Shown here piece after piece: positions 1 to 64,000 of a stretch of 64,000 bases of DNA (its first letter is position 1; the number at the start of each line of letters is the position of its first letter). The stretch comes from Parapristionchus giblindavisi (lineage: Eukaryota > Nematoda > Chromadorea > Rhabditida > Diplogasteridae): NCBI GenBank assembly GCA_943737045.1, contig CALSFV010000373.1, positions 188,501-252,500 of the forward strand. Direction: 5' to 3'. The position numbers and the translations under genes are program-made. The notes beneath the pieces are model-generated. The model was not told where the DNA came from. It saw only the letters and a program-made list of their open reading frames with translations, and did not search any database.

Positions 1-840
1 ACAACGGGGGTCACGTTGATTCATTCAAGGTTATCTTACACCCACAAGTGCTCAGGCGTTTTCTTAAATTTAAAAGGAACGTCCCAAGTGTCTCATCATA
101 ACGTATTTACATTGCTCTTCAACTGTCAGCTGTCTTTTTAGGGACAACCCGAGCTTATTTTCATTCTCCGCTCTGGTCACGCTCTCTCGCAAAGAAAGAA
201 TGCGAGAGAGTATTGCGAGAACGAAAAGTTTCAAATTATCTCGTGGTGTGCCTTTAACTAGCTTTGGGAACGGTTGCTTCGACAGTTGCGACTAAACTTC
301 TGAATAGTCTGGGTGTGGTGATGTCGCAAGTAGAACGAAGTTCTTAAATAACTCTTTGTTCATCTTCTCACTATTGATAACGTTATTCAGAATCAAAACC
401 AATACCATTGATTCTTTTCGAGTTTTCACACAAGGTATATTTAATTATTATACTATGACATTCGTTATTTAGAAGAATAAACGAGTCCACCCTCTCATAG
501 TCAATTTTACCCTTCTCAGAAGTAAACATAATCTCTGGCACCACAAATACAGCACCCAAAGGGAACAAACAATATAATATTACTTCCTAGATTTTGGTCG
601 AATGAATATTTTTAGTGGATAGCACTGAAAAGGATATGTCGTGAACCTATTCATGGTATGAATAGGATTTTCCAGCAAATTCTTGTTACCAGCCTAGGCA
701 TGGTGAGGAGATAGATCTCATCAACCGAAAAAGTTGTTCAAAGTTGTTTAAAATCAGAAAAAAATGAAAATGAAACAATCTATCGCTATCCCCTTTATCC
801 CGTGTTCTCTGTACTCCCGATAATTGGATCAACTCACAGG
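1..840. other. Non-coding stretch with one H1 hairpin
   Basis: Apart from the H1 copy at 137-257 no coding signal is seen; short ORFs here are AT-rich and unconvincing. Confidence 0.5.
137..257. mobile_element. H1 hairpin MITE copy
   Basis: CCCGAGC start, CTCCGCTCTGG stem, right end CCTTTAA. Confidence 0.8.
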
Positions 841-842
841 TT

Positions 843-1235
843 CTCCCTCCCCACCTCTCTCTCCCCTCCATCTCTCTCTCCCCCCTCTCTCTCCCCCTCC
901 ATCTCTCGCTCCCCCTCTCTCTCCCCCTCCATCTCTCTCTCCCCCTCTCTCTCCCCCTCCATCTCTCGCTCCCCCTCTCTCTCCCCCTCCATCTCTCTCC
1001 CCCCTCTCTCTCCCCCTCCATCTCTCGCTCCCCCTCTCTCTCCCCCTCCATCTCTCTCTCCCCCTCTCTCTCCCCCTCCATCTCTCGCTCCCCCTCTCTC
1101 TCCCCCTCCATCTCTCTCCCCCCTCTCTCTCCCCCTCCATCTCTCGCTCCCCCCCTCTCTCCCCCCCCCCCTCCATCTCTCTCTCCCCCCTCTCTCTCCC
1201 CCTCCATCTCTCGCTCCCCCCTCCCCTCTCTCTCA
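843..1235. repeat. CT-rich minisatellite, ~31-base unit with alternating subtypes
   Basis: About 12 tandem units of the form CTCTCTCCCCCTCCATCTCT, alternating between ATCTCTCGCT and ATCTCTCTCT versions, so the array has a two-unit higher-order period. ORFs read through it on both strands are artefacts of low complexity. Confidence 0.9.
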
Positions 1236-1489
1236 ATCCACCGTCACGCTTGATTTCTCTCTCTCTCTCTGTCTTTCGTTCACTCTCATCAATTTCTCAC
1301 TATCTCTTTGCCTCTCTCAACTTTATTCCTTCTCAATATCTCTTTATTTCTTATGCCACCCAGTTGTGGTATAGTAAATTATGCATGTACTCATCCATTT
1401 TTTTGTAATCATTCAAACAATGTACTCTCTAAATATCTATCAATATCTCCATATAGCTCTTACTCTATCTTACCCCAACACTGCCACTC

Positions 1490-1511
1490 TCTCTCGCGCT
1501 CTCTCTCTCTT

Positions 1512-1560
<49 letters not shown>

Positions 1561-1615
1561 CTCTCTCTCGCTCTCTCTCTCACTCTCTCTCTTGCTGTCT
1601 CTCTCTCTCTCGTTC
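1490..1615. repeat. (CT)n microsatellite
   Basis: Nearly pure CT/CTCG dinucleotide tract. Confidence 0.95.
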
Positions 1616-2018
1616 GTCCTAAATTTCAGTTTTCTCGCATTATCAATGTAATCTATGTATAGGATTAGTGCAGCCGCACTATCATGCATAGTTCACGCTT
1701 GTTAGGTAAAGGTAAATACCGTCATTCAAGGCACACGAAGCCCTGCTAAGCCCTTGTGGGTACCATGTAGTAAAAGAATATACCAATATAAATTTAAACT
1801 GCTCTGAGGACAGACAAATGGTACGAGAAAACGCGCAAAATATGGAAATTTTGCTATACTTGTTCTTTTCATTTCGTCACTTTGAAAAGATCAAAAAATT
1901 GTTAGATTGCTGTAAGAGCGCACAGTCAAAATAGCCTCGGGGAAATCGTACTGATATTATTATTGTTCTCTGCTCTTGTGATGTTTTTCTGTACAATGTG
2001 TACTCTGATACTTCCTGT
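1616..2018. other. Non-coding stretch
   Basis: No gene seen. A piece at about 1705-1770 (aggtaaaggt ... ttcaaggcacacgaag) matches 57690-57740 inside a sipa-1 intron, so it is part of a dispersed repeat. Confidence 0.5.
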
Positions 2019-2134
2019 AACACATCCGAAGTTTATTTTACTCCCCGCTCTGACCACACTCTCTCGTAGACAAAGAAAGCGAGAGAGTGTTGCCAGAGTG
2101 GATTATGTCAAATTATCTCGGGATGGGCCTTGAA
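2019..2134. mobile_element. H1 hairpin MITE copy
   Basis: Stem CTCTCTCGTAG...GCGAGAGAG; right TTAA eroded. Confidence 0.8.
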
Positions 2135-2532
2135 AGAATGCGAAAAGAAACTTGAGCTCGATGAAAACGCGTGACGTTCAGCCACTTGTTTTGCTTGTAC
2201 AGAATGTCCCACGGCAATTAGCCCAATTTGACGAATGTTAGGCCTACAAATATGCTTTCGTTGATTCGTAATTTGTCTTTTATTAGTGAGAAAAGTTAGG
2301 TTCTAGTCAGATTTTTGCTGATTTTCGATGTGTAGTAGCTTTTATTCTTGCAAATTAACATAATTTGCATTTTCCTAGCCCACTCTTGCAGACTGGCTAG
2401 TCTGGACATTTCCTCCATTGTTCAATTATGTTTCGTGAGATTCACAAATGCGCTAGGGAATTCTATTGTCGATCAGTGCTACGCCGAGATAAAAAAACAC
2501 CTTTATTGATAATTTAATGGCGCACTAAGAGA

Positions 2533-3570
2533 ATATGAGTGCGCTTGCGAGAGAATCGACCATATCCAGTGGGGGTCCGGCACAGTAAAAAAAATCAAAA
2601 TTTGGGTATCGGGGTTCTCGAGGGTGCTGATGACGATGGACATGTTCATTTTGCACCTAGAGCCACCGTTGAGGCCAGACGACGTCGCGTTGAAATCTCG
2701 TTTTTCGACTTGAAAAGTCGTTTCTCTTCACCCGATGGTGCTAAAATTACAAAACTATGCCCCAAGGTGCAGAATTTCATGGCGATCACGCCTGTCCAAT
2801 TCATTTTTTACCCAAAATTTTCATAATTTTCATAAGTGGAATTTCTCTCAACGGAAAAGTGTGTAATGCAACCTATACAGATCGGACCGGACTGGCTTCA
2901 GTATCACATGGAAAAAATTTCAGCCAATTTGTGCCCGCGACTTTCGAGGAAATCAACTTTCAGTGTAGTCATATTGCAGTTGAAATGGAGGCAAGAGGCG
3001 AGAGAGTGTGGTGGTGTGAGAGAGCAGAGAGGTAGGTGAGGCGAGCCGCATAGAAAGGAAGGGGGTGTCTCCTCCTCTACCTCCTTTGCTCTCTCACACC
3101 ACCACAGTCTCTCGCCTCTTGCCTCCATTTCAACTTCAAAATGACTACACTGAAAGTTGATTTTCTCGAAAGTCGCGGGCAAAAATTGGCTGAAATTTTT
3201 TCCATGTGATACTGAAGCCAGTCCGGTCCGATCTGTGTAGGTTGCATTACACACTTTTGCCGTTGAGAGAAATTCCACTTATGAAAATTATGAAAATTTT
3301 GGGTAAAAAATGAATTGGACAGGCGTGATCGCCATGAAATTCTGCACCTTGGGGCATAGTTTTGTATTTTTAGCACCATCTGGTGAAGAGAAACGACTTT
3401 TCAAGTAGAAAAACGAGATTTCAAAGCGACGTCGTCTGGCCTCAACGGTGGCTCTAGGTGCAAAATGAACATGTCCATCGTCATCAGCACCCTCGAGAAC
3501 CCCGATACCCAAATTTTGATTTTTTGACTGTGCCGGCACTTAGTCGATTCTCTCGCAAACACACTCATAT
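2533..3570. repeat. 1.04-kb near-perfect hairpin element
   Basis: Arms 2533-3037 and 3062-3570 are inverted copies of each other, separated by only ~25 bases. Ends read ATATGAGTG and its inverse, then TTGCGAGAGAATCGAC. Open frames of up to ~120 codons occur in both arms, but they are mirror images and resemble no protein I know. It is best read as a foldback or MITE-like mobile element. Confidence 0.85.
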
Positions 3571-5008
3571 CGTACAAAGCTAAATTAGCCCTTGTGAACT
3601 TTAACCATAGTTTGCCTGAACTTATTCATCAAAATTTCATTGTTTTCTCTCATTTTCTACAATTTTTAAAAACAAGACGGATCAATACCTCGATTTATCC
3701 TTTCTCTTATTCTTATATTTTTTTCCTTTTTTCTTATTTTCTCTTTATTCTTATTTTCCTTATTTTCCTTATTTTCTAATTTTTATGTTTTTTTTCTTAT
3801 TTTCCCCATTTTTCTTATTTTCTGTATTCAACAATGTCGAATAATCTCATCATCATGCCTCACTAATTGAAAACAATCCAATTCTACTGTGTTCGATAGA
3901 ATTAGAGAAGAAGAAGTAGCAACAAAAACATGGTCTATGTTGCCATTCTCAAGAGCTAACACAAACTTCTTAACTTTTAAGCGATGTTGGCTAATAGATT
4001 GCTCGAAGGAAGTTGAGTTTGAGAATGACGCAGAGAAAAAGTATAATAATATATTGCTATATAGAAAACATGGAATGAAAGGGGAACATTAGTTAGAGAA
4101 ATTGATAGAGAGATAAAACATAGAGAGCACGAGATAAAATAAGTAGACGGATTCAGTGATAGAGATTGCGAGGTAGAAATAAAGAAAGCTTTAGAGATAG
4201 AGCATGTTCGTAGCTGATGAACAAACGATCGACACTATGCAGCCGAATTATTAGTAGCGTATAAACATTTGAAATGTTTGAGAGAAGATCTGATTGATTG
4301 AGAAGATTAGATAAGATTGAAAGTTCAACTTGAGATTAGTGAGAGAGTAAGGACAATTGGGCAGTTTTTTTATAAAAGTAAAAAGTAAAGGATAGTCCCG
4401 TTATGCAAGGAGCGGAAAAAAGTCCTGCGGGAAGACTCTGCTAGTGTAAGGCAGTGATGATTATCGCTGGTTCTTCTTATACTGTGCTCAAAAGCACCGA
4501 AATGAAAAGAAAGAATGAGAACTCTTCCCATTAACACACTCTCTAGCCCCTTTTTCGTTACGTTCCTTGAATTCTCGTGAATTTTGCGCATCACAGCAGC
4601 TCATTTGGCCATATGTACAGATAGCATTCATCAAGCAAAATTTCAAGGTATCTCGTCGCACCTTCAATTGCAAAATTTCACAACTGGAGTCATCCTTTAC
4701 TATTTTTACGTTAATTTAAACCAACGCAAGATACCAAAAAACTGAAAGATCAATTCGTCTTCCGTTCAAATGTCTTTGTCTAACCTTTCCCATTTGTCTC
4801 TTCATTCCTCACACTATTTCGTTGTTCTCTGTCTCAGATAGTGCATTACGCAGCTAAATCAACGCTCGTTTCCACTATAATTCAATTACAATCGCCCTTT
4901 GGTCTTCACTCTTTCTCCTCGTGTTCTTCCCCTATCAACTCCCAAGGCGCCACCCTTTTCCGACCCAGATATAGCCGATAGCCATTATCATTATCATTAA
5001 AAACGCAA
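3571..5008. other. Non-coding AT-rich stretch
   Basis: Contains a T-rich run (3710-3830) and no convincing exon on either strand. Confidence 0.5.
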
Positions 5009-5113
5009 TCCTAGCTAATCTTACTCTCCGCTCTGGCAATGCTCTCTCGTAGACAACGAATGCGATAGAGCATTGCCAATGCTGGGAGTTTCAAATTAAC
5101 TCGGGGTGTTCCC
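5009..5113. mobile_element. H1 hairpin MITE copy
   Basis: Stem GGCAATGCTCTCTCG...GAGCATTGCC; ends eroded. Confidence 0.8.
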
Positions 5114-6207
5114 AAAATGAATGATTAATTCGCCTTCCCTATCGACTCCCAAGGCGCCATCTTTATTCCCATCCTCCTCCGACCCAGATACACTCGATAG
5201 CCATTACCATTATCATATCCCATAACGATTCTCTCATTAACCATGATTAGCCATTAACTGTGCAGTTCATCACTACTTTATTCGCCTTTATCCTTTCCGA
5301 TACGACTCCATTAACAATAAGGATCACGTTTCCTATTCGAAGTATTCTTTGATCTTTAATCTTTGATTCATATACTACTAAAGAGTCGCATGGGTCTGCA
5401 CATCTAAAACCCTTCGTTGTTTGTGCTTTGTGTATTGGTCGCGATCGAATCGATGCAACATGTGGGACATGCGGATAGAATTGCTTTGTCTCGCCCACTG
5501 AATTTTCTAAATTCACAGATTTTCTGACCTCGTAGAAGGTATGTCCATTGGTCTGTCAATTTTTTTTTATTTTGTTAATAAATATCAGCGCGGCCATCCC
5601 TTTGTCTTTATGCCTCCAATCGTCATCCGTAAAATCCCTCGATCTCCGGATTTCCCGGATTCCACTCTATATTTACTACAACCATTATCCCCCTGTTCTA
5701 TTCACTCTATCATCAATACAAAATATCGTCGTTACCCAACTTTCTATTGAGAATACGTGTATAGAGGGCTGTCACACTTCATTTGGCTCTCGGTCTCCCC
5801 GTGTTTTCTCACTCCATAACTCTACCCGATCATGTAGCAATACCCCTCTCTATCACATCTCCACTCGGTTTCTGTCCGTCTCTTCTGGACTCTCCACTCT
5901 ATAATCGCCTTTTGTGCAACAGCACAGTGTTCGACTCACTCTGACTGTCTGCGCTCTCTCCAGTTTCTGTGCTCTCTAGCCAGATCTCTTTCTCTGTACG
6001 GTATCCCCATTGTCTCTCTCTCTCACTATCACCAAAACGCCTCCTACTCGGTTTCTCGTCTTTGGTCTTACCCCTGCTCTATCTCCCCCCCCTCACACAT
6101 ATCTCTGCGCCCCATTCGGCTCAATCATCGACCGTCCAGCTATCCGCGTAGTCATCCGTGTGTCCGCGTGTCCGCATCCGCTTATCCGCACCTGACATGC
6201 AGCCAGA
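5114..6207. other. Upstream region of the giant gene
   Basis: Pyrimidine-rich from about 5540 onward. No TATA box or other promoter element can be assigned with confidence. A minus-strand open frame at 5247-5516 has no recognisable features. Confidence 0.4.
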
Positions 6208-8895
6208 ATGAGCGTATTCGGTAAGGAACAGTGGGGAGCCGGGGCCGAGAAAAGCTGGCGCTGAGCTCTTATGGCTAACAGGATTAGCAGGGATTTTATA
6301 AGAGGAACTGCTATAAATAAATCACTATTCTATTTTCCCATTCTTACTTTGTATAGACAGTCTATGCGAATTTTCACTCTACGTGCTTTCGTGTAACTTT
6401 GCAACGAGTTTTGCTAAAAAATTATCGATTTATGAAATATGATAAAATAATAAATTAATTATTTTTTTCCAGCCGACTCCTCCCCTCTCGACATCGCTCA
6501 TCTGCTCATCGCGCTCACGCTCCCGACCGAACCCAGGAGGTGCGCGGACTTACTGTGTTTATCAGCCGAGCAAATACATATATTATTTCTTAGGAGTTTT
6601 GATGATATCTTTAATTTCACTGGTTTATTCGAATAAAGTAAAATCCGTAATCACAGGAACTAGTGCTTTTTTATGAAATCAGAGCCCGCGCCCATTTGGA
6701 TAATTAAATCTTATCTTTGATGGTGATTGGTATCCCTAACGACCCTAATGAACCGGCGATTTAAATTACCCTAACGACCCTAATTAAGGACGCCGACGCA
6801 AGTGATGGATCGTCTTCAAACGCGACTCTATGAGATTCATGAAGAGGTACGGAACAATAATAAATAATTTCAGTTATTAATTTAACCAAATCATTGCCTT
6901 TACTCATACATCTTTGATCTACTTGTCTTCTGTGCCCATTGTTTCTTTAAAGCACACACGAACTATTCTGAAATTCTCCGCTCTGGCCACGCTCTCTCGC
7001 TCTTTTTTCTCTACGAGAGAACGTTGCAAGAGTCTTAAGTTTCAAATTAGCTCGGGGTCTGTCTTTAAAAAAAAGTTGTTGACAAAGTTCGCGCTTCCTG
7101 GTCATGGTTTCATTGCTATTACAAATTCCTTTATCTCTCTATCAATCTATCATAGTCTCTCGTCTATCACATCTTATAATCTTGATTTCAACGCTATCAG
7201 CGACTATGAACAGTACGTGATAGGCGAGGAAATTAGTGCAACCGATGAACCAAACAGCCTTTACTCTCTCATATCCTGTTTGTCATCTACAGCTATCATC
7301 CTTTTTATCGCTGTCTATGCGATCTGTGCTTTTTCGCGCCTTCTCTCCCCTCCCGTCGCACGCTCTCTCAACCTTCTACCTCTCAGTCTCTATTTCTCCC
7401 TCTTTCTCTCACTCCCCTCCATTCCCCCCCTCTCTCTCTTCTACTATCTTCATCTCTCCCTTTACCCATATCAACCACATCATCTCTTCTCATTTAATGT
7501 GTAAAAGATTATTGTGCACAGTGTATGAAAGTGAGAGTGGCTTTGTCAACGGAACGCTAACGAGGCTCTGTTTTCACTTTTTCCCCTCGATGTGACACAA
7601 AACACTACGACTATTTTGTCTGAACACGTCACGCAGTTTTGCATGATCAAATATCAATTATCGAAATATGGATTTGACAAGCAATGACGAAAAAAGCAAT
7701 AATGGAAATTTGGGAATGAAGATGTTTTTACATAGATGTAGATGATCAGGGAGCTAACGAATCTATAAAGCATTGAAAAATTATTTGAGCAAGTACGCCT
7801 ACGCCGGAAGAGATAAATCTTTTGTTGAACAAACAACTGCAGACCAGATAGATAATTTCTTGTTGGAGCTTCCAAATGTGGAAAAAATCAACAGTTACAA
7901 CAATGTTTTTAGTCATGAAATACGCAGTATGCCTCAGGCTCCTCGTACAACCGAGAACCGGATAACTTTCAGTTTCACTGAGTAAAAAATCACAAGATCT
8001 TTGTCTTATAACGGCATCACATTTGCTCATTCTCTTTCTCTACGTTTTATACTGTTACTATATGTGCATCAACAATCCACCAAAATTATTTATTTTTTAA
8101 CCGTTTTTTGAATACCAGCATAAAAAATATTACAATAGATAACCGTCGCGCACAAAAACAACGCAACAGTATAAAACGTTAACACTGTTATTATATGTTC
8201 ATCAATCTACCAATTAAAAAAAAATTATTTTGTACTGTATTAGATAATCGTCACGCGTTCATCGGAATCCGCTGAGGCTTGCGTCTACCCGCGATTCGAG
8301 ACACCCAGAGTCACATTGCATGTGATCGACGAGGGGAGGAGGGGCGATCGATGTGTGGATCATGAGGATACTGAGGTAGGAGGAATAACTACCCTGTAGT
8401 TAAACACCCCGAGGTAATTTGAGAGTCTCCGCTCTGGCAATGCTCCCTCGCTTTCATTGACTGCGAGAGGGCTTTGTCAGAACAGACAGTAAAGTTAGCT
8501 CTGGGTGCTCCTTTACCTTCTCGAACAAGATCATTATATGGCCCTTTACCAATAAACATGTCGTCACAAGAGAGCCAAAATATTTTTGGCCAAAAATTCT
8601 CTTCCAAGTTTTATGGATAATGCCTCTGACGTAGAATAGGGTATAAGGTATAGTTCATAATTCGCTTGAATTCGCCAATGTCTAATTCACTCTGTATAAT
8701 TCTTGTATTCTACAACGTCATTCGTGTGCTCATTCCAGGACCTATCTACACTCCACGAAGATGAAGAGGAAGAATATGCTACTACCGTACCGCTGGCTAC
8801 CGTAACCCCTACAGTACCAGATGCTCTGCTCGACGCCGTATTCTCGGTACCGGTTTCTACCTGTGGAGCGCAGTGTACTTGCAGAGCCTGTTTGG
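6208..8895 (+). CDS. Giant gene, N-terminal exons 1-4
   Basis: Exons 6208-6220, 6473-6539, 6789-6846 and 8740-8895. The protein begins MSVF, followed by a helical, leucine-rich stretch (DSSPLDIAHLLIALTLPTEP), then a short amphipathic piece (MDRLQTRLYEIHEE), then an acidic run and the first DALLDAVF motif. Exon 4 ends with a Cys cluster, CTCRAC, that recurs as CTCQAC in the exon 18913-18986. ATG 6208 was chosen because its 13-base exon has a GTAAGG donor and its phase fits exon 2. The exon 3 acceptor (taattaag) is poor. If exons 1-3 are wrong, translation could begin at the in-frame ATG at 6805. No function can be assigned. Confidence 0.5.
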
Positions 8896-11800
8896 TGAGT
8901 AGATTGAAAGAAATGAAAAAAAGAGTTTTCTTTGGTTTTGAACACTCATTTTCCCGCTCTTTTTTTGCTATTTTCATGATTTTTGAATGCCACTAATCCC
9001 TCTATGATGAATTGCTGACTTCCGTCAGTCGACGATCTGACGCTCTCTCAACTTAAATATTATTCTGCTTATTTTTGCTAGTTTACACCTGAACTCATTG
9101 CGTGTTTCTTCTTCTTTCTCATACCTTTTTTTTTCTGAAACCACATGGACTTATTATTTCTAAATCGGCCGCAAGAGCGCTCTCACTATCTTCCCTACGC
9201 TGTGTTTGCTTAAAGTGACACTCAAATCTCCGCTCTGTCCACATTCTCTCGCCGCTTTCTTTGTTTACGAGAGGGCGTTGCCAGAGCGGAGATTAAAATT
9301 AGGTGTGCCTTTAAAACGCGCTCTCTGTAAGGGCGGAGGGGGAAGGGCACAAAGTTTCAAAATGATCCTAGACCGTTCATATTTGGTGTTTAGAGTCCCT
9401 AGGGGTGGGATACACTTCAGCCAAAAAATTGACCCGAATTATCGATTTTTGATCTACCAAAAGCGAAAAAATCAAATTGATTTTTTCCTATCGTGTCATA
9501 TATCATTCGAAAGAGCGTTGAAAGTTATGTAAAACTGACAGGTTTCAAAAGATTTCGTTCATTAGTTTTTGAGAAAAATCCGATTTTTCGAAAAAATGCA
9601 AGATTTTCTTCCTTTCGTTAAATAGCAGACCACTTTCCAGAAATCTCTTGTTCCTGCCCCTGCTAAAATATTGTGTAAAAATAGCAGGGCTATCCGAATA
9701 ACACACTCATTTTAAAAATCTGCGTTCCGGAATATGACATATTGGCAAAAAACTAACGCTTTTTAGCATTACAATTCTCGACGCAGGTTCGATTCCGGCT
9801 GCGGGTCAAAATTTTTGCAACTTTTTTTTAGTTCCGTTTTGGCTCCTAATCATCTTTTTTCGATGTTCTAGACTGTTTTAATTGGTTTTCACAATACGCC
9901 ACATGATTTCTAGTTATTTCAGTTGTTGTTTTTCTGTGACGAGAACTTATTTTATAATGCAGATCACTCAAATCGATGAAAGTATTGATCGTATAAAATA
10001 CACTTGTTCATTTGGTACGAGAGTAGCCAGCCAGAGCTACAATGAATTTATATGTTTAGAGAGAAAGTCCAGATACTACGCAGATCAGAGAAAGTGTGTA
10101 GAAGAGAAGGGAGATAAACGGGTTGATCGATAGAATACAGCAGCAAGGCAATTACACAAGTACATTTTAGACCGATCGATAAGATCGTTTTGTAACATCG
10201 TAAAAACAAGAATGGACTTTAGATCCGAATAGGAATACGAATATTTTCGTGAACAGACAGTGAGGACAGAAAGATAGCAAAAGTTGTTCTGCACACCATA
10301 CATAAATTATTTTATACTAATTCAGCTTATTGATCGCAAGAATCATGAATGAATTATCCTTGATCGTGCATGCAAAGGCGCGAAATTTTGAAAATTGGAA
10401 AATTTTGCAATAGGTTACGAACCCGCGACGTTACGTTAACTAGACAGCGCTTTTACCACTACGCCACGCGATTGATGAATCTTCGTGATAAATTCTTGTA
10501 TATCACATGTCCCTTGCATATCAGATATGTTATATTTTTGCATATACATTCGATAGCCTCCATCTTTAACACAAAAAAAGAAAACAAAGTAGAATTAGAG
10601 CGAAACGTTCTACAATCGATGTGGATAGCGATGAAGTAAATTTCGATATAGAATTGAGGAATTTGCTGAACGAATTGGATAATAGCGAAGTTTGATTCAA
10701 TTGACGATGATGTGTTGATATTTTATGAAGATCTAATGGTCACTTCCATCAGAAGTAAATTCCGATATAGAATTGAGGAATTTGCTGAACGAATTGGATA
10801 GTAGCGAAGTTTGATTCAATTGACGATGATGTGATGATATTTTATGAAGATCTAATGGTCACTTCCATCAGAAACAACATGAACGAATTTTTAAGGACGA
10901 AATAATTGAATTGGAGAATTAACCAATGTTAATTCAGTAGAGAAATATGTATTCAAATGATGACGATGTATGTGCTTGATTTCACAAATTTATCATTTGA
11001 TAAACATGTTTAAAAATAGTAACTTCCACTTTCAGAAATCGTCACAGAAAAACAACAACTGAAATATCTAGAAATCATGTGGCGTATTGTGAAAACCAAT
11101 TAAAACAGTCTAGAAACGAGAAAAAAGATGATTAGGAGCCAAAACGGAACTTTAAAAAAGTTGCAAAAATGTTGACCCGCAGCCGGAATCGAACCAGCGT
11201 CGAGAATTGTAACGCTAAAAGCGTTAGTTTTTTGCCAATATGTCATATTCCGGAACGCAGATTTTTAAAATGAGTGTGTTATTCGGATAGCCCTGCTATT
11301 TTTACACAATATTTTAGCAGGGGCAGGAACAAGAGATTTCTGGAAAGTGGTCTGCTATTTAACGAAAGGAAGAAAATCTTGCATTTTTTCGAAAAATCGG
11401 ATTTTTCTCAAAAACTAATGAACGAAATCTTTTGAAACTTGTCAGTTTTACATAACTTTCAACGCTCTTTCGAATGATATATGACACGATAGGAAAAAAT
11501 CAATTTGATTTTTTCGCTTTTGGTAGATCAAAAATCGATAATTCGGGTCAATTTTTTGGCTGAAGTGTATCCCACCCCTAGGCACTCTAGTCACCAAATA
11601 TGAATGGTCTAGGATGATTTTGAAACTTTGTGCCCTCCCCATGTCGCTACCCCTCCGCTGTTAGGGAGAGTGCGTTTTAAGAGCTGTTCCAAAGTTACGA
11701 AAAGAAAAGAAAAGCAACATGTAGAACGAAGAGAGTTTTCTCTAATTTTATTTTTGTGACTTTTGACCAACTCATTTTTCTCGCTCACATTTTCTCATTT

Positions 11801-14800
11801 TTTCTTTTTCAACTTCTATCCACATTCCTTTTTCTTTGTTTTTTTCTCTCTCTTAATCTTATTTTATTTTCTCTGACTTGCTTTCCTTCTCTCTATACCC
11901 TCCCTGTTCTACCCTGCGCATCGAACGAAAACCAAAGTTGACAGAGTGCGCGATCAAGCCGAAGAATGATATAGACAGTGAATAGAGTGGGAGAAATGGA
12001 ATGTGAGAGAGAAGGAAGAGGTAGAGGTAGAGGCAGAGGTAGAGGTAGAGGTAGAGGTAGAGGTAGAGGTTAAATATTAAAGATCCACAAATCACTAAAC
12101 TCTACGGATAATTTTGTTTATATATCATGTGATATGCAAGCACTGTTTAAATTAGAGTATATGAAGGGAAGAGTAATAGAGAGAGAGAGAGAGAGTATTG
12201 TAGAAAAAAAAGCCGATAGAGATACAGAGAAGGATATAGTTAGAGGTATAAAGAGAAAGAGAATATGAATAGAGAGAAAAATGAACTAAGATAGAGAAGG
12301 TGAAGACAAATAATGAGTGTATTTTTCAGGGAATGAGAAGCAGAGAAAGTAAGTTAGACAAAGAGTCGGACAGTTAATGAGAGAGAGAGGTAGAGAACTG
12401 AAAGAAGAGATAGAGAGAGTGTGAGAGAGAGAGAGACATAAAGAGAAAGTGAGGGAGATGGAGAGGGAGAGGGAGAGCAATGAAAGTTGTACCGATAACT
12501 GAACACACCGCACTTCTTTCTCTAATGATCTCTCTTCATTTCAATTTCACTAGGGGAGTGCTACCTTTCTCGCTTTATATCCCTTTGTTTCTTAATTTTT
12601 TACTACCAAACTAGAAATTTCATGAATTCGGTTTCGATTTTGAGTGAGTAAAGTTACAAATATTATTGACATACCCGAGCTAGTGTATACTCTCTAGTCT
12701 GGCAACACTGGTTAGTAGAAAAAGAAAACGAGAGAGTGTTGTCAGAGCGGTGAGTTTCAAATTAACTCGAGGTGGGCCATTCAATTATTCATTGTTGCCA
12801 TCTTCTGTTGATCTCTCGATATGTTGATTCATTTGATTGATTATCTGATCTGTTGTGACTAATTTGATTATCTCCCATTGGGCTACACTTTCTAATCGTT
12901 TGTCGAATTAGCTCGGCTTAGACTTTAAAAGGGCACACGATCTTTCAATGACCCGTTAAATTCTTACGCTATTCTTTTCTCTGTTCCCCATGATCCGAAT
13001 TGATATCCATTGTAAACCGTTTGCGGACACATGCGACGTCATGATCATAGGTGGAGGCATTTGCCAGAAATCCTCCCCTTACACTTGTGACATCACGTTT
13101 GCTATTTATTGATACGGCCAAAGGTGATGGCCGCTTCAAGCATATTAAAACAGTAATGTACTTTTGCCACACAATGTAGCCCTTATCCTACCACAAACCT
13201 TTTTTTGGTTTTTCAACCTAATAAAGTCTGGGATCACAGAACACCACTGCTTGGTCGCTTTTTGGCAACCATTTTCTCGATGCTTCTGATCTTGATAAAG
13301 ATCATTGTATTGTATTGTATGTACTTCGCTCTTTCCAGAGAAAAAATTCCTTATTTCCCTTTTCAGATTTCTTCGGGTATTCTACCTGCGATGGAGGTCG
13401 ACCGCACGGATGGAGAACATGATCAAGGAGTGAAGAGAGACCGAGCTGGATCGAAGAGACCAACCATCGCTGATCTGGATGTCAGAGAGGTGTGAAGATT
13501 CTCATAAGATTTTTCAGCGAGATATTTTCAAACTTTTGTTTTTCAATCCGTATTTTTGCGGATCCTGTCATGGAAAGAACCCGTCATTCAAATATATATT
13601 GCAAAAATTATGTCAATATTGAAAAAGTCAAGTCGCCTTTGCAGATTGACAATGACAACCTCTTGAGCCCCACAGACGGTATCACATCCCCTCCCACCAC
13701 TCCACGTACTCCGAATGCCAACAGATCCAGAAGACCCAGCGAGAAATTGGTAATTACAGTCTTTTTTTTCAAATTTCATTTTTTTAGTTTTTGTGCGACT
13801 CATCAGTAGCGACGCTTGGGACCATCCGAACCATCAAAAACAGCGAATGGCATAAATCACACTATATTATAATCAATTTACAGATAGAGCGGTAAATAAA
13901 ATAAGTAAATGGACAATAGTGGTTGAACAAAGTAGTAGAGAGTACATGTCACTTCAAATACAATGATGGCTTGTTTGAGAAGTTCAATTGTTTAATCAAA
14001 TTAAATTATGACGTCACGATTAGTTGTATCGATCGATTGGTTCATACAGTGTACACAAACTCACTTCCTGTGTGTACTTCCGGCAATCAATCAAATTCTT
14101 TTCACCTCTCACTTTCCCTTCATAGGAACAAGAACTGACAATGAGATCAGCTGTAATGTTTCCCCACCAACGCCATTCCTTGATTTCACGCCTAATTAAT
14201 CGATAAATTGATTTTTTTCAAAAAATCGATAATTTTTTTCCTCTAGACCATAACGTCCTGTTCGCAAGTGATTTACCACTTCTGTGCGCTCTGTGGATTA
14301 TAAAAAATGGAATTGTCAGCAATATTTTGGCCTTTTTTCAGGATTACGGTATCAATTGGATCGAGGCCTTCAAGATGGCGCCTCCCAAGACGAAGAAGAG
14401 CACACTATCCGATGAGGTATGATCTTTGATCTTTGATTGCTATTTATTACGCCAAATTTAAACAAAACAGTGAGGTTTGTTTGTTAAACCTAAAAATCTC
14501 CTATCAGCTGACTTTCCAATCCTTTGATCTCTTATCTAAACAGGTTAGGTATTCGGAAAATAATCGAGATATGTTGATGAAAGTAGTCGAAAAATATCAT
14601 ATTTTTAAGCTCTAAATTGTACGAAATTCGCGAATAATGATTTAACTATAATCTAAGTGTTTGAGCAATAATTTAAAAAATGTCGATACTTCGCTCTCGT
14701 CACGCTCTCGTAGACAATGAAGGTGAGAGAGTGTTGTCAGAGTGGAGAGTTTCAAATTATCTCTGTGTCTTTAACGTTTTTATGATTTTTCAAACACTTA

Positions 14801-17800
14801 ACTGATTATTGCACGAAATGAAGTGTTCGAAATTGTCTCTGCTGATCGGTTGATAGAATGTGAGACGAGGAAGGAATGTGCAGGGGAGAGTCTGAGATAA
14901 AAAGTTCTTAAGCGAATACAAAGTGAATAAGCGTAGTGATAAATGATTGAACGGAGATAATGATAACAATGATGGAGATAATGGAAAAGCAATCAATCAA
15001 TCTTTATCAGGTCCATCACATTGATGTGCTAGGATATGGATGTTGACCATTGGGCATGTGACATATTCCACCATATATGAAAAATAGAGTGATATAAATT
15101 AGAGACTAATTGTAAAATTGAAAAAAAATGAATGGAAAATAGAGTTTAAGATCGAAGACCAGGACCCTAGGTTTAAGACCAATCGAGATCAATTTAATTA
15201 AAACACTTGGCAATGTCACAAACGATTACCACTTGCTAATTGCTCGATTAAACCGTGACCACTGATAAAATGCAGCCGTGTTGAGAAACTCCGAGTATTT
15301 CCTGTTAATTTATATAGTATCGTTGTTATCCGTATAGCATTGAACTAACTTACTTTTCTGTTACAATGTTAAGCCAATGACGTTAGGAAGAATTTTGTCG
15401 AGTTGATAAATTATAATAGTTTAAAATCGATATTTCAGGTTGAGGACAAGTTGTCATTCATGGACCAGGAAGAGGAGGACAGACTGAAGATGAGCCAAGT
15501 ACTACAGAAGATCGACGATGGATGCAGAGGGAACAGATTGATACAAAGGTTATCTATAATTACTTTCACTAAAATTGCAGTCTCTCATAAAAGCAATTTT
15601 TTATACTTCAAACTTAATTTATCAGGACTAGCTAAGCATTGTATCCTCGGAATCAGGAGTGTGAAAAAGGGGTCAAATTCAAGTGTATTAATCCGAATTA
15701 TTTTTTTCAAATAGACTTTTCCTGCATTATGTTCCTATGAAAATGCATTAAAATTATGGTATAAAATGAGACATTCCTTCAAATTAAATTTTAAAAAAAA
15801 GATATTTAACGCCTGAATACTACTTCAGATCCAACGTTCTCATCGATTCGTCAATCTCGTTGCGCGATATTTTCGGCGCCAGCGCCAAGTCTGACGATAT
15901 CGTATTCAACACCTCTATTAGGTATGTTGTTTGATCACTAATCTTCGATCTTTGATCTTTGATCTTTGATCTTTGACAGTCTGGACGACGTCTTTGCTGG
16001 TATCAAGACCTCTTCTGTTCCTCCGACGAAGAAAGCCAAGACTGACTCCTATTACTATCATGATGATGATGATGAGGAAGATGATGAGGTTTTTTTTTAT
16101 TTATTTTTTATTTTCTGTTCTTTTTTTTAGAAAATATTCAACTATCTCAATTTCATTCCTGATGTTATTCCTATTCACTGCTAAATTCAGGAAGTCCTGC
16201 CGCCAGAGGTCGCGGCGCTCTATTCATCCAAGCCCATGACAATCTCTCCTCTACCACAGACATCCTCAGTGAACATCGACGACGTCTTCGCCGCTCTAGA
16301 TAGGGTCAACGCCCAGAAACATTTGGATATGGACGACTACTACAGTTCAGCGCCGCCTATTTCATCATCCGAGGTCGAGCACTGACTGCACCCACTTGGT
16401 TGCCCACGTGGTTACCCACTTGGTTGCCCACTTGGTTGCCCACTTGGTTGCCCACTTGGTTACCCACTTGGTTGCCCACTTGGTTACCCACTTGGTTACC
16501 CACTTGGTTACCCACTTGGCTGCCCACATTCCTGAGTTGCCCACTTTTGGTTTATTCTCCCGCACAGGTGTTTTTCGTTTGCTAACACGTGACATCCTTA
16601 ATAATAATCGCACGGTGTGTCTATCGCTATGTATGATTTGATCAATCGATAAATGATTAGAGTGTACGGTATCGATTTAGGTTTTCTCTGACTCGGCACT
16701 GTCCAGTAGTGTACGCACACGACAAGATAAAAGGGATGACACAACTTCAGCCGAAGGTGCTCAGCACATACAAATTTTTATCTTTGATCTTTTCTAAAGA
16801 TTTTATCTGGAACAAATGTCAGTGGTCTAATATCATATTTTTCACCCCGAGATAGGTTTACCTTCCATTCTGGCAATACTCTCTCGTAGACCATGAAAGA
16901 GAAAGAGCATTGCCATAGCGGAGAGTTCGCTAGCGCTCTGTTTTTACCGCCATGGAAAGATCATAGCAAGATGAACATGCCACTGACATTTGTTTAGCCT
17001 ATTTTTACGAATTTATGTGAATAACACGCAAAATAGCAGGCTCGACACCTCGGCGAAAAGCGTCATCAAGCAGTGGATGCTCCGAGGAAAAGGTAGCGAG
17101 TGTGGTATACTATGTACATGAAAAACATATTTTGGGCATTTGTAATTTGGATTAAACATACGTAGGTTGTGTTGCCTAATAACGGCCGACATTGTGATGA
17201 TGGAATTGGTGGTACGAAGATTCTTAGTTAGTAGCATGCATGTTTATACGGTGATGCTAGGAAAGAAAATTACAATGTTATCATCTGATTTTCAGGAACC
17301 TTGCAGTAGCGCAGCGACTGACTGGCTCGAGAGAATCGTCGGCACAGACGAAGAGGGAAGACCCAATCAACTGTTATCCGAAAGACTAAACGAGTATGTT
17401 TCACAAATGTTTCTTAGCCAACATTATCCGTTTTATATTGATGTTGTAGGTGGTTCGTAGGTTTATAGAAAAAAACAATTAATCGTTATCGAAAAAATAA
17501 AATGATATCTTTCGGGTTAAGCCAAATGCGCTTAAATTTAAAACATCAATATACGCCATACAGCATTTATTTTTTACAATTGCTAAATAACGGTATATGT
17601 AGCTATAAACATTCTCTTATTACAAATTTCTTTTCTCTCTCTTTAATGTGGCATTGTAATATGGAATATTTTTTTTAAATTAATAAATTTATTTATTTAC
17701 GGTATATTTTTCCTACCAGAATGCCTTCGTCTATCGAGTATGATGACGAGTCGACACAGTCTTCATCACCCGATCAACTTCCACCACTCCCAATGTTTCC

Positions 17801-20800
17801 CTCAAGTCCGGCTAAGACGCGAAAGGTACGAACAATCAAACGGCAATTATGCTTATTTAAAGTTCATTTCATACTTCAGTTCAGTTCACTTCAGTAGTAG
17901 TAGTCAGTAGGAGTAGAACTCCATTTGCCTTTTTCAAATGATATTCCATAAGTATGGTGTGGTACATAATTTGGTAAATTATTGGTAAATACATAAGTAA
18001 GGTAAATCGTCAGTGTTCTAATTGCATAAATAATACAATTTTAAAAGATAATTTAAAAAATAACTAATCAGGAGTCATACCTGCGCATCGGCGAGCTCTT
18101 CTCTCCGTCGGACGAGCGGCCGCTACGTCGAGAAGAAGAGGCGAGACTAGAGGAGGAGGAAGGATTGAGAGGAAGAGGAAAAGTGGATGAGGTAATACTA
18201 ATATATAATTATAATACCTCATAGAATAAAGCCAAATTTTAAATTGCAAATTTGCCCTCACACTTTTGCACGCCCTCCGCTCTGTTAGCGCTCTCTCGTA
18301 GACGTTTGTAGGAGACACTGTATTGTTTGAACATCAACTATACCTTGGGTCACAGGATCAAGATCGTGCAAAATGATCTGTCATCACTTTAACATCGAAC
18401 ATTGTCGAACAGATCGTGCAAATGCATCAATGCGGATCTCCAATCTGTAATCAGGAGGCACCACTGATCCTTGTTTCTTGTAATGAATGACGTCTTTTGA
18501 ATATAAGGGAAGTAACGAAAAGAGGCGAGAGTGTGTGAAGAAAGCGGAGACTATTTGCTATGTTCCTCTTGTTCTCACAACTTTTGTGCAAAATATGAAC
18601 GAAACGGAACAACAAGATAAGGTCGAGTTGGACGATGTCGAGAGTGTTACACTTGTGTATGGAATCATTGTTTTCAAAAATTTTACCTTCGATTGTGAAG
18701 AGTGTGTTTGTCCAAAATATGTCCCAAACGTTTTGCTGACATTATATTTTTCTTTATGCAGGGAAACGTCATTGAAATGGACGATTGGATAAGCAAACTC
18801 GCGGAGGAGAATACGGAGGAAATACTTGGAAAGGTGCTGAAATATTGATTTTATCGCACATGTTCTATCGATTTTCCATTTATTGATTTTTTCGAAATTT
18901 TGTTTCTTTCAGGTATTCGAGTGCGTCAACGTCGACAATGGCGATGCTCGCAAACGATGTACTTGTCAAGCGTGTGATCCTACGAGGTAACCTCATTATA
19001 TTTGACATCTTACACACCAAGAAAATAGTGCAACTCAAAGCATTAGACCTATGAAGTATTATATTTAACTTTTTTTTTTTTGGAAAAGGTGTTCAATAAA
19101 ACACTTCACAGCTCTTTTTCTCTCTGGGTATTTTCGAGGATGCGGTTTTTTGTAAACAATCATGCTTTCAAAATGTCTCTCTACAATGTTATTTTCTTGA
19201 TCGATTAATTAGGGTTTTTGTTGATTATTTGACAACTGTTAAAATGGATTTTTTTTTCTGTTTTGAAAGCCAGAGCGACCGCTCAACATATAAACTCTCT
19301 GCAAATTAATAGTCTCTCGCTCGTCTCGCTTTCAAAGAGAAATAGTTTACACCAGAATCATTACATTACACCTTTCAGATCGATCTACCTCGAAAGAGAT
19401 GCAGCGGCAGCAGAAGAGCGTAAGCGAAGTCTGCACGTTGTTGATCCTGTGGAAATCACGCTGGAAGAGGTTGGTGGTATACAAATTAATTTTGTATAAT
19501 ACTAACGGTGACATTGTACCATTTAGTTAATTTGACAATTCCGCTCTGGCCACACTCTTTGGCTTTCTTTGTCACAAAGTATTGCCAATGCGGAGAGTAA
19601 AATTAGCTTGGAGTGCATATAATTAACAAAACTTAGCAAAAAACGTCATTAAGGTCTTCGAAGGAACGCCATCTCGATCTCAATCAACAATGCAACACAG
19701 TGATTACTATGCCGTAAGTTTCCTAACACTCATCATAAATCATAAAAACATACATTATAATGTGTGACGCCTGCTATTCTCACGGAGTTGTTATTAGAAC
19801 GTGTATAGCATGATGAACTGGCAAATAGGAGATAGAAATTATATATTTTATATATTTATCGCATGCTCACAGAAGAACGATACTGACGAAAATTGTGTGG
19901 AATAATTATTTATCAATATACTCCATTGATCTGTGGTGCCACCGCGACAATGTGCGAATCAAAATTTCTGAAATGAATTATTGATTGATTGATTTAAGAA
20001 TACGCCTCGTGCATCGGATATCGATCTCGACGTCGTCTTCTCCTATCCGGTCAACTCTCCAGAAGGACGTCACATCGACAACGAGAAATGGCAACCAAGA
20101 GTGCTTGTCAAGGAGGTTCCTTATCATTTCCTTTGTTAATATACCGCGTTATCAACATTTTTCATCGTTTTGGAAGCTCAAATTATAGTTTTATGAAACA
20201 TACGCATGGCCTGGAAGATGCTCATCGTTCAATTCCAGGTCAAGCGTCCGGTCGTTCATGAACGCAAGCGTAGCATCGGTGTTGCTCCACTCGACCATAG
20301 CGATATCAATCTCGATGAGGTCTTCGCCCATTCCCAGACATCGTCCGAAAACCATCAACCATCGTCTGACGTTAACCTCGACGAAATCCTCTCGGCGTCC
20401 ACCAGCACCAAACCCAGAGTGGACGTGTCCAAGTTTGAACCTATGACTTTGGAGAGACCTCCCCAACCAGTAATCATCACTAACTCCTCGGTACCGGTTC
20501 TCTTGACGGAACCGGTCGACATGGAAGAAGTGTTCGGATCAACAACCCGAAAGGAAACCAAGAATGATGAACCGACTTTCATCTCCAACTCGTCCGTCCC
20601 AGTCTTGGTCACACAGTGTAGTCCATCTACATCTGTTCAAGGCTCCGCACTGCACTTTACGGTGTCAGAATCCGGGTCGAGCATGGAAGATATTAAATTC
20701 GTCTCCACCTCATCTTTCCCTCGTATAGTAGCTGAATGCCTTGTAAACGACGCCATCGAAGAAGCTCTGAGGAGTCCGAACCCTGACCAAGTTGAGTCAA

Positions 20801-23800
20801 CCTCTTCATCATTCCCAATCTTCGACGTTGACGACAAATCCAAGCCTTCTCAAGAAGAGACGGATGTCATAATCGGTCAGATTCCTGATCACCCCAGGGT
20901 CGACATCAACCTCGATGATGTCTTCATTGGAGATTCGTCTTCCTCATCAACACCGAGAGTGGACCTTTCCAAGTTCGAGTCTCGCACTTTGGAACGAAGA
21001 AAGGAGATTAAACCTGTACCAGTTGTCGTATCGAGGTCATCGGTACCTGTGCTGATTACGGATCCAATCGACATGGATGCAGTCTTCAATCCATCTAGCA
21101 GTAGGCAATCGAACTATCAAGAGGAGAACACGGAATCGGTTGCGCTAACCCAATCCTCGGTACCGGTATTGATCGTGGATCAGATCGAAACTGAGCCTAA
21201 ACCGGTTCAGTTCGGTCTTGAGCCCGATGAGATCGATCTTGATCGAGTATTCTCTGGAGCTTCATCAACATCGAAACCTCGATTGGATCTGTCCAAGTTC
21301 GAGAAGCGTACTCTTGAGCGAAGAAAAGAGCCCAAAGCTGTACCGGTGATCGTCTCCCAGTCATCAGTACCCGTGTTGATTACGGATCCAATCGATATGG
21401 ACCAAGTATTCAATCCATCCAGTAGTCGGCAATCTAACTATGAAGAATCGATACCCACCCATACCAATACCAATAATACCAATACCCAGGAGTTTATGAT
21501 CAGCAATTCCTCCGTGCCGGTATTCATCGCTGACGATATCGTACAGCACGCAATGGAGGAGTTATTCGACCCAGAACAACCCGGAACAAGGGCGCACGAA
21601 GTATTGATATCCCAGTCGTCATATCCAGTACTACTTGAAGACCAAGATGTTCCCGATCGCTCACCCAACGATCACCCTCAATTCGATCTCGAAGAAGTTG
21701 AGCTGATACAACCAACAGAAATTGTCGATGACCAACAAGAGCGGGAACACCCCACATATCCCAAAACAACAATCATCACCCAGTCGTCCGTTCCTGTGCT
21801 TCTGGAAGATGACGAAATTCACGATGACGACATCAAGCCACTTCCTGTGTTCGCACGAAGCCGTGACTATCACAATGATGTCGTGCCCGATCGACCTTGG
21901 GTCAGTCAGAGCGAGGACGCGCCAAGCCATATTCCCGATGTCGTCGAGACTATTACCATCTGTGACGTCGTGGCACCAATATCTAAAGAAGAGAAGATCG
22001 AGAATGAACCACATAAGAACGAACGACGAATGGAAGTAGTCAAGGAGTCACCGACTGAAGATTCTGCCGCCAACCCCTCGGAAACCAATGAAGTAATCGA
22101 CGCGCGTCCTTTGAGAAAAGTCATTAGTCCCTCGCCTTCAGACATACTAACAAGAACGAAACCAGCTGAAGTGGACCTTGACCTCGTGTTCTCCGCTCGA
22201 GTCGACTCACCATCAAGAGTCAATCTAGACAAGTTCCAGCCAAGAACGTTAGAAAGGTCGAAGATGACTACGGCTCCTATCCGAATAGAGGCGACCGAGA
22301 CCGAACAGCGATCAACCCCGACACTCCCAGCTGAAAACATCGATATAGATCAAGTATTCAACCCAGTTGTGCAACCTAGAACTGAACCGAATCCGGCCCT
22401 CAAGAGACAACTGAGTTGGGAGGAGCATGACATCGATGATCCATCTGTGGAAGTAGATTTGGACATTGTCTTCAATACCTCATTCTCGTCCGCAGCCGAG
22501 AGCAGAGTGGATCTGGACAAGTACCAGCCACGCGTCGTCGAGCGAGATACACCTAAAGTGGTAGTGACCGAGACCAGAACCGAGTCTACCGTACCAACGC
22601 TACCGCAATCCAACATCTCGGTCGATGATGTCTTCAGTCCACCCGTGACATCACCAATAGTAGATGCGAGCCCAGCTCCGGTGGTGGTTGCCAGCCAAGA
22701 ACCTGGCGTATTCTTGTTGGAGAAACCGACAACTGCTCCCAGTACTACTGATACAACAAGGGAACACGTCGTCTACCCCAGGACAACCCTTATCTCGCAA
22801 TCATCTGAACCCACTCTTCCTGTTGACATGATTAACGTAGACGATGTCTTCTATCCAGTGGCACATCCTCGACGAAACCGATCACCTAGACCTACTACGA
22901 AAACCGATAGACCGGAGATCATTGAAGAAGTTGAGACAACAACTCTGGTCGACACAGCGTCGCGTTTATTGCAGAGCGCGGGCGCGGATACTGCGACGGA
23001 GAGTTCGATGACGGAACCGACAACGCCTCCATCTTCACCTTCCATGACACCGATACCACCGACCAGACATCGTAGAACGGAATCGATTTCGATCTCGTCG
23101 AAATCATCGTCCAAGTCACGCCCATCGATTGAAATGATCGCTGATGTGAGAGAGGTAAAGATTTAGCCCTTTGAATATGTAATGTCCGCTCTGGCCACAC
23201 TCTCTCGCTAGCAATAAAGTGAGAGGTGGGATCAGAGGGTTGATTTTCAAGACGATTAGGGGATATTTCTTTGTGATACAAATCGATAATTACAGACCGA
23301 CGAGTACGACGTCTCGATCGATCTACCACGTCCACCTCCAGTAATGCACTTCCCTCCACCACCACCTGTAGAGGAACTGGACTATGTCATAGACTCCATG
23401 CCCTATGAGAAGTTCCCCGAAGACCGATCATCTCCCGTGCCGTCCAACGGACACATTATTGACTCACAAGAAGAGCTTCCAAGGCAAGAGAATGGACGAT
23501 CCTCTCCGTTACCGACTCCCAAGGACCAAACAACGGCTCCGGCTCTGGATCCGGAGAATGCAGAGTTCGTAAGTGTGGTGGAGCAGGAAGAAGTGAAGCA
23601 TGCACAACTATCGACGAGTCCGGACTATTTGCCGGTCAATGTGGTCACGGAGACGGCGCCTGTGGAGATCGATATGAATCAAGTATGAACACAAAATGTA
23701 TCAGTGGTTTAAAGGCACATCCCGAGTATATCTGTGTGGGACTTTACGGTCTTTTTCGTTCCAGATCTTCGATTCCAATATGCACAACCCTTCAAGGTAC

Positions 23801-26800
23801 GACGAGGATAAATGGAAACCTCGAACTTTGGAGAGGGAGAAGAAGAAAATCGTGCAGCAGAAGGTTTGCTCATTTTCACTCTTAACACGCCGAGCAAAAA
23901 AAAATATTTCCGATCATTACATCCCCTTTTGTACAATATTTTATAATATGAAAGAATAAGAACAAAAATTCGATTTTTTAGGTAGAAGAACATCCTAAAA
24001 GCGACCTTCCAGAGTCCATCGTTGATATTGACGAAGTGTTCAGTGGAAAGTGAGAAATATTTTGTATTATTTTGTTATAGCGATATTTGAACCGAAATGC
24101 ATCTTCCTTCGATTTATTCTTCGATTTTCTTTGATTATCTTCATTTTCCACACTATTTGGATCTAATTTGATTTGACTTTTCATTGAATTCAAATTCATG
24201 GAATTTCGAATTGAATTTGATTTCATTGTCAGATTAACAACGTCAACGGTCGAGTATGAAACGCCAGGGAAGACAATGACCCCTGTGGATGAGCCATTGC
24301 AAGCACAGCCTGATGTGAAGGTTACTTTCCTTTCAATTTGCAAACAACCGTAATTGTGTGGGAATTCACGGACCGCGGATTTCGTTTCAGGTCTTCGATT
24401 ACAAGATGCACACTCCTTCACGGTACGACGAGGATAAATGGAAACCTCGAACTCTGGAGAGGGAGAAGAAGAAAATTGTGGAGCACACGGTCTAGCCATT
24501 TTCACTCTTAAAGGGACAGTAACCCCTCTACTTTTCAGTGTTTGAATTCCCGCAATTGTTCCCCAACGCGATAACTCTGCCACAGATATAGGAAATAATG
24601 ACAAAAACCATTAGCAAGGGTCAGGACTCGAACCCGCTCGATCGTTACTTCAACTGGACACTTACCATTAGACTATGGGTGTCAGTTGAAGGTGCTATTA
24701 TAAGGCGTGAGATAAGGCTTGATTGGATCGGTATATGGCGATTTGCATATAGCTAGCTAAATTATCGGTGTGACATGCAAAACTAGTATGCAAAATTACT
24801 TTTCAATCAATGTCAGGCAACACATCGTATGTCGTGGCAGAGTTATCGTTGTAAGACGCCAATTTTAGATTGGCGGGAATTCAAAACTGATTTTCCGGAC
24901 TTTGTTTTTTCAAGGGGGTTACTCTCCCTTTAACACACCGAACTAATTTGAAACTCTAAGCTCTCTTGCGTTTCAAATTAGCTCGGATGATTTCACACTG
25001 TATAGATTATTTTAAAACATTTTTGATATTGTTTACGAAGGTTACATCCCTTTCCGTTGTTGATCATTTTGAAATGTCTCTCTACAAAATGTGCCAATTG
25101 AAGAGAATGTAACAATCGTTGTAATAACTGTGACAAAATCAATATTACAAATCCATAATAGTTAACGTTTTGTCCTGAGAGAATATTGATTTTTTTACTG
25201 TATCGATCATGCGTGACCATATATTCGATATTCGAATATAATAAGAAAATCACATTTTAAGGTAGAAGAACGACCTAAAAGCGATCTCCCGGAGTCCAAA
25301 GTTGATATTGATGAGGTGTTCAGCGGGAAGTGAGAAATATTTTGTTTTATTTTGTTTTTATTGATATTAGATCTGTAATACATCTTAATATATTTGATTC
25401 ATTCTTCGATTTCATTATTTTTTCTTCATTCTTTTATTTGAGTTTTTATTGAATTATGAATTTGAATTTTGAATTGACTTTGGTTAATTGAAATATGAAT
25501 TTGAATTTTGAATTTGTTTTCAGATTAACAACAACAACGGTCGAGTACGACATGCCTTGGAAGAGAATGACCATGGCGGATAAGGAATTGCAACCATCGC
25601 CTGAAGTGAAGATAGAATTGGTGAAAGATGAACCGAAGAAGAAGACGGAGACGTGGGAAGATGATCTTGCACGAGAGATTGATGAATATGAAGCGAGAAG
25701 ACAACGATTGGGAATGGAGGAGGACGGATCGATGAGGTAAATGCACACTCCTAGCTTATTATACTATCCGCTCTGGCAACACTCTCTCATAGACAAAGAA
25801 AGCAAGAGAGCGTGGTGGGGTATGAATTTAAAAGAGATACTACGATATGTTAGAGTTCGAAAACTGATGAGAGCAATGACACGGACAAAGTGTTATTGAC
25901 CGTATAAAATACACTTGTTTATTTGGTACGAGAGTAGCCAACCACTGCCACAATGAATTTCTATGTTTAGAGAGAGAGAGCACCGGTGAGAGAGTATATA
26001 GATCAGAGAGAGCGAGGAAGGAAAGGAGGAAAGAGTGGTTAGTTAATCGATAGTTCTTCCTCTGTTTAGCAGCAGTAGCAATGCAATTATGCAAGTACAT
26101 TTTATACGGACAATATGTTATCTTGTGACCATCTATTATACAAAAATCATATTTGAAAACATATCAGAAAATCTTTTTTTTAGCGATGCAATCAGCCAAA
26201 AAGCCTTCACTGTTAATCCGTTCGCTAATATCTCATTTTATTTATCAATTTTTATTTATTTTTATTAATGTTATCGATCGTTTGCAGATCAACCATATCC
26301 ACCCGAACCAGTTCCATTCTCACTTCAACACCCGAGGGTGAATGGAAACGGAGGGAGAGTATGCGATCCTTCCAAGAACCAGTGATTGCACTATTGGAGA
26401 AGGAGAAACAGAGGAAGACATCCTCATCATCCACCACTAAACGATCCGGAAGTAGTGGCAGTTATAAGGTAAGGGGGGATAATAATAAACTTTATTATGG
26501 GGGTACCAAATGAACACAACATATTAGGACACGTACATGAATATGTTTGAATAAATTATTTTCTATGCCACAACGGGGTGGATTGAGAGATTTATATAAT
26601 GAACAAAGTAGAAAGAGAACCAGAGATAGCGAGAGATAAGAGCGAAAGAAAGACAGAGTGATAGAGATAGCCAGAGGAGATCAAGCGTGAGGGCATCAAG
26701 GATGAAAGCAGTGAACATTGAAGTACCATCGCAATTGTGAATATCATTGATAAACATTGATCTGATGAATCGTTGCCTTGATTGAACATGTCTCACATCA

Positions 26801-29800
26801 AAATGTCGTGAAAATAACTGGACAACAATAAAATATTTTATCCGTAAATGGCAAAAAAATGCTGAATATCAACAAATTCCCGTGCTGTATCTGATTGACA
26901 ACACAAATTATTTCAAATTTTGTTTTGTTTTGTAGATTGAGCATCGTCTTGAGCACGACAGTGGGCTTGGCGCCGAAGCGAGAATTGCGAAGAAGAACGG
27001 AAAGATGTGGAGAGTCGATCGAGTACAGGTTAGATTGAAAATGGAACTGTTACACCGATAGTTTCGTAAAGTGATGGACTTAAAGGCACATTCCGAACTA
27101 ATATAACTCTCCTCTCTGGCCACAGTCTCTCGTAGACAAAGAAAGCGAGAGAGCATTACCAGAGCGGAGAATTTGAAATAAGCTCGGGTTATTGATTTTA
27201 AACTTTAATTGATCATCCCTCTATCTGTAGTAGATTACAGGGTGGTCAAGAATATTATTTGAAATAACTACACTTTGATCTATGAAAATATAAATTTAAA
27301 TATCTTCATCGACCGCTAATCCTTCAGAAAACCGCATCAGCTTCGATCGAAGATGACGATTCGGAGAATTCAGGATCCGTGCGGATTCAGGTAACTTTTT
27401 AATTTTTTTCATTTACTAATTTGCATATTTTTAAATTACACCTAAAAAACAATACTCATCGTGCATGTAAAACTGGCTGCAAGGGCTGGCAAGCCACGTA
27501 CATCAGAGCCCTTTACTACTCTTGATAAATTTGTATAAATGAAAAAAAATGAGTGAAAGACAAAACCGGCAAATGAAATCTTCATGGGTTTCTTCGTTTC
27601 TATATTAATTCTGAATTCTTACATCAATCAATATTCGAAAAGGATCAACGTATAGCGGCTCTGAGACTGCTCTGAGACTGCAAGAACTAATCATGAAGAA
27701 ATTACAGAACTAAAGATGGAAGATCCCCTTTTATACTACTCCTAATCCAGTGATTTTACTGCTTATTTCATCCTAATAAAGAGCGTTAAACTGTTAAAGT
27801 GTAACTGTAAATGTAACTGTATTTATTCATTAGAATAATTAAAGAAACGCCCGACCTAATTTGTGACTTGGCAATGCTCATCGCTTTCTATATTTGCTAG
27901 AGCGGAGAATAAAATTAGCTCGGGATTGGTTTACGATGCGCCCATATTTCCATTAAATTTTCATTATCGATTTTCGGTACCAAGGAAGCAAATATGGGAA
28001 CTTTTCAGAACAGTTCTGGGACACCTGAGGGTTTCAGTCTTAAAAGAGGATTTTCTTTTAAAAATAGGGCTGCATACCCTTCAAGGATATCTCACCATTG
28101 CAGGTTCAGGTGATTCCTCCTCTGACTGTTTCCATGGAATCTTTGGACAATATCGATCGGAAGATCGATGAAGCCTTCGATGAGGCCCTCTCGCCACGAT
28201 CGAGAAGCATCGAGGTATGGACGCGAGATAGTGTGGCCAGAGCGGAGAGTTACAAAGTATATTGGGGGTCTCAATCATGTTCTATGTTCTACTGTAAAGT
28301 TTATTGACACTGGTTGTTCATGGTGGTCATACAGTATCGGAAATAGGTTACATCAATCTCTGGTGCGGTATGAGCTTCAGTGCGGCTTTGTTTAACTCTT
28401 GTTCCTCTTGATTCCTTGCATGAAAGAATTACTGGAGTCAGTACAGGCGCAAAATCAAATTGGAATTCATCAATGCTCATTTTCAGGTGAAAAACGGTTC
28501 GTTCGAGACTGTTCAAGTCGACGTACACAGGGAATGTGAGGAGGACGACGACAGAACCGGTATTGTAGAATTATTTTGGCCACGTTTTTTCTCGTTCTTG
28601 TCAAATTTATCACATAAACAATGGTGGGGGAGTGGTCAGAATATATAACCGATGGAAAATTTGATAATATTCTTGCAAAGTAGGATGATTGCAGTGCTGC
28701 CGGCCTTTGCATCAGACACACTCCGCAGTTCAGACGGTGTCTATCGATCAGTGACGTCACTGCCATCCACGTCAGACACGACTAAGGTAAGAGTAGTAGC
28801 TTGGAGTGTGTCCATAACATGACATTTGTTTTACAATGTGTCCATTTTAGGATCGTTTGAGGCTTTTGAGGCTGTCAAATTATTGAAATATTCTTTCATT
28901 TTTTTTGTTTTTTTTTTCAAGGTTATTTTTTAAATCTCTTCAGATCGTGTTCCCCATCGAGACTCCTCTAGCTCCTCATCATCCATACGACGAGGCTCGC
29001 TACGTGACATCGGCCAGTATTCGCTTGGAGAAGACCCTACCCACTCCCAATACGACTCTCGAGAGGAATAAGGTAAGATTTTTGATGTTCGAAAATGAAA
29101 AAATGGAGAAAAAAATAAGATGCCTTTTTTGTGTGGCAAACTCGCAAATGTTTGGCAATTCACTCGAGCATTCGAATAAGTTTCAAGTGTATATTTAAAG
29201 AACATAGAGTTGAGCTCAGTCAGTTCATCTTTGTACTGCGCGCATACATAAATATAATACTCATAAAATTACACCTTTTATCTCATATCATATCACATAT
29301 AAATTGTGCCTATAATCATCTACTATACTGGCCTAGCAGTGATCACCCGCGGGATTTCGTGGGCCTTGGCTGTACTTTACCGTTTTATTCATTTCAGAAC
29401 CATGACGTGTCATCACTGCACTGGATGCCCAGTCCACTTCCATTCTACCCTGTTGCTATGAGGAAACGATCAAGATCCGAAGGACCATTGTCGTATGCTG
29501 ATGACAACGCTGACCAAGGTTTGTGGTTTTACAAATAAGTACTTCTTGTTTTATGGTTGTCTTGTCTAAATTTTTGAAAACAAGTGAAAATGAGTTTGTA
29601 ATAATGAACATCTTGAAACACTAGATAACACCACGTAAATAAATAAATAAATAAATACATAAAAATGTAGATCAAACACGAATCGATGATGGTCGTGGTT
29701 TCCGTATGAGTTGGCATCCATCTGGAGGACAACGAGAGGACCTCGAGGATAGAGGACATCACGAGTATAGATATCCACCGGAGATGAAAGGTACGGTTTA

Positions 29801-32800
29801 GCAATTATCGTTGTTGATATTCCTTTTCCGTATGCACATTAAATTATTGACATATATTAGTGGACTCGTATATGAATCATAAGAGAGTCATCCACAGTGT
29901 TTCTCATCCACGGGGAGATCGGTCATTGAAAACATGGTAAAATGTCAAAAAATACGCATATTAACCATGTTGTACTTTAACCGTATCCTGCGTACTCTCT
30001 CTCTTTATCGCTTCACTTTTTCTCTGTCACATCTCCTCGCTCTCAACGCGCTGTGTAACCCTGTTTATTGCGAGTTTCACTCACTAATAAAGTAGTGTGA
30101 ATAGAACAATAGTGCCTACAACGGAATCCATGCATGATCACGGAAAATGAAAACATGATTATAAATCTTGACTTCAAATATCAGAGGAATTGTAAAATTG
30201 TGATGTGAATGTGCGGATTTCTGCATATGTCAGTTGTGATATGAGGAGTAGATACACTGTATCCTACATATATTATAAATACAGTACATCTGCGCTGAAA
30301 AGAAGAAGGACGAGGAACGTGTTGATATTTCAGGTTGGAATACAAGAGTGCACTACATGTACACGTCACGAAACATACTATATGTTTTCATGAAATAACA
30401 GATTTAGAGATACATAAAAATTGCGAACATAGCATTCAAAGGATCATTTTTAGTGGGTGTGCTCAAAAATAACCACGATAATCCTGAAATTCACGTCTAA
30501 TCTGATGTAGAAAAGTCAGAAAAAGAAAGGAAACTAAACGAAGCGATAGAGTATGCACAATGATGAGAGTTTTCTCTGCTTTTCTTTTCTGTTCGTGATT
30601 TTGAACTGAATATTGCAGGTACCTTGACAACGACTGTACGTGTTGCTGGATATTCATCCCCAAAGAGGGAATTCCGAGAGGCACGAGAAAGGAGAAAGAA
30701 GGTTATTTTATTTTATTTCGATTTTATTTTATTCATTAATTAATTTAAATTTATGTTTAAAATTAATTGTTCGAAAAAGATGAAAGTGAATGATATTAAA
30801 ATCAAAAGATTTCAAATTAATATAAACGATTTCCAGATCATTCGCAAGTCCCGTTGTAGCGTGTCATCTAGTGACTCAGGAGGAAAGTCGACGACCAAAC
30901 CAGATGAGGAAGAAATGCTCGAGGTTGGGGAGAATATCGTATTACATCTGAAAAACAAATAACATTGATCCAGTGATCATTTGTCAAAATCGAAAAATAT
31001 TAGCATCAATGTGCATTGCGCAGATCGGTATTGAAATACATACTAACAAATTGTGAGAAATTATTAACCCGTTGTTAAGATATTCACATCTATTAACAAC
31101 TGGCCATAGAATTCTAATGCTGTTAATATAAAAATATAAATTTTAATAAAAATAAAAATATATTAAATTTCCAGGTCGAAGTAACTCCCTCATTCATCAT
31201 TCTCCGTGGTTCCTACAATCTCGTTGTTGCCAAGGTATTGTTATTAGTATTTTGTGTTAATATCCACAAACACATTTGAAACACTCAACAGATGTCTTTT
31301 AAACGATATATTTCATCTGTGTAAAGAAGAGAGAATTGTGAGATAAAGAGGTAGTTAGACTTTAGTTTATATCAGTAGATAAACAATAAACAAAGATAAT
31401 GTGCGAGCCCACATTCCTACTGACCTTTGAGCCGAAATCATGTGTTACAAGCACACCTCGAGCTAATTTTACTCTCCGCTTTGGCAGTACTCTCATCAAC
31501 AAAGTAAGCGAGAGAGCATTGTGAGAGTGGAGAGTTACTAATTATCTCGGTTGCGCCTTTAATGTGCGAAGAACCGATTTTGCCTTTGTAGAGGAAACTT
31601 TTTTCACAAAAAAATACGAATTCATCCTAGTCCTCTCCTTCATGTGAGGGCGTAGCGATTGATTGAGCGCATCACATTGTTTTGTTGTTTAGGATGAGCC
31701 ATTGGGTCGACTTCTTCTCTCACTCTCCGATGGTCAACCAATAGTCCCGGCTGCTCTCGATTTCTCCGTTCTACCCAAGCTGAAAAGACTTCTCAGGGAG
31801 AGTATGACTAAGCGGGCAAGAAGGTCTGTATTTTCCTATGTTATTTTTAAATCTTAAAAGCTTGTTTTCTTACGTAAATAGTTAGAATATACTTTGTCTT
31901 CGAAATCACAACGCATTTTATAGCCATAATTATGGCTATCAAAGGTGCTGATAAGACTGTTCTGATAAGATTTACTGATGTTTCTGACCAGTATATCAGG
32001 AGCTTTTTTTGCTTCTTTGTAGTGACATATGGTCGAACGAGGCTATCGCTGCCTTTGATCATTGATCATCTTATCTAGTCATTTGATCTCTAATACAAAC
32101 TTGTCTCTAGATGTTGTTTATTCTTCATACGAAGCTCAGTAGCTTTATAGATCTGTAGCTCCATAGCTCTGTAGCATTATTGTTCATTATATCTGGCGAG
32201 CAACGAATTTACATTTTTCTATACCTGTTATATCCCTTTAAAGACATACCCTCTGGACAATTCTCAACTCTAGTCATATATCCTCCACTTCTCTTCGTCT
32301 GTCAAAGACGTAGCATGGCCAGAAGGAATGATACTAAAATATCTATAGCGTCTACTTATCATACATTGTGTAGAGTGATCGACATTCATCTTTTGTTATT
32401 ACTTGTACACTGTGTGTTAGTATACTCATTGACAACTTGGCTATTTGTCTAAAAATTACAGTATGGTGCACCATGGTGTACTTTAACCGTCTGCGCTCCT
32501 TCACTTTTGCGTACACACTCTCGGTTTCGCTGTACTTTTTTTCTGCACTGGCAACGCTGTCTGACTATTATCTTTCAAACCAATGTAATATACCAATTAT
32601 ATTTATTTCAGTGTGAGCATGTTGTCTTGTCGTGGCGCCTCCCTGCTTGATCTACCCGATCCAATGAGCGAGAATCGACGAGCGGCCAGCTCCAATCTCT
32701 ACCATCCAATCAATAATCCCCAGGTAATAAGCTTGATAGAAACCATTCCAGAACTCATCAATATCATTGTTTTACATTACAATTGAAGATCTTATAAAAC

Positions 32801-35800
32801 ATAGGAGTGAATGGGACAATTTTAGGGATAGTTTTTTTTGTCTCTACAAGAAAATGGAAACACATTTATCCTCTATTTCAGGGTAACGTGAACTTATGCA
32901 CGGCTGAGAATCGTGTGTGCGAGCAAGAAGTAGGGAAGCGTCTTCAGGTAGATTTTCTCGATATTCCCCTCCCAAGTATCCCAATTGTGAGCTGTTGCGA
33001 AAGGAAAAAGGAATAAGAGATTACTCTTCGCTTTTCATTCTATGATCTATACTTATACGATTTACACTCTTTTCAAATCCTTTGTTTACACACTATCTCG
33101 CCTCTTTTTTCGTTTGTTTATCTTCTCTTCGAGAATTTGGAACGTGATATATCAACTATGACTAATCGATAAGCATACCGTGTTTACTAAAATGCGGGGT
33201 TGTCAATAATCTAGCTCTCAATTCCATAAACCATGGAAATTCCGTGCGAGAGCATATAATTAAACTCCTTTCAATGACAAAGTTTACGCTCCTTTTAAGG
33301 AGATCCGCATCCGTCCCGAATCAGTTCAATGGCTTATTCGATACTCAGCCAAGGGAGGACTTATGGAGTAAGTGTTCTTACTAACAATACGCTTTATCTC
33401 CTCTTTTGCTCAAGATTTCGTATGATGTCAACTATTGTTTATCTCTTTGCATCATATCATATGCCACGAAATCAATCAATAATACTTCTTTCAGAACAAA
33501 GACCGCCCTATGTGACTTCTATTCTCGTCTGTTGAATGTTCCCTTGGATACTAAAGAGACCGTACTGCTGCCTGCGGTGACATCGGCCTATGACCTCATA
33601 GTGCATCTCACCTGCGACCCTCATGGTATTTCTTTTGGCACTGCTGTATATCTAGGCCCAGATTGGGGACTAGTTTAGGGGTTCGGTAGTCTAAACTAGA
33701 TGTTGGATTTAATTGCTATTGAATTCTAAATATATTTAACGGGCGTTATCATAGATTATCATGGTCGTAGGATGTTATGGCCAACAGCATGATTCGTTAA
33801 TATAGATCTGTTGAATGGAAATAAAATTTGTTGACTGTGGAACCAAAATATCATAGAATATTCGTCAGCATTGCATGTTTCAGATATCGTACTGACCACT
33901 GCGCCCTACTACTGTCGTATCACAAACGATTGTGCCGAGAGGAATCAGTGCCGCATTGAACACGTTCCTTTGGTTGGTTATTTGAACCGTTTATATCTTT
34001 TTTATTAAGTAAAATTCTATCCTAGTGTTTTCACTATATCCACTACGAGTATCAACTTTGTTTATGTCTATATTCTTCTTGTTAAAAAATATAATTGAAA
34101 TATTCTCAGAATCCGGACCACCCCGAACTGATCGTCTCCGAGTACGAGAAAGCGTATGCCACGTGGGCATCTAAGGTTTGTAATTTTTTTTAAACTTAAA
34201 AATTCCAAACTTCTCATTACACTACATCTTAATGAGAACAGATTTTTTCGTATAAAGACATTATCGACAGTTAGTTTGAATATTTCATACATACATCTTA
34301 TCCAATTATTTATAGCCAACCTTAGAAAATATAACGAAATTCAAAACGGCATTGCTAATGAAAGACCATGTGCTTGATATGTCATGGCGACTTTCTTTCA
34401 TTTCTTTTACACATTTATCATATTACGAGAAGTCTCTCTTGTACATGATTGGCCACTCAAGACTTCTTGGTCGTTTCAAAAAAAGTTGGCCCAATGCTTC
34501 ACATGAAGAAGTTCTTCTGTCATGAAGATTTTATACCTATTCTCTACAAACAACTCAGTATTTATAATTTTCATTATCAGGGAGAACGCGTGCGAGTACT
34601 CGTCATAGTGAACCCTCACAATCCACTAGGAAATGTATTCAAGAAAAGAGAGGTCCTTGCTCTGTGCGAATGGGCCATAAGGTATCGATTTCTTTCGGAT
34701 ATAATTTTAATTATAATACTTTTAGTTAAATTAATTAGTTATCATAATTTTTATCATATAATTATAACAATTATTTTAATTCTCTGTAGGGGATCAAGTT
34801 AGCTTTTATTGTTGGAAATATTGCAAGAACTGTGCATAATCAAGCGGAGAGCGTTACCTCTCGGAACTATTTCTTCAGTGCATGAAACTTATAATAAAAG
34901 CCGGCATTGTGATTCACAATAAGGGGACACCGGGAGCTTATTTAAAACTCTCCGCACTGGCAACACTCTCTCACTCTCCGTGCCTCTGTAAGAGCGTGGC
35001 CATAGAAGAGAGTCAAATTAGCTCGGGGTGTGTCAATAACAGATAGAGTCTCGCATAGAATATTACAGTAATATCTAATTCTGTGTGATAAAAATATAAA
35101 TATAAATAATAAAGTACAGTAAAGGATAGTATAGTACAGTAGTAGGACTGTACAGTAGTATAAATTCAAGGCCCTTTTACAATTTATACAATTTTAAAAT
35201 TGTAAAAATCGTTAAAAAAATGATCGTATTCTTCAGCAATGATATCTTCATCATAATGGACGAGATTCTTCTCGGCACAATCTACACGGGTCTTTCCTCG
35301 TTCCAATCGATGTTGTCGTACAAGAATGAGCTGAGCAAGCCAGAGATGGTCGCGTGGCTTTCAAGTTTGTCCAAGGTGAATACAATATTTTAAACTACTA
35401 TATCGGATGTTTTAATGGCTTTACCGCATCTGGTTCCCATGAGATGGAGATTGCATGTTTTACAATTAGTGGTGTTGTGATCCCATGGTGAATACTGTCC
35501 ATGTGAAATACAAAAGTGCTAAATTGTAAATCAAGATGAAGTATCTATCCGCTATATTGAATCATTTGTCTTATTTTCCTTTATTTATCATAGGTAATTT
35601 TAACAATTGGTCGTAAATAAGCTTATTTGATACATATATTGGTTCAATAAAGAGTTCATATGCTACCCTATTTTTCCAGGATCTCGGTATCCCCGGAATC
35701 AAGACGTGTCTTGCCATCATTCCTTCTGAGGCCATGAGAAGCGCCCTAACTCGATTAGAAGCCCTCTCTCCTGTTCCACCTCCAAGTCAACTCATAGTCA

Positions 35801-38800
35801 ATCAGCTACTAGCCGATCGAAGTAAGTTTCAAGCTATCCTGAAGATTCAACAAATGTCATAAGCCTTGCTGATAATTTCAAGGAAGTGCAGTATTATATA
35901 CAGTACTGGCCAAAATAGTGTAACATTTGGTTTTTTCGCCATAACTTTTTTCAAACTCAACCGATCGAGTCCAGATTTTCAGGGATAATTTTTAGAGTGT
36001 TTTCACGTGTTTTACACAACAAATTAGCCCGGGTGATCCCTTACGGTGAAATTTATTGAGAATTTATCAAAAGTCACAAAAGTGAGATTTTCGTTTTCTT
36101 CGATTTCGTCTTAATTTTTCACTAATTTTGATAGCAATGTGTGTTTTATCGATTTAAAAGCATGAGACGGATTCTTGGGAGCAAGAATCTACCGAGATCT
36201 GATCGAGAATCCATTCGTCGTGGACGTCAGATGGGACTGTCACTGGCACTCTGTCACAGCAGTTTCGAGTGACTGTTTCGACTATCCTGAAGGTCATCAA
36301 AACTTCAATCCGTGCTCAAACAATGAAGAAGGTTAATGTACGACCTCGCAAGTCGACCACGATATCGGATCGTCTTATTACCTGCATCTCGAAGGAGAAA
36401 TTGAGGCGCACTACAATGGACATCAAGCTACCCCTAGCGGAGTTTCGCTAAATTGAGGTGCCTAAAGCTTCTAAACTTGCCTGAAACTATGTTTGAAGGA
36501 ATGAAATGTGTCTCTAGCATATCTACTTCTTCATAATTCTCTTCACCTAAACCAGGGGTCCAACCCCATCTTCAGAGAAACAACATCATAACATCAACGA
36601 TTCTCCTCCATGCTTCACGGTGGTCAGTTGGTACTTCACATCCAATCTAGTGCCAACCGGACGACGAACATGATATATTCCCACCTTAGCAATCATCAGA
36701 AACTTCCTTTCGTCTGAGAATACGACCTAATTCTACTGTTAGTGGGTCCAATACCAGTGCTCTTTTGCCCATGTGATCCATGCTTTGCGATTCTTTTCGG
36801 ACATCAGCTGTTACTTGATATGTCCACGTTCGAAGAGACCCGAAGCACGAAGACGATGCTGTACATTGTTCACGGATACCTCAAACATCTTTTCAGACAT
36901 GTTTAGAAACCTTATCCACCTCAAATTAGCGAATCTCCGCTAGTTCTCGCTTGATGCCCATTGTAGTGAGCCTCAATTTCTTCTTCGAGATGCAGGTAAT
37001 AAGACGATCCGATATCGTGGTCGACTTGCGAGGTCGTACATTAACCTTCTTCATTGTTTGAGCACGGATTGAAGTTTTGATGACCTTCAGGATAGTCGAA
37101 ACAGTCACTCGAAACTGCTGTGACAGAGTGCCAGTGACAGTCCCATCTGACGTCCACGACGAATGGATTCTCGCTCAGATCTCGGTAGATTCTTGCTCCC
37201 AAGAATCCGTCTCATGCTTTTAAATCGATAAAACACAGATTGCTAGCAAAATTAGTGAAAAAATTAAGACGAAATCGAAGAAAACGAAAATCTCACTTTT
37301 GTGACTTTTGATAAATTCTCAATAAATTTCACCGTAAGGGATCACCCGGGCTAATTTGTTGTGTAAAACACGTGAAAACACTCTAAAAATTATCCCTGAA
37401 AATCTGGACTCGATCGGTTGAGTTTGAAAAAAGTTATGGCGAAAAAACCAAATGTTACACTATTTTGGCCAGTACTGTATATATCATTGTTTGCAGAAGA
37501 TTACTTTATAAGAGAAAAGTATATAGATAGTTGAAATCGTAATGTCAAATACGAAAAACTATTGACAATAATATTGTAACTCAACTAAACCTTACGATGT
37601 TTTGCTCTTTCCTACGTAAGATTCAAGTAATTGCAGAATTTACTATAATTATAATAGTACGTCACAGCTTATAATTTAATTTTAGACTGGCTATCATCAA
37701 CTCTAGCCGTTGGTCGCCAGAGACTCGAAGCGCACGCGAGATTCACTCACGAAGCTCTGGCTGATATCGGTATTCATTCTCCGCTTCCACTGAGTGGAAT
37801 ATGCCTTATGGCTGATTTCGGAAAGGTAAGTAGTGTATTTTCTAGATCATTGTAGTTTACCTTCAGGATATCTTGTTGTTTATCATCTGGATACTTTTTC
37901 CTCGCGTTAATATTCCAATTCTTTAAAAAAAATTTAAATATTGTAATTGTCAAAATTACCATATCGTGAATTTCAGTACCTCACCTCGCGATCTCATGAA
38001 GAAGAGGTGAAGTTGCATCGTTTGCTCATCGATCATGGAGTAGTACTTACGATGGGAGAGTCTGCCAAGGCCACAGAACCGGGATGGTTCCGGGTCTCGT
38101 TTGGTGGACCGAAGAATGAATTGGAAATTGGTGATTAATAGATATAATTTCTTCACCTGTACAGATAGAACATGATATTTGGAGAACCTTAAAGAGAAAT
38201 GAGTAAATTAGTTGGATAAAATGTATGTACATTAATTTTTTTATTAGGAATGCAACGTATTTATTCGTGTCTCGCACCCGAGGCTACATTGAAACACGCA
38301 ATCAACTATACAAAGGAATCCAAAGAAGACAGGAAAGGTTGGAATTGTTTTTAAATTTTTTTTTATTTTTAAAGCAACTGCGTTGACTCTGACAATGAAT
38401 ACTTTGATCTATGTCTATTGTAAGAAACGATAAATATTTAGTTATTATTTATTATGAGTGATCAAACATTTCCCAGGATTTAGATCAAAACTTTAGAGAC
38501 ACAATCCGAGCTAATTTGTAACTCTCCGCTCTGCCAGTGCTCTCTCGCGTTCTTTGTGTTTCTAGAGAGTTGCCAGAGCGGAAAGTAAAGTAAACTCTCG
38601 TTGTGACTTTAAATACTCACAAGGGAATGGTCTCAATTTGGCCTGACCTTATGAAATGTCAATAGTGTGACTAAAAATAGTTATATATGCCGATCGCAAA
38701 TCCGTTTTAGACAGTGCCTAATCGACCTGAGCTTCGAGAAAATCGATCTTGAAATTTGCCTTTCTTGGCTGGCTTTTCGATTCGAAAGTTCACATGGTCT

Positions 38801-39387
38801 CCTACACTAAACTATCCCGATGGGTTCATTAGCTCATCTATCAGCCATCAAGTCATCGACTTTCGTAGTGTAGTGGATAGGTGTCCACGTTCACTTTTGA
38901 TTGCCACGGGTTCGATCCCCTTTGAAGCAATTTTCTTTTGCTGATTTTTATCTTGCCGAAAGATTGAAATATTTTGCTATGATTATGAAAACCAGAAAAG
39001 AAAATAGGAAAGTAGGTATGTCTCGATAGTTGATAGATGAGTTAACGAACCCATCGGGATATTTTAGTGTAGGATACAGCATGAACTTTCGAATCAGCCC
39101 AGAAAGCCAAACTTCAATATCGATTTTCTTGAAGCTCAGGTCGATTAGGCACAGTCTAAAAACGGTTTTGCGATCAGCATATTTAACTAATTTTAGTCGC
39201 ACCGTTGGCATCTCATTAGGCCACGCCGAATTGAGACCATTCCCTTGTCAGCTGCGAAGTACAAAACAATATTAAAATAATGATATTATAATATAAATAA
39301 TGATAAATAGATAAAATAAATATTGCAGAATGGCTCATCGCCGATGTTCGTCCGACTAGTCCAGGCACAACCGTAGAATCACCCTAG
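6208..39387 (+). CDS. Giant multi-exon gene: repetitive disordered protein with C-terminal ACCS-like PLP aminotransferase domain
   Basis: Fifty-three exons can be joined with matching phase at every junction and no internal stop, from ATG at 6208 to TAG at 39385-39387, giving about 2,822 residues. The first ~2,400 residues are polar, Ser/Pro/Asp/Glu-rich and built largely from recurring short motifs. Residues ~2409-2822 are a fold-type I PLP aminotransferase domain most like ACC-synthase-like proteins (ACCS). I do not recognise the N-terminal part. The ORF stays open through the 30837-30923 and 31175-31234 exons, so a single fused gene is the simplest reading; two genes sharing exons, or an internal promoter for the aminotransferase, remain possible. 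The start is the least certain part (exons 1-3 are small). One donor (GAG|gtcgag after 16373) and several AAG acceptors are weak. The component exon groups are listed separately. Confidence 0.72.
6947..7068. mobile_element. H1 hairpin MITE copy, TTAA at both ends
   Basis: TTAA at 6947-6950 and 7065-7068; stem CTCCGCTCTGGCCACGCTCTC. Confidence 0.85.
8400..8515. mobile_element. H1 hairpin MITE copy
   Basis: TTAAACACCCCGAGG left end; right end TTAC instead of TTAA. Confidence 0.8.
9209..9314. mobile_element. H1 hairpin MITE copy abutting a larger TTAA palindrome
   Basis: Its right TTAA (9311-9314) is also the left boundary of the 9311-11680 element. Confidence 0.8.
9968..10190. mobile_element. 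Third MITE family copy (GTATAAAATACACTTG ends)
   Basis: Related to copies at 25898-26110 and 56719-56930: ATAAAATACACTTGTT at one end, AAGTACATTTTA at the other, shared interior (GGTACGAGAGTAGCCA). Inserted in the core of the 9311-11680 element. Confidence 0.7.
10413..10466 (-). other. tRNA-like sequence (box A and box B)
   Basis: On the minus strand TGGCGTAGTGGTA (box A-like) is followed by CGCGGGTTCGTAACC (box B-like). A complete cloverleaf is not evident, so this is tRNA-derived rather than a functional tRNA. Confidence 0.55.
10632..10875. repeat. Two-copy tandem duplication, ~122-bp unit
   Basis: The second copy begins at 10754 and differs from the first at a few positions. Confidence 0.9.
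12017..12072. repeat. (GAGGTA)n minisatellite
   Basis: About nine hexamer units in an intron of the giant gene. Confidence 0.9.
12120..12480. repeat. GA-rich low-complexity intron sequence
   Basis: Purine-rich GAGA tracts; the minus-strand open frames here are low-complexity artefacts. Confidence 0.7.
12671..12782. mobile_element. H1 hairpin MITE copy
   Basis: ACCCGAGCTAG start, CTCGAGGTGGGCC end. Confidence 0.8.
12908..12932. mobile_element. H1 end fragment
   Basis: TTAGCTCGGCTTAGACTTTAA resembles the right end only. Confidence 0.5.
13367..20115 (+). CDS. Giant gene, exons 5-19 (acidic low-complexity region)
   Basis: Exons 13367-13489, 13645-13749, 14342-14416, 15439-15548, 15829-15921, 15980-16088, 16191-16373, 17296-17393, 17720-17825, 18072-18191, 18762-18833, 18913-18986, 19379-19469, 19654-19713 and 19999-20115. 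All phases agree. The protein is charged and Ser/Pro-rich, with single copies of the motif later expanded (SLDDVFAGI, NIDDVFAAL, DIDLDVVFSYP), a basic patch with Thr-Pro sites (TPRTPNANRSRRPSEKL), an Asp/Glu run and a second CTCQAC motif. If the weak donor at 16373 is not used, the reading frame stops at TGA 16383-16385 and gives a short product. The acceptors before 19654 and 19999 are AAG rather than CAG. Confidence 0.7.
14682..14774. mobile_element. H1 hairpin MITE copy
   Basis: Left end truncated; right end CTTTAA. Confidence 0.75.
15943..15977. repeat. Tandem GATCTTT heptamers next to a splice acceptor
   Basis: Four to five GATCTTT units run directly into the acceptor (ctttgacag) of the exon at 15980. 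Confidence 0.85.
16391..16522. repeat. 12-bp tandem repeat, CCCACTTGGTTG/A
   Basis: About 11 units beginning 17 bases after the exon 11 donor. The period is a multiple of three, so all frames stay open; the ORFs across it are artefacts unless the intron is retained. Confidence 0.95.
16811..16995. mobile_element. Palindromic element with nested H1 copy
   Basis: AACAAATGTCAGTGG at 16811 is matched by CCACTGACATTTGTT at 16980. An H1 hairpin (16842-16938) lies between them. Confidence 0.65.
18241..18306. mobile_element. H1 left-half fragment
   Basis: CCTCCGCTCTGTTAGCGCTC followed by TCTCGTAGAC; right half missing. Confidence 0.6.
19527..19626. mobile_element. H1 hairpin MITE copy
   Basis: Lies 27 bases upstream of the exon at 19654. 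Confidence 0.75.
20239..23154 (+). CDS. Giant gene, 2,916-base exon 20 encoding the repeat array
   Basis: One uninterrupted exon of 972 codons (residues ~611-1582), far longer than any neighbour. It carries degenerate repeats of a composite unit in a fixed order: an acidic motif such as EIDLDRVF or DINLDDVF; then RVDLSKFxxRTLER (variants RLDLSKFEKRTLER, RVNLDKFQPRTLER, RVDLDKYQPRVVER); then a Ser-Ser-Val-Pro-Val-Leu motif; then IDMDxVFNP. Two adjacent units (about 20899-21120 and 21217-21440) are nearly identical in protein, which suggests recent tandem duplication. Composition predicts intrinsic disorder; no catalytic or membrane segment is visible. It starts after attccag and ends at AGAG|gtaaag. 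The conserved motifs look like repeated docking peptides, but the partner is unknown. Confidence 0.85.
23168..23265. mobile_element. H1 hairpin MITE copy
   Basis: Diverged; fills most of the 141-base intron 23155-23295. Confidence 0.65.
23296..25736 (+). CDS. Giant gene, exons 21-27 including a tandemly duplicated exon block
   Basis: Exons 23296-23682, 23765-23863, 23982-24049, 24233-24320, 24391-24489, 25262-25329 and 25524-25736. Exons 23765, 23982 and 24233 are repeated in the same order and phase as exons 24391, 25262 and 25524. Both copies encode a segment with PSRYDEDKWKPRTLEREKKK, then KSDLPES, then VDIDEVFSGK and LTT(S/T)TVEY. The duplication therefore adds one more copy of the repeat unit to the protein. 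The intron between the second-copy exons is enlarged by insertion of a TTAA element (24508-24933). The last exon ends in a charged, probably helical segment rich in Lys and Glu. Confidence 0.8.
24508..24933. mobile_element. TTAA-bounded palindromic element carrying a tRNA-like sequence
   Basis: TTAA at 24508-24511 and 24930-24933 flank ends AGGGACAGTAACCCC and its inverse (AGGGAGAGTAACCCC). The paralogous intron of the duplicated exon block (around 23880) has the same flanks with a single TTAA (cactcTTAAcac), so this is an insertion that duplicated TTAA. The core contains box A-like and box B-like sequence on the minus strand. Confidence 0.9.
24624..24676 (-). other. tRNA-like sequence (box A and box B)
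   Basis: The minus strand reads ATAGTCTAATGGTAAG, then GGTTCGAGTCC about 30 bases later, a perfect box B consensus. Acceptor-stem pairing is not clear. Confidence 0.6.
24930..24990. mobile_element. H1 remnant next to the TTAA element
   Basis: TTAACACACCGAACTAATTT...AAATTAGCTCGG, with only a short stem left. Confidence 0.65.
25743..25831. mobile_element. H1 hairpin MITE copy
   Basis: Begins just after the exon ending at 25736; right end eroded. Confidence 0.75.
25898..26110. mobile_element. Third MITE family copy (CCGTATAAAATACACTTG ends)
   Basis: Best copy of the family: CCGTATAAAATACACTTG at 25898 is matched by AAGTACATTTTATACGG at the right end. Confidence 0.8.
26288..31823 (+). CDS. Giant gene, exons 28-41 (linker between repeat region and aminotransferase)
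   Basis: Exons 26288-26468, 26936-27028, 27328-27390, 28104-28214, 28487-28559, 28695-28786, 28944-29072, 29398-29518, 29671-29790, 30619-30701, 30837-30923, 31175-31234 and 31693-31823; the next exon is 32612-32723. Phases agree throughout. The protein is mostly polar and probably disordered, with basic Ser-rich stretches and a segment (FREARERRKK) that could be helical or a nuclear localisation signal. The last two exons look more ordered (SFIILRGSYNLVVAK, then GRLLLSLSDG) and may form a small beta-rich domain before the aminotransferase. No family is recognised. Confidence 0.7.
27080..27192. mobile_element. H1 hairpin MITE copy
   Basis: TTAAAGGCACATTCCGAAC left end; right TTAA lost. Confidence 0.8.
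27839..27935. mobile_element. H1 hairpin MITE copy, shortened stem
   Basis: TTAAAGAAACGCCCGACC left end, AGCTCGGGATTGG right end. Confidence 0.7.
28226..28268. mobile_element. H1 right-half fragment
   Basis: GTGGCCAGAGCGGAGAGTTAC lies just after the exon ending at 28214. Confidence 0.5.
31449..31562. mobile_element. H1 hairpin MITE copy
   Basis: ACACCTCGAGCTAATTTT left end; CGCCTTTAA right end. Confidence 0.8.
32612..39387 (+). CDS. Giant gene, C-terminal ACC-synthase-like PLP aminotransferase domain
   Basis: Exons 32612-32723, 32882-32947, 33300-33367, 33495-33625, 33884-33972, 34110-34175, 34581-34681, 35237-35375, 35680-35821, 37686-37825, 37977-38130, 38248-38337 and 39329-39387. The domain spans residues ~2409-2822, close to full family length. 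Family motifs in order: a CTAEN start, a PYY motif (~2505), NPHNPLG (Asn ~2562), IIMDE (Asp ~2590), SLSKD with the PLP lysine (~2628), and GWFRVSF with the carboxylate-binding Arg (~2761). Two usual active-site positions differ: the Tyr expected after DEI is Leu (DEILLG), and the Arg after the lysine loop (GxR) is Lys (GIK). In this family the lysine forms the PLP Schiff base; the substrate here is unknown and activity may be altered. A foldback Tc1 element sits in the intron 35822-37685. Confidence 0.85.
34921..35034. mobile_element. H1 hairpin MITE copy
   Basis: ACACCGGGAGC start, GCTCGGGGTGTG end. Confidence 0.75.
35901..37477. mobile_element. Tc1-family foldback element with inverted 5' halves
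   Basis: A TA dinucleotide flanks CAGTACTGGCCAAAATAGTG and its exact inverse. The arms (35901 to ~36500, and ~36870 to 37477) each contain the N-terminal part of a Tc1-like transposase in opposite orientation (open frames 36269-36451 plus and 36926-37108 minus). The loop keeps minus-strand catalytic-region sequence: VVFSDERKF with the catalytic Asp, then VRRPVGTRLD, then VKHGGESLML. Both arms share the same frameshift and the loop has stops, so it is non-autonomous. It sits in the intron 35822-37685 of the aminotransferase region. Confidence 0.92.
36440..37200 (-). pseudogene. Decayed Tc1-like transposase
   Basis: The minus strand reads a DNA-binding segment (MTVSTILKVIKTSIRAQ, VRPRKSTTISDRLITC), then NRKAWITWAKEHWYW, VVFSDERKF and VKHGGESL, in the order expected for Tc1/mariner transposases. 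Frameshifts and stop codons interrupt it, and the C-terminus with the last catalytic acidic residue is missing. Confidence 0.85.
38492..38612. mobile_element. H1 hairpin MITE copy
   Basis: ACACAATCCGAGCTAATTT left end; GACTTTAA right end. Confidence 0.8.
38619..39249. mobile_element. Palindromic element with tRNA-like loop
   Basis: ACAAGGGAATGGTCTCAATT begins the left arm and its inverse ends the right arm. The arms (38619-38855 and 39013-39249) pair over ~235 bases. The loop contains a tRNA-like sequence. It lies in the last intron of the giant gene. Confidence 0.88.
38866..38919 (+). other. tRNA-like sequence (box A and box B)
   Basis: TAGTGTAGTGGATAGG, as in Glu/Asp tRNA D-arms, is followed by ACGGGTTCGATCCC. 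The middle does not give a clean anticodon arm, so it is likely tRNA-derived. Confidence 0.65.
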
Positions 39388-39391
39388 GATC

Positions 39392-39397
39392 AATAAA
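39392..39397 (+). terminator. Candidate polyadenylation signal of the giant gene
   Basis: AATAAA lies four bases after the stop codon; another AATAAA is at 39646-39651. The first is unusually close to the stop, so the second may be the one used. Confidence 0.4.
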
Positions 39398-39731
39398 TCA
39401 ATAATTAGTTCCTTCATCACCCATTCCATGTCTGTTAACAATATCACGTATTTCTGCTCAAATTGTACATTTTCACTAAATTCAATCACAGCCTTTAGTC
39501 AAACACTTTCATGCTACATTTACCATGTTAATTTGTACTTTTTGTATCGTTTATCGTTTTCTGGACCATTCCGTCTCTGATACGGAATTGTATTGTGATA
39601 TAGCGACTGATTTCCAAAGTCGCCAAGTCTTTTTGGCAGCGAGTAAATAAATCTTAAATGTGTTAGCATCGTGTATGATCGATCAGAAACAGAAAGCAAA
39701 ATGAATTAATCAGTTCTATGTTTACGGTGAA

Positions 39732-39879
39732 ATATAGTTGATACAGATTGGCAAGTGATTATCACACAAAGGGCGTTACAGGATAGTGGACAGTGGATAG
39801 AACAATTCCAGGGTTGTGCAGAGATCGTTTGTTCGACTCCCTACCTGTGTCAATCATTTGCCAACCTGTATCAACTATG
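39732..39879. mobile_element. 148-bp palindromic element with tRNA-like loop
   Basis: ATAGTTGATACAGATTGGCA at the left is matched by TGCCAACCTGTATCAACTAT at the right. The loop contains AGTGGACAGTGGATAG, then GTTCGACTCC. Confidence 0.8.
39784..39840 (+). other. tRNA-like sequence (diverged boxes)
   Basis: TAGTGGACAGTGGATAG is box A-like and TTTGTTCGACTCC is box B-like. More diverged than the other four. Confidence 0.45.
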
Positions 39880-40100
39880 TTTCAAGGAGCTGACCACGCT
39901 CCGAATGGGGTATCGCTCAGAATAAATTGAATATTTACAGTGTAATTTCGCTATTTTTATCTTCTCAAAATTCAAATGCTTTTTCGTCGTTCTAACTCTC
40001 TTACATGTTATCATGAACAAATATGAATTAATCGTCTTTATCCTGAAGTAACTTGCATATCAGAGCACCGCTTATCTATATAAATGGATTGTGTGCGTAG

Positions 40101-41007
40101 TTAGGGACTAGGAACAGTGCGAGGAGTAGTGCTGGTTGGATGGGACTTGCGTATGTTCTGGAAAAGTTGTCCGTCTGTGAGTTGCAGCGATTGCTTTATC
40201 CATCTGAATATAATGTTATTACCTAATCCGATTTTTATTAAAATTGAAAAATATATTTATCATTTTCATTTATCGAACAAATTGGTAGTGGATTGAAGAT
40301 TAGATAAGATCTTTGTTTAATCAGCACACAATGTAACATAATTCAATGCAATATGCATGATCTGTATTCACTATTTAACTTGGAATCTATCGTACTCGGC
40401 TCTTGCAATACTCTCCCTCAGAAAGTGTAGAGTGGGTAGCCAGAAAGATAAATAAGGACATTTAAAGGGTTATACTATACCGATTAGCTAGTTGCTGGGC
40501 CAGCGTCCTGTTTATTTTCAGATAAGTTCGCATATCCTTCGGTTCCTGAAAATGTAGTTTTGCAATAGGGTGTCAAAATGGGACAGTGTTTATGTTCAGT
40601 TCAAAAGTAGCGATAATATAAGAAAATACTAGAACACTCTCTTCTTTTTATGTGCATTTTCATGTTTTTTTCTCTTGTTTTTTTTCTCGCTACTTTTGAA
40701 TAAGTATTCGCTGTTAATTTTATCAATTCATCAGAAACAATTCATCCAAAGTTCCTTGCTTACCGGAAACAAATCCACACCATACTCACTGCGATTTTCG
40801 AACGCCTAAAGAAAATTAAAGATCATAGAGCAAAGATCAAAGATCAAGTATCACTTTGATATTGTCGGAAATGAACTGCGTGGCGTTGAGCTGTTTTCTG
40901 AGCAGAATCTCGGTTGGTTGGATAAGAGGAGGAGGTTCCAGAGGAGTTGCAGCGACGAAGATGAGGAAAAGAAGTAGACAGAGGATGGATAGTCGACCGA
41001 TCATCAT
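40101..41007 (-). CDS. Small predicted secreted protein, 120 residues, four exons
   Basis: Minus-strand exons 40855-41007, 40764-40805, 40481-40545 and 40101-40203 join with consistent phase from ATG ATG to TAA. The product starts with a clear signal peptide: a short N-terminus with one Arg, a hydrophobic core (LSILCLLLFLIF) and a likely cleavage after VAA. The mature part has two N-glycosylation sequons (NAT, NRT) and is about 100 residues with no cysteine pattern. The first intron is only 49 bases and contains the GATCTTT repeat. The gene is convergent with the giant gene, about 700 bases from its stop. I do not recognise the family; a secreted peptide or small extracellular protein is the safest description. 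Confidence 0.7.
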
Positions 41008-42894
41008 GATTATGATACAATGGAATGAGGAGAAAACCTTTTAGTAGCTCGGTCGATTGCCTATCGATAAAGACGATTCAGTTCTCTCATTCTCTCATTC
41101 GCCCATGGAATATATCTATTTGGCGGTCTCTAGTAGCTACTCTGGGTACTAGGACGGATGAGAGCTACAGTGCGCTCTAAAAGTCATGGAACACTTTTTC
41201 ATTTCTTTAAACTTTTGGTTGAGGAAAGCAATCAAGTTGAGTCAATGTACATAATTTATCAAGAGATACAACCATCATGTGTTGGTGTAATTGAATCAGT
41301 CTACTGTTGCGTAGTGATGACGCTACCGAAGTACATTTTTTTTGAAAATTTATATTTCTTTAGTGACAAGTCCTGTTCTTCTGAAACATTGTGAGAGTGG
41401 AGATACCCACTAGGGCTGCACAGTCAGTAATTTCGGAATGGCTCTGTCTATGATTTCAAGATGTAGCGTGTTTGCAAATTTGATCCTCAAAATTTAAAAC
41501 TCTGCTTCTAGATGAGCCAACGACCCGTTCTACGTGCGAAAATGATGCCAGTGGCGTGTGATGTTTGACCACATTATGTTAGGCATAGCTTTTCATTCGC
41601 CCTTAGGGCATGAAAAACAATTTTTGGAAGGTCTGATTTTGAGACCCCTAGTGTTCAGTGGGGAGGACTTCGAAAATTTTGGTTCTTCCGCAGACAGCTT
41701 TGCAATGTATCATATATTTATTTCCCTTATTTTTGTTTAGCTCTGATTCTTACAAGAGCCGCAGCAAATGTTCTGTTTAGGTCATCTTGGTTAGATCGCG
41801 TACGCTATTAAAAACTTGTGCTTTCTCTCTCACATCTCTCGTCATCTTTTGATGAAATCTCTTATTTACAAAGCTCCTAAATATTTTTGAGATGTTAAGA
41901 AAGGTTTTTATTCTATTGCTGAAGTTTGATCTTTGATCTTTGCATTTTGATCTTAGATCTTTGTCCGCGATTTCTCAAACAATGGGCAAACCAACTTAAT
42001 AATGACGATGAGGAACTAAGAAAGTAGTTTCACACATGCACAATTGAATGATAAGTTAGGACAATTTGTCTCTATGTCTGCAGAAATGGCAATAGTATTG
42101 ATTATAAGATAGGAAGTGGTTCCCTTTCAGTGCTAGATCAGTGATAGAGTGGCCAGATGATCAGACGAGATCGATGGGCAGAGACGCAGAGAGTCATCGC
42201 GCGCACTGAACCCGATATAGCACCACTACTGATACGGGTAGTGGGCGGGGATAACTTCACTGAAAAAAAACATAAAATTTTAAAAATTATAATTTTGATA
42301 AAATAAAGACTCTAAATGACTCTAATAATTTTATTGGCACAGATTTCGTATGAAAAAGTTGAAATATCCGCGAAAGAAAATATCTCTGGAAGCCAGAAAT
42401 ATATTTAGTTGATATAGTAAACAATTTATGTAGGACGATCAAACTATTTTTTATGACCTGCTAAATGACTAATAAACACATGCATTGGCAATGCCAGCTA
42501 CATTACCTGCGAAAAAATCAGAATAATTAAAATTATAATAAATAATAATAATAATAAATTTATGCGTTACAAGGATAACTCAGATATAGCGAACAATTTA
42601 TGTCGTGATGAATTACATAAAATACGGTGCCACAACTTGGGAAGCAAAGAAATAAAAAATAATTATTACATACCGAAAAAAGACGAATTAATACTTTCTC
42701 GGATGATTTAACAATTAATAGAACTGGTATTCCTAAATATATTCCAATTGAAAAAATTATTCTATATCTTTAATAAATTTATTCTATAACTACAGTAATA
42801 TCTCAATCAGATTTCAGTAACAGTGTACTTAAAATTACTAATATTAGGGTTAGTTTTTTTGCAATGAGTTTTATTTATAGATCATTAAAGGAAC

Positions 42895-43005
42895 ACCCCA
42901 AGCTAATTTTACTCTCCGCATTGGCAATACTCTCTCATAGACAAATAAAGTGAGAGAGTGTTGCCAGAGCGGAGAGATTCAAATTAGCTCGGGGTGTGGC
43001 TTTAA
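42895..43005. mobile_element. H1 hairpin MITE, best-preserved reference copy
   Basis: TTAA at 42895-42898 and 43002-43005 flanks AGGAACACCCCAAGCTAATT at the left and AGCTCGGGGTGTGGCT at the right. The interior is a long hairpin (CTCTCCGCATTGGCAATACT paired with TGTTGCCAGAGCGGAGAG). With no coding capacity and TTAA ends, it is best read as a piggyBac-like MITE; no autonomous partner is visible in the window. Confidence 0.9.
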
Positions 43006-43636
43006 ATTTATTCTATTTTGAATGCAAATACTAAATTGTAAGATTCATTGTATCAAGAAAAGATATCATCAGGGATACGGAAGATTTAGATTACACCTCC
43101 ACTTGTTTTCTTTATAGTATCTCTAAGGTATGCACTTTACTTACTTTATCGTTGCAGTACTCTCACTTGTTGTAGTTTTGGCGTACTGCAGTAATCGTCC
43201 GTTTAAAAAATATTGCTTTTCCTCCTTCCATGAATAAATATTAAATCTCGTTGAACAAAACACTGCTATGATAAGAAGCGCTTAAAAATATTTATGGTAA
43301 TTTTGGAAATATATTAAGTTCACGTCTACTGAAATATGACGAACGATCCTTCATCAACTTTATCGACGACAGGAAGAACACGTTAAAGATGTAGTGTTTC
43401 TCTAATTAAACTCTCCAGCCGATCAATCGGACATATTGATTGTCCGGCGTGGTATCCACTCCAACTATTATATAATAAATCAAATTATCTACATAAAATC
43501 TCTAAAGTCCGTACTTATACACCGATATGTAGCTCCACCCATTTCTGATTAAACATATCTACATAGTGATTCTGACTCCACCCATTTAACTTCGCGGGCA
43601 TGGACACCGCTTGCAAACTACACATCGCACAAAATC

Positions 43637-43830
43637 TTTATTCATTTAAAAAGTAGCCAACGAGTGAGGTTTTCGAGGAAATATTCGGCACACTTCAAAG
43701 TTGCCCATCCACGTGTAGACGTCCGTCGAGTAGATTCGCCATCCCGAAGATGACACCCTTCCTCGGACGACCTCATCGACGAAGCTGATGAAGAAGATTC
43801 GCAAATATAATGTTGAAGAAACAATGAGTA
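43637..43830 (-). pseudogene. Possible captured terminal exon in the core of the 5.5-kb element
   Basis: On the minus strand an acceptor (tctcctacag) precedes ~62 open codons in two frames, followed by a stop and AATAAA. Neither frame resembles a known protein. It may be a captured host gene fragment or chance. Confidence 0.3.
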
Positions 43831-44479
43831 AACCTGTAGGAGATAATATCATAGCTTGAAACACTACAGTTCACAACATTCCACAAACTCTTTGGTCCAA
43901 CGAGAACTTTGAACTTTAAACTTTGTCAGTTTCAGATACCCTATTCATGAACGATGGCAAACCTAGTCTACAGCTACGAACGTTTCGTAGCTAGAACATA
44001 CGGAGTGAAGTAGGACAAGAATAAATCAATGATCAAAGAATGCGGATTGGTCTAGAAAATATCTGATACTGTTATCAAATTCGAACTGAAAATGAGATTT
44101 TTTCATGCACTCTCTACTCTGATCAATTACTAGACACTAGTTCCCCTTCATCTCTCTCCACAAATATCGATTGATCTTGTCGAGTTGTATGCATCTCTCG
44201 TGCACGCAAGAGACTATCAATGTGATCTACTATCTATAGGAATCAGACATATAAGATTAAGACTATCGATTGATCTACCGTACCCCTATCTGCGGTAACA
44301 CACCAAGATGCATGTACAAAATGGCCTTGCTAGTTGCTAATTAGTATACAGTGGAAAGAAACACGGCGTACGGTATGAGGAGAGACAATTATGGCAAGGG
44401 AAAGAAGTATTATAGTAAGAATGAGAGATGTATACGGTATTAGGTACTACGGTATTAGGGCTAATACATGATATCTATA

Positions 44480-45060
44480 AAAACACATGAACACTAATCT
44501 GTCCACGAAGAAATACCCAGCCGTACAAAGAGTAAACCCGGTGAGCCACATAATTGCTCGGTACCGGGAGTACCCCACGAACGGACATTCCGGGCAACGG
44601 AACCGAAAGACAGGTGACTAACTAACTAACTAATTTCAGAAAAATCGATACTACTATTGTGGGGTCGGATACGGTACCTCGGTGATGGGATAGACGTATC
44701 CCTGCGTAGATGAACGACGAGTCCACATGTAGGTGAGAGTAGAGAAGTTGAGAAACATCAAGACGATCATTGAAGTTGTTGTTCAGCCGATGAGAGAAGA
44801 CGTGGGATGAGACGATCTAAAATGATAATGATTTATATACTGTGTCTACTGTAGGGGTGTATGGTGGCTAATACATGATATCCATAAAAAACGGATAAGG
44901 TACCTTACTGAAGAAGACTAGACAAACGAAGAATCCACAGGCGAAGAGCACTCCGGAAGATGAGAGACATCTAGACGATCATCGCAGTTGTAGATGAGCC
45001 GGTGAGAGATGGAGTCGGGCTCATGCGATGAGACGATAAATGACAATGGTGGGAATGATG
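44480..45060 (-). repeat. Diverged tandem units with short hydrophobic reading frames
   Basis: Two units share a TAATACATGATATC(T/C)ATAAA end, a run encoding a hydrophobic stretch on the minus strand (GFTLCTAGYFFV in one, GVLFACGFFVCLVFF in the other) and a GATGATCGTCT(A/T)GATG segment. Stops interrupt one copy. Likely relics of a small membrane-protein gene. Confidence 0.45.
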
Positions 45061-46784
45061 ATGCCTTATATGCTGATCACCAAAGAGCACGCGCTCGATG
45101 TTTACGTTCTAGAAAGGATTGGAAGGAATGATCTGCCCTATTCCTAGAGTTATCGAACCGAGTGCACGTGCACTCAGTCAATCAATACTCAGCATTAGAG
45201 AGTAGATCACTTGACTGGACTCCATCTTGTTCGATATCTCCATTGACATAAATTGTTCGCTATATCTGAGTTATCCTTGTAACGCATAAATTTATTATTA
45301 TTATTATTTATTATAATTTTAATTATTCTGATTTTTTCGCAGGTAGTGTAGCTGGCATTGCCAATGCATGTGTTTATTAAAGTGATTTAGCAGGTTATAA
45401 AAATTAGTTTGAGCGTCCTACATAAATTGTTCACTATATCAACTAAATATAGTTCTGCATTCCAGAGATATTTTCTTTCGCGGATATTTCGACTTTTTCA
45501 TACGAAATCTGTGCCAATAAAATTATTAGAGTCATTTAGAGTTATTATTTTATCAAAATTATCATTTTTAAAATTTTATGTTTTTTTCAGTGAAGTTACC
45601 CGCCCGCCACCCGTCTCAGTAGTGGTGCTATATCGGGTTCAGTGCGCGCAGTGACTCTCTGCGTCTCTGCCCATCGATCTCGTCTGATCATCTGGCCACT
45701 CTTTCACTGATCTAGCACTGAAAGGGAACCACTTCCTATCTTATAATCAATACTATTGCCATTTCTGCAGACATAGAGACAAATTGTCCTAACCTATCAT
45801 TCAATTGTGCATGTGTGAAACTACTTTCTTTGTTCCTCATCGTCATTATTAAGTTGGTTTTGCCCATTGTTTGAAAAAATCGCGGACAAAGATCTAAGAT
45901 CAAAATACAAAGATCAAAGATCAAACTTCAGCAATAGAATAAAAACCTTTCTTAACATCTCAAAAATATTTAGGAGCTTTGTAAATAAGAGATTTCATCA
46001 AAAGAGGACGAGAGATGTGAGAGAGAAAGCACAAGTTTTTAAAAGCGTACGCGCTCTAACCAAGATGACCTAAACAGAACATTTGCAACGGCTCTTGTAG
46101 GAATCAGAGCTAAACAAAAATAAGGGAAATAAATATATGGTACATTGCAAAGCTGTCTGCGGAGGAACCATAATTTTCGAAGTCCTCCCCACTGAACACT
46201 AGGGGTCTCAAAATCAGACCTTCCAAAAATTGTTTTTCATGCCCTGAGGGCGAATGAAAAGCTATGCCTAACATAATAAGTGGTCAAATATCACTCGCCA
46301 CTGGCATCATTTTCGCACGTAGAACGGGTCGTTGGCTCATCTAGAAGCAGAGTTTTAAATTTTGGGGATCAAATTTGCAAACATGCTACATCTTGAAATC
46401 ATAGACAGAGCCATTCCGAAATTACTGACTGTGCAGCCCTAGTGGGTATCTCCACTCTCACAATGTTTCAGAAGAACAGGACTTGTCACTAAAGAAATAT
46501 AAATTTTCAATAAATGTACTTCGGTAGCGTCATCACTACGCAACAGTAGACTAATTCAATTACTCCGACACATCATGGCTGTATCTCTTGATAAATTATG
46601 TACATTGACTCAAAAGATCAACTTGTGTGCTTTGTTCAATCAAAACTTTTTTAAAAAATGAAAAAAAAGTGTTCCATACTTTTAGGCTACTATGTATTTC
46701 GAAAAATCCCCGCAAATCCATCTCAGTTATCGCCGCTACATTTTCCAATTATTTAATGTTTCAATGCACATCTGTTGTTGTTTA

Positions 46785-46883
46785 TTTGAAGCTATCCACT
46801 CTGTCAAAGCATCTCGTTCTCTTTGCCTACAAGAGAGCGTTACCAGAGCGTATAGTAGCTTTAGCTCGGGAGTGCTTTCACTG
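46785..46883. mobile_element. H1 hairpin MITE copy
   Basis: Diverged left half; right end TTTAGCTCGGGAGTGC. Confidence 0.7.
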
Positions 46884-46899
46884 ATGAATGAACAAATCA

Positions 46900-47739
46900 G
46901 AAATATGAAAAAAATTGTTAAAATCCATCTGTTCAGCTGAATTGAGTAATATCATAAATATCAAATGCTAAATGTATGTCCGTATGACTAGTTCCATTTC
47001 AGTAACCACCACAGAAATTGTGCAAATAAGCCAAGTAACGAAACCCTTTGAACGACTTTAATCTTGCACTCAATCGTGCTCATAATTTATACTGTTTGAA
47101 AACTTTGGCATTTGAAATTATTAATTTGAAAGTACTCCGACTGCATGAATACGAATATGGAACAAGATAATAACTTGCCTACAAACCACAATACACCGGG
47201 GAAGAGTGGGTGGGGCTTCTGAGATTGTCAAATCGGAACGGAAACGTACTAAACAATTATTACAAAATGAAAGATGCGAGTCAAAATATAGGGACAAAAC
47301 GTTTGCAACGATAATATATATTACAACATTGATTATTATTCTTCAAAATTTTGTTATCAGTGTACATACATTTTTTAGCCTATAGCAGAGAGAAAGTTTG
47401 CTAGGAATCCGGTTTTTTTATTAAATTCTTTTTTTTAAATTCGCTTAAATATGAGCAATAATTACTTCACTTATATTTTAGTGAAACCTTCGAAATTGAA
47501 TTTACTTAAAACCGGGCTGCTAGTTATTTGTTCTCCATGCAGTCTTAGTAGCTCATAGGGGGGGGGGGGGCTCTACGTAAGTGCTAGTGAAGAATTATAT
47601 CTTATAAACCCGTTATGGACAAAACGGAACAAGAGAAGAATTTGCACGATTTAAAGCAACAAAAACGGGTGGTGCGAACAACGAGAAGGTACAGCGTATT
47701 AGTGGGGTTGATCTTTGATCTTTGGTCATCTTGATCTCA
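46900..47739. other. Region 3' of sipa-1
   Basis: No gene seen. A run of 13 G at 47558-47570 is notable. A reverse AATAAA at 47417-47422 could serve as the sipa-1 polyadenylation signal. Confidence 0.4.
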
Positions 47740-50395
47740 TTACAGAGCGGCTCCTTTGATTCGGTCGAGCTCCCGTCTAGTTTCGTCATGAGCTCGTCGC
47801 TCCTGTTAAACAATATAGTTAAAGGCAATCATAAAGAATGCATGATGTTAAAGGCAAGCTACGAGGCAAGTTGAAACTCTGATTTTTCAAAATTGTCTGG
47901 ATGACAAAGAATTTTGAGAAATAGGATAAGACCAGTTAAAGGGAAACTTTTTTTTGTTTTTTTTTTGTCAACGGCCTCTTCAACGGTCTACTCTCTCGTT
48001 GCTAGAGAACAGAGAAATAGTGTGCGCAATGAAGAGGCCGTTGAGTGAGGTTACTCTCCCTTTAAAATAACGCGGGAGTTAAGATAACTCGGTGTTTTTC
48101 TTTAAGAAAATGCAAATATCCACTCACACTAGCCAGTTCCTCCGTCAATTTTTGTACAGACATTTCCATCTGCCGCTTCTCCTCCATTAGTTGAGATATG
48201 ACAAGTTGGCAGTGCGCCAGCTCGGAACTGATCGACTCTCGCGCGGATCGGGCGCTCTGCTGATACGGTAACTTCAGTTATTGATTAACGGTATGTTCAA
48301 GCACTACAACGCTTTTAAACAATTAGAAATAATTCAGTTGAAATGATTAAAGGCTTTGATTATCTTTATTTCACATTCTGGAATCTATTTTGTCATTGAT
48401 CAAAAAATATAACTTAAAACCGAGTACTCACCCCGAACAAACTATCGTTCCCGCTGAACGACAGCCGCAGTAGTTCATCCGATAGTGCACGATTCAGCGG
48501 CTGCAATTAACCAGAATTCAGTCAAGACCAAACTCGTCTGGGGTTCGCCGCAGTTCTTTTTCTCATAGACCCTCGTCCATCACAACTACGTCAAGAACCT
48601 TGGGCGGATTGAGCAGCGAACAGATGTGTTCGTGTACCGATGCGGAAGAGGACGCGGTGAGTCCGAATCGGAGCGAATTCCCGGCCCCGAAACCCGGTCC
48701 GGCCTGCGAAGTCGTCGACGTAGACAGTGTCGGGCCGCTGTTTGTGCCACTGTAGAATGCGGGCGTTTAGAGGAGTGTGCGTTGCCGGCCCCGGGCCAGA
48801 AAAACAGGCAAACTACTTCTAACAGTCAGACAGAGAGATAGATATAGAGATGCTATCACGACAGGAATTGTGCTCGGTCCGATCGGAACCGGGTTTTGCC
48901 CGGACCGGGTTTAGGCATCCGATCGGGCGTCACAGCGAACCCGAAGAGATTCAGCTGAGTGTGGGTGCAGGATAGAGTGAATGTGTTTGTGCAACAAAAT
49001 ACGAAATAAGACAGAGATGATAGGAGAAGTATGAAAGGGACAGAAGACAATCTAGAGTCTACGCTGATGACGTCACCGTATTTTCATAAATATTGATATT
49101 TTTCATAAATATTGATTTTTTATCAGTTATCCATTTAAAGGAAGATGACGTCATCAGTTTAGCAAAGTCTCGTTAAAGGCGTTACCACAGTCGACGGTCT
49201 GTACATAACACATACATTCATTTTATTGTTTTTGTTATTGTGCCAAATTTTGAATAACTGTTCTCCCTGTGTCTTGGACAAACGCTGTGATTCATGAACA
49301 GACCGTCGACGTATGGCATCGGTGTCCTTTTAACGGGCAAGCAGCGAAAAAAACTAACCAGAGGTTGTTCTTGGAGTGAGAAAACGGCTCCTGCAATGAG
49401 AAAAGTGGGGTCGAGAGAGCGAGAGCGAGAGAGAGATAGACAGAAGAGGTGCTACTGTCGAGTAAATACAGTAATCTAATCTATCAGTAGACTCTACGAG
49501 TGATATACTCCTTTGAAAACTACCCGAATTTTAGCAGACACCTGAATATCCTAGAATTTTCTGGATCCTCAATCTAGTTTTTGGGAGTATTTTCCGATAA
49601 TCTTGCATAATAATAACTAAGAGAGATAAATAAATTAAATCTGGCAGCCAAAGCTAAGTGAAATAATCTTTAAGAGCGTAACTGAAGGATAGTCAAGATG
49701 AAAAAAAAATGCATGATAATCGAGGCCTGTCGAGCAATCTGTAAGCCGTTTTCCCTTCTGTATGGCTCCACTGTCAATCTTGCTTTTTTCTACATTAAGA
49801 TTTTTACATGTACGATAATGTGCATTGTTTAATGTTCTTCAGTAGTCTACCTATATAAATGAATCAGCAAACTCTGTGAGAATCTAAAAAACACAGTAAT
49901 TCTTTTGAAAAGGAGAGAAATTCTAGTAGATTATTATCGATAGTAAATTGGTTTCGCTTCAATTATGAGGTTCAAATTCTTACCCGATAACTGGTTCGCT
50001 CTTCGAAACTGCCGGACGAACTGCCTTGCGAGTACTCACGATTTCGAAGACGGAACATTTCTTGGTACGTGAAGTGCCTGAATTAACCAATATCATACAC
50101 TGAATTTGGATGAATTTGTTGAAAAAATCGGAGCATTCTTTACGAACATAGCAAGAAACAAGAACCGATAGAACCATCCTATCGCTACATATCTTATGAC
50201 CAATTGAATATGTAGGTAGTTGATCTTGATAAAGTGTTTAAATGTAATGTAGTTACAACAGTATTCAAGATAGAAGTGTTTTAATTTTAAACATAATTTA
50301 AAAATTACGTCAGAGGTTGTTTTGCGAAAGCGTCGGGAGTGAGCATCTGTTCATTGCCCTTGGCTGCAGGGCAATTTGGATCTTCGCAGCCACGT
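47740..50395 (-). CDS. sipa-1: sipa-1 C-terminal exons with coiled coil
   Basis: Exons 50309-50395, 49984-50077, 48860-48954, 48599-48749, 48432-48500, 48128-48256 and 47740-47802. After the PDZ come [18 protein letters not shown] and [15 protein letters not shown], then a Gly/Pro/Ser-rich stretch and [19 protein letters not shown]. The last two exons form a predicted coiled coil ([18 protein letters not shown], then [19 protein letters not shown]) matching the C-terminal leucine-zipper position of SIPA1L proteins. Exons 48860 and 48599 were accepted because their phases link the flanking exons exactly. Confidence 0.85.
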
Positions 50396-53300
50396 CTGAA
50401 ATATAATCTTACTTATTGTTAGATAAATTTAAAGAAAACGCATGACTAAGTCGTATCAAATCAACAATTAAGTCCGTAAGTCCACTAAGACTTAGAGAAT
50501 AAGTCCCTAATAACCTCGGAGATCCATCAGGTGCAGGTGAGAGCAGTAGTAACCGTATGCAGTCTCGCTCTCTCACAATGACAGCGAGATCTTCGACAGA
50601 TAGAGTGGCGACGTTCTGACCCTCCACCTATTTATGAATATTATATATCACAAATATTAAAGGGTCCATGTTAGTTTATGTCATGACAACATGTTATCCA
50701 CAAAAATTCAGCAAAACAGTGGTTCTTTTTTTTTTAAATTCTATGCTCTTGAAAAAAGATTATTTTGTTAAATTGAAGTTTATTTTAAATTATCATAACA
50801 TGGTGTCATAAGTGAATTTGTATTTTTTTAAATCGTCGAAAATATTACATGTCGTACCTCCACTATCCGACTGCCTTGCCGTAATCCTGCCTTCCACGCT
50901 GTTTGGTACATCTCAACGTCGGTCACTACCCCCTGAAAACATCGATCTTTGATCTTATTGTTAAAATTTTTGATAACATCGATATTTGATGTTCAAAAAT
51001 TTTGATCGTTGAACTATAATCTTTGATCTTTAGAAGATTTAACTTCGATATTTCAGCAAACCTCATCATGCAGATGAAATCCCCACGGATGAGCAGTCGA
51101 AGCACGGCGCAGAACGACTTCTTTCGCCTGATATTATTTTAATAAGGTCGTATTTTATCTTATTATTCTCTTATTGCCAATTTTATCTGACTCTCTGACC
51201 TGGCAACGCTCTCTCTTAGACATAAAAAGAGGAAGAAAATTGTCAGTTCGGAGAGTTTCAAATTAGTTCTTGTGTACCATTTAATTTGGCATTATTTGTG
51301 AACCTGTTTTTATATTTGTTGCATAACAATTTTTTACAAATGAATAGTAATGATGGGATACCTCGTCTCCTTTAGTGACCATTTGCAATCGTTCCAGTAA
51401 TTGACTCAACTCCTCATCAGTACCACTTTCTGTCACACATCGCAGCAGTAACGAATCACCATGATCGTAGTAGAGACGGAGACTGAAATTGGATTTTTAA
51501 TATTGCATTCGAGTTTTATTAAAGCAGAAACAATTAGCTACTCCAATATTCAGTCCATCTTTTAAAAGTAAGCTTAAAATTATCCAAATTGCAGACATGT
51601 AAAAGGCCCACGAGGTAATTTTCTCTCCGCTCTCACAACGCCTTTCATAAAAAGAAGAAGAGATAGCATTGATAGAGCTGAGAGTTTCAAATTAGCTCGG
51701 GATGTGCTTTTATATAAGAATAAAAATCAAAACGGGAAAGTTACCCCATTTCAGTGTTCGCCCATCCGATTATCGAGTGAGTGGGCGTACAGAATATGCA
51801 AACGCCAGAAGGTCTCTCCAGCAGAACCAGAGCATCCGCCGATAACCCGAGTACGCAGGAGACACGCTGTAATAGGATGATCTGTGATCTTTGATTACCT
51901 GTGATGGGATGGAGTGACATTTGATCTTTGATTATCTTTTAATCGTTGGAAAATAACACACATAAAAAAAAACAAATAAGATACCAATATGTTTGTATTC
52001 GCAATTATTTTGTACTTATTTTTCTTGTATTCTCTATATTGTTTTTCTTCCTTTTTTCTTCAAATTGATGTTTCACTGATCACTGAACTTCTGATAAAAC
52101 AATAAACAGTTCGTTATGTAATTCTTACCGTATTCAGACAGTGATCGTGAACGTCTACCAGCCACGAGAGAGCGCCTCGAAGCTGAGACATCGCCGGTTT
52201 CCTATGGGCGCCTTTGTCGCCTTTTCTCTGCAATTTAGAGCTCTTCAAATCTTCAAATCTTTATAATTTAATATAATATTATTTTATTCACCATAAATTG
52301 GCCAACGAATAACATTAAAATGAAAATCATCGCTATCTTCTTGCACATCTAGCCTTTATTAGCTTTTTTTATTTGCTAAAGTTTATCTGTCCCGAACATA
52401 ACATGCTCGAATGCAAGAACTATGATTTTGATTTGGGTAATTATTACCACAGATACCTTCACACTGCCGCCTAACAACCGCGACGCTATCCGCGCCGCAC
52501 CATCATTTGCGTGAGGCCCGACGTAGTTCTCGGCCAGATCCTGAATTGAGAACTTTGATTATTGGGCATTATTCATAAGACAGTGGTTTCTTCTCATTAT
52601 TTAAGTTAATTGAATTTATCATACATCAAAAAGGTGTGGTATTTAAAAAAAATGTGGGTGAAAAAGCAGGTTATATTTTCCAGTATTTCATTTCTGGAAA
52701 ATGAAATCATACATTTGCCCGCAACGACTCGCATAAAATAAACAAATAATTTTTAAAAATACACAAATAATAAAATAATAAACAAATACTCACTCGGAGT
52801 GCCTCTCTTCGTGTTCGTGCTGCCATCGTTGCGAATTTCTTCGATCGATGAACAGCATTTTCGGCGTTGATTACTGGAAGAAAATTGAGATGAGTTATAA
52901 ATAAAAAAAGGGAATTCATAATTAATTTTGAAATTGATTCCCGTACACAGATCATAGATTTTAATAAAAAATAAAGAAATGCACTAGCGGCAATTCAAAT
53001 ACTGAAAAGCGTAGGGTCTCCCTTTATTTACTACTTTGATTAACTTTGTTACCTTACATAATGTTTAAAAAATCAGTAGAGCTGTAAAACATGAATAAAC
53101 AACAAAAAAATAAGAAGAAAAAAACAAAATTAATTGACAGATTGTAAATCATTGACTTACTTTTCGTTAACAACCAATCATGGAAGTCGGCACATTTAGT
53201 GAAAGTGGCACCGAGAGGAAGAGGAGGACCGAATGATGGAACGTCTTTACTCCGTGATACAGCGACACTAAAACCAATGCATGTATACTTGTTGATTTAT

Positions 53301-56300
53301 TTATTTATTGATTTATTCCATCAAATATGTATTAGGTTGAGTCATAAGTTTTGTCGCATTTTGCCCCTTTAAACAAATTGAAATAACTTTATCTCGGAAA
53401 AAGCAAATCAATCAAAGTAAGCGCCGTCTTGGTCGACACACTTCCTTCAAAGTTCGGGTATCTTGTGGATACTGTGCTCCCAGAAGGACGGCTGCTTGGA
53501 GGCAAGGAAGTTGGTCAGCCAGATTTCGACCTCCCGCTGATTATTGAAATGTACTCCTCCGAGAGTGCGCTACATATCGGAAAACAAGCGGTAATCGCTA
53601 GGAGAAGAGTCGGGCGAGTAGTTCGGGTGGGGGACAACGTGCCACTCAAAGTCCAACAGGACCTTTTTGGTCGTCCTTGCCACATGGGGTCGGGCTTTGT
53701 CGGGCTGGAAGTGAATCCGGTCGCGTAGCTAGGGAACGGAGAGGACCTTGGACTACAGGGTCTGTAGTTGGCGAGAGTATACCGCGGCCGTAATAGTTGG
53801 CCCCTGTGGAAACAGCTCCAAATACACCACACCGCCTCTGCCCCACCAAACAGTCAGTATGATCTTCTTCTGGTGAAGTTCGAATTTGGCATTGGAATTG
53901 GGCCGCTTAACTAGATCAACCTACTAAGCCCGGAGTACTACGTTGTCGTAAATCATCCACTTTTCATCTCAAGTCATGATCCCGTCGATCCTAGCCGTTG
54001 TGCGAGCGTACGAAATTAGATTCAGACACTGGTCCGCAGGGTTGTCCTACTGCACAATTGGTGGGGTAACCATCGACCCAAATTCTGAACCTTGCCAAGA
54101 TCCAGTAGGCAACCAACGATGGTGGGTTGGCTTACCCCAAGACTTGTCGCCATATCACAGGTGGTAGCACAGGGGTCCGCTTGGACGTGATGCTCCAGCA
54201 CGCCCAATTCCAGCTCGGGGGCCGTCCGTACCTTTGACATCGTACTCCCTTCTTCGAAGCGTTTGAACCAATGTTGCACAGTGCGCGTACTAGGGGCTTT
54301 AGTGTTGTACACTACCGCCATGCGGATGTGGATATCGGGATGTTTGAGCTAGAATAGGAAGAAAACAACGTGACGTTTCACATTTGCACAAAACTGGGAA
54401 CGAATTGAAGAGGAATTTCAGCTACTAGACTCGATGTAGGTACAATTCACTACTACGCTCAAAGAGTAGTAGTAGTGACTTATTTACTGCCAGAACGGAC
54501 GGGGTAATTGATAGCGTACGACTGAGCAGTGATAGCACAAACATACCCCTCCAAAATGCGACAAGACTTATGACTCAACCTAATATATATTCACAAACAT
54601 ATTACTGGCCAGGTGAGGGAGGAAAGTCTGAAGTAATGGCAAACAACATTTAGCGTACACTAATTTTTTAGCAAAACTTCACTTTCCCATACTCCCTTGC
54701 TTGTCTCACAAAACTTTTGAACTTGTTCCTCTCACTTTGTTATGCGATCATTCTAACAAGACTTGTAAGACAGTCTCTAATCATTTCAATGAAGTATGTT
54801 TCATATCATGCATATATTTTAGTAAAACAAGTGAAGGATGTTTAAAATTGAGCGCTTGTGCAAAAAACTATTGTATACTCACAAAGTTAAATTGTCATTG
54901 TCATTTTCAATTGTCATTGTCAATTGTCATTGTCAGTGTTGAAAGCAATGCCCAAGCTAATTTTGCTCCATACATTTTCACACACTCGTAATGCGAGGAT
55001 TTACCAACTATATAGGCTCATTATCTGGTCACTAGATGCGGCAAAAAATCACTAATTTTAATCGAAAAATATCTAATTTTCTAAATTGACTATATAAAAC
55101 AAAAGACGAGGGTACCGAAAACGTAAGATTTGACTCTCCGCTTCGGCAACGCTTTCTCGTGGATAAAGCAAGCGAGAGAGCGTGGTCAGATCGGAAAATC
55201 AATGTTGGGTTGTCCAGCTAACCTATAGCTCGTGTTCTCACTGCACGCCTCATTCACTCGAACGATGATGAAGACGTGTTGGAAGTGACTCCTGAAACGT
55301 ATACGATCACAGTTATTTTATTTTATTTATTTATTTGTTTATTCATCATTTAGAACATGACTAATGTAGGGGAAAAAGGGAGTAATGGAGTTCCATTCAT
55401 TAAATTTATAAGAGTTCATTAGGTCGAGGGACTTGATGTGCATGGTGTCATCAACGGACAGACACTAGCGGGGAATCGAACCAGCGACCTTTCGTTCGCT
55501 ACGCCCAACTCAGCGCCATGGTACACGATGGTGTTGCAATTCTTGCTCTTGGAACTATCCATCCAAGCGAAAAAGATCGCCTAATTTATTATTCCCAGTC
55601 TTGATTGTTTGATTCATAATTTTTTATAATTGGAAAAGAAATTATTCAAATTCGCGAAAAATCATAAACTATAGAAAATATAAGCAATATATCAGACCTG
55701 ACGGCAATGGGCGAGAACGGCGTGGCTCCTGGTTCTTGGAAGATGATCGTTACCATATCGTTTCCGATGTGTCGCTTCCTCGACAGCTGGAAAAAAACTA
55801 CTATAATTAGCTCGGAACTACTAAACAATTCATTTCAAGCTCCTGTATATCTAAATCTTAATGCATCGTTACATTTACCTTACGTGCCTACGCCGTAACC
55901 CCCTCCGCCGCCTCGGAAACGCGGCAAATGTAACGATGCATAAGACAGTACCACAAACGCTATAGTACTGTACGCACACAGGTCATTGACCAGTCATAAG
56001 AGTTACAGTACCAGTGCAAACAAGAAAAGTCTACCGTATACCTGTTGCCGATTATTCGAGGTGTACGGTAGGAGGGTGGAGACATGGAACATGACATCGT
56101 GCGCCTGGTATTCGACATACACAGAGTGCGTACCGGTTGTGTCACCGCGAGTGTCCAGACCGCCCTGGAAAAATAATTTATAAGATTTGAATTTGCCGCT
56201 AAATAATGTTCGCAAGAAGCTCTAGTAGTTAAAAAGTATAAATCAAAAGGAAACTATAAAATCAAAAATGACCTTTGGGTGTCAGTCTATACAGATATTA

Positions 56301-59300
56301 GGCAAGATTTCAATATGTGTTATTCAATATGTGAAATCAGGGAACTAGAAAATAAAGAAAGTTGTGCCGTTCCGGTAAAATATCGATACTTTCTGACAAT
56401 AAAATACCTTATAGGCGTCGAATCCTTTCAATCGCACGCGTGATCCGAGAAAGTCGAGGAACTCATCGAAAGCGGGTGTGGCTTCTTCTGAAATCGAAGA
56501 GCGGAATAATACAGTAGCTTATTTTTACAGCAACAATATGTATGTAGGTATGTCATATATAATATCGTTCTAATACGTCCGCATAGCATTTTGAGCCGTT
56601 GGATAACAATCGTTCAGAAATCTATTTTTCGCGCAGAACCAGTGCGTCAAAACTTTTTCCTTTTGATCTGCGTGCCTCTTATGAAATTTTCCAATGAGCA
56701 CCGGGTTCTAACTATTGCCCGTATAAATTGTACTTGTAATTGCCTTGCTACTGGTTAGTAAAACGCAGAAGAATTATATCGATCAACTCCTTTTCTCTCC
56801 TTTCCCTCGCTGCGCTCTCTCTGATCTACGTGATATCTCGCTTGGACTCTCTCTCTAAACATAGAAACACATAGTGGCTGTGGCTGGCTACTCTCGTGCC
56901 AAATAACCAAGTGTATTCTATACGGTGATTACTTACCATTATTATACATTTGCTCCTCGGTGCTCTGATCCTTGAGACAGAGTAGGACACCGATCTTGTA
57001 TCGAGTGTACATTGGCTGCTCGTCGATTTTCATCAACATCTCCTCGATCTGGAATATTGATGGGTTATTTTAAATCATTTCTTTAAATTTTTAAATTTAA
57101 ATTTTGTTTTCAATTTTCTTTTAGCATTGAACGCTCAGTTTCTTAAATTAGTATTTATCTAACAATGGAATGATCTCAGATCGCTGAAGCGGTCCAATCA
57201 GGTTGAAATTTTTCATAGAGGTCATATAAAGTACTGGTAAATGATATCTGTTCCCCGCTCCTTACAACTCGATATCTACTCGATCATCTTTTCATTCAAA
57301 GGAATGATCAAGAGTCGAAATTCATCTGAAGCTTCAAATCTACTTTCTGACTACGACTTTTTGATATCATTTACCAATACGTTGACCTACCTCTATGCAA
57401 AATTTCAAGCAGGTTGGCATCCGCGAGAGGGGATCATTCCACTGTTAGCAGAATCGCTATCGAGTAAAACGTTGAGCTTCTTTTTTTGATTGTTTAATTT
57501 CATTTTGAAATCTTTAGTACGAAAATGAACCTTATGCGATTGTAGAGCAGGCCGTAAGCAACTGAAGGGTATCCGGGGACAAGTCAGCTCGAGAAGTTCT
57601 CTGGAAATTCGGAATATATTGAAAATTGAAAAGATACAATTTAAATTGTTTTTCGAAATCAACATGAAATATTTTGTTGGTAAAAAAGTAAAGGTAAAGG
57701 TGAATCCCGTAATTCAAGGCACACGAAGTCATGCGGGAAGTCACCGATAGGACAGTGGCAATTCAAGGACAACTCCGTCCGTATTGCCTGATCACTTCTT
57801 CGGGCCTATTTTGCCGCGTGATCTAGTCGGCTAGGGTAATCACTCCTTAGCATGTGTCCTACCTCAAGAGTGCTCGTGTGGATCTACTCTCCGCTGGCTC
57901 AGACAGCATTTCTTCCGGAATGGCTAACCGCATTGGTTTTAACTGAAAGCACATTTTGTATTCATCGTTATGATTGAATTCACTGATAAAAAGAGGAAAT
58001 TCATATAATATGCATGTGATATCAATAGTAAAATGGAAATGATTAAATACATAAATAGTACGATACCTCGCTGATTCTTATGATCATTCGGTAGATGTAC
58101 TGGGAACTGGAAGGTGGCGCACTTTTATCTTTGTCGGTGGACGCTGAGGAATTCGTCAACGATTGTCCAGCCTTGCGTTTCCGCTCGCCGACCTTTACAA
58201 AGAAGAAAAATAATAATTTAAGATATTATTTATATCTTTACGAGTAATGTTAGCACGGTGGGTAAAATCTGGCGCATGCAAAGAAAAACTTGCAGCTTTC
58301 ACAGAGGGCATTAATGTAAGGACAAGGCGAGGTTAAAGACCTAGCTTAAAGGCACTGAAGAACGAGTTTTTGCAGGAGTAATGTATAGCGAAAAAACGAT
58401 CCGTTCCAATGATGTACAGTGATATTCAAGCTAGGTTTTGAACAATATTGAAAGCGAGGGAAAACTAATTGATACGACATTGAGGACTGAGAACGGACTT
58501 TAACTTGCTTTTCATACAAATCATTAATTAAATAAAAAAGGCGTTAATCTTACGATTAATAAAATAACTATTAAAATCTTTATAAAAAATGTTATGTGGA
58601 GTTGATAGACTCAACAGTCTTTTCCCACGCAAATGTCTTGTCGAGTTAGACAAGATACATGCGATAAGAACAGACTACTGACAATGGTCATAAGATTCAT
58701 TTGTAAATAACAGTAGGTTAAAAGAATGCCCCCAGGCAAATATAAAACTCTCCGCTGTGGTCTAGTCTCTCACTTGAAATCACGGAATGTGTTAAATTAT
58801 TTCAAACATCTGCTTGGGGGCATTCATTTAAAGACACACCCCAACATATTTGAAACTCTCCGTTCTAATCATACTCTCTCGCTTTCTTTGTCGACGAGAG
58901 AGTTTTGCCAGAGGGGAGAGTAAAATATGCTCGTGTGTGCCTTTAAAGATATTACTGCCACTATCGACGGTCTCTTCAAACTGTAACAACGAAATACTGT
59001 GGGTATCTGAGCAAACCGTCAACGATGGTCATGGTTACCGAAGAGACCGACAATCATGGTCAGGGGGTTATCTTTATATAAGTAAACGAATAGGTATAAT
59101 AATAACTTCTCTAGCAGACAGCATCTCTCCCACCTCTTTTACGATACTGATCGCTATGGGGCCAAGCTCATCGTCCATCCCGAAGTACTCGATGTGAGCT
59201 GTAATTTTGATAAATTATTTATTGATTTCCACCAAATACGTAATATTCTCGCCATATATCTCCTTATCTTTTTTCTCGTTTGCAGATTTTTTAAAGTTTA

Positions 59301-62300
59301 AAAAAAAATAAAGTTAGTTATCAGAATTTGAAGCTCATCCTTCTATCGACGCACTTTGTCGCATTAAAATTATTTTAGAGCGTATTTTTAAAATATATAT
59401 TTTTTAAAGTGCGAACTGACGTCGTCCAGCAAAGCAGTGTCGGTAATAATATCCTCCGAGGTCTTGAGGTTCGATGACGTTTTTCGGTTGTCGTCCCGCG
59501 CACATTCGACCTCCTAGATACACATTGGAGACGTCTTCGAGGACGCCCGCCTGGAAATATATTTTTTTTTAATAAATAAATAAATATCATTTCTTACAAT
59601 TTACTGGAAACTTAAAGGTGGAGACCCGCGAATGTTCATTCAAATCTCTTGCATCTCTCTAATTCAAGTGTCTAGTGATATGCAAGAAGATGGAGTGGCC
59701 TTTCATCAATCCTTTAGCGCAGTGGTAAAACTTCTGACTAGAGAGCGCATGGTCGTGGGTTCGAATCCTATTGCCGAACTTTCCTATTTTCAAAAAGCGC
59801 GCCGTTGCCTGCGATTGCAATCATGATGCATTCATGATTCTAGAGATCAATAAGGTGAATTAGCATAAAATAAATGGTGTACTATGTGTAAAATAACTTT
59901 TGTTAACTTTCTGTCTTCACAGTTTGTTCACGAAAATATTCGCGGGAGTCCACCTTTAAAAGAAAAATCATTAATTGGGGGGAGCGATAATTGTTTTTTT
60001 TTTCATTGCTTACCATAGAAACAATTGTGTTCGGTATGCAATCTATTCTCTTTATCTTTTCGTGAAACATAATCGAATAATAATAAATTTATCTGACCTC
60101 GGGGGTATTTTAAGATTCATAATTTAATTCATAATTTAAGAATCACGATAGATAAGCAACAAAAAGCCAGGGTTTTCTTTAATATAATTTGAGTACTGCG
60201 CTCAGAGATTATTTACTTCCAGATCAATTATCAATTGGCTTTATGGCGTCTACGATATCTTTATGATTCCTTAGATTACATACATCACTGTTATAATTTT
60301 CTCATATATTTGTGTTCTGTCTCGCTTCCGGTGGCTACCTTTCGCACGTTTTTTATAACGAGAGTGGAAAAACAACTTTGCAGAAGTTATTTTTTTTTTT
60401 GCAGAAGTTATGTTTTACTGAAAATTAAACAATATATGATCAGTGAAACGTACGAATGGTAAACTACCGTAACCTTCCCATACCGTACCTCGGCAGCCGT
60501 ATGCTCCCTCTGCCATCCCTCGACCTCGGCAGCATCCACGACCAGTTCCTTCGTCTGCCTCGACAATGCTACTCTCCGGATGGGCTCGCAGCCCAGCTCA
60601 TTCCTGAATGATTACGGTACTTACACCGTAAAACTAATCGCGAATTGAGTTTTCTCAGAAATATGGTTATTTTCAATAGACCTTTTGAATTTAGGAAAAC
60701 TCGATACACCAACCTAAACGACGGACACGACGCCAGTAGCTCGTTCTGCTTGCCGTCTCCAGGGTCATCATCATTGGGCGATTGAGCTTGAGAGGCGCCG
60801 GTTGGTCGCATCTGCACAAGGTTACGGTAGGGACAATAGATTACGGTACTCTAAGGGGCGAAATCGCGAACTGAGTGCTGCCTTACCTCGAGCCATGACG
60901 GGCAGAGTCCTAGGGACCAGGCGGCTCCCAGGGAATTCATATCGTGATAAGCGCAGATGCGAGGATAGGGAGGACGCCATTCACTGAATTGATAATAATA
61001 ATAATAATTTTAATTTATCTACGCCCGGGACCACAACATTTGATAATGTGATATTACATCTGGGGAATGACTCTCCGATATTATTGAGATTGAGATAATT
61101 CAAAACTGAAGTGGATTTGAATGGTTTCACATTGCAATATTGAATTTGATGCAGACAATTCGCTTTCACGAATGCTATTATGAATTTTTGTTATTATGAA
61201 TTGCACCTGTTGGTGCAATACGTGGCTGGCAGCCAGTTTGCGTATATTTTTACATAAGTTCAAACGTTTCGAGCTAACGAAAAAAAGAATAGAGAATGAG
61301 AGAAAAAAACAGGATCATTTTCTATTTTTTCTGTGTTCTTTTCGCGACTTTTGACCATCATTGGTACTCGCGAAGGGCAATGCAATAACTCATTGAAAAA
61401 TCGTGGAAAACTCTCCACCTTTTACACATTCTCAAGGAGCATTTCCTGACTATAGAACATCACATTACCTATGAGATCGATCGTCTCGACCATCTGAATC
61501 GGACGTCGTTGACGTGAAATCGCCTGAGATCATCGACGTTGACGGCTTGGACGTCACCTTCAAAATTAAAACAATGAATCAATAAATGATCAATCAATGA
61601 ATAATTAATCAATAAATCCTCAAATACACCGGTGACGTATGCATGAACATTGGCAAAAGGTTTGTCGACAAATAAGGTTACATTTGTAGGGGAAGGATCT
61701 CTTGCAAAGGCCTCCGTCTAAGGAAATGTTGTCACTTTTGTCGAGAAACCGTTTTTCATGTATGCTGATAATATGAACTGAAAAATTCTTTCGAAAAAGT
61801 ATTTGTATCCCAATTCGTGATGCAGCAATTTGTATTTCTTCGATACGCAAGTCGTGGCAGCGTTTTTATAATTCGTCATGTTTCAATTATTCATTACATC
61901 AATGTTTACATTGCATTCGCTTTTTTATAATACTACTAAAATACACATCCCTACTATGTCCAATTGTCTAGACCGGAAAGAGCTCGGAAAACAACGGAAA
62001 TTCGAAAGCAACTATGCATGCACTAACTAAGAAAAACATTAGAAAAGACTGGCAGGGCAAAAGTTTTAGGTTGATGTGCATTTATTTGTTAATTGTCAGA
62101 CTTTAGAACACAGCTTTGACTAGGCAATGGGCGAAATTAGTTGGAATATAGAACATTCTTCAACTTAAACGGTAATGACACTTTAATAAAGAAAACTTTT
62201 ATACAAACCTGTAGAGAGTGAGATTTAACAAACAACCTACGCATTGTCGTTCTTTGTCTCAACTGAGTAATACTCCCAGAACTAAAGGCTCCTAATATAC

Positions 62301-62736
62301 TACGCATTTCAGCAAATGACAACGGAAACTCTCAGGATTTTTTCGATCCCAAAAAACCTTTCGCTCGTGGGAGTATAATCAATGTACAAAAAGCACATCG
62401 CACACACGATTTATGGTTATTGTAGCTATTATAGCTGCGATCGAGTACCTAAACGTGGATGTGGACGCCCACCTGCAAGATTGCCTAACCACTCTTAATA
62501 AATATGTTTTAAATGAAAATAAAATAAATTACAAGCGTTCTAATAAAGATATGAGGACGAAAATTCCTTCGGAAGGGAATAAATCACAGTTGAAAACGTC
62601 GATACATATCGATCGATAAGAAAGATTTATCAACCGCAGATCATATTCTACCGTACCTTGTCGACATAATCACTCGGACCGGATAACGGAGCGGAAGAGG
62701 GAGCGCCCGTCGCTGCGTTAAGCACATCCGCCGAAC
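47740..62736 (-). CDS. sipa-1: SIPA1-like Rap GTPase-activating protein (RapGAP, PDZ, coiled coil), 5' end incomplete
   Basis: Thirty-one minus-strand exons join in phase to give 991 residues ending at TAA 47740-47742. Known members of this family accelerate GTP hydrolysis by Rap GTPases at cell junctions and synapses. The order is the family's: N-terminal conserved block, RapGAP domain with the KRHIGND catalytic loop, PDZ domain, Ser-rich tail and C-terminal coiled coil. The upstream end (exon 62657-62736) starts mid-codon after a weak acceptor (tttaaag), so further 5' exons probably lie beyond or near the window edge; an in-frame ATG occurs in exon 61469-61557. The protein is shorter than vertebrate SIPA1L proteins. 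A decayed mariner sits in the intron between exons 55223-55291 and 53161-53267. The symbol follows the nematode naming of the orthologue. Confidence 0.9.
47936..48065. mobile_element. TTAA-bounded hairpin element
   Basis: TTAA on both sides; CAACGGCCTCTTCA pairs with TGAAGAGGCCGTTG. The right end (AGGGAGAGTAAC in reverse) matches the right end of the 24508-24933 element, so the two belong to one family. Confidence 0.85.
49173..49333. mobile_element. TTAA-bounded hairpin element
   Basis: TTAAAGGCGTTACC left end; GTCGACGGTCTGT is paired with ACAGACCGTCGAC; CCTTTTAA right end. A related GACGGT hairpin lies at 58943-59040. Confidence 0.8.
50515..52227 (-). CDS. sipa-1: sipa-1 post-GAP region and PDZ domain exons
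   Basis: Exons 52129-52227, 51745-51866, 51362-51482, 51062-51127, 50858-50932 and 50515-50627. The first three encode the conserved region after the GAP domain ([19 protein letters not shown]). The last three form the PDZ domain: [16 protein letters not shown] as the carboxylate-binding strand, [15 protein letters not shown], then [18 protein letters not shown] and [15 protein letters not shown]1 hairpin copies lie in the flanking introns (51181-51284, 51602-51714). Confidence 0.92.
51181..51284. mobile_element. H1 hairpin MITE copy
   Basis: In a sipa-1 intron; stem CTGACCTGGCAACGCTCTCTC; right TTAA. Confidence 0.75.
51602..51714. mobile_element. H1 hairpin MITE copy
   Basis: In a sipa-1 intron; CCCACGAGGTAATTTTCTCT start, AGCTCGGGATGTGC end. 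Confidence 0.75.
52457..57048 (-). CDS. sipa-1: sipa-1 RapGAP domain exons
   Basis: Exons 56937-57048, 56408-56487, 56042-56164, 55698-55786, 55223-55291, 53161-53267, 52794-52873 and 52457-52540. This covers modelled residues ~317-564. Diagnostic RapGAP motifs: [90 protein letters not shown] and [13 protein letters not shown]. The Asn of KRHIGND (modelled residue ~430) is the catalytic 'asparagine thumb' known from Rap1GAP and is intact, so the enzyme is expected to be active. Confidence 0.93.
53332..54583 (-). mobile_element. Decayed mariner element in a sipa-1 intron
   Basis: A TA dinucleotide flanks TTAGGTTGAGTCATAAGTTT and its inverse; the length of 1,252 bp is typical of mariner. The transposase is on the minus strand: helix-turn-helix part [13 protein letters not shown] near 54270, then in a shifted frame [28 protein letters not shown] and [13 protein letters not shown] carrying the D,D34D signature. 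Several in-frame stops and at least one frameshift make it non-functional. Confidence 0.93.
53410..54321 (-). pseudogene. Mariner transposase pseudogene
   Basis: Recognisable from the DNA-binding domain (54321 downward) to the C-terminal [10 protein letters not shown] region. Interrupted by stops after LQTL, after VLSVP and after LFSDM, plus a frameshift between the N- and C-terminal halves. Confidence 0.88.
55128..55205. mobile_element. H1 hairpin MITE copy
   Basis: GACTCTCCGCTTCGGCAACG stem with inverse; lies just 3' of the sipa-1 exon 55223-55291 in the plus-strand map. Confidence 0.7.
55472..55518 (-). other. tRNA-like sequence (box A and box B)
   Basis: The minus strand reads TGGCGCTGAGTTGGG, then GCTGGTTCGATTCCCCGC. 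No surrounding palindrome is obvious here, unlike the other tRNA-like loci. Confidence 0.5.
55859..55943. mobile_element. 85-bp palindromic element
   Basis: TTAATGCATCGTTACATTTA at the left is matched by CAAATGTAACGATGCATAAG at the right. Confidence 0.75.
56719..56930. mobile_element. Third MITE family copy, inverted
   Basis: CCCGTATAAATTGTACTTG ... CAAGTGTATTCTATACGG; the inverse of the 25898-26110 copy, in a sipa-1 intron. Confidence 0.75.
57167..57456. mobile_element. ~290-bp palindromic element in a sipa-1 intron
   Basis: TGGAATGATC with AGGTTGAAATTTTTCATAG at the left is mirrored by CTATGCAAAATTTCAAGCAG and GATCATTCCA at the right. Confidence 0.75.
57531..62736 (-). CDS. sipa-1: sipa-1 N-terminal exons and conserved pre-GAP block
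   Basis: Exons, in coding order: 62657-62736, 61469-61557, 60887-60983, 60714-60811, 60489-60603, 59421-59550, 59134-59198, 58067-58192, 57863-57942 and 57531-57600. The first four encode a Ser/Thr/Asp-rich, probably disordered stretch plus a Trp/Tyr-rich piece ([15 protein letters not shown]). From 60603 on, the sequence follows the conserved SIPA1L block: [28 protein letters not shown], then [13 protein letters not shown] and the helical [17 protein letters not shown] leading into the GAP domain. Each exon has an AG acceptor and a GT donor. Confidence 0.82.
58718..58831. mobile_element. TTAA-bounded hairpin element
   Basis: TTAA flanks GAATGCCCCCAGGCAAAT and its inverse; shares its right TTAA with the adjoining H1 copy. 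H1-like stem sequence (AAACTCTCCGCTGTGG) is nested inside. Confidence 0.8.
58828..58946. mobile_element. H1 hairpin MITE copy, TTAA at both ends
   Basis: TTAAAGACACACCCCAACAT left end, TGTGTGCCTTTAA right end. Confidence 0.88.
59612..59959. mobile_element. TTAA-bounded palindromic element carrying a tRNA-like sequence
   Basis: TTAA at both ends, then AGGTGGAGACCCGCGAATGT at the left and the inverse of AGGTGGACTCCCGCGAATAT at the right. The tRNA-like sequence lies between the arms. In a sipa-1 intron. Confidence 0.85.
59714..59768 (+). other. tRNA-like sequence (box A and box B)
   Basis: TTAGCGCAGTGGTA, then GTGGGTTCGAATCCTAT. Box B and the T-stem are good; the anticodon stem is poor. Confidence 0.65.
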
Positions 62737-63408
62737 CTTTAAAGCCGATGATTATATTTTATCGAAGGATAATAAGTTTTCTTCTAAATTCCTAAAAAAT
62801 ATCGAATTGTTGAACTTTTATTATTATGATATATTATTATTGTACACATCAGTATATTAATATTATTAAAATGGTGCGCTCATGTTGAGCGTAGACGATT
62901 GCTGTGTGAAAATCGATCATCATGGGCGCAATTCGAAACTTTCCAATCTGCTAATGCGCTCTTGTATTCTTTGTCTACGCGTTTCCCGAGCGATTTGTTT
63001 CATGTTAGGTCGGGGTGCGCCTTTTACTTCTGTTATAATTAGTAATCGAATTGAGATAGGCGGATTAGCTCATGTTCAGTGAGACATTTCACTAAAGAGA
63101 GATAACACCTGCGAGCAGTAAAAACCGGGCTTTTGTTTTTCAAGAATATTGTAATGACATTAATAATATTCCATGTTTTCCCCTTCAAGGATGGGTACAA
63201 CGTAATGGTTGATTGCATTTTCGGTTGATATGCGTGGTGGGTAACCGTACAAAACAAGGAAACTCCCAAACTATCACCAATGCGCTTCATAGTGTTGACG
63301 TTATGATCATGTTGTTCTTAGTTATGTCAGTTTTTGAAGACCCAAAACACGCCTGACAAATAAACTAGATGATTCAAAAACCATGACATGACTACGTACA
63401 ACTCTACC
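62737..63408. other. Non-coding stretch 5' of the modelled sipa-1 exons
   Basis: Apart from an H1 copy no exon could be recognised, so the true 5' end of sipa-1 is not located. Confidence 0.4.
62930..63028. mobile_element. H1 hairpin MITE copy (diverged)
   Basis: CGAAACTTTCCAATCTGC left part and GGTCGGGGTGCGCC right end. Confidence 0.6.
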
Positions 63409-63841
63409 GTTCCCACTAGAGTTGGCAATTCGGGCGTTGCGGGCCCGCAATGAAATTGACTTTTCATTGCTAATGATTGCGGGCCCGCAGTGCGGTGTAA
63501 AATCATTTAAAATCATTGCGGGCCCGCAAACTCAGAGGGAGGGGAGGGGGAGCGATTGCGGCATTGCGGGCCCGCAATGACTACTTTATTCCTACCCTGT
63601 TATTTTTTATGCTATCGGTCGTTTTTCTCTGTTAACGAAGGAAAGTGAAGAGAACTGAGATGAACGACCGATTACAAAAAGTAGCAGGGTAGGAATGACG
63701 TAGTCATTGCGGGCCCGCAAAGCCATTGCGGGCCCGCAATCGCTCCCCCTCCCCTCTCTCCTAGTTTGCGGGCCCGCAATGATATAGACCGCTCTGCGGG
63801 CCCGCAATGAATTGTGCATTATTGCCATCTCTAGTTCCCAC
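63409..63841. mobile_element. hAT-type MITE packed with GCGGGCCCGC palindromes
   Basis: An 8-bp direct repeat GTTCCCAC (63409-63416 and 63834-63841) flanks ends TAGAGTTGGCAAT and the inverse of TAGAGATGGCAAT, the pattern of hAT-superfamily elements. Inside are eight copies of the 10-bp palindrome GCGGGCCCGC, several extended to ATTGCGGGCCCGCAAT, and inverted arms meeting near 63635. No ORF for a transposase. Confidence 0.9.
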
Positions 63842-64000
63842 CTTACTCGTTCCTCACGCTATCGATGTTTTTTTGCAAATAGATAAATGAATAATAGTAA
63901 CAGAGTAATACGAGGAGGGGAAACAACATACAGGAAATCTTGCGCTCAAAATTCACGAAAAGTAAAGAAAAGAAAAGAAAAAAGCGAGAGAATACTCAAA
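63842..64000. other. Window end, non-coding
   Basis: AT- and GA-rich, with no recognisable exon. Confidence 0.4.

Follow-up and report, generated by a model that had tools for sequence, protein, structure and literature searches.

A predicted giant nematode protein, very probably an inherited fusion of a repetitive disordered region with an ACCS-like PLP-enzyme domain

ACCS-like enzymes usually occur as stand-alone proteins, with a size given as about 450–500 aa in the original prediction for this locus. The window, i.e. the whole 64-kb stretch of DNA that was analysed (contig C373:188501-252500), contains a coding chain that departs from this form: it encodes 2,859 aa and carries such a domain at its end, as do fused proteins of its relatives. 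The locus raises the question whether a single fused protein is encoded or two adjacent genes, and what an enzyme domain would do at the end of such a long chain.

Gene model and layout of the predicted protein

The coding chain extends from 6208 to 39387 on the forward strand. It consists of 54 in-phase exons with zero internal stop codons and ends with a stop codon at 39385–39387, closely followed by an AATAAA (39392–39397). All of the introns (53/53) are of the GT-AG type, with a median length of 272 bp. The 53 exons and approximately 2,800 residues of the original prediction were essentially right, and its end position is the same. The model was obtained as a self-trained exon chain with hand-corrected last exons; its start codon is provisional and exons 1–3 (6208–6846) are the least certain piece.

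The best in-phase exon chain scored 130.1 for positions 6200–20200, 170.8 for 23200–31850 and 29.5 for the enzyme part, compared to maxima of 15.5, 12.3 and 13.9 in 20 dinucleotide shuffles each. The real sequence also beats shuffles in stretches in which no gene is expected. Chain scores on the reverse strands of the N-terminal, 23200–31850 and enzyme stretches were 15.3, 18.8 and 17.3, and positions 40000–47000, which were assumed to be non-coding and doubled as training background of the codon model, yielded 17.4 compared to 11.5 in shuffles. Codon statistics thus speak strongly for the scaffold and modestly for the enzyme part by itself, a difference probably due to the derivation of the codon model from the big scaffold exon. 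The exons of the enzyme part are placed by homology to PF00155, to plant ACC synthases and, exon by exon, to a protein of Pristionchus entomophagus (P0002).

The nearest protein relatives of the locus are from Pristionchus nematodes. The same fusion, for which a protein search of relatives had been suggested originally, was found in PENTCL1PPCAC_1942 of P. entomophagus (P0002, 1,831 aa) and PMAYCL1PPCAC_28940 of P. mayeri (P0026, 1,495 aa), both annotated as 'hypothetical protein, partial'. Both are about 60% identical to the window protein and share with it the order of repeats, FPPPP motif, module and ACCS-like domain, with an identical junction. Unlike the window protein, both models are partial and begin inside the repeat region; that of P. 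mayeri ends inside the enzyme domain, its row covering about half of the domain. When compared to the window by tblastn, the two proteins gave 29 matches each, which are collinear above position 25000. The full-length query, scored on aa 2340–2859, yielded one match (P0002, 62% identity over 100% of the region), and the N-terminal part as sole query matched P0002 and P0026, both with PF00155. These searches were length-limited and hid shorter models, so that the few matches say nothing on absence elsewhere, for example in P. pacificus.

The predicted protein comprises approximately 2,288 disordered-looking residues with repeated short motifs, a 119-residue module and an ACCS-like domain of the type I PLP enzymes. 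In a charge-hydropathy comparison, three stretches of aa 1–2288 plot as disordered, the one in the middle barely so (0.438 vs 0.441). The module is located barely on the folded side (0.447 vs 0.440) and the enzyme domain clearly so. Exons 1–20 (6208–20115, forward strand, aa 1–654) are outside the reach of the relatives' partial proteins and contain IDxDxVF-type motifs at aa 374 and 623. They also contain two CxCxxC motifs at aa 136 and 556, CTCRAC (8739–8894) and CTCQAC (18913–18986), which are about 420 residues apart, likewise beyond the relatives' proteins, and could perhaps bind metal.

The main repeat array, with motifs of the IDxDxVF, KFxxRTLER and SSxPV types, is encoded by a large exon of 972 codons (20239–23154, forward strand). 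This exon is single copy in the assembly (1/1 matches), and 260 of 631 aligned residues are identical in P. entomophagus. The window protein features 15 IDxDxVF-type, 7 KFxxRTLER-type and 10 SSxPV-type motifs, compared to mean counts of 0.026, 0.0 and 0.154 in shuffled N-terminal sequence, a contrast that overstates the surprise since the patterns were written post hoc with the sequence already seen. In the same order, 8, 4 and 5 motifs are present in the partial protein of P. entomophagus and 7, 3 and 3 in that of P. mayeri.

Like the other candidate partner motifs of the scaffold, an Ena/VASP EVH1-type motif was recognised by pattern alone. It consists of FPPPP followed by P(V/E)EE (23350–23364, forward strand), is found in all three species (FPPPPPVEELD, FPPPPPVEEIE and FPPPPPEEEID) and fits [FWYL]PxPhiP with an acidic flank. 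PMC8789275 gives FPPPP as a common instance of this motif and notes that its affinity can increase with acidic flanks. Further downstream, an exon set is present in two copies (23765–24320 and 24391–25736, forward strand), of which the first has no aligned counterpart in the fused proteins of P. entomophagus or P. mayeri. A Pfam scan of the big exon and of aa 1627–2407 at E ≤ 1 gave no match.

The module (aa 2289–2407) is encoded by four exons (30619–31823, forward strand) and adjoins the enzyme. It is the best conserved part of the fused protein: the three species share 97 of its 119 residues, compared to 126 of 224 in the stretch of the enzyme domain covered by all of them. A search of PDB sequences with the module yielded chance-level matches alone (best E 0.12). 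In NCBIfam, 57 families matched at E ≤ 0.001, and no match among the 25 listed came close to the cut-off of its family. Rfam and tRNA scans of the 64-kb window gave 0 matches.

Several repeats were observed in the introns and around the exons. An inverted repeat at 9340–11640, located within an intron, is long, with arms of 424 nt (98% complementary) and 182 nt (95%), and encloses a 119-bp tandem duplication; it looks like a foldback-type mobile element. A second one at 35895–37483, in an intron of the enzyme domain, has arms of 225 nt (100%) and 382 nt (95%) and gives the impression of a folded-back Tc1/mariner-type relic. The last intron (38616–39251) contains a diverged inverted repeat with arms of 74–93 nt (85–88% complementary), and a 12-bp tandem repeat with 11.4 copies (16391–16527) is found directly past an exon end. 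A neighbouring gene on the reverse strand (50514–57021, rough exon model) encodes a Rap_GAP domain (PF02145, 1e-48, exons at about 55222–57021) and, after it, gives a weak match to PDZ (exons at about 50514–50935), the arrangement known from SIPA1-like proteins.

Enzyme domain and its stand-alone relatives

The ACCS-like PLP-enzyme domain (aa 2408–2859) is encoded by the last 13 exons (32612–39387, forward strand). It matches PF00155 with an E value of 7.8e-38 and 131 bits, compared to a curated cut-off of 19.7, which places it among the class I-II aminotransferases. The PLP domain predicted originally is thereby borne out, although it had been assigned to the last 12 exons. The best PDB sequence matches are ACC synthases (apple 1m4n and Arabidopsis ACS7 7dlw), and plant ACC synthases reach 1.3e-35. 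When the predicted structure of the stand-alone P. entomophagus paralogue (mean pLDDT 85.4) was compared with the PDB by fold, the 14 best matches were ACC synthases.

Residue numbers used here are those of apple ACC synthase, in which Tyr85, Tyr233 and Arg281 are important active-site residues. In an alignment of 21 rows, Asn202, Asp230, the PLP lysine Lys273 (35373–35375) and Arg407 are kept in the window copy and in P. entomophagus. The ring-contacting Tyr233 is replaced by Leu in all six Pristionchus-type rows (DEIY to DEIL, 35268–35270 in the window) and is Tyr in all 15 others. Lys is present at the Arg281 position (35701–35703) in the two fused rows covering it and in three actinobacterial-type rows; the rows of the three stand-alone copies keep Arg281, as do the other 12. 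The Tyr85 found in plant ACC synthases is absent in the window copy and in all covering rows except two plant-type ones. At the three positions expected of an ACC synthase proper, the window protein thus has Lys, Leu and Lys, and based on these changes and the family placement the domain is named ACCS-like, not ACC synthase. The changed residues at positions 233 and 281 weaken the case for ordinary catalysis; this alteration of the active site had escaped the original prediction.

Stand-alone ACCS-like proteins were found as partial models in P. entomophagus (PENTCL1PPCAC_12375, 427 aa), P. mayeri (PMAYCL1PPCAC_15319, 432 aa) and P. fissidentatus (PFISCL1PPCAC_15299, 344 aa). They are 47–49% identical to the enzyme domain of the window and share the Leu at position 233, but have no scaffold, keep Arg281 and form a separate clade. 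The homology of two of these copies to the window starts at 32613–32616, where the first enzyme exon begins. The smaller tree comprised 18 of 23 relatives and three fused sequences (P0021-P0025 left out); it separated fused from stand-alone sequences with 96/94 and supported the stand-alone clade with 94/89. In the larger tree, from which P0015 and P0017 were additionally left out and to which 7 of 80 prokaryotic loci were added, both the separation and the stand-alone clade received 98/89. The six Pristionchus-type rows grouped together with 100/100 in both trees. A further alignment, A1, contained 13 of the 23 relatives. Separate orthologues in relatives had originally been named as an observation that would speak against the fusion. 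Stand-alone copies do exist in three Pristionchus species, but since they form a separate clade and two of the three species also have the fused gene, they are paralogues.

In the smaller tree, the fused branches of P. entomophagus and P. mayeri have lengths of 0.12 and 0.065, compared to 0.12 and 0.16 for the stand-alone branches of these species; the branch of the window enzyme domain, by contrast, is long (0.51). The fused branches not being longer than the stand-alone ones, together with the kept active-site residues, points to an enzyme domain under constraint.

The assembly (251 Mb, 703 contigs) was searched for further copies exon by exon with scoring of the best candidates, a procedure that weak exons can escape. 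All matches of the stand-alone copies P0003 (6/6) and P0005 (7/7) and of the module with the first half of the enzyme (9/9) lie inside the fused locus, and on these grounds the idea of a stand-alone paralogue or of a retrocopy in the assembly was rejected. The stand-alone enzyme of P. fissidentatus is at most 54% identical to this genome. As the matches of stand-alone enzymes are confined to the fused gene, the function of the enzyme family in this genome may depend on the giant protein.

A PF00155 search of the assembly, whose matches do not include the fused locus, gave eight loci, all away from the fused gene. Four of them (L001, L002, L003 and L006) match the plant ACC synthase P0009 and the bird sequence P0011 with 22–43% identity in short pieces. 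None of the eight (0/8) matched P0003, P0005 or P0007 at E 1e-3, and they are for this reason not counted as Pristionchus-type ACCS-like copies. The four loci are located on contig C228 at about 378–384 kb. Their PF00155 stretches span approximately 110–170 codons and occur on both strands; some are part of open frames longer than 230 aa, and one contains a stop.

Horizontal transfer of the enzyme was considered as well and is not supported. The larger tree places the nematode clade beside a single bird sequence (P0011), weakly (82/71), a placement that is not proof of vertical origin; in the smaller tree the relation of the nematode clade to other groups has no clear branching. Among the best 80 loci of a scan of bacterial and archaeal genomes, seven showed 27–30% identity with E ≤ 2e-40; six of these seven are actinobacterial. 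The remaining 73 were far weaker.

The junction and the rival explanations

Module and enzyme domain are joined across an intron of 788 bp (31824–32611, forward strand, phase 2) with the donor GTCTGT, which is weak, and the acceptor atttcag. In tblastn, residues 1335–1377 of P0002 and 1229–1271 of P0026 align to 31693–31821, and residues 1378–1415 and 1272–1309, respectively, to 32610–32723. The proteins of both relatives are thus gapless across the intron, between residues 1377 and 1378 in P. entomophagus and between 1271 and 1272 in P. mayeri. The four exons before the junction show 79–90% identity to either relative, the last of them 88–90% right to the splice. The same junction in two relatives looks like an inherited fusion and not like a misread of two genes. 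The single fused protein claimed in the original prediction is well supported by this conservation, and on the sequence evidence the fusion is very probably real and, being common to at least three nematode species, old.

If two adjacent genes were present instead, e.g. in an operon, the scaffold would end at 31855–31857, a trans-spliced ACCS-like mRNA would begin at 32612 with its ATG at 32619, and the fused models would be artefacts. Read-through beyond 31823 does add 11 more residues before a stop at 31855–31857, the ATG is found 7 bp beyond the acceptor, and the existence of stand-alone relatives and the weak donor fit such an arrangement, too. In addition, PMC12964723 judges most two-domain fusions specific to helminths, in a set of 20 species, to be likely artefacts. 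Genuine fusions exist in animals as well: in the arthropod survey of PMC13389597, chimeric mRNAs were confirmed for 36 of 41 tested transfer-derived fusions. The Met in question (32619–32621, in SVSMLSCRG) aligns with a Met close to the N terminus of the stand-alone paralogues. However, fused P. mayeri reads SVSILSSRG, and its next Met is located 54 residues past the junction, beyond the conserved AENRVC, which makes two separate genes unlikely. The identity of the last pre-junction exon right to the splice and the contiguity of both relatives' proteins also argue against them. Neither AATAAA nor ATTAAA is present in the junction intron, a weak test because the two introns preceding the junction hold such signals (31145, 31151, 31162 and 31385). 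Judged by name, the relatives' proteins are partial PPCAC models, which according to a section of PMC7992802 are transcript ORFs or P. pacificus proteins mapped by exonerate and may copy P. pacificus models. The conservation of the last pre-junction exon and the lost Met are independent of correct joining in these models, whereas the exact splice does depend on it. Based on these results, two adjacent genes are highly improbable.

With a real fusion, the main rival to a docking platform with a dimeric enzyme is a pseudoenzyme, i.e. a PLP domain that would pair two scaffold chains as a non-catalytic dimerisation or folding module. The Leu at position 233 in all Pristionchus-type rows, the Lys at 281 in the fused rows, the absence of Tyr85 and the better conservation of the module than of the enzyme part are in line with this. 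However, the Schiff-base lysine, Asp230, Asn202 and Arg407 are kept, Lys281 also occurs in the actinobacterial-type rows, and as the stand-alone copies carry Leu233, this change did not arrive with the fusion. We regard a pseudoenzyme as unlikely, though worth serious consideration. The locus might also yield alternative products, namely the long fusion and a short enzyme from an internal start at the Met of MTKRAR or of SVSML. Such a short form could supply soluble enzyme in a genome in which only the fused locus matches the stand-alone copies, and the Met of MTKRAR, located before the junction, is present in all three species (MTKRAR/MTRRAK/MTRRAR); against it, the Met of SVSML is Ile in P. 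mayeri. Alternative products of this kind appear quite improbable.

Proposed function and comparison with known systems

Our best explanation is one gene with a single-origin fusion, encoding a protein of about 2,860 residues in which a docking scaffold would carry an active dimeric PLP enzyme; for this statement as a whole, we see the chances of being right and wrong as balanced. The fusion would have arisen once, in the ancestor of these worms. In the simplest reading, an ACCS-like gene would have been duplicated, and the last exon of the scaffold gene would have come to be spliced to the first coding exon of one copy. The internal Met would then be a remnant of the former start codon, with S-V-S now encoded by the bases upstream of it. 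The disordered N-terminal region may act as a multivalent docking platform, with the Ena/VASP-type FPPPP as one dock. Type I PLP enzymes are dimeric, and dimerisation of the PLP-enzyme domain would pair two platforms. The domain could keep a local lyase- or aminotransferase-type activity where the platform binds.

Tethering, regulation or recruitment of partners by the giant N-terminal region, as proposed originally, is plausible in view of the repeated motifs and the conserved EVH1-type motif. That the scaffold carries a working enzyme is put forward tentatively, as a possibility falling slightly short of such a balance.

The architecture is new, while the enzyme family is known; no account of this scaffold-ACCS-like fusion was found among open-licence PMC papers. 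If true, it would be an animal example of a complete PLP-enzyme domain that became the C-terminal piece of a huge disordered scaffold and has been retained from an ancestor common to three or more nematode species. Conservation of the protein sequence through a junction, as used here, can help to tell real fusions from annotation artefacts, which are reportedly frequent in worms. Since the genus Pristionchus is used as a genetic model, direct tests of the function are feasible.

Compared to the ACC synthases of apple (1m4n) and Arabidopsis (7dlw), the window domain keeps the PLP lysine and the Asp, Asn and Arg residues. In contrast to it, these enzymes are stand-alone proteins, and the window domain is without Tyr85, Tyr233 and Arg281. 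The fused arrangement itself resembles that of MocR/GabR, in which an aminotransferase-fold domain is fused C-terminally to a non-enzymatic region and acts as a sensor, as described in parts of PMC6917764 and PMC5320631. This resemblance is one of architecture only: MocR/GabR proteins are bacterial and carry an N-terminal winged helix, a domain that the scan of the big exon and of aa 1627–2407 did not show. By analogy, the PLP domain might be an amino-acid or cofactor sensor in a cytoskeletal scaffold, where metabolite binding would alter dimerisation and hence the valency of Ena/VASP docking. We consider this a long shot; if correct, the protein would be an animal design counterpart of the bacterial MocR regulators.
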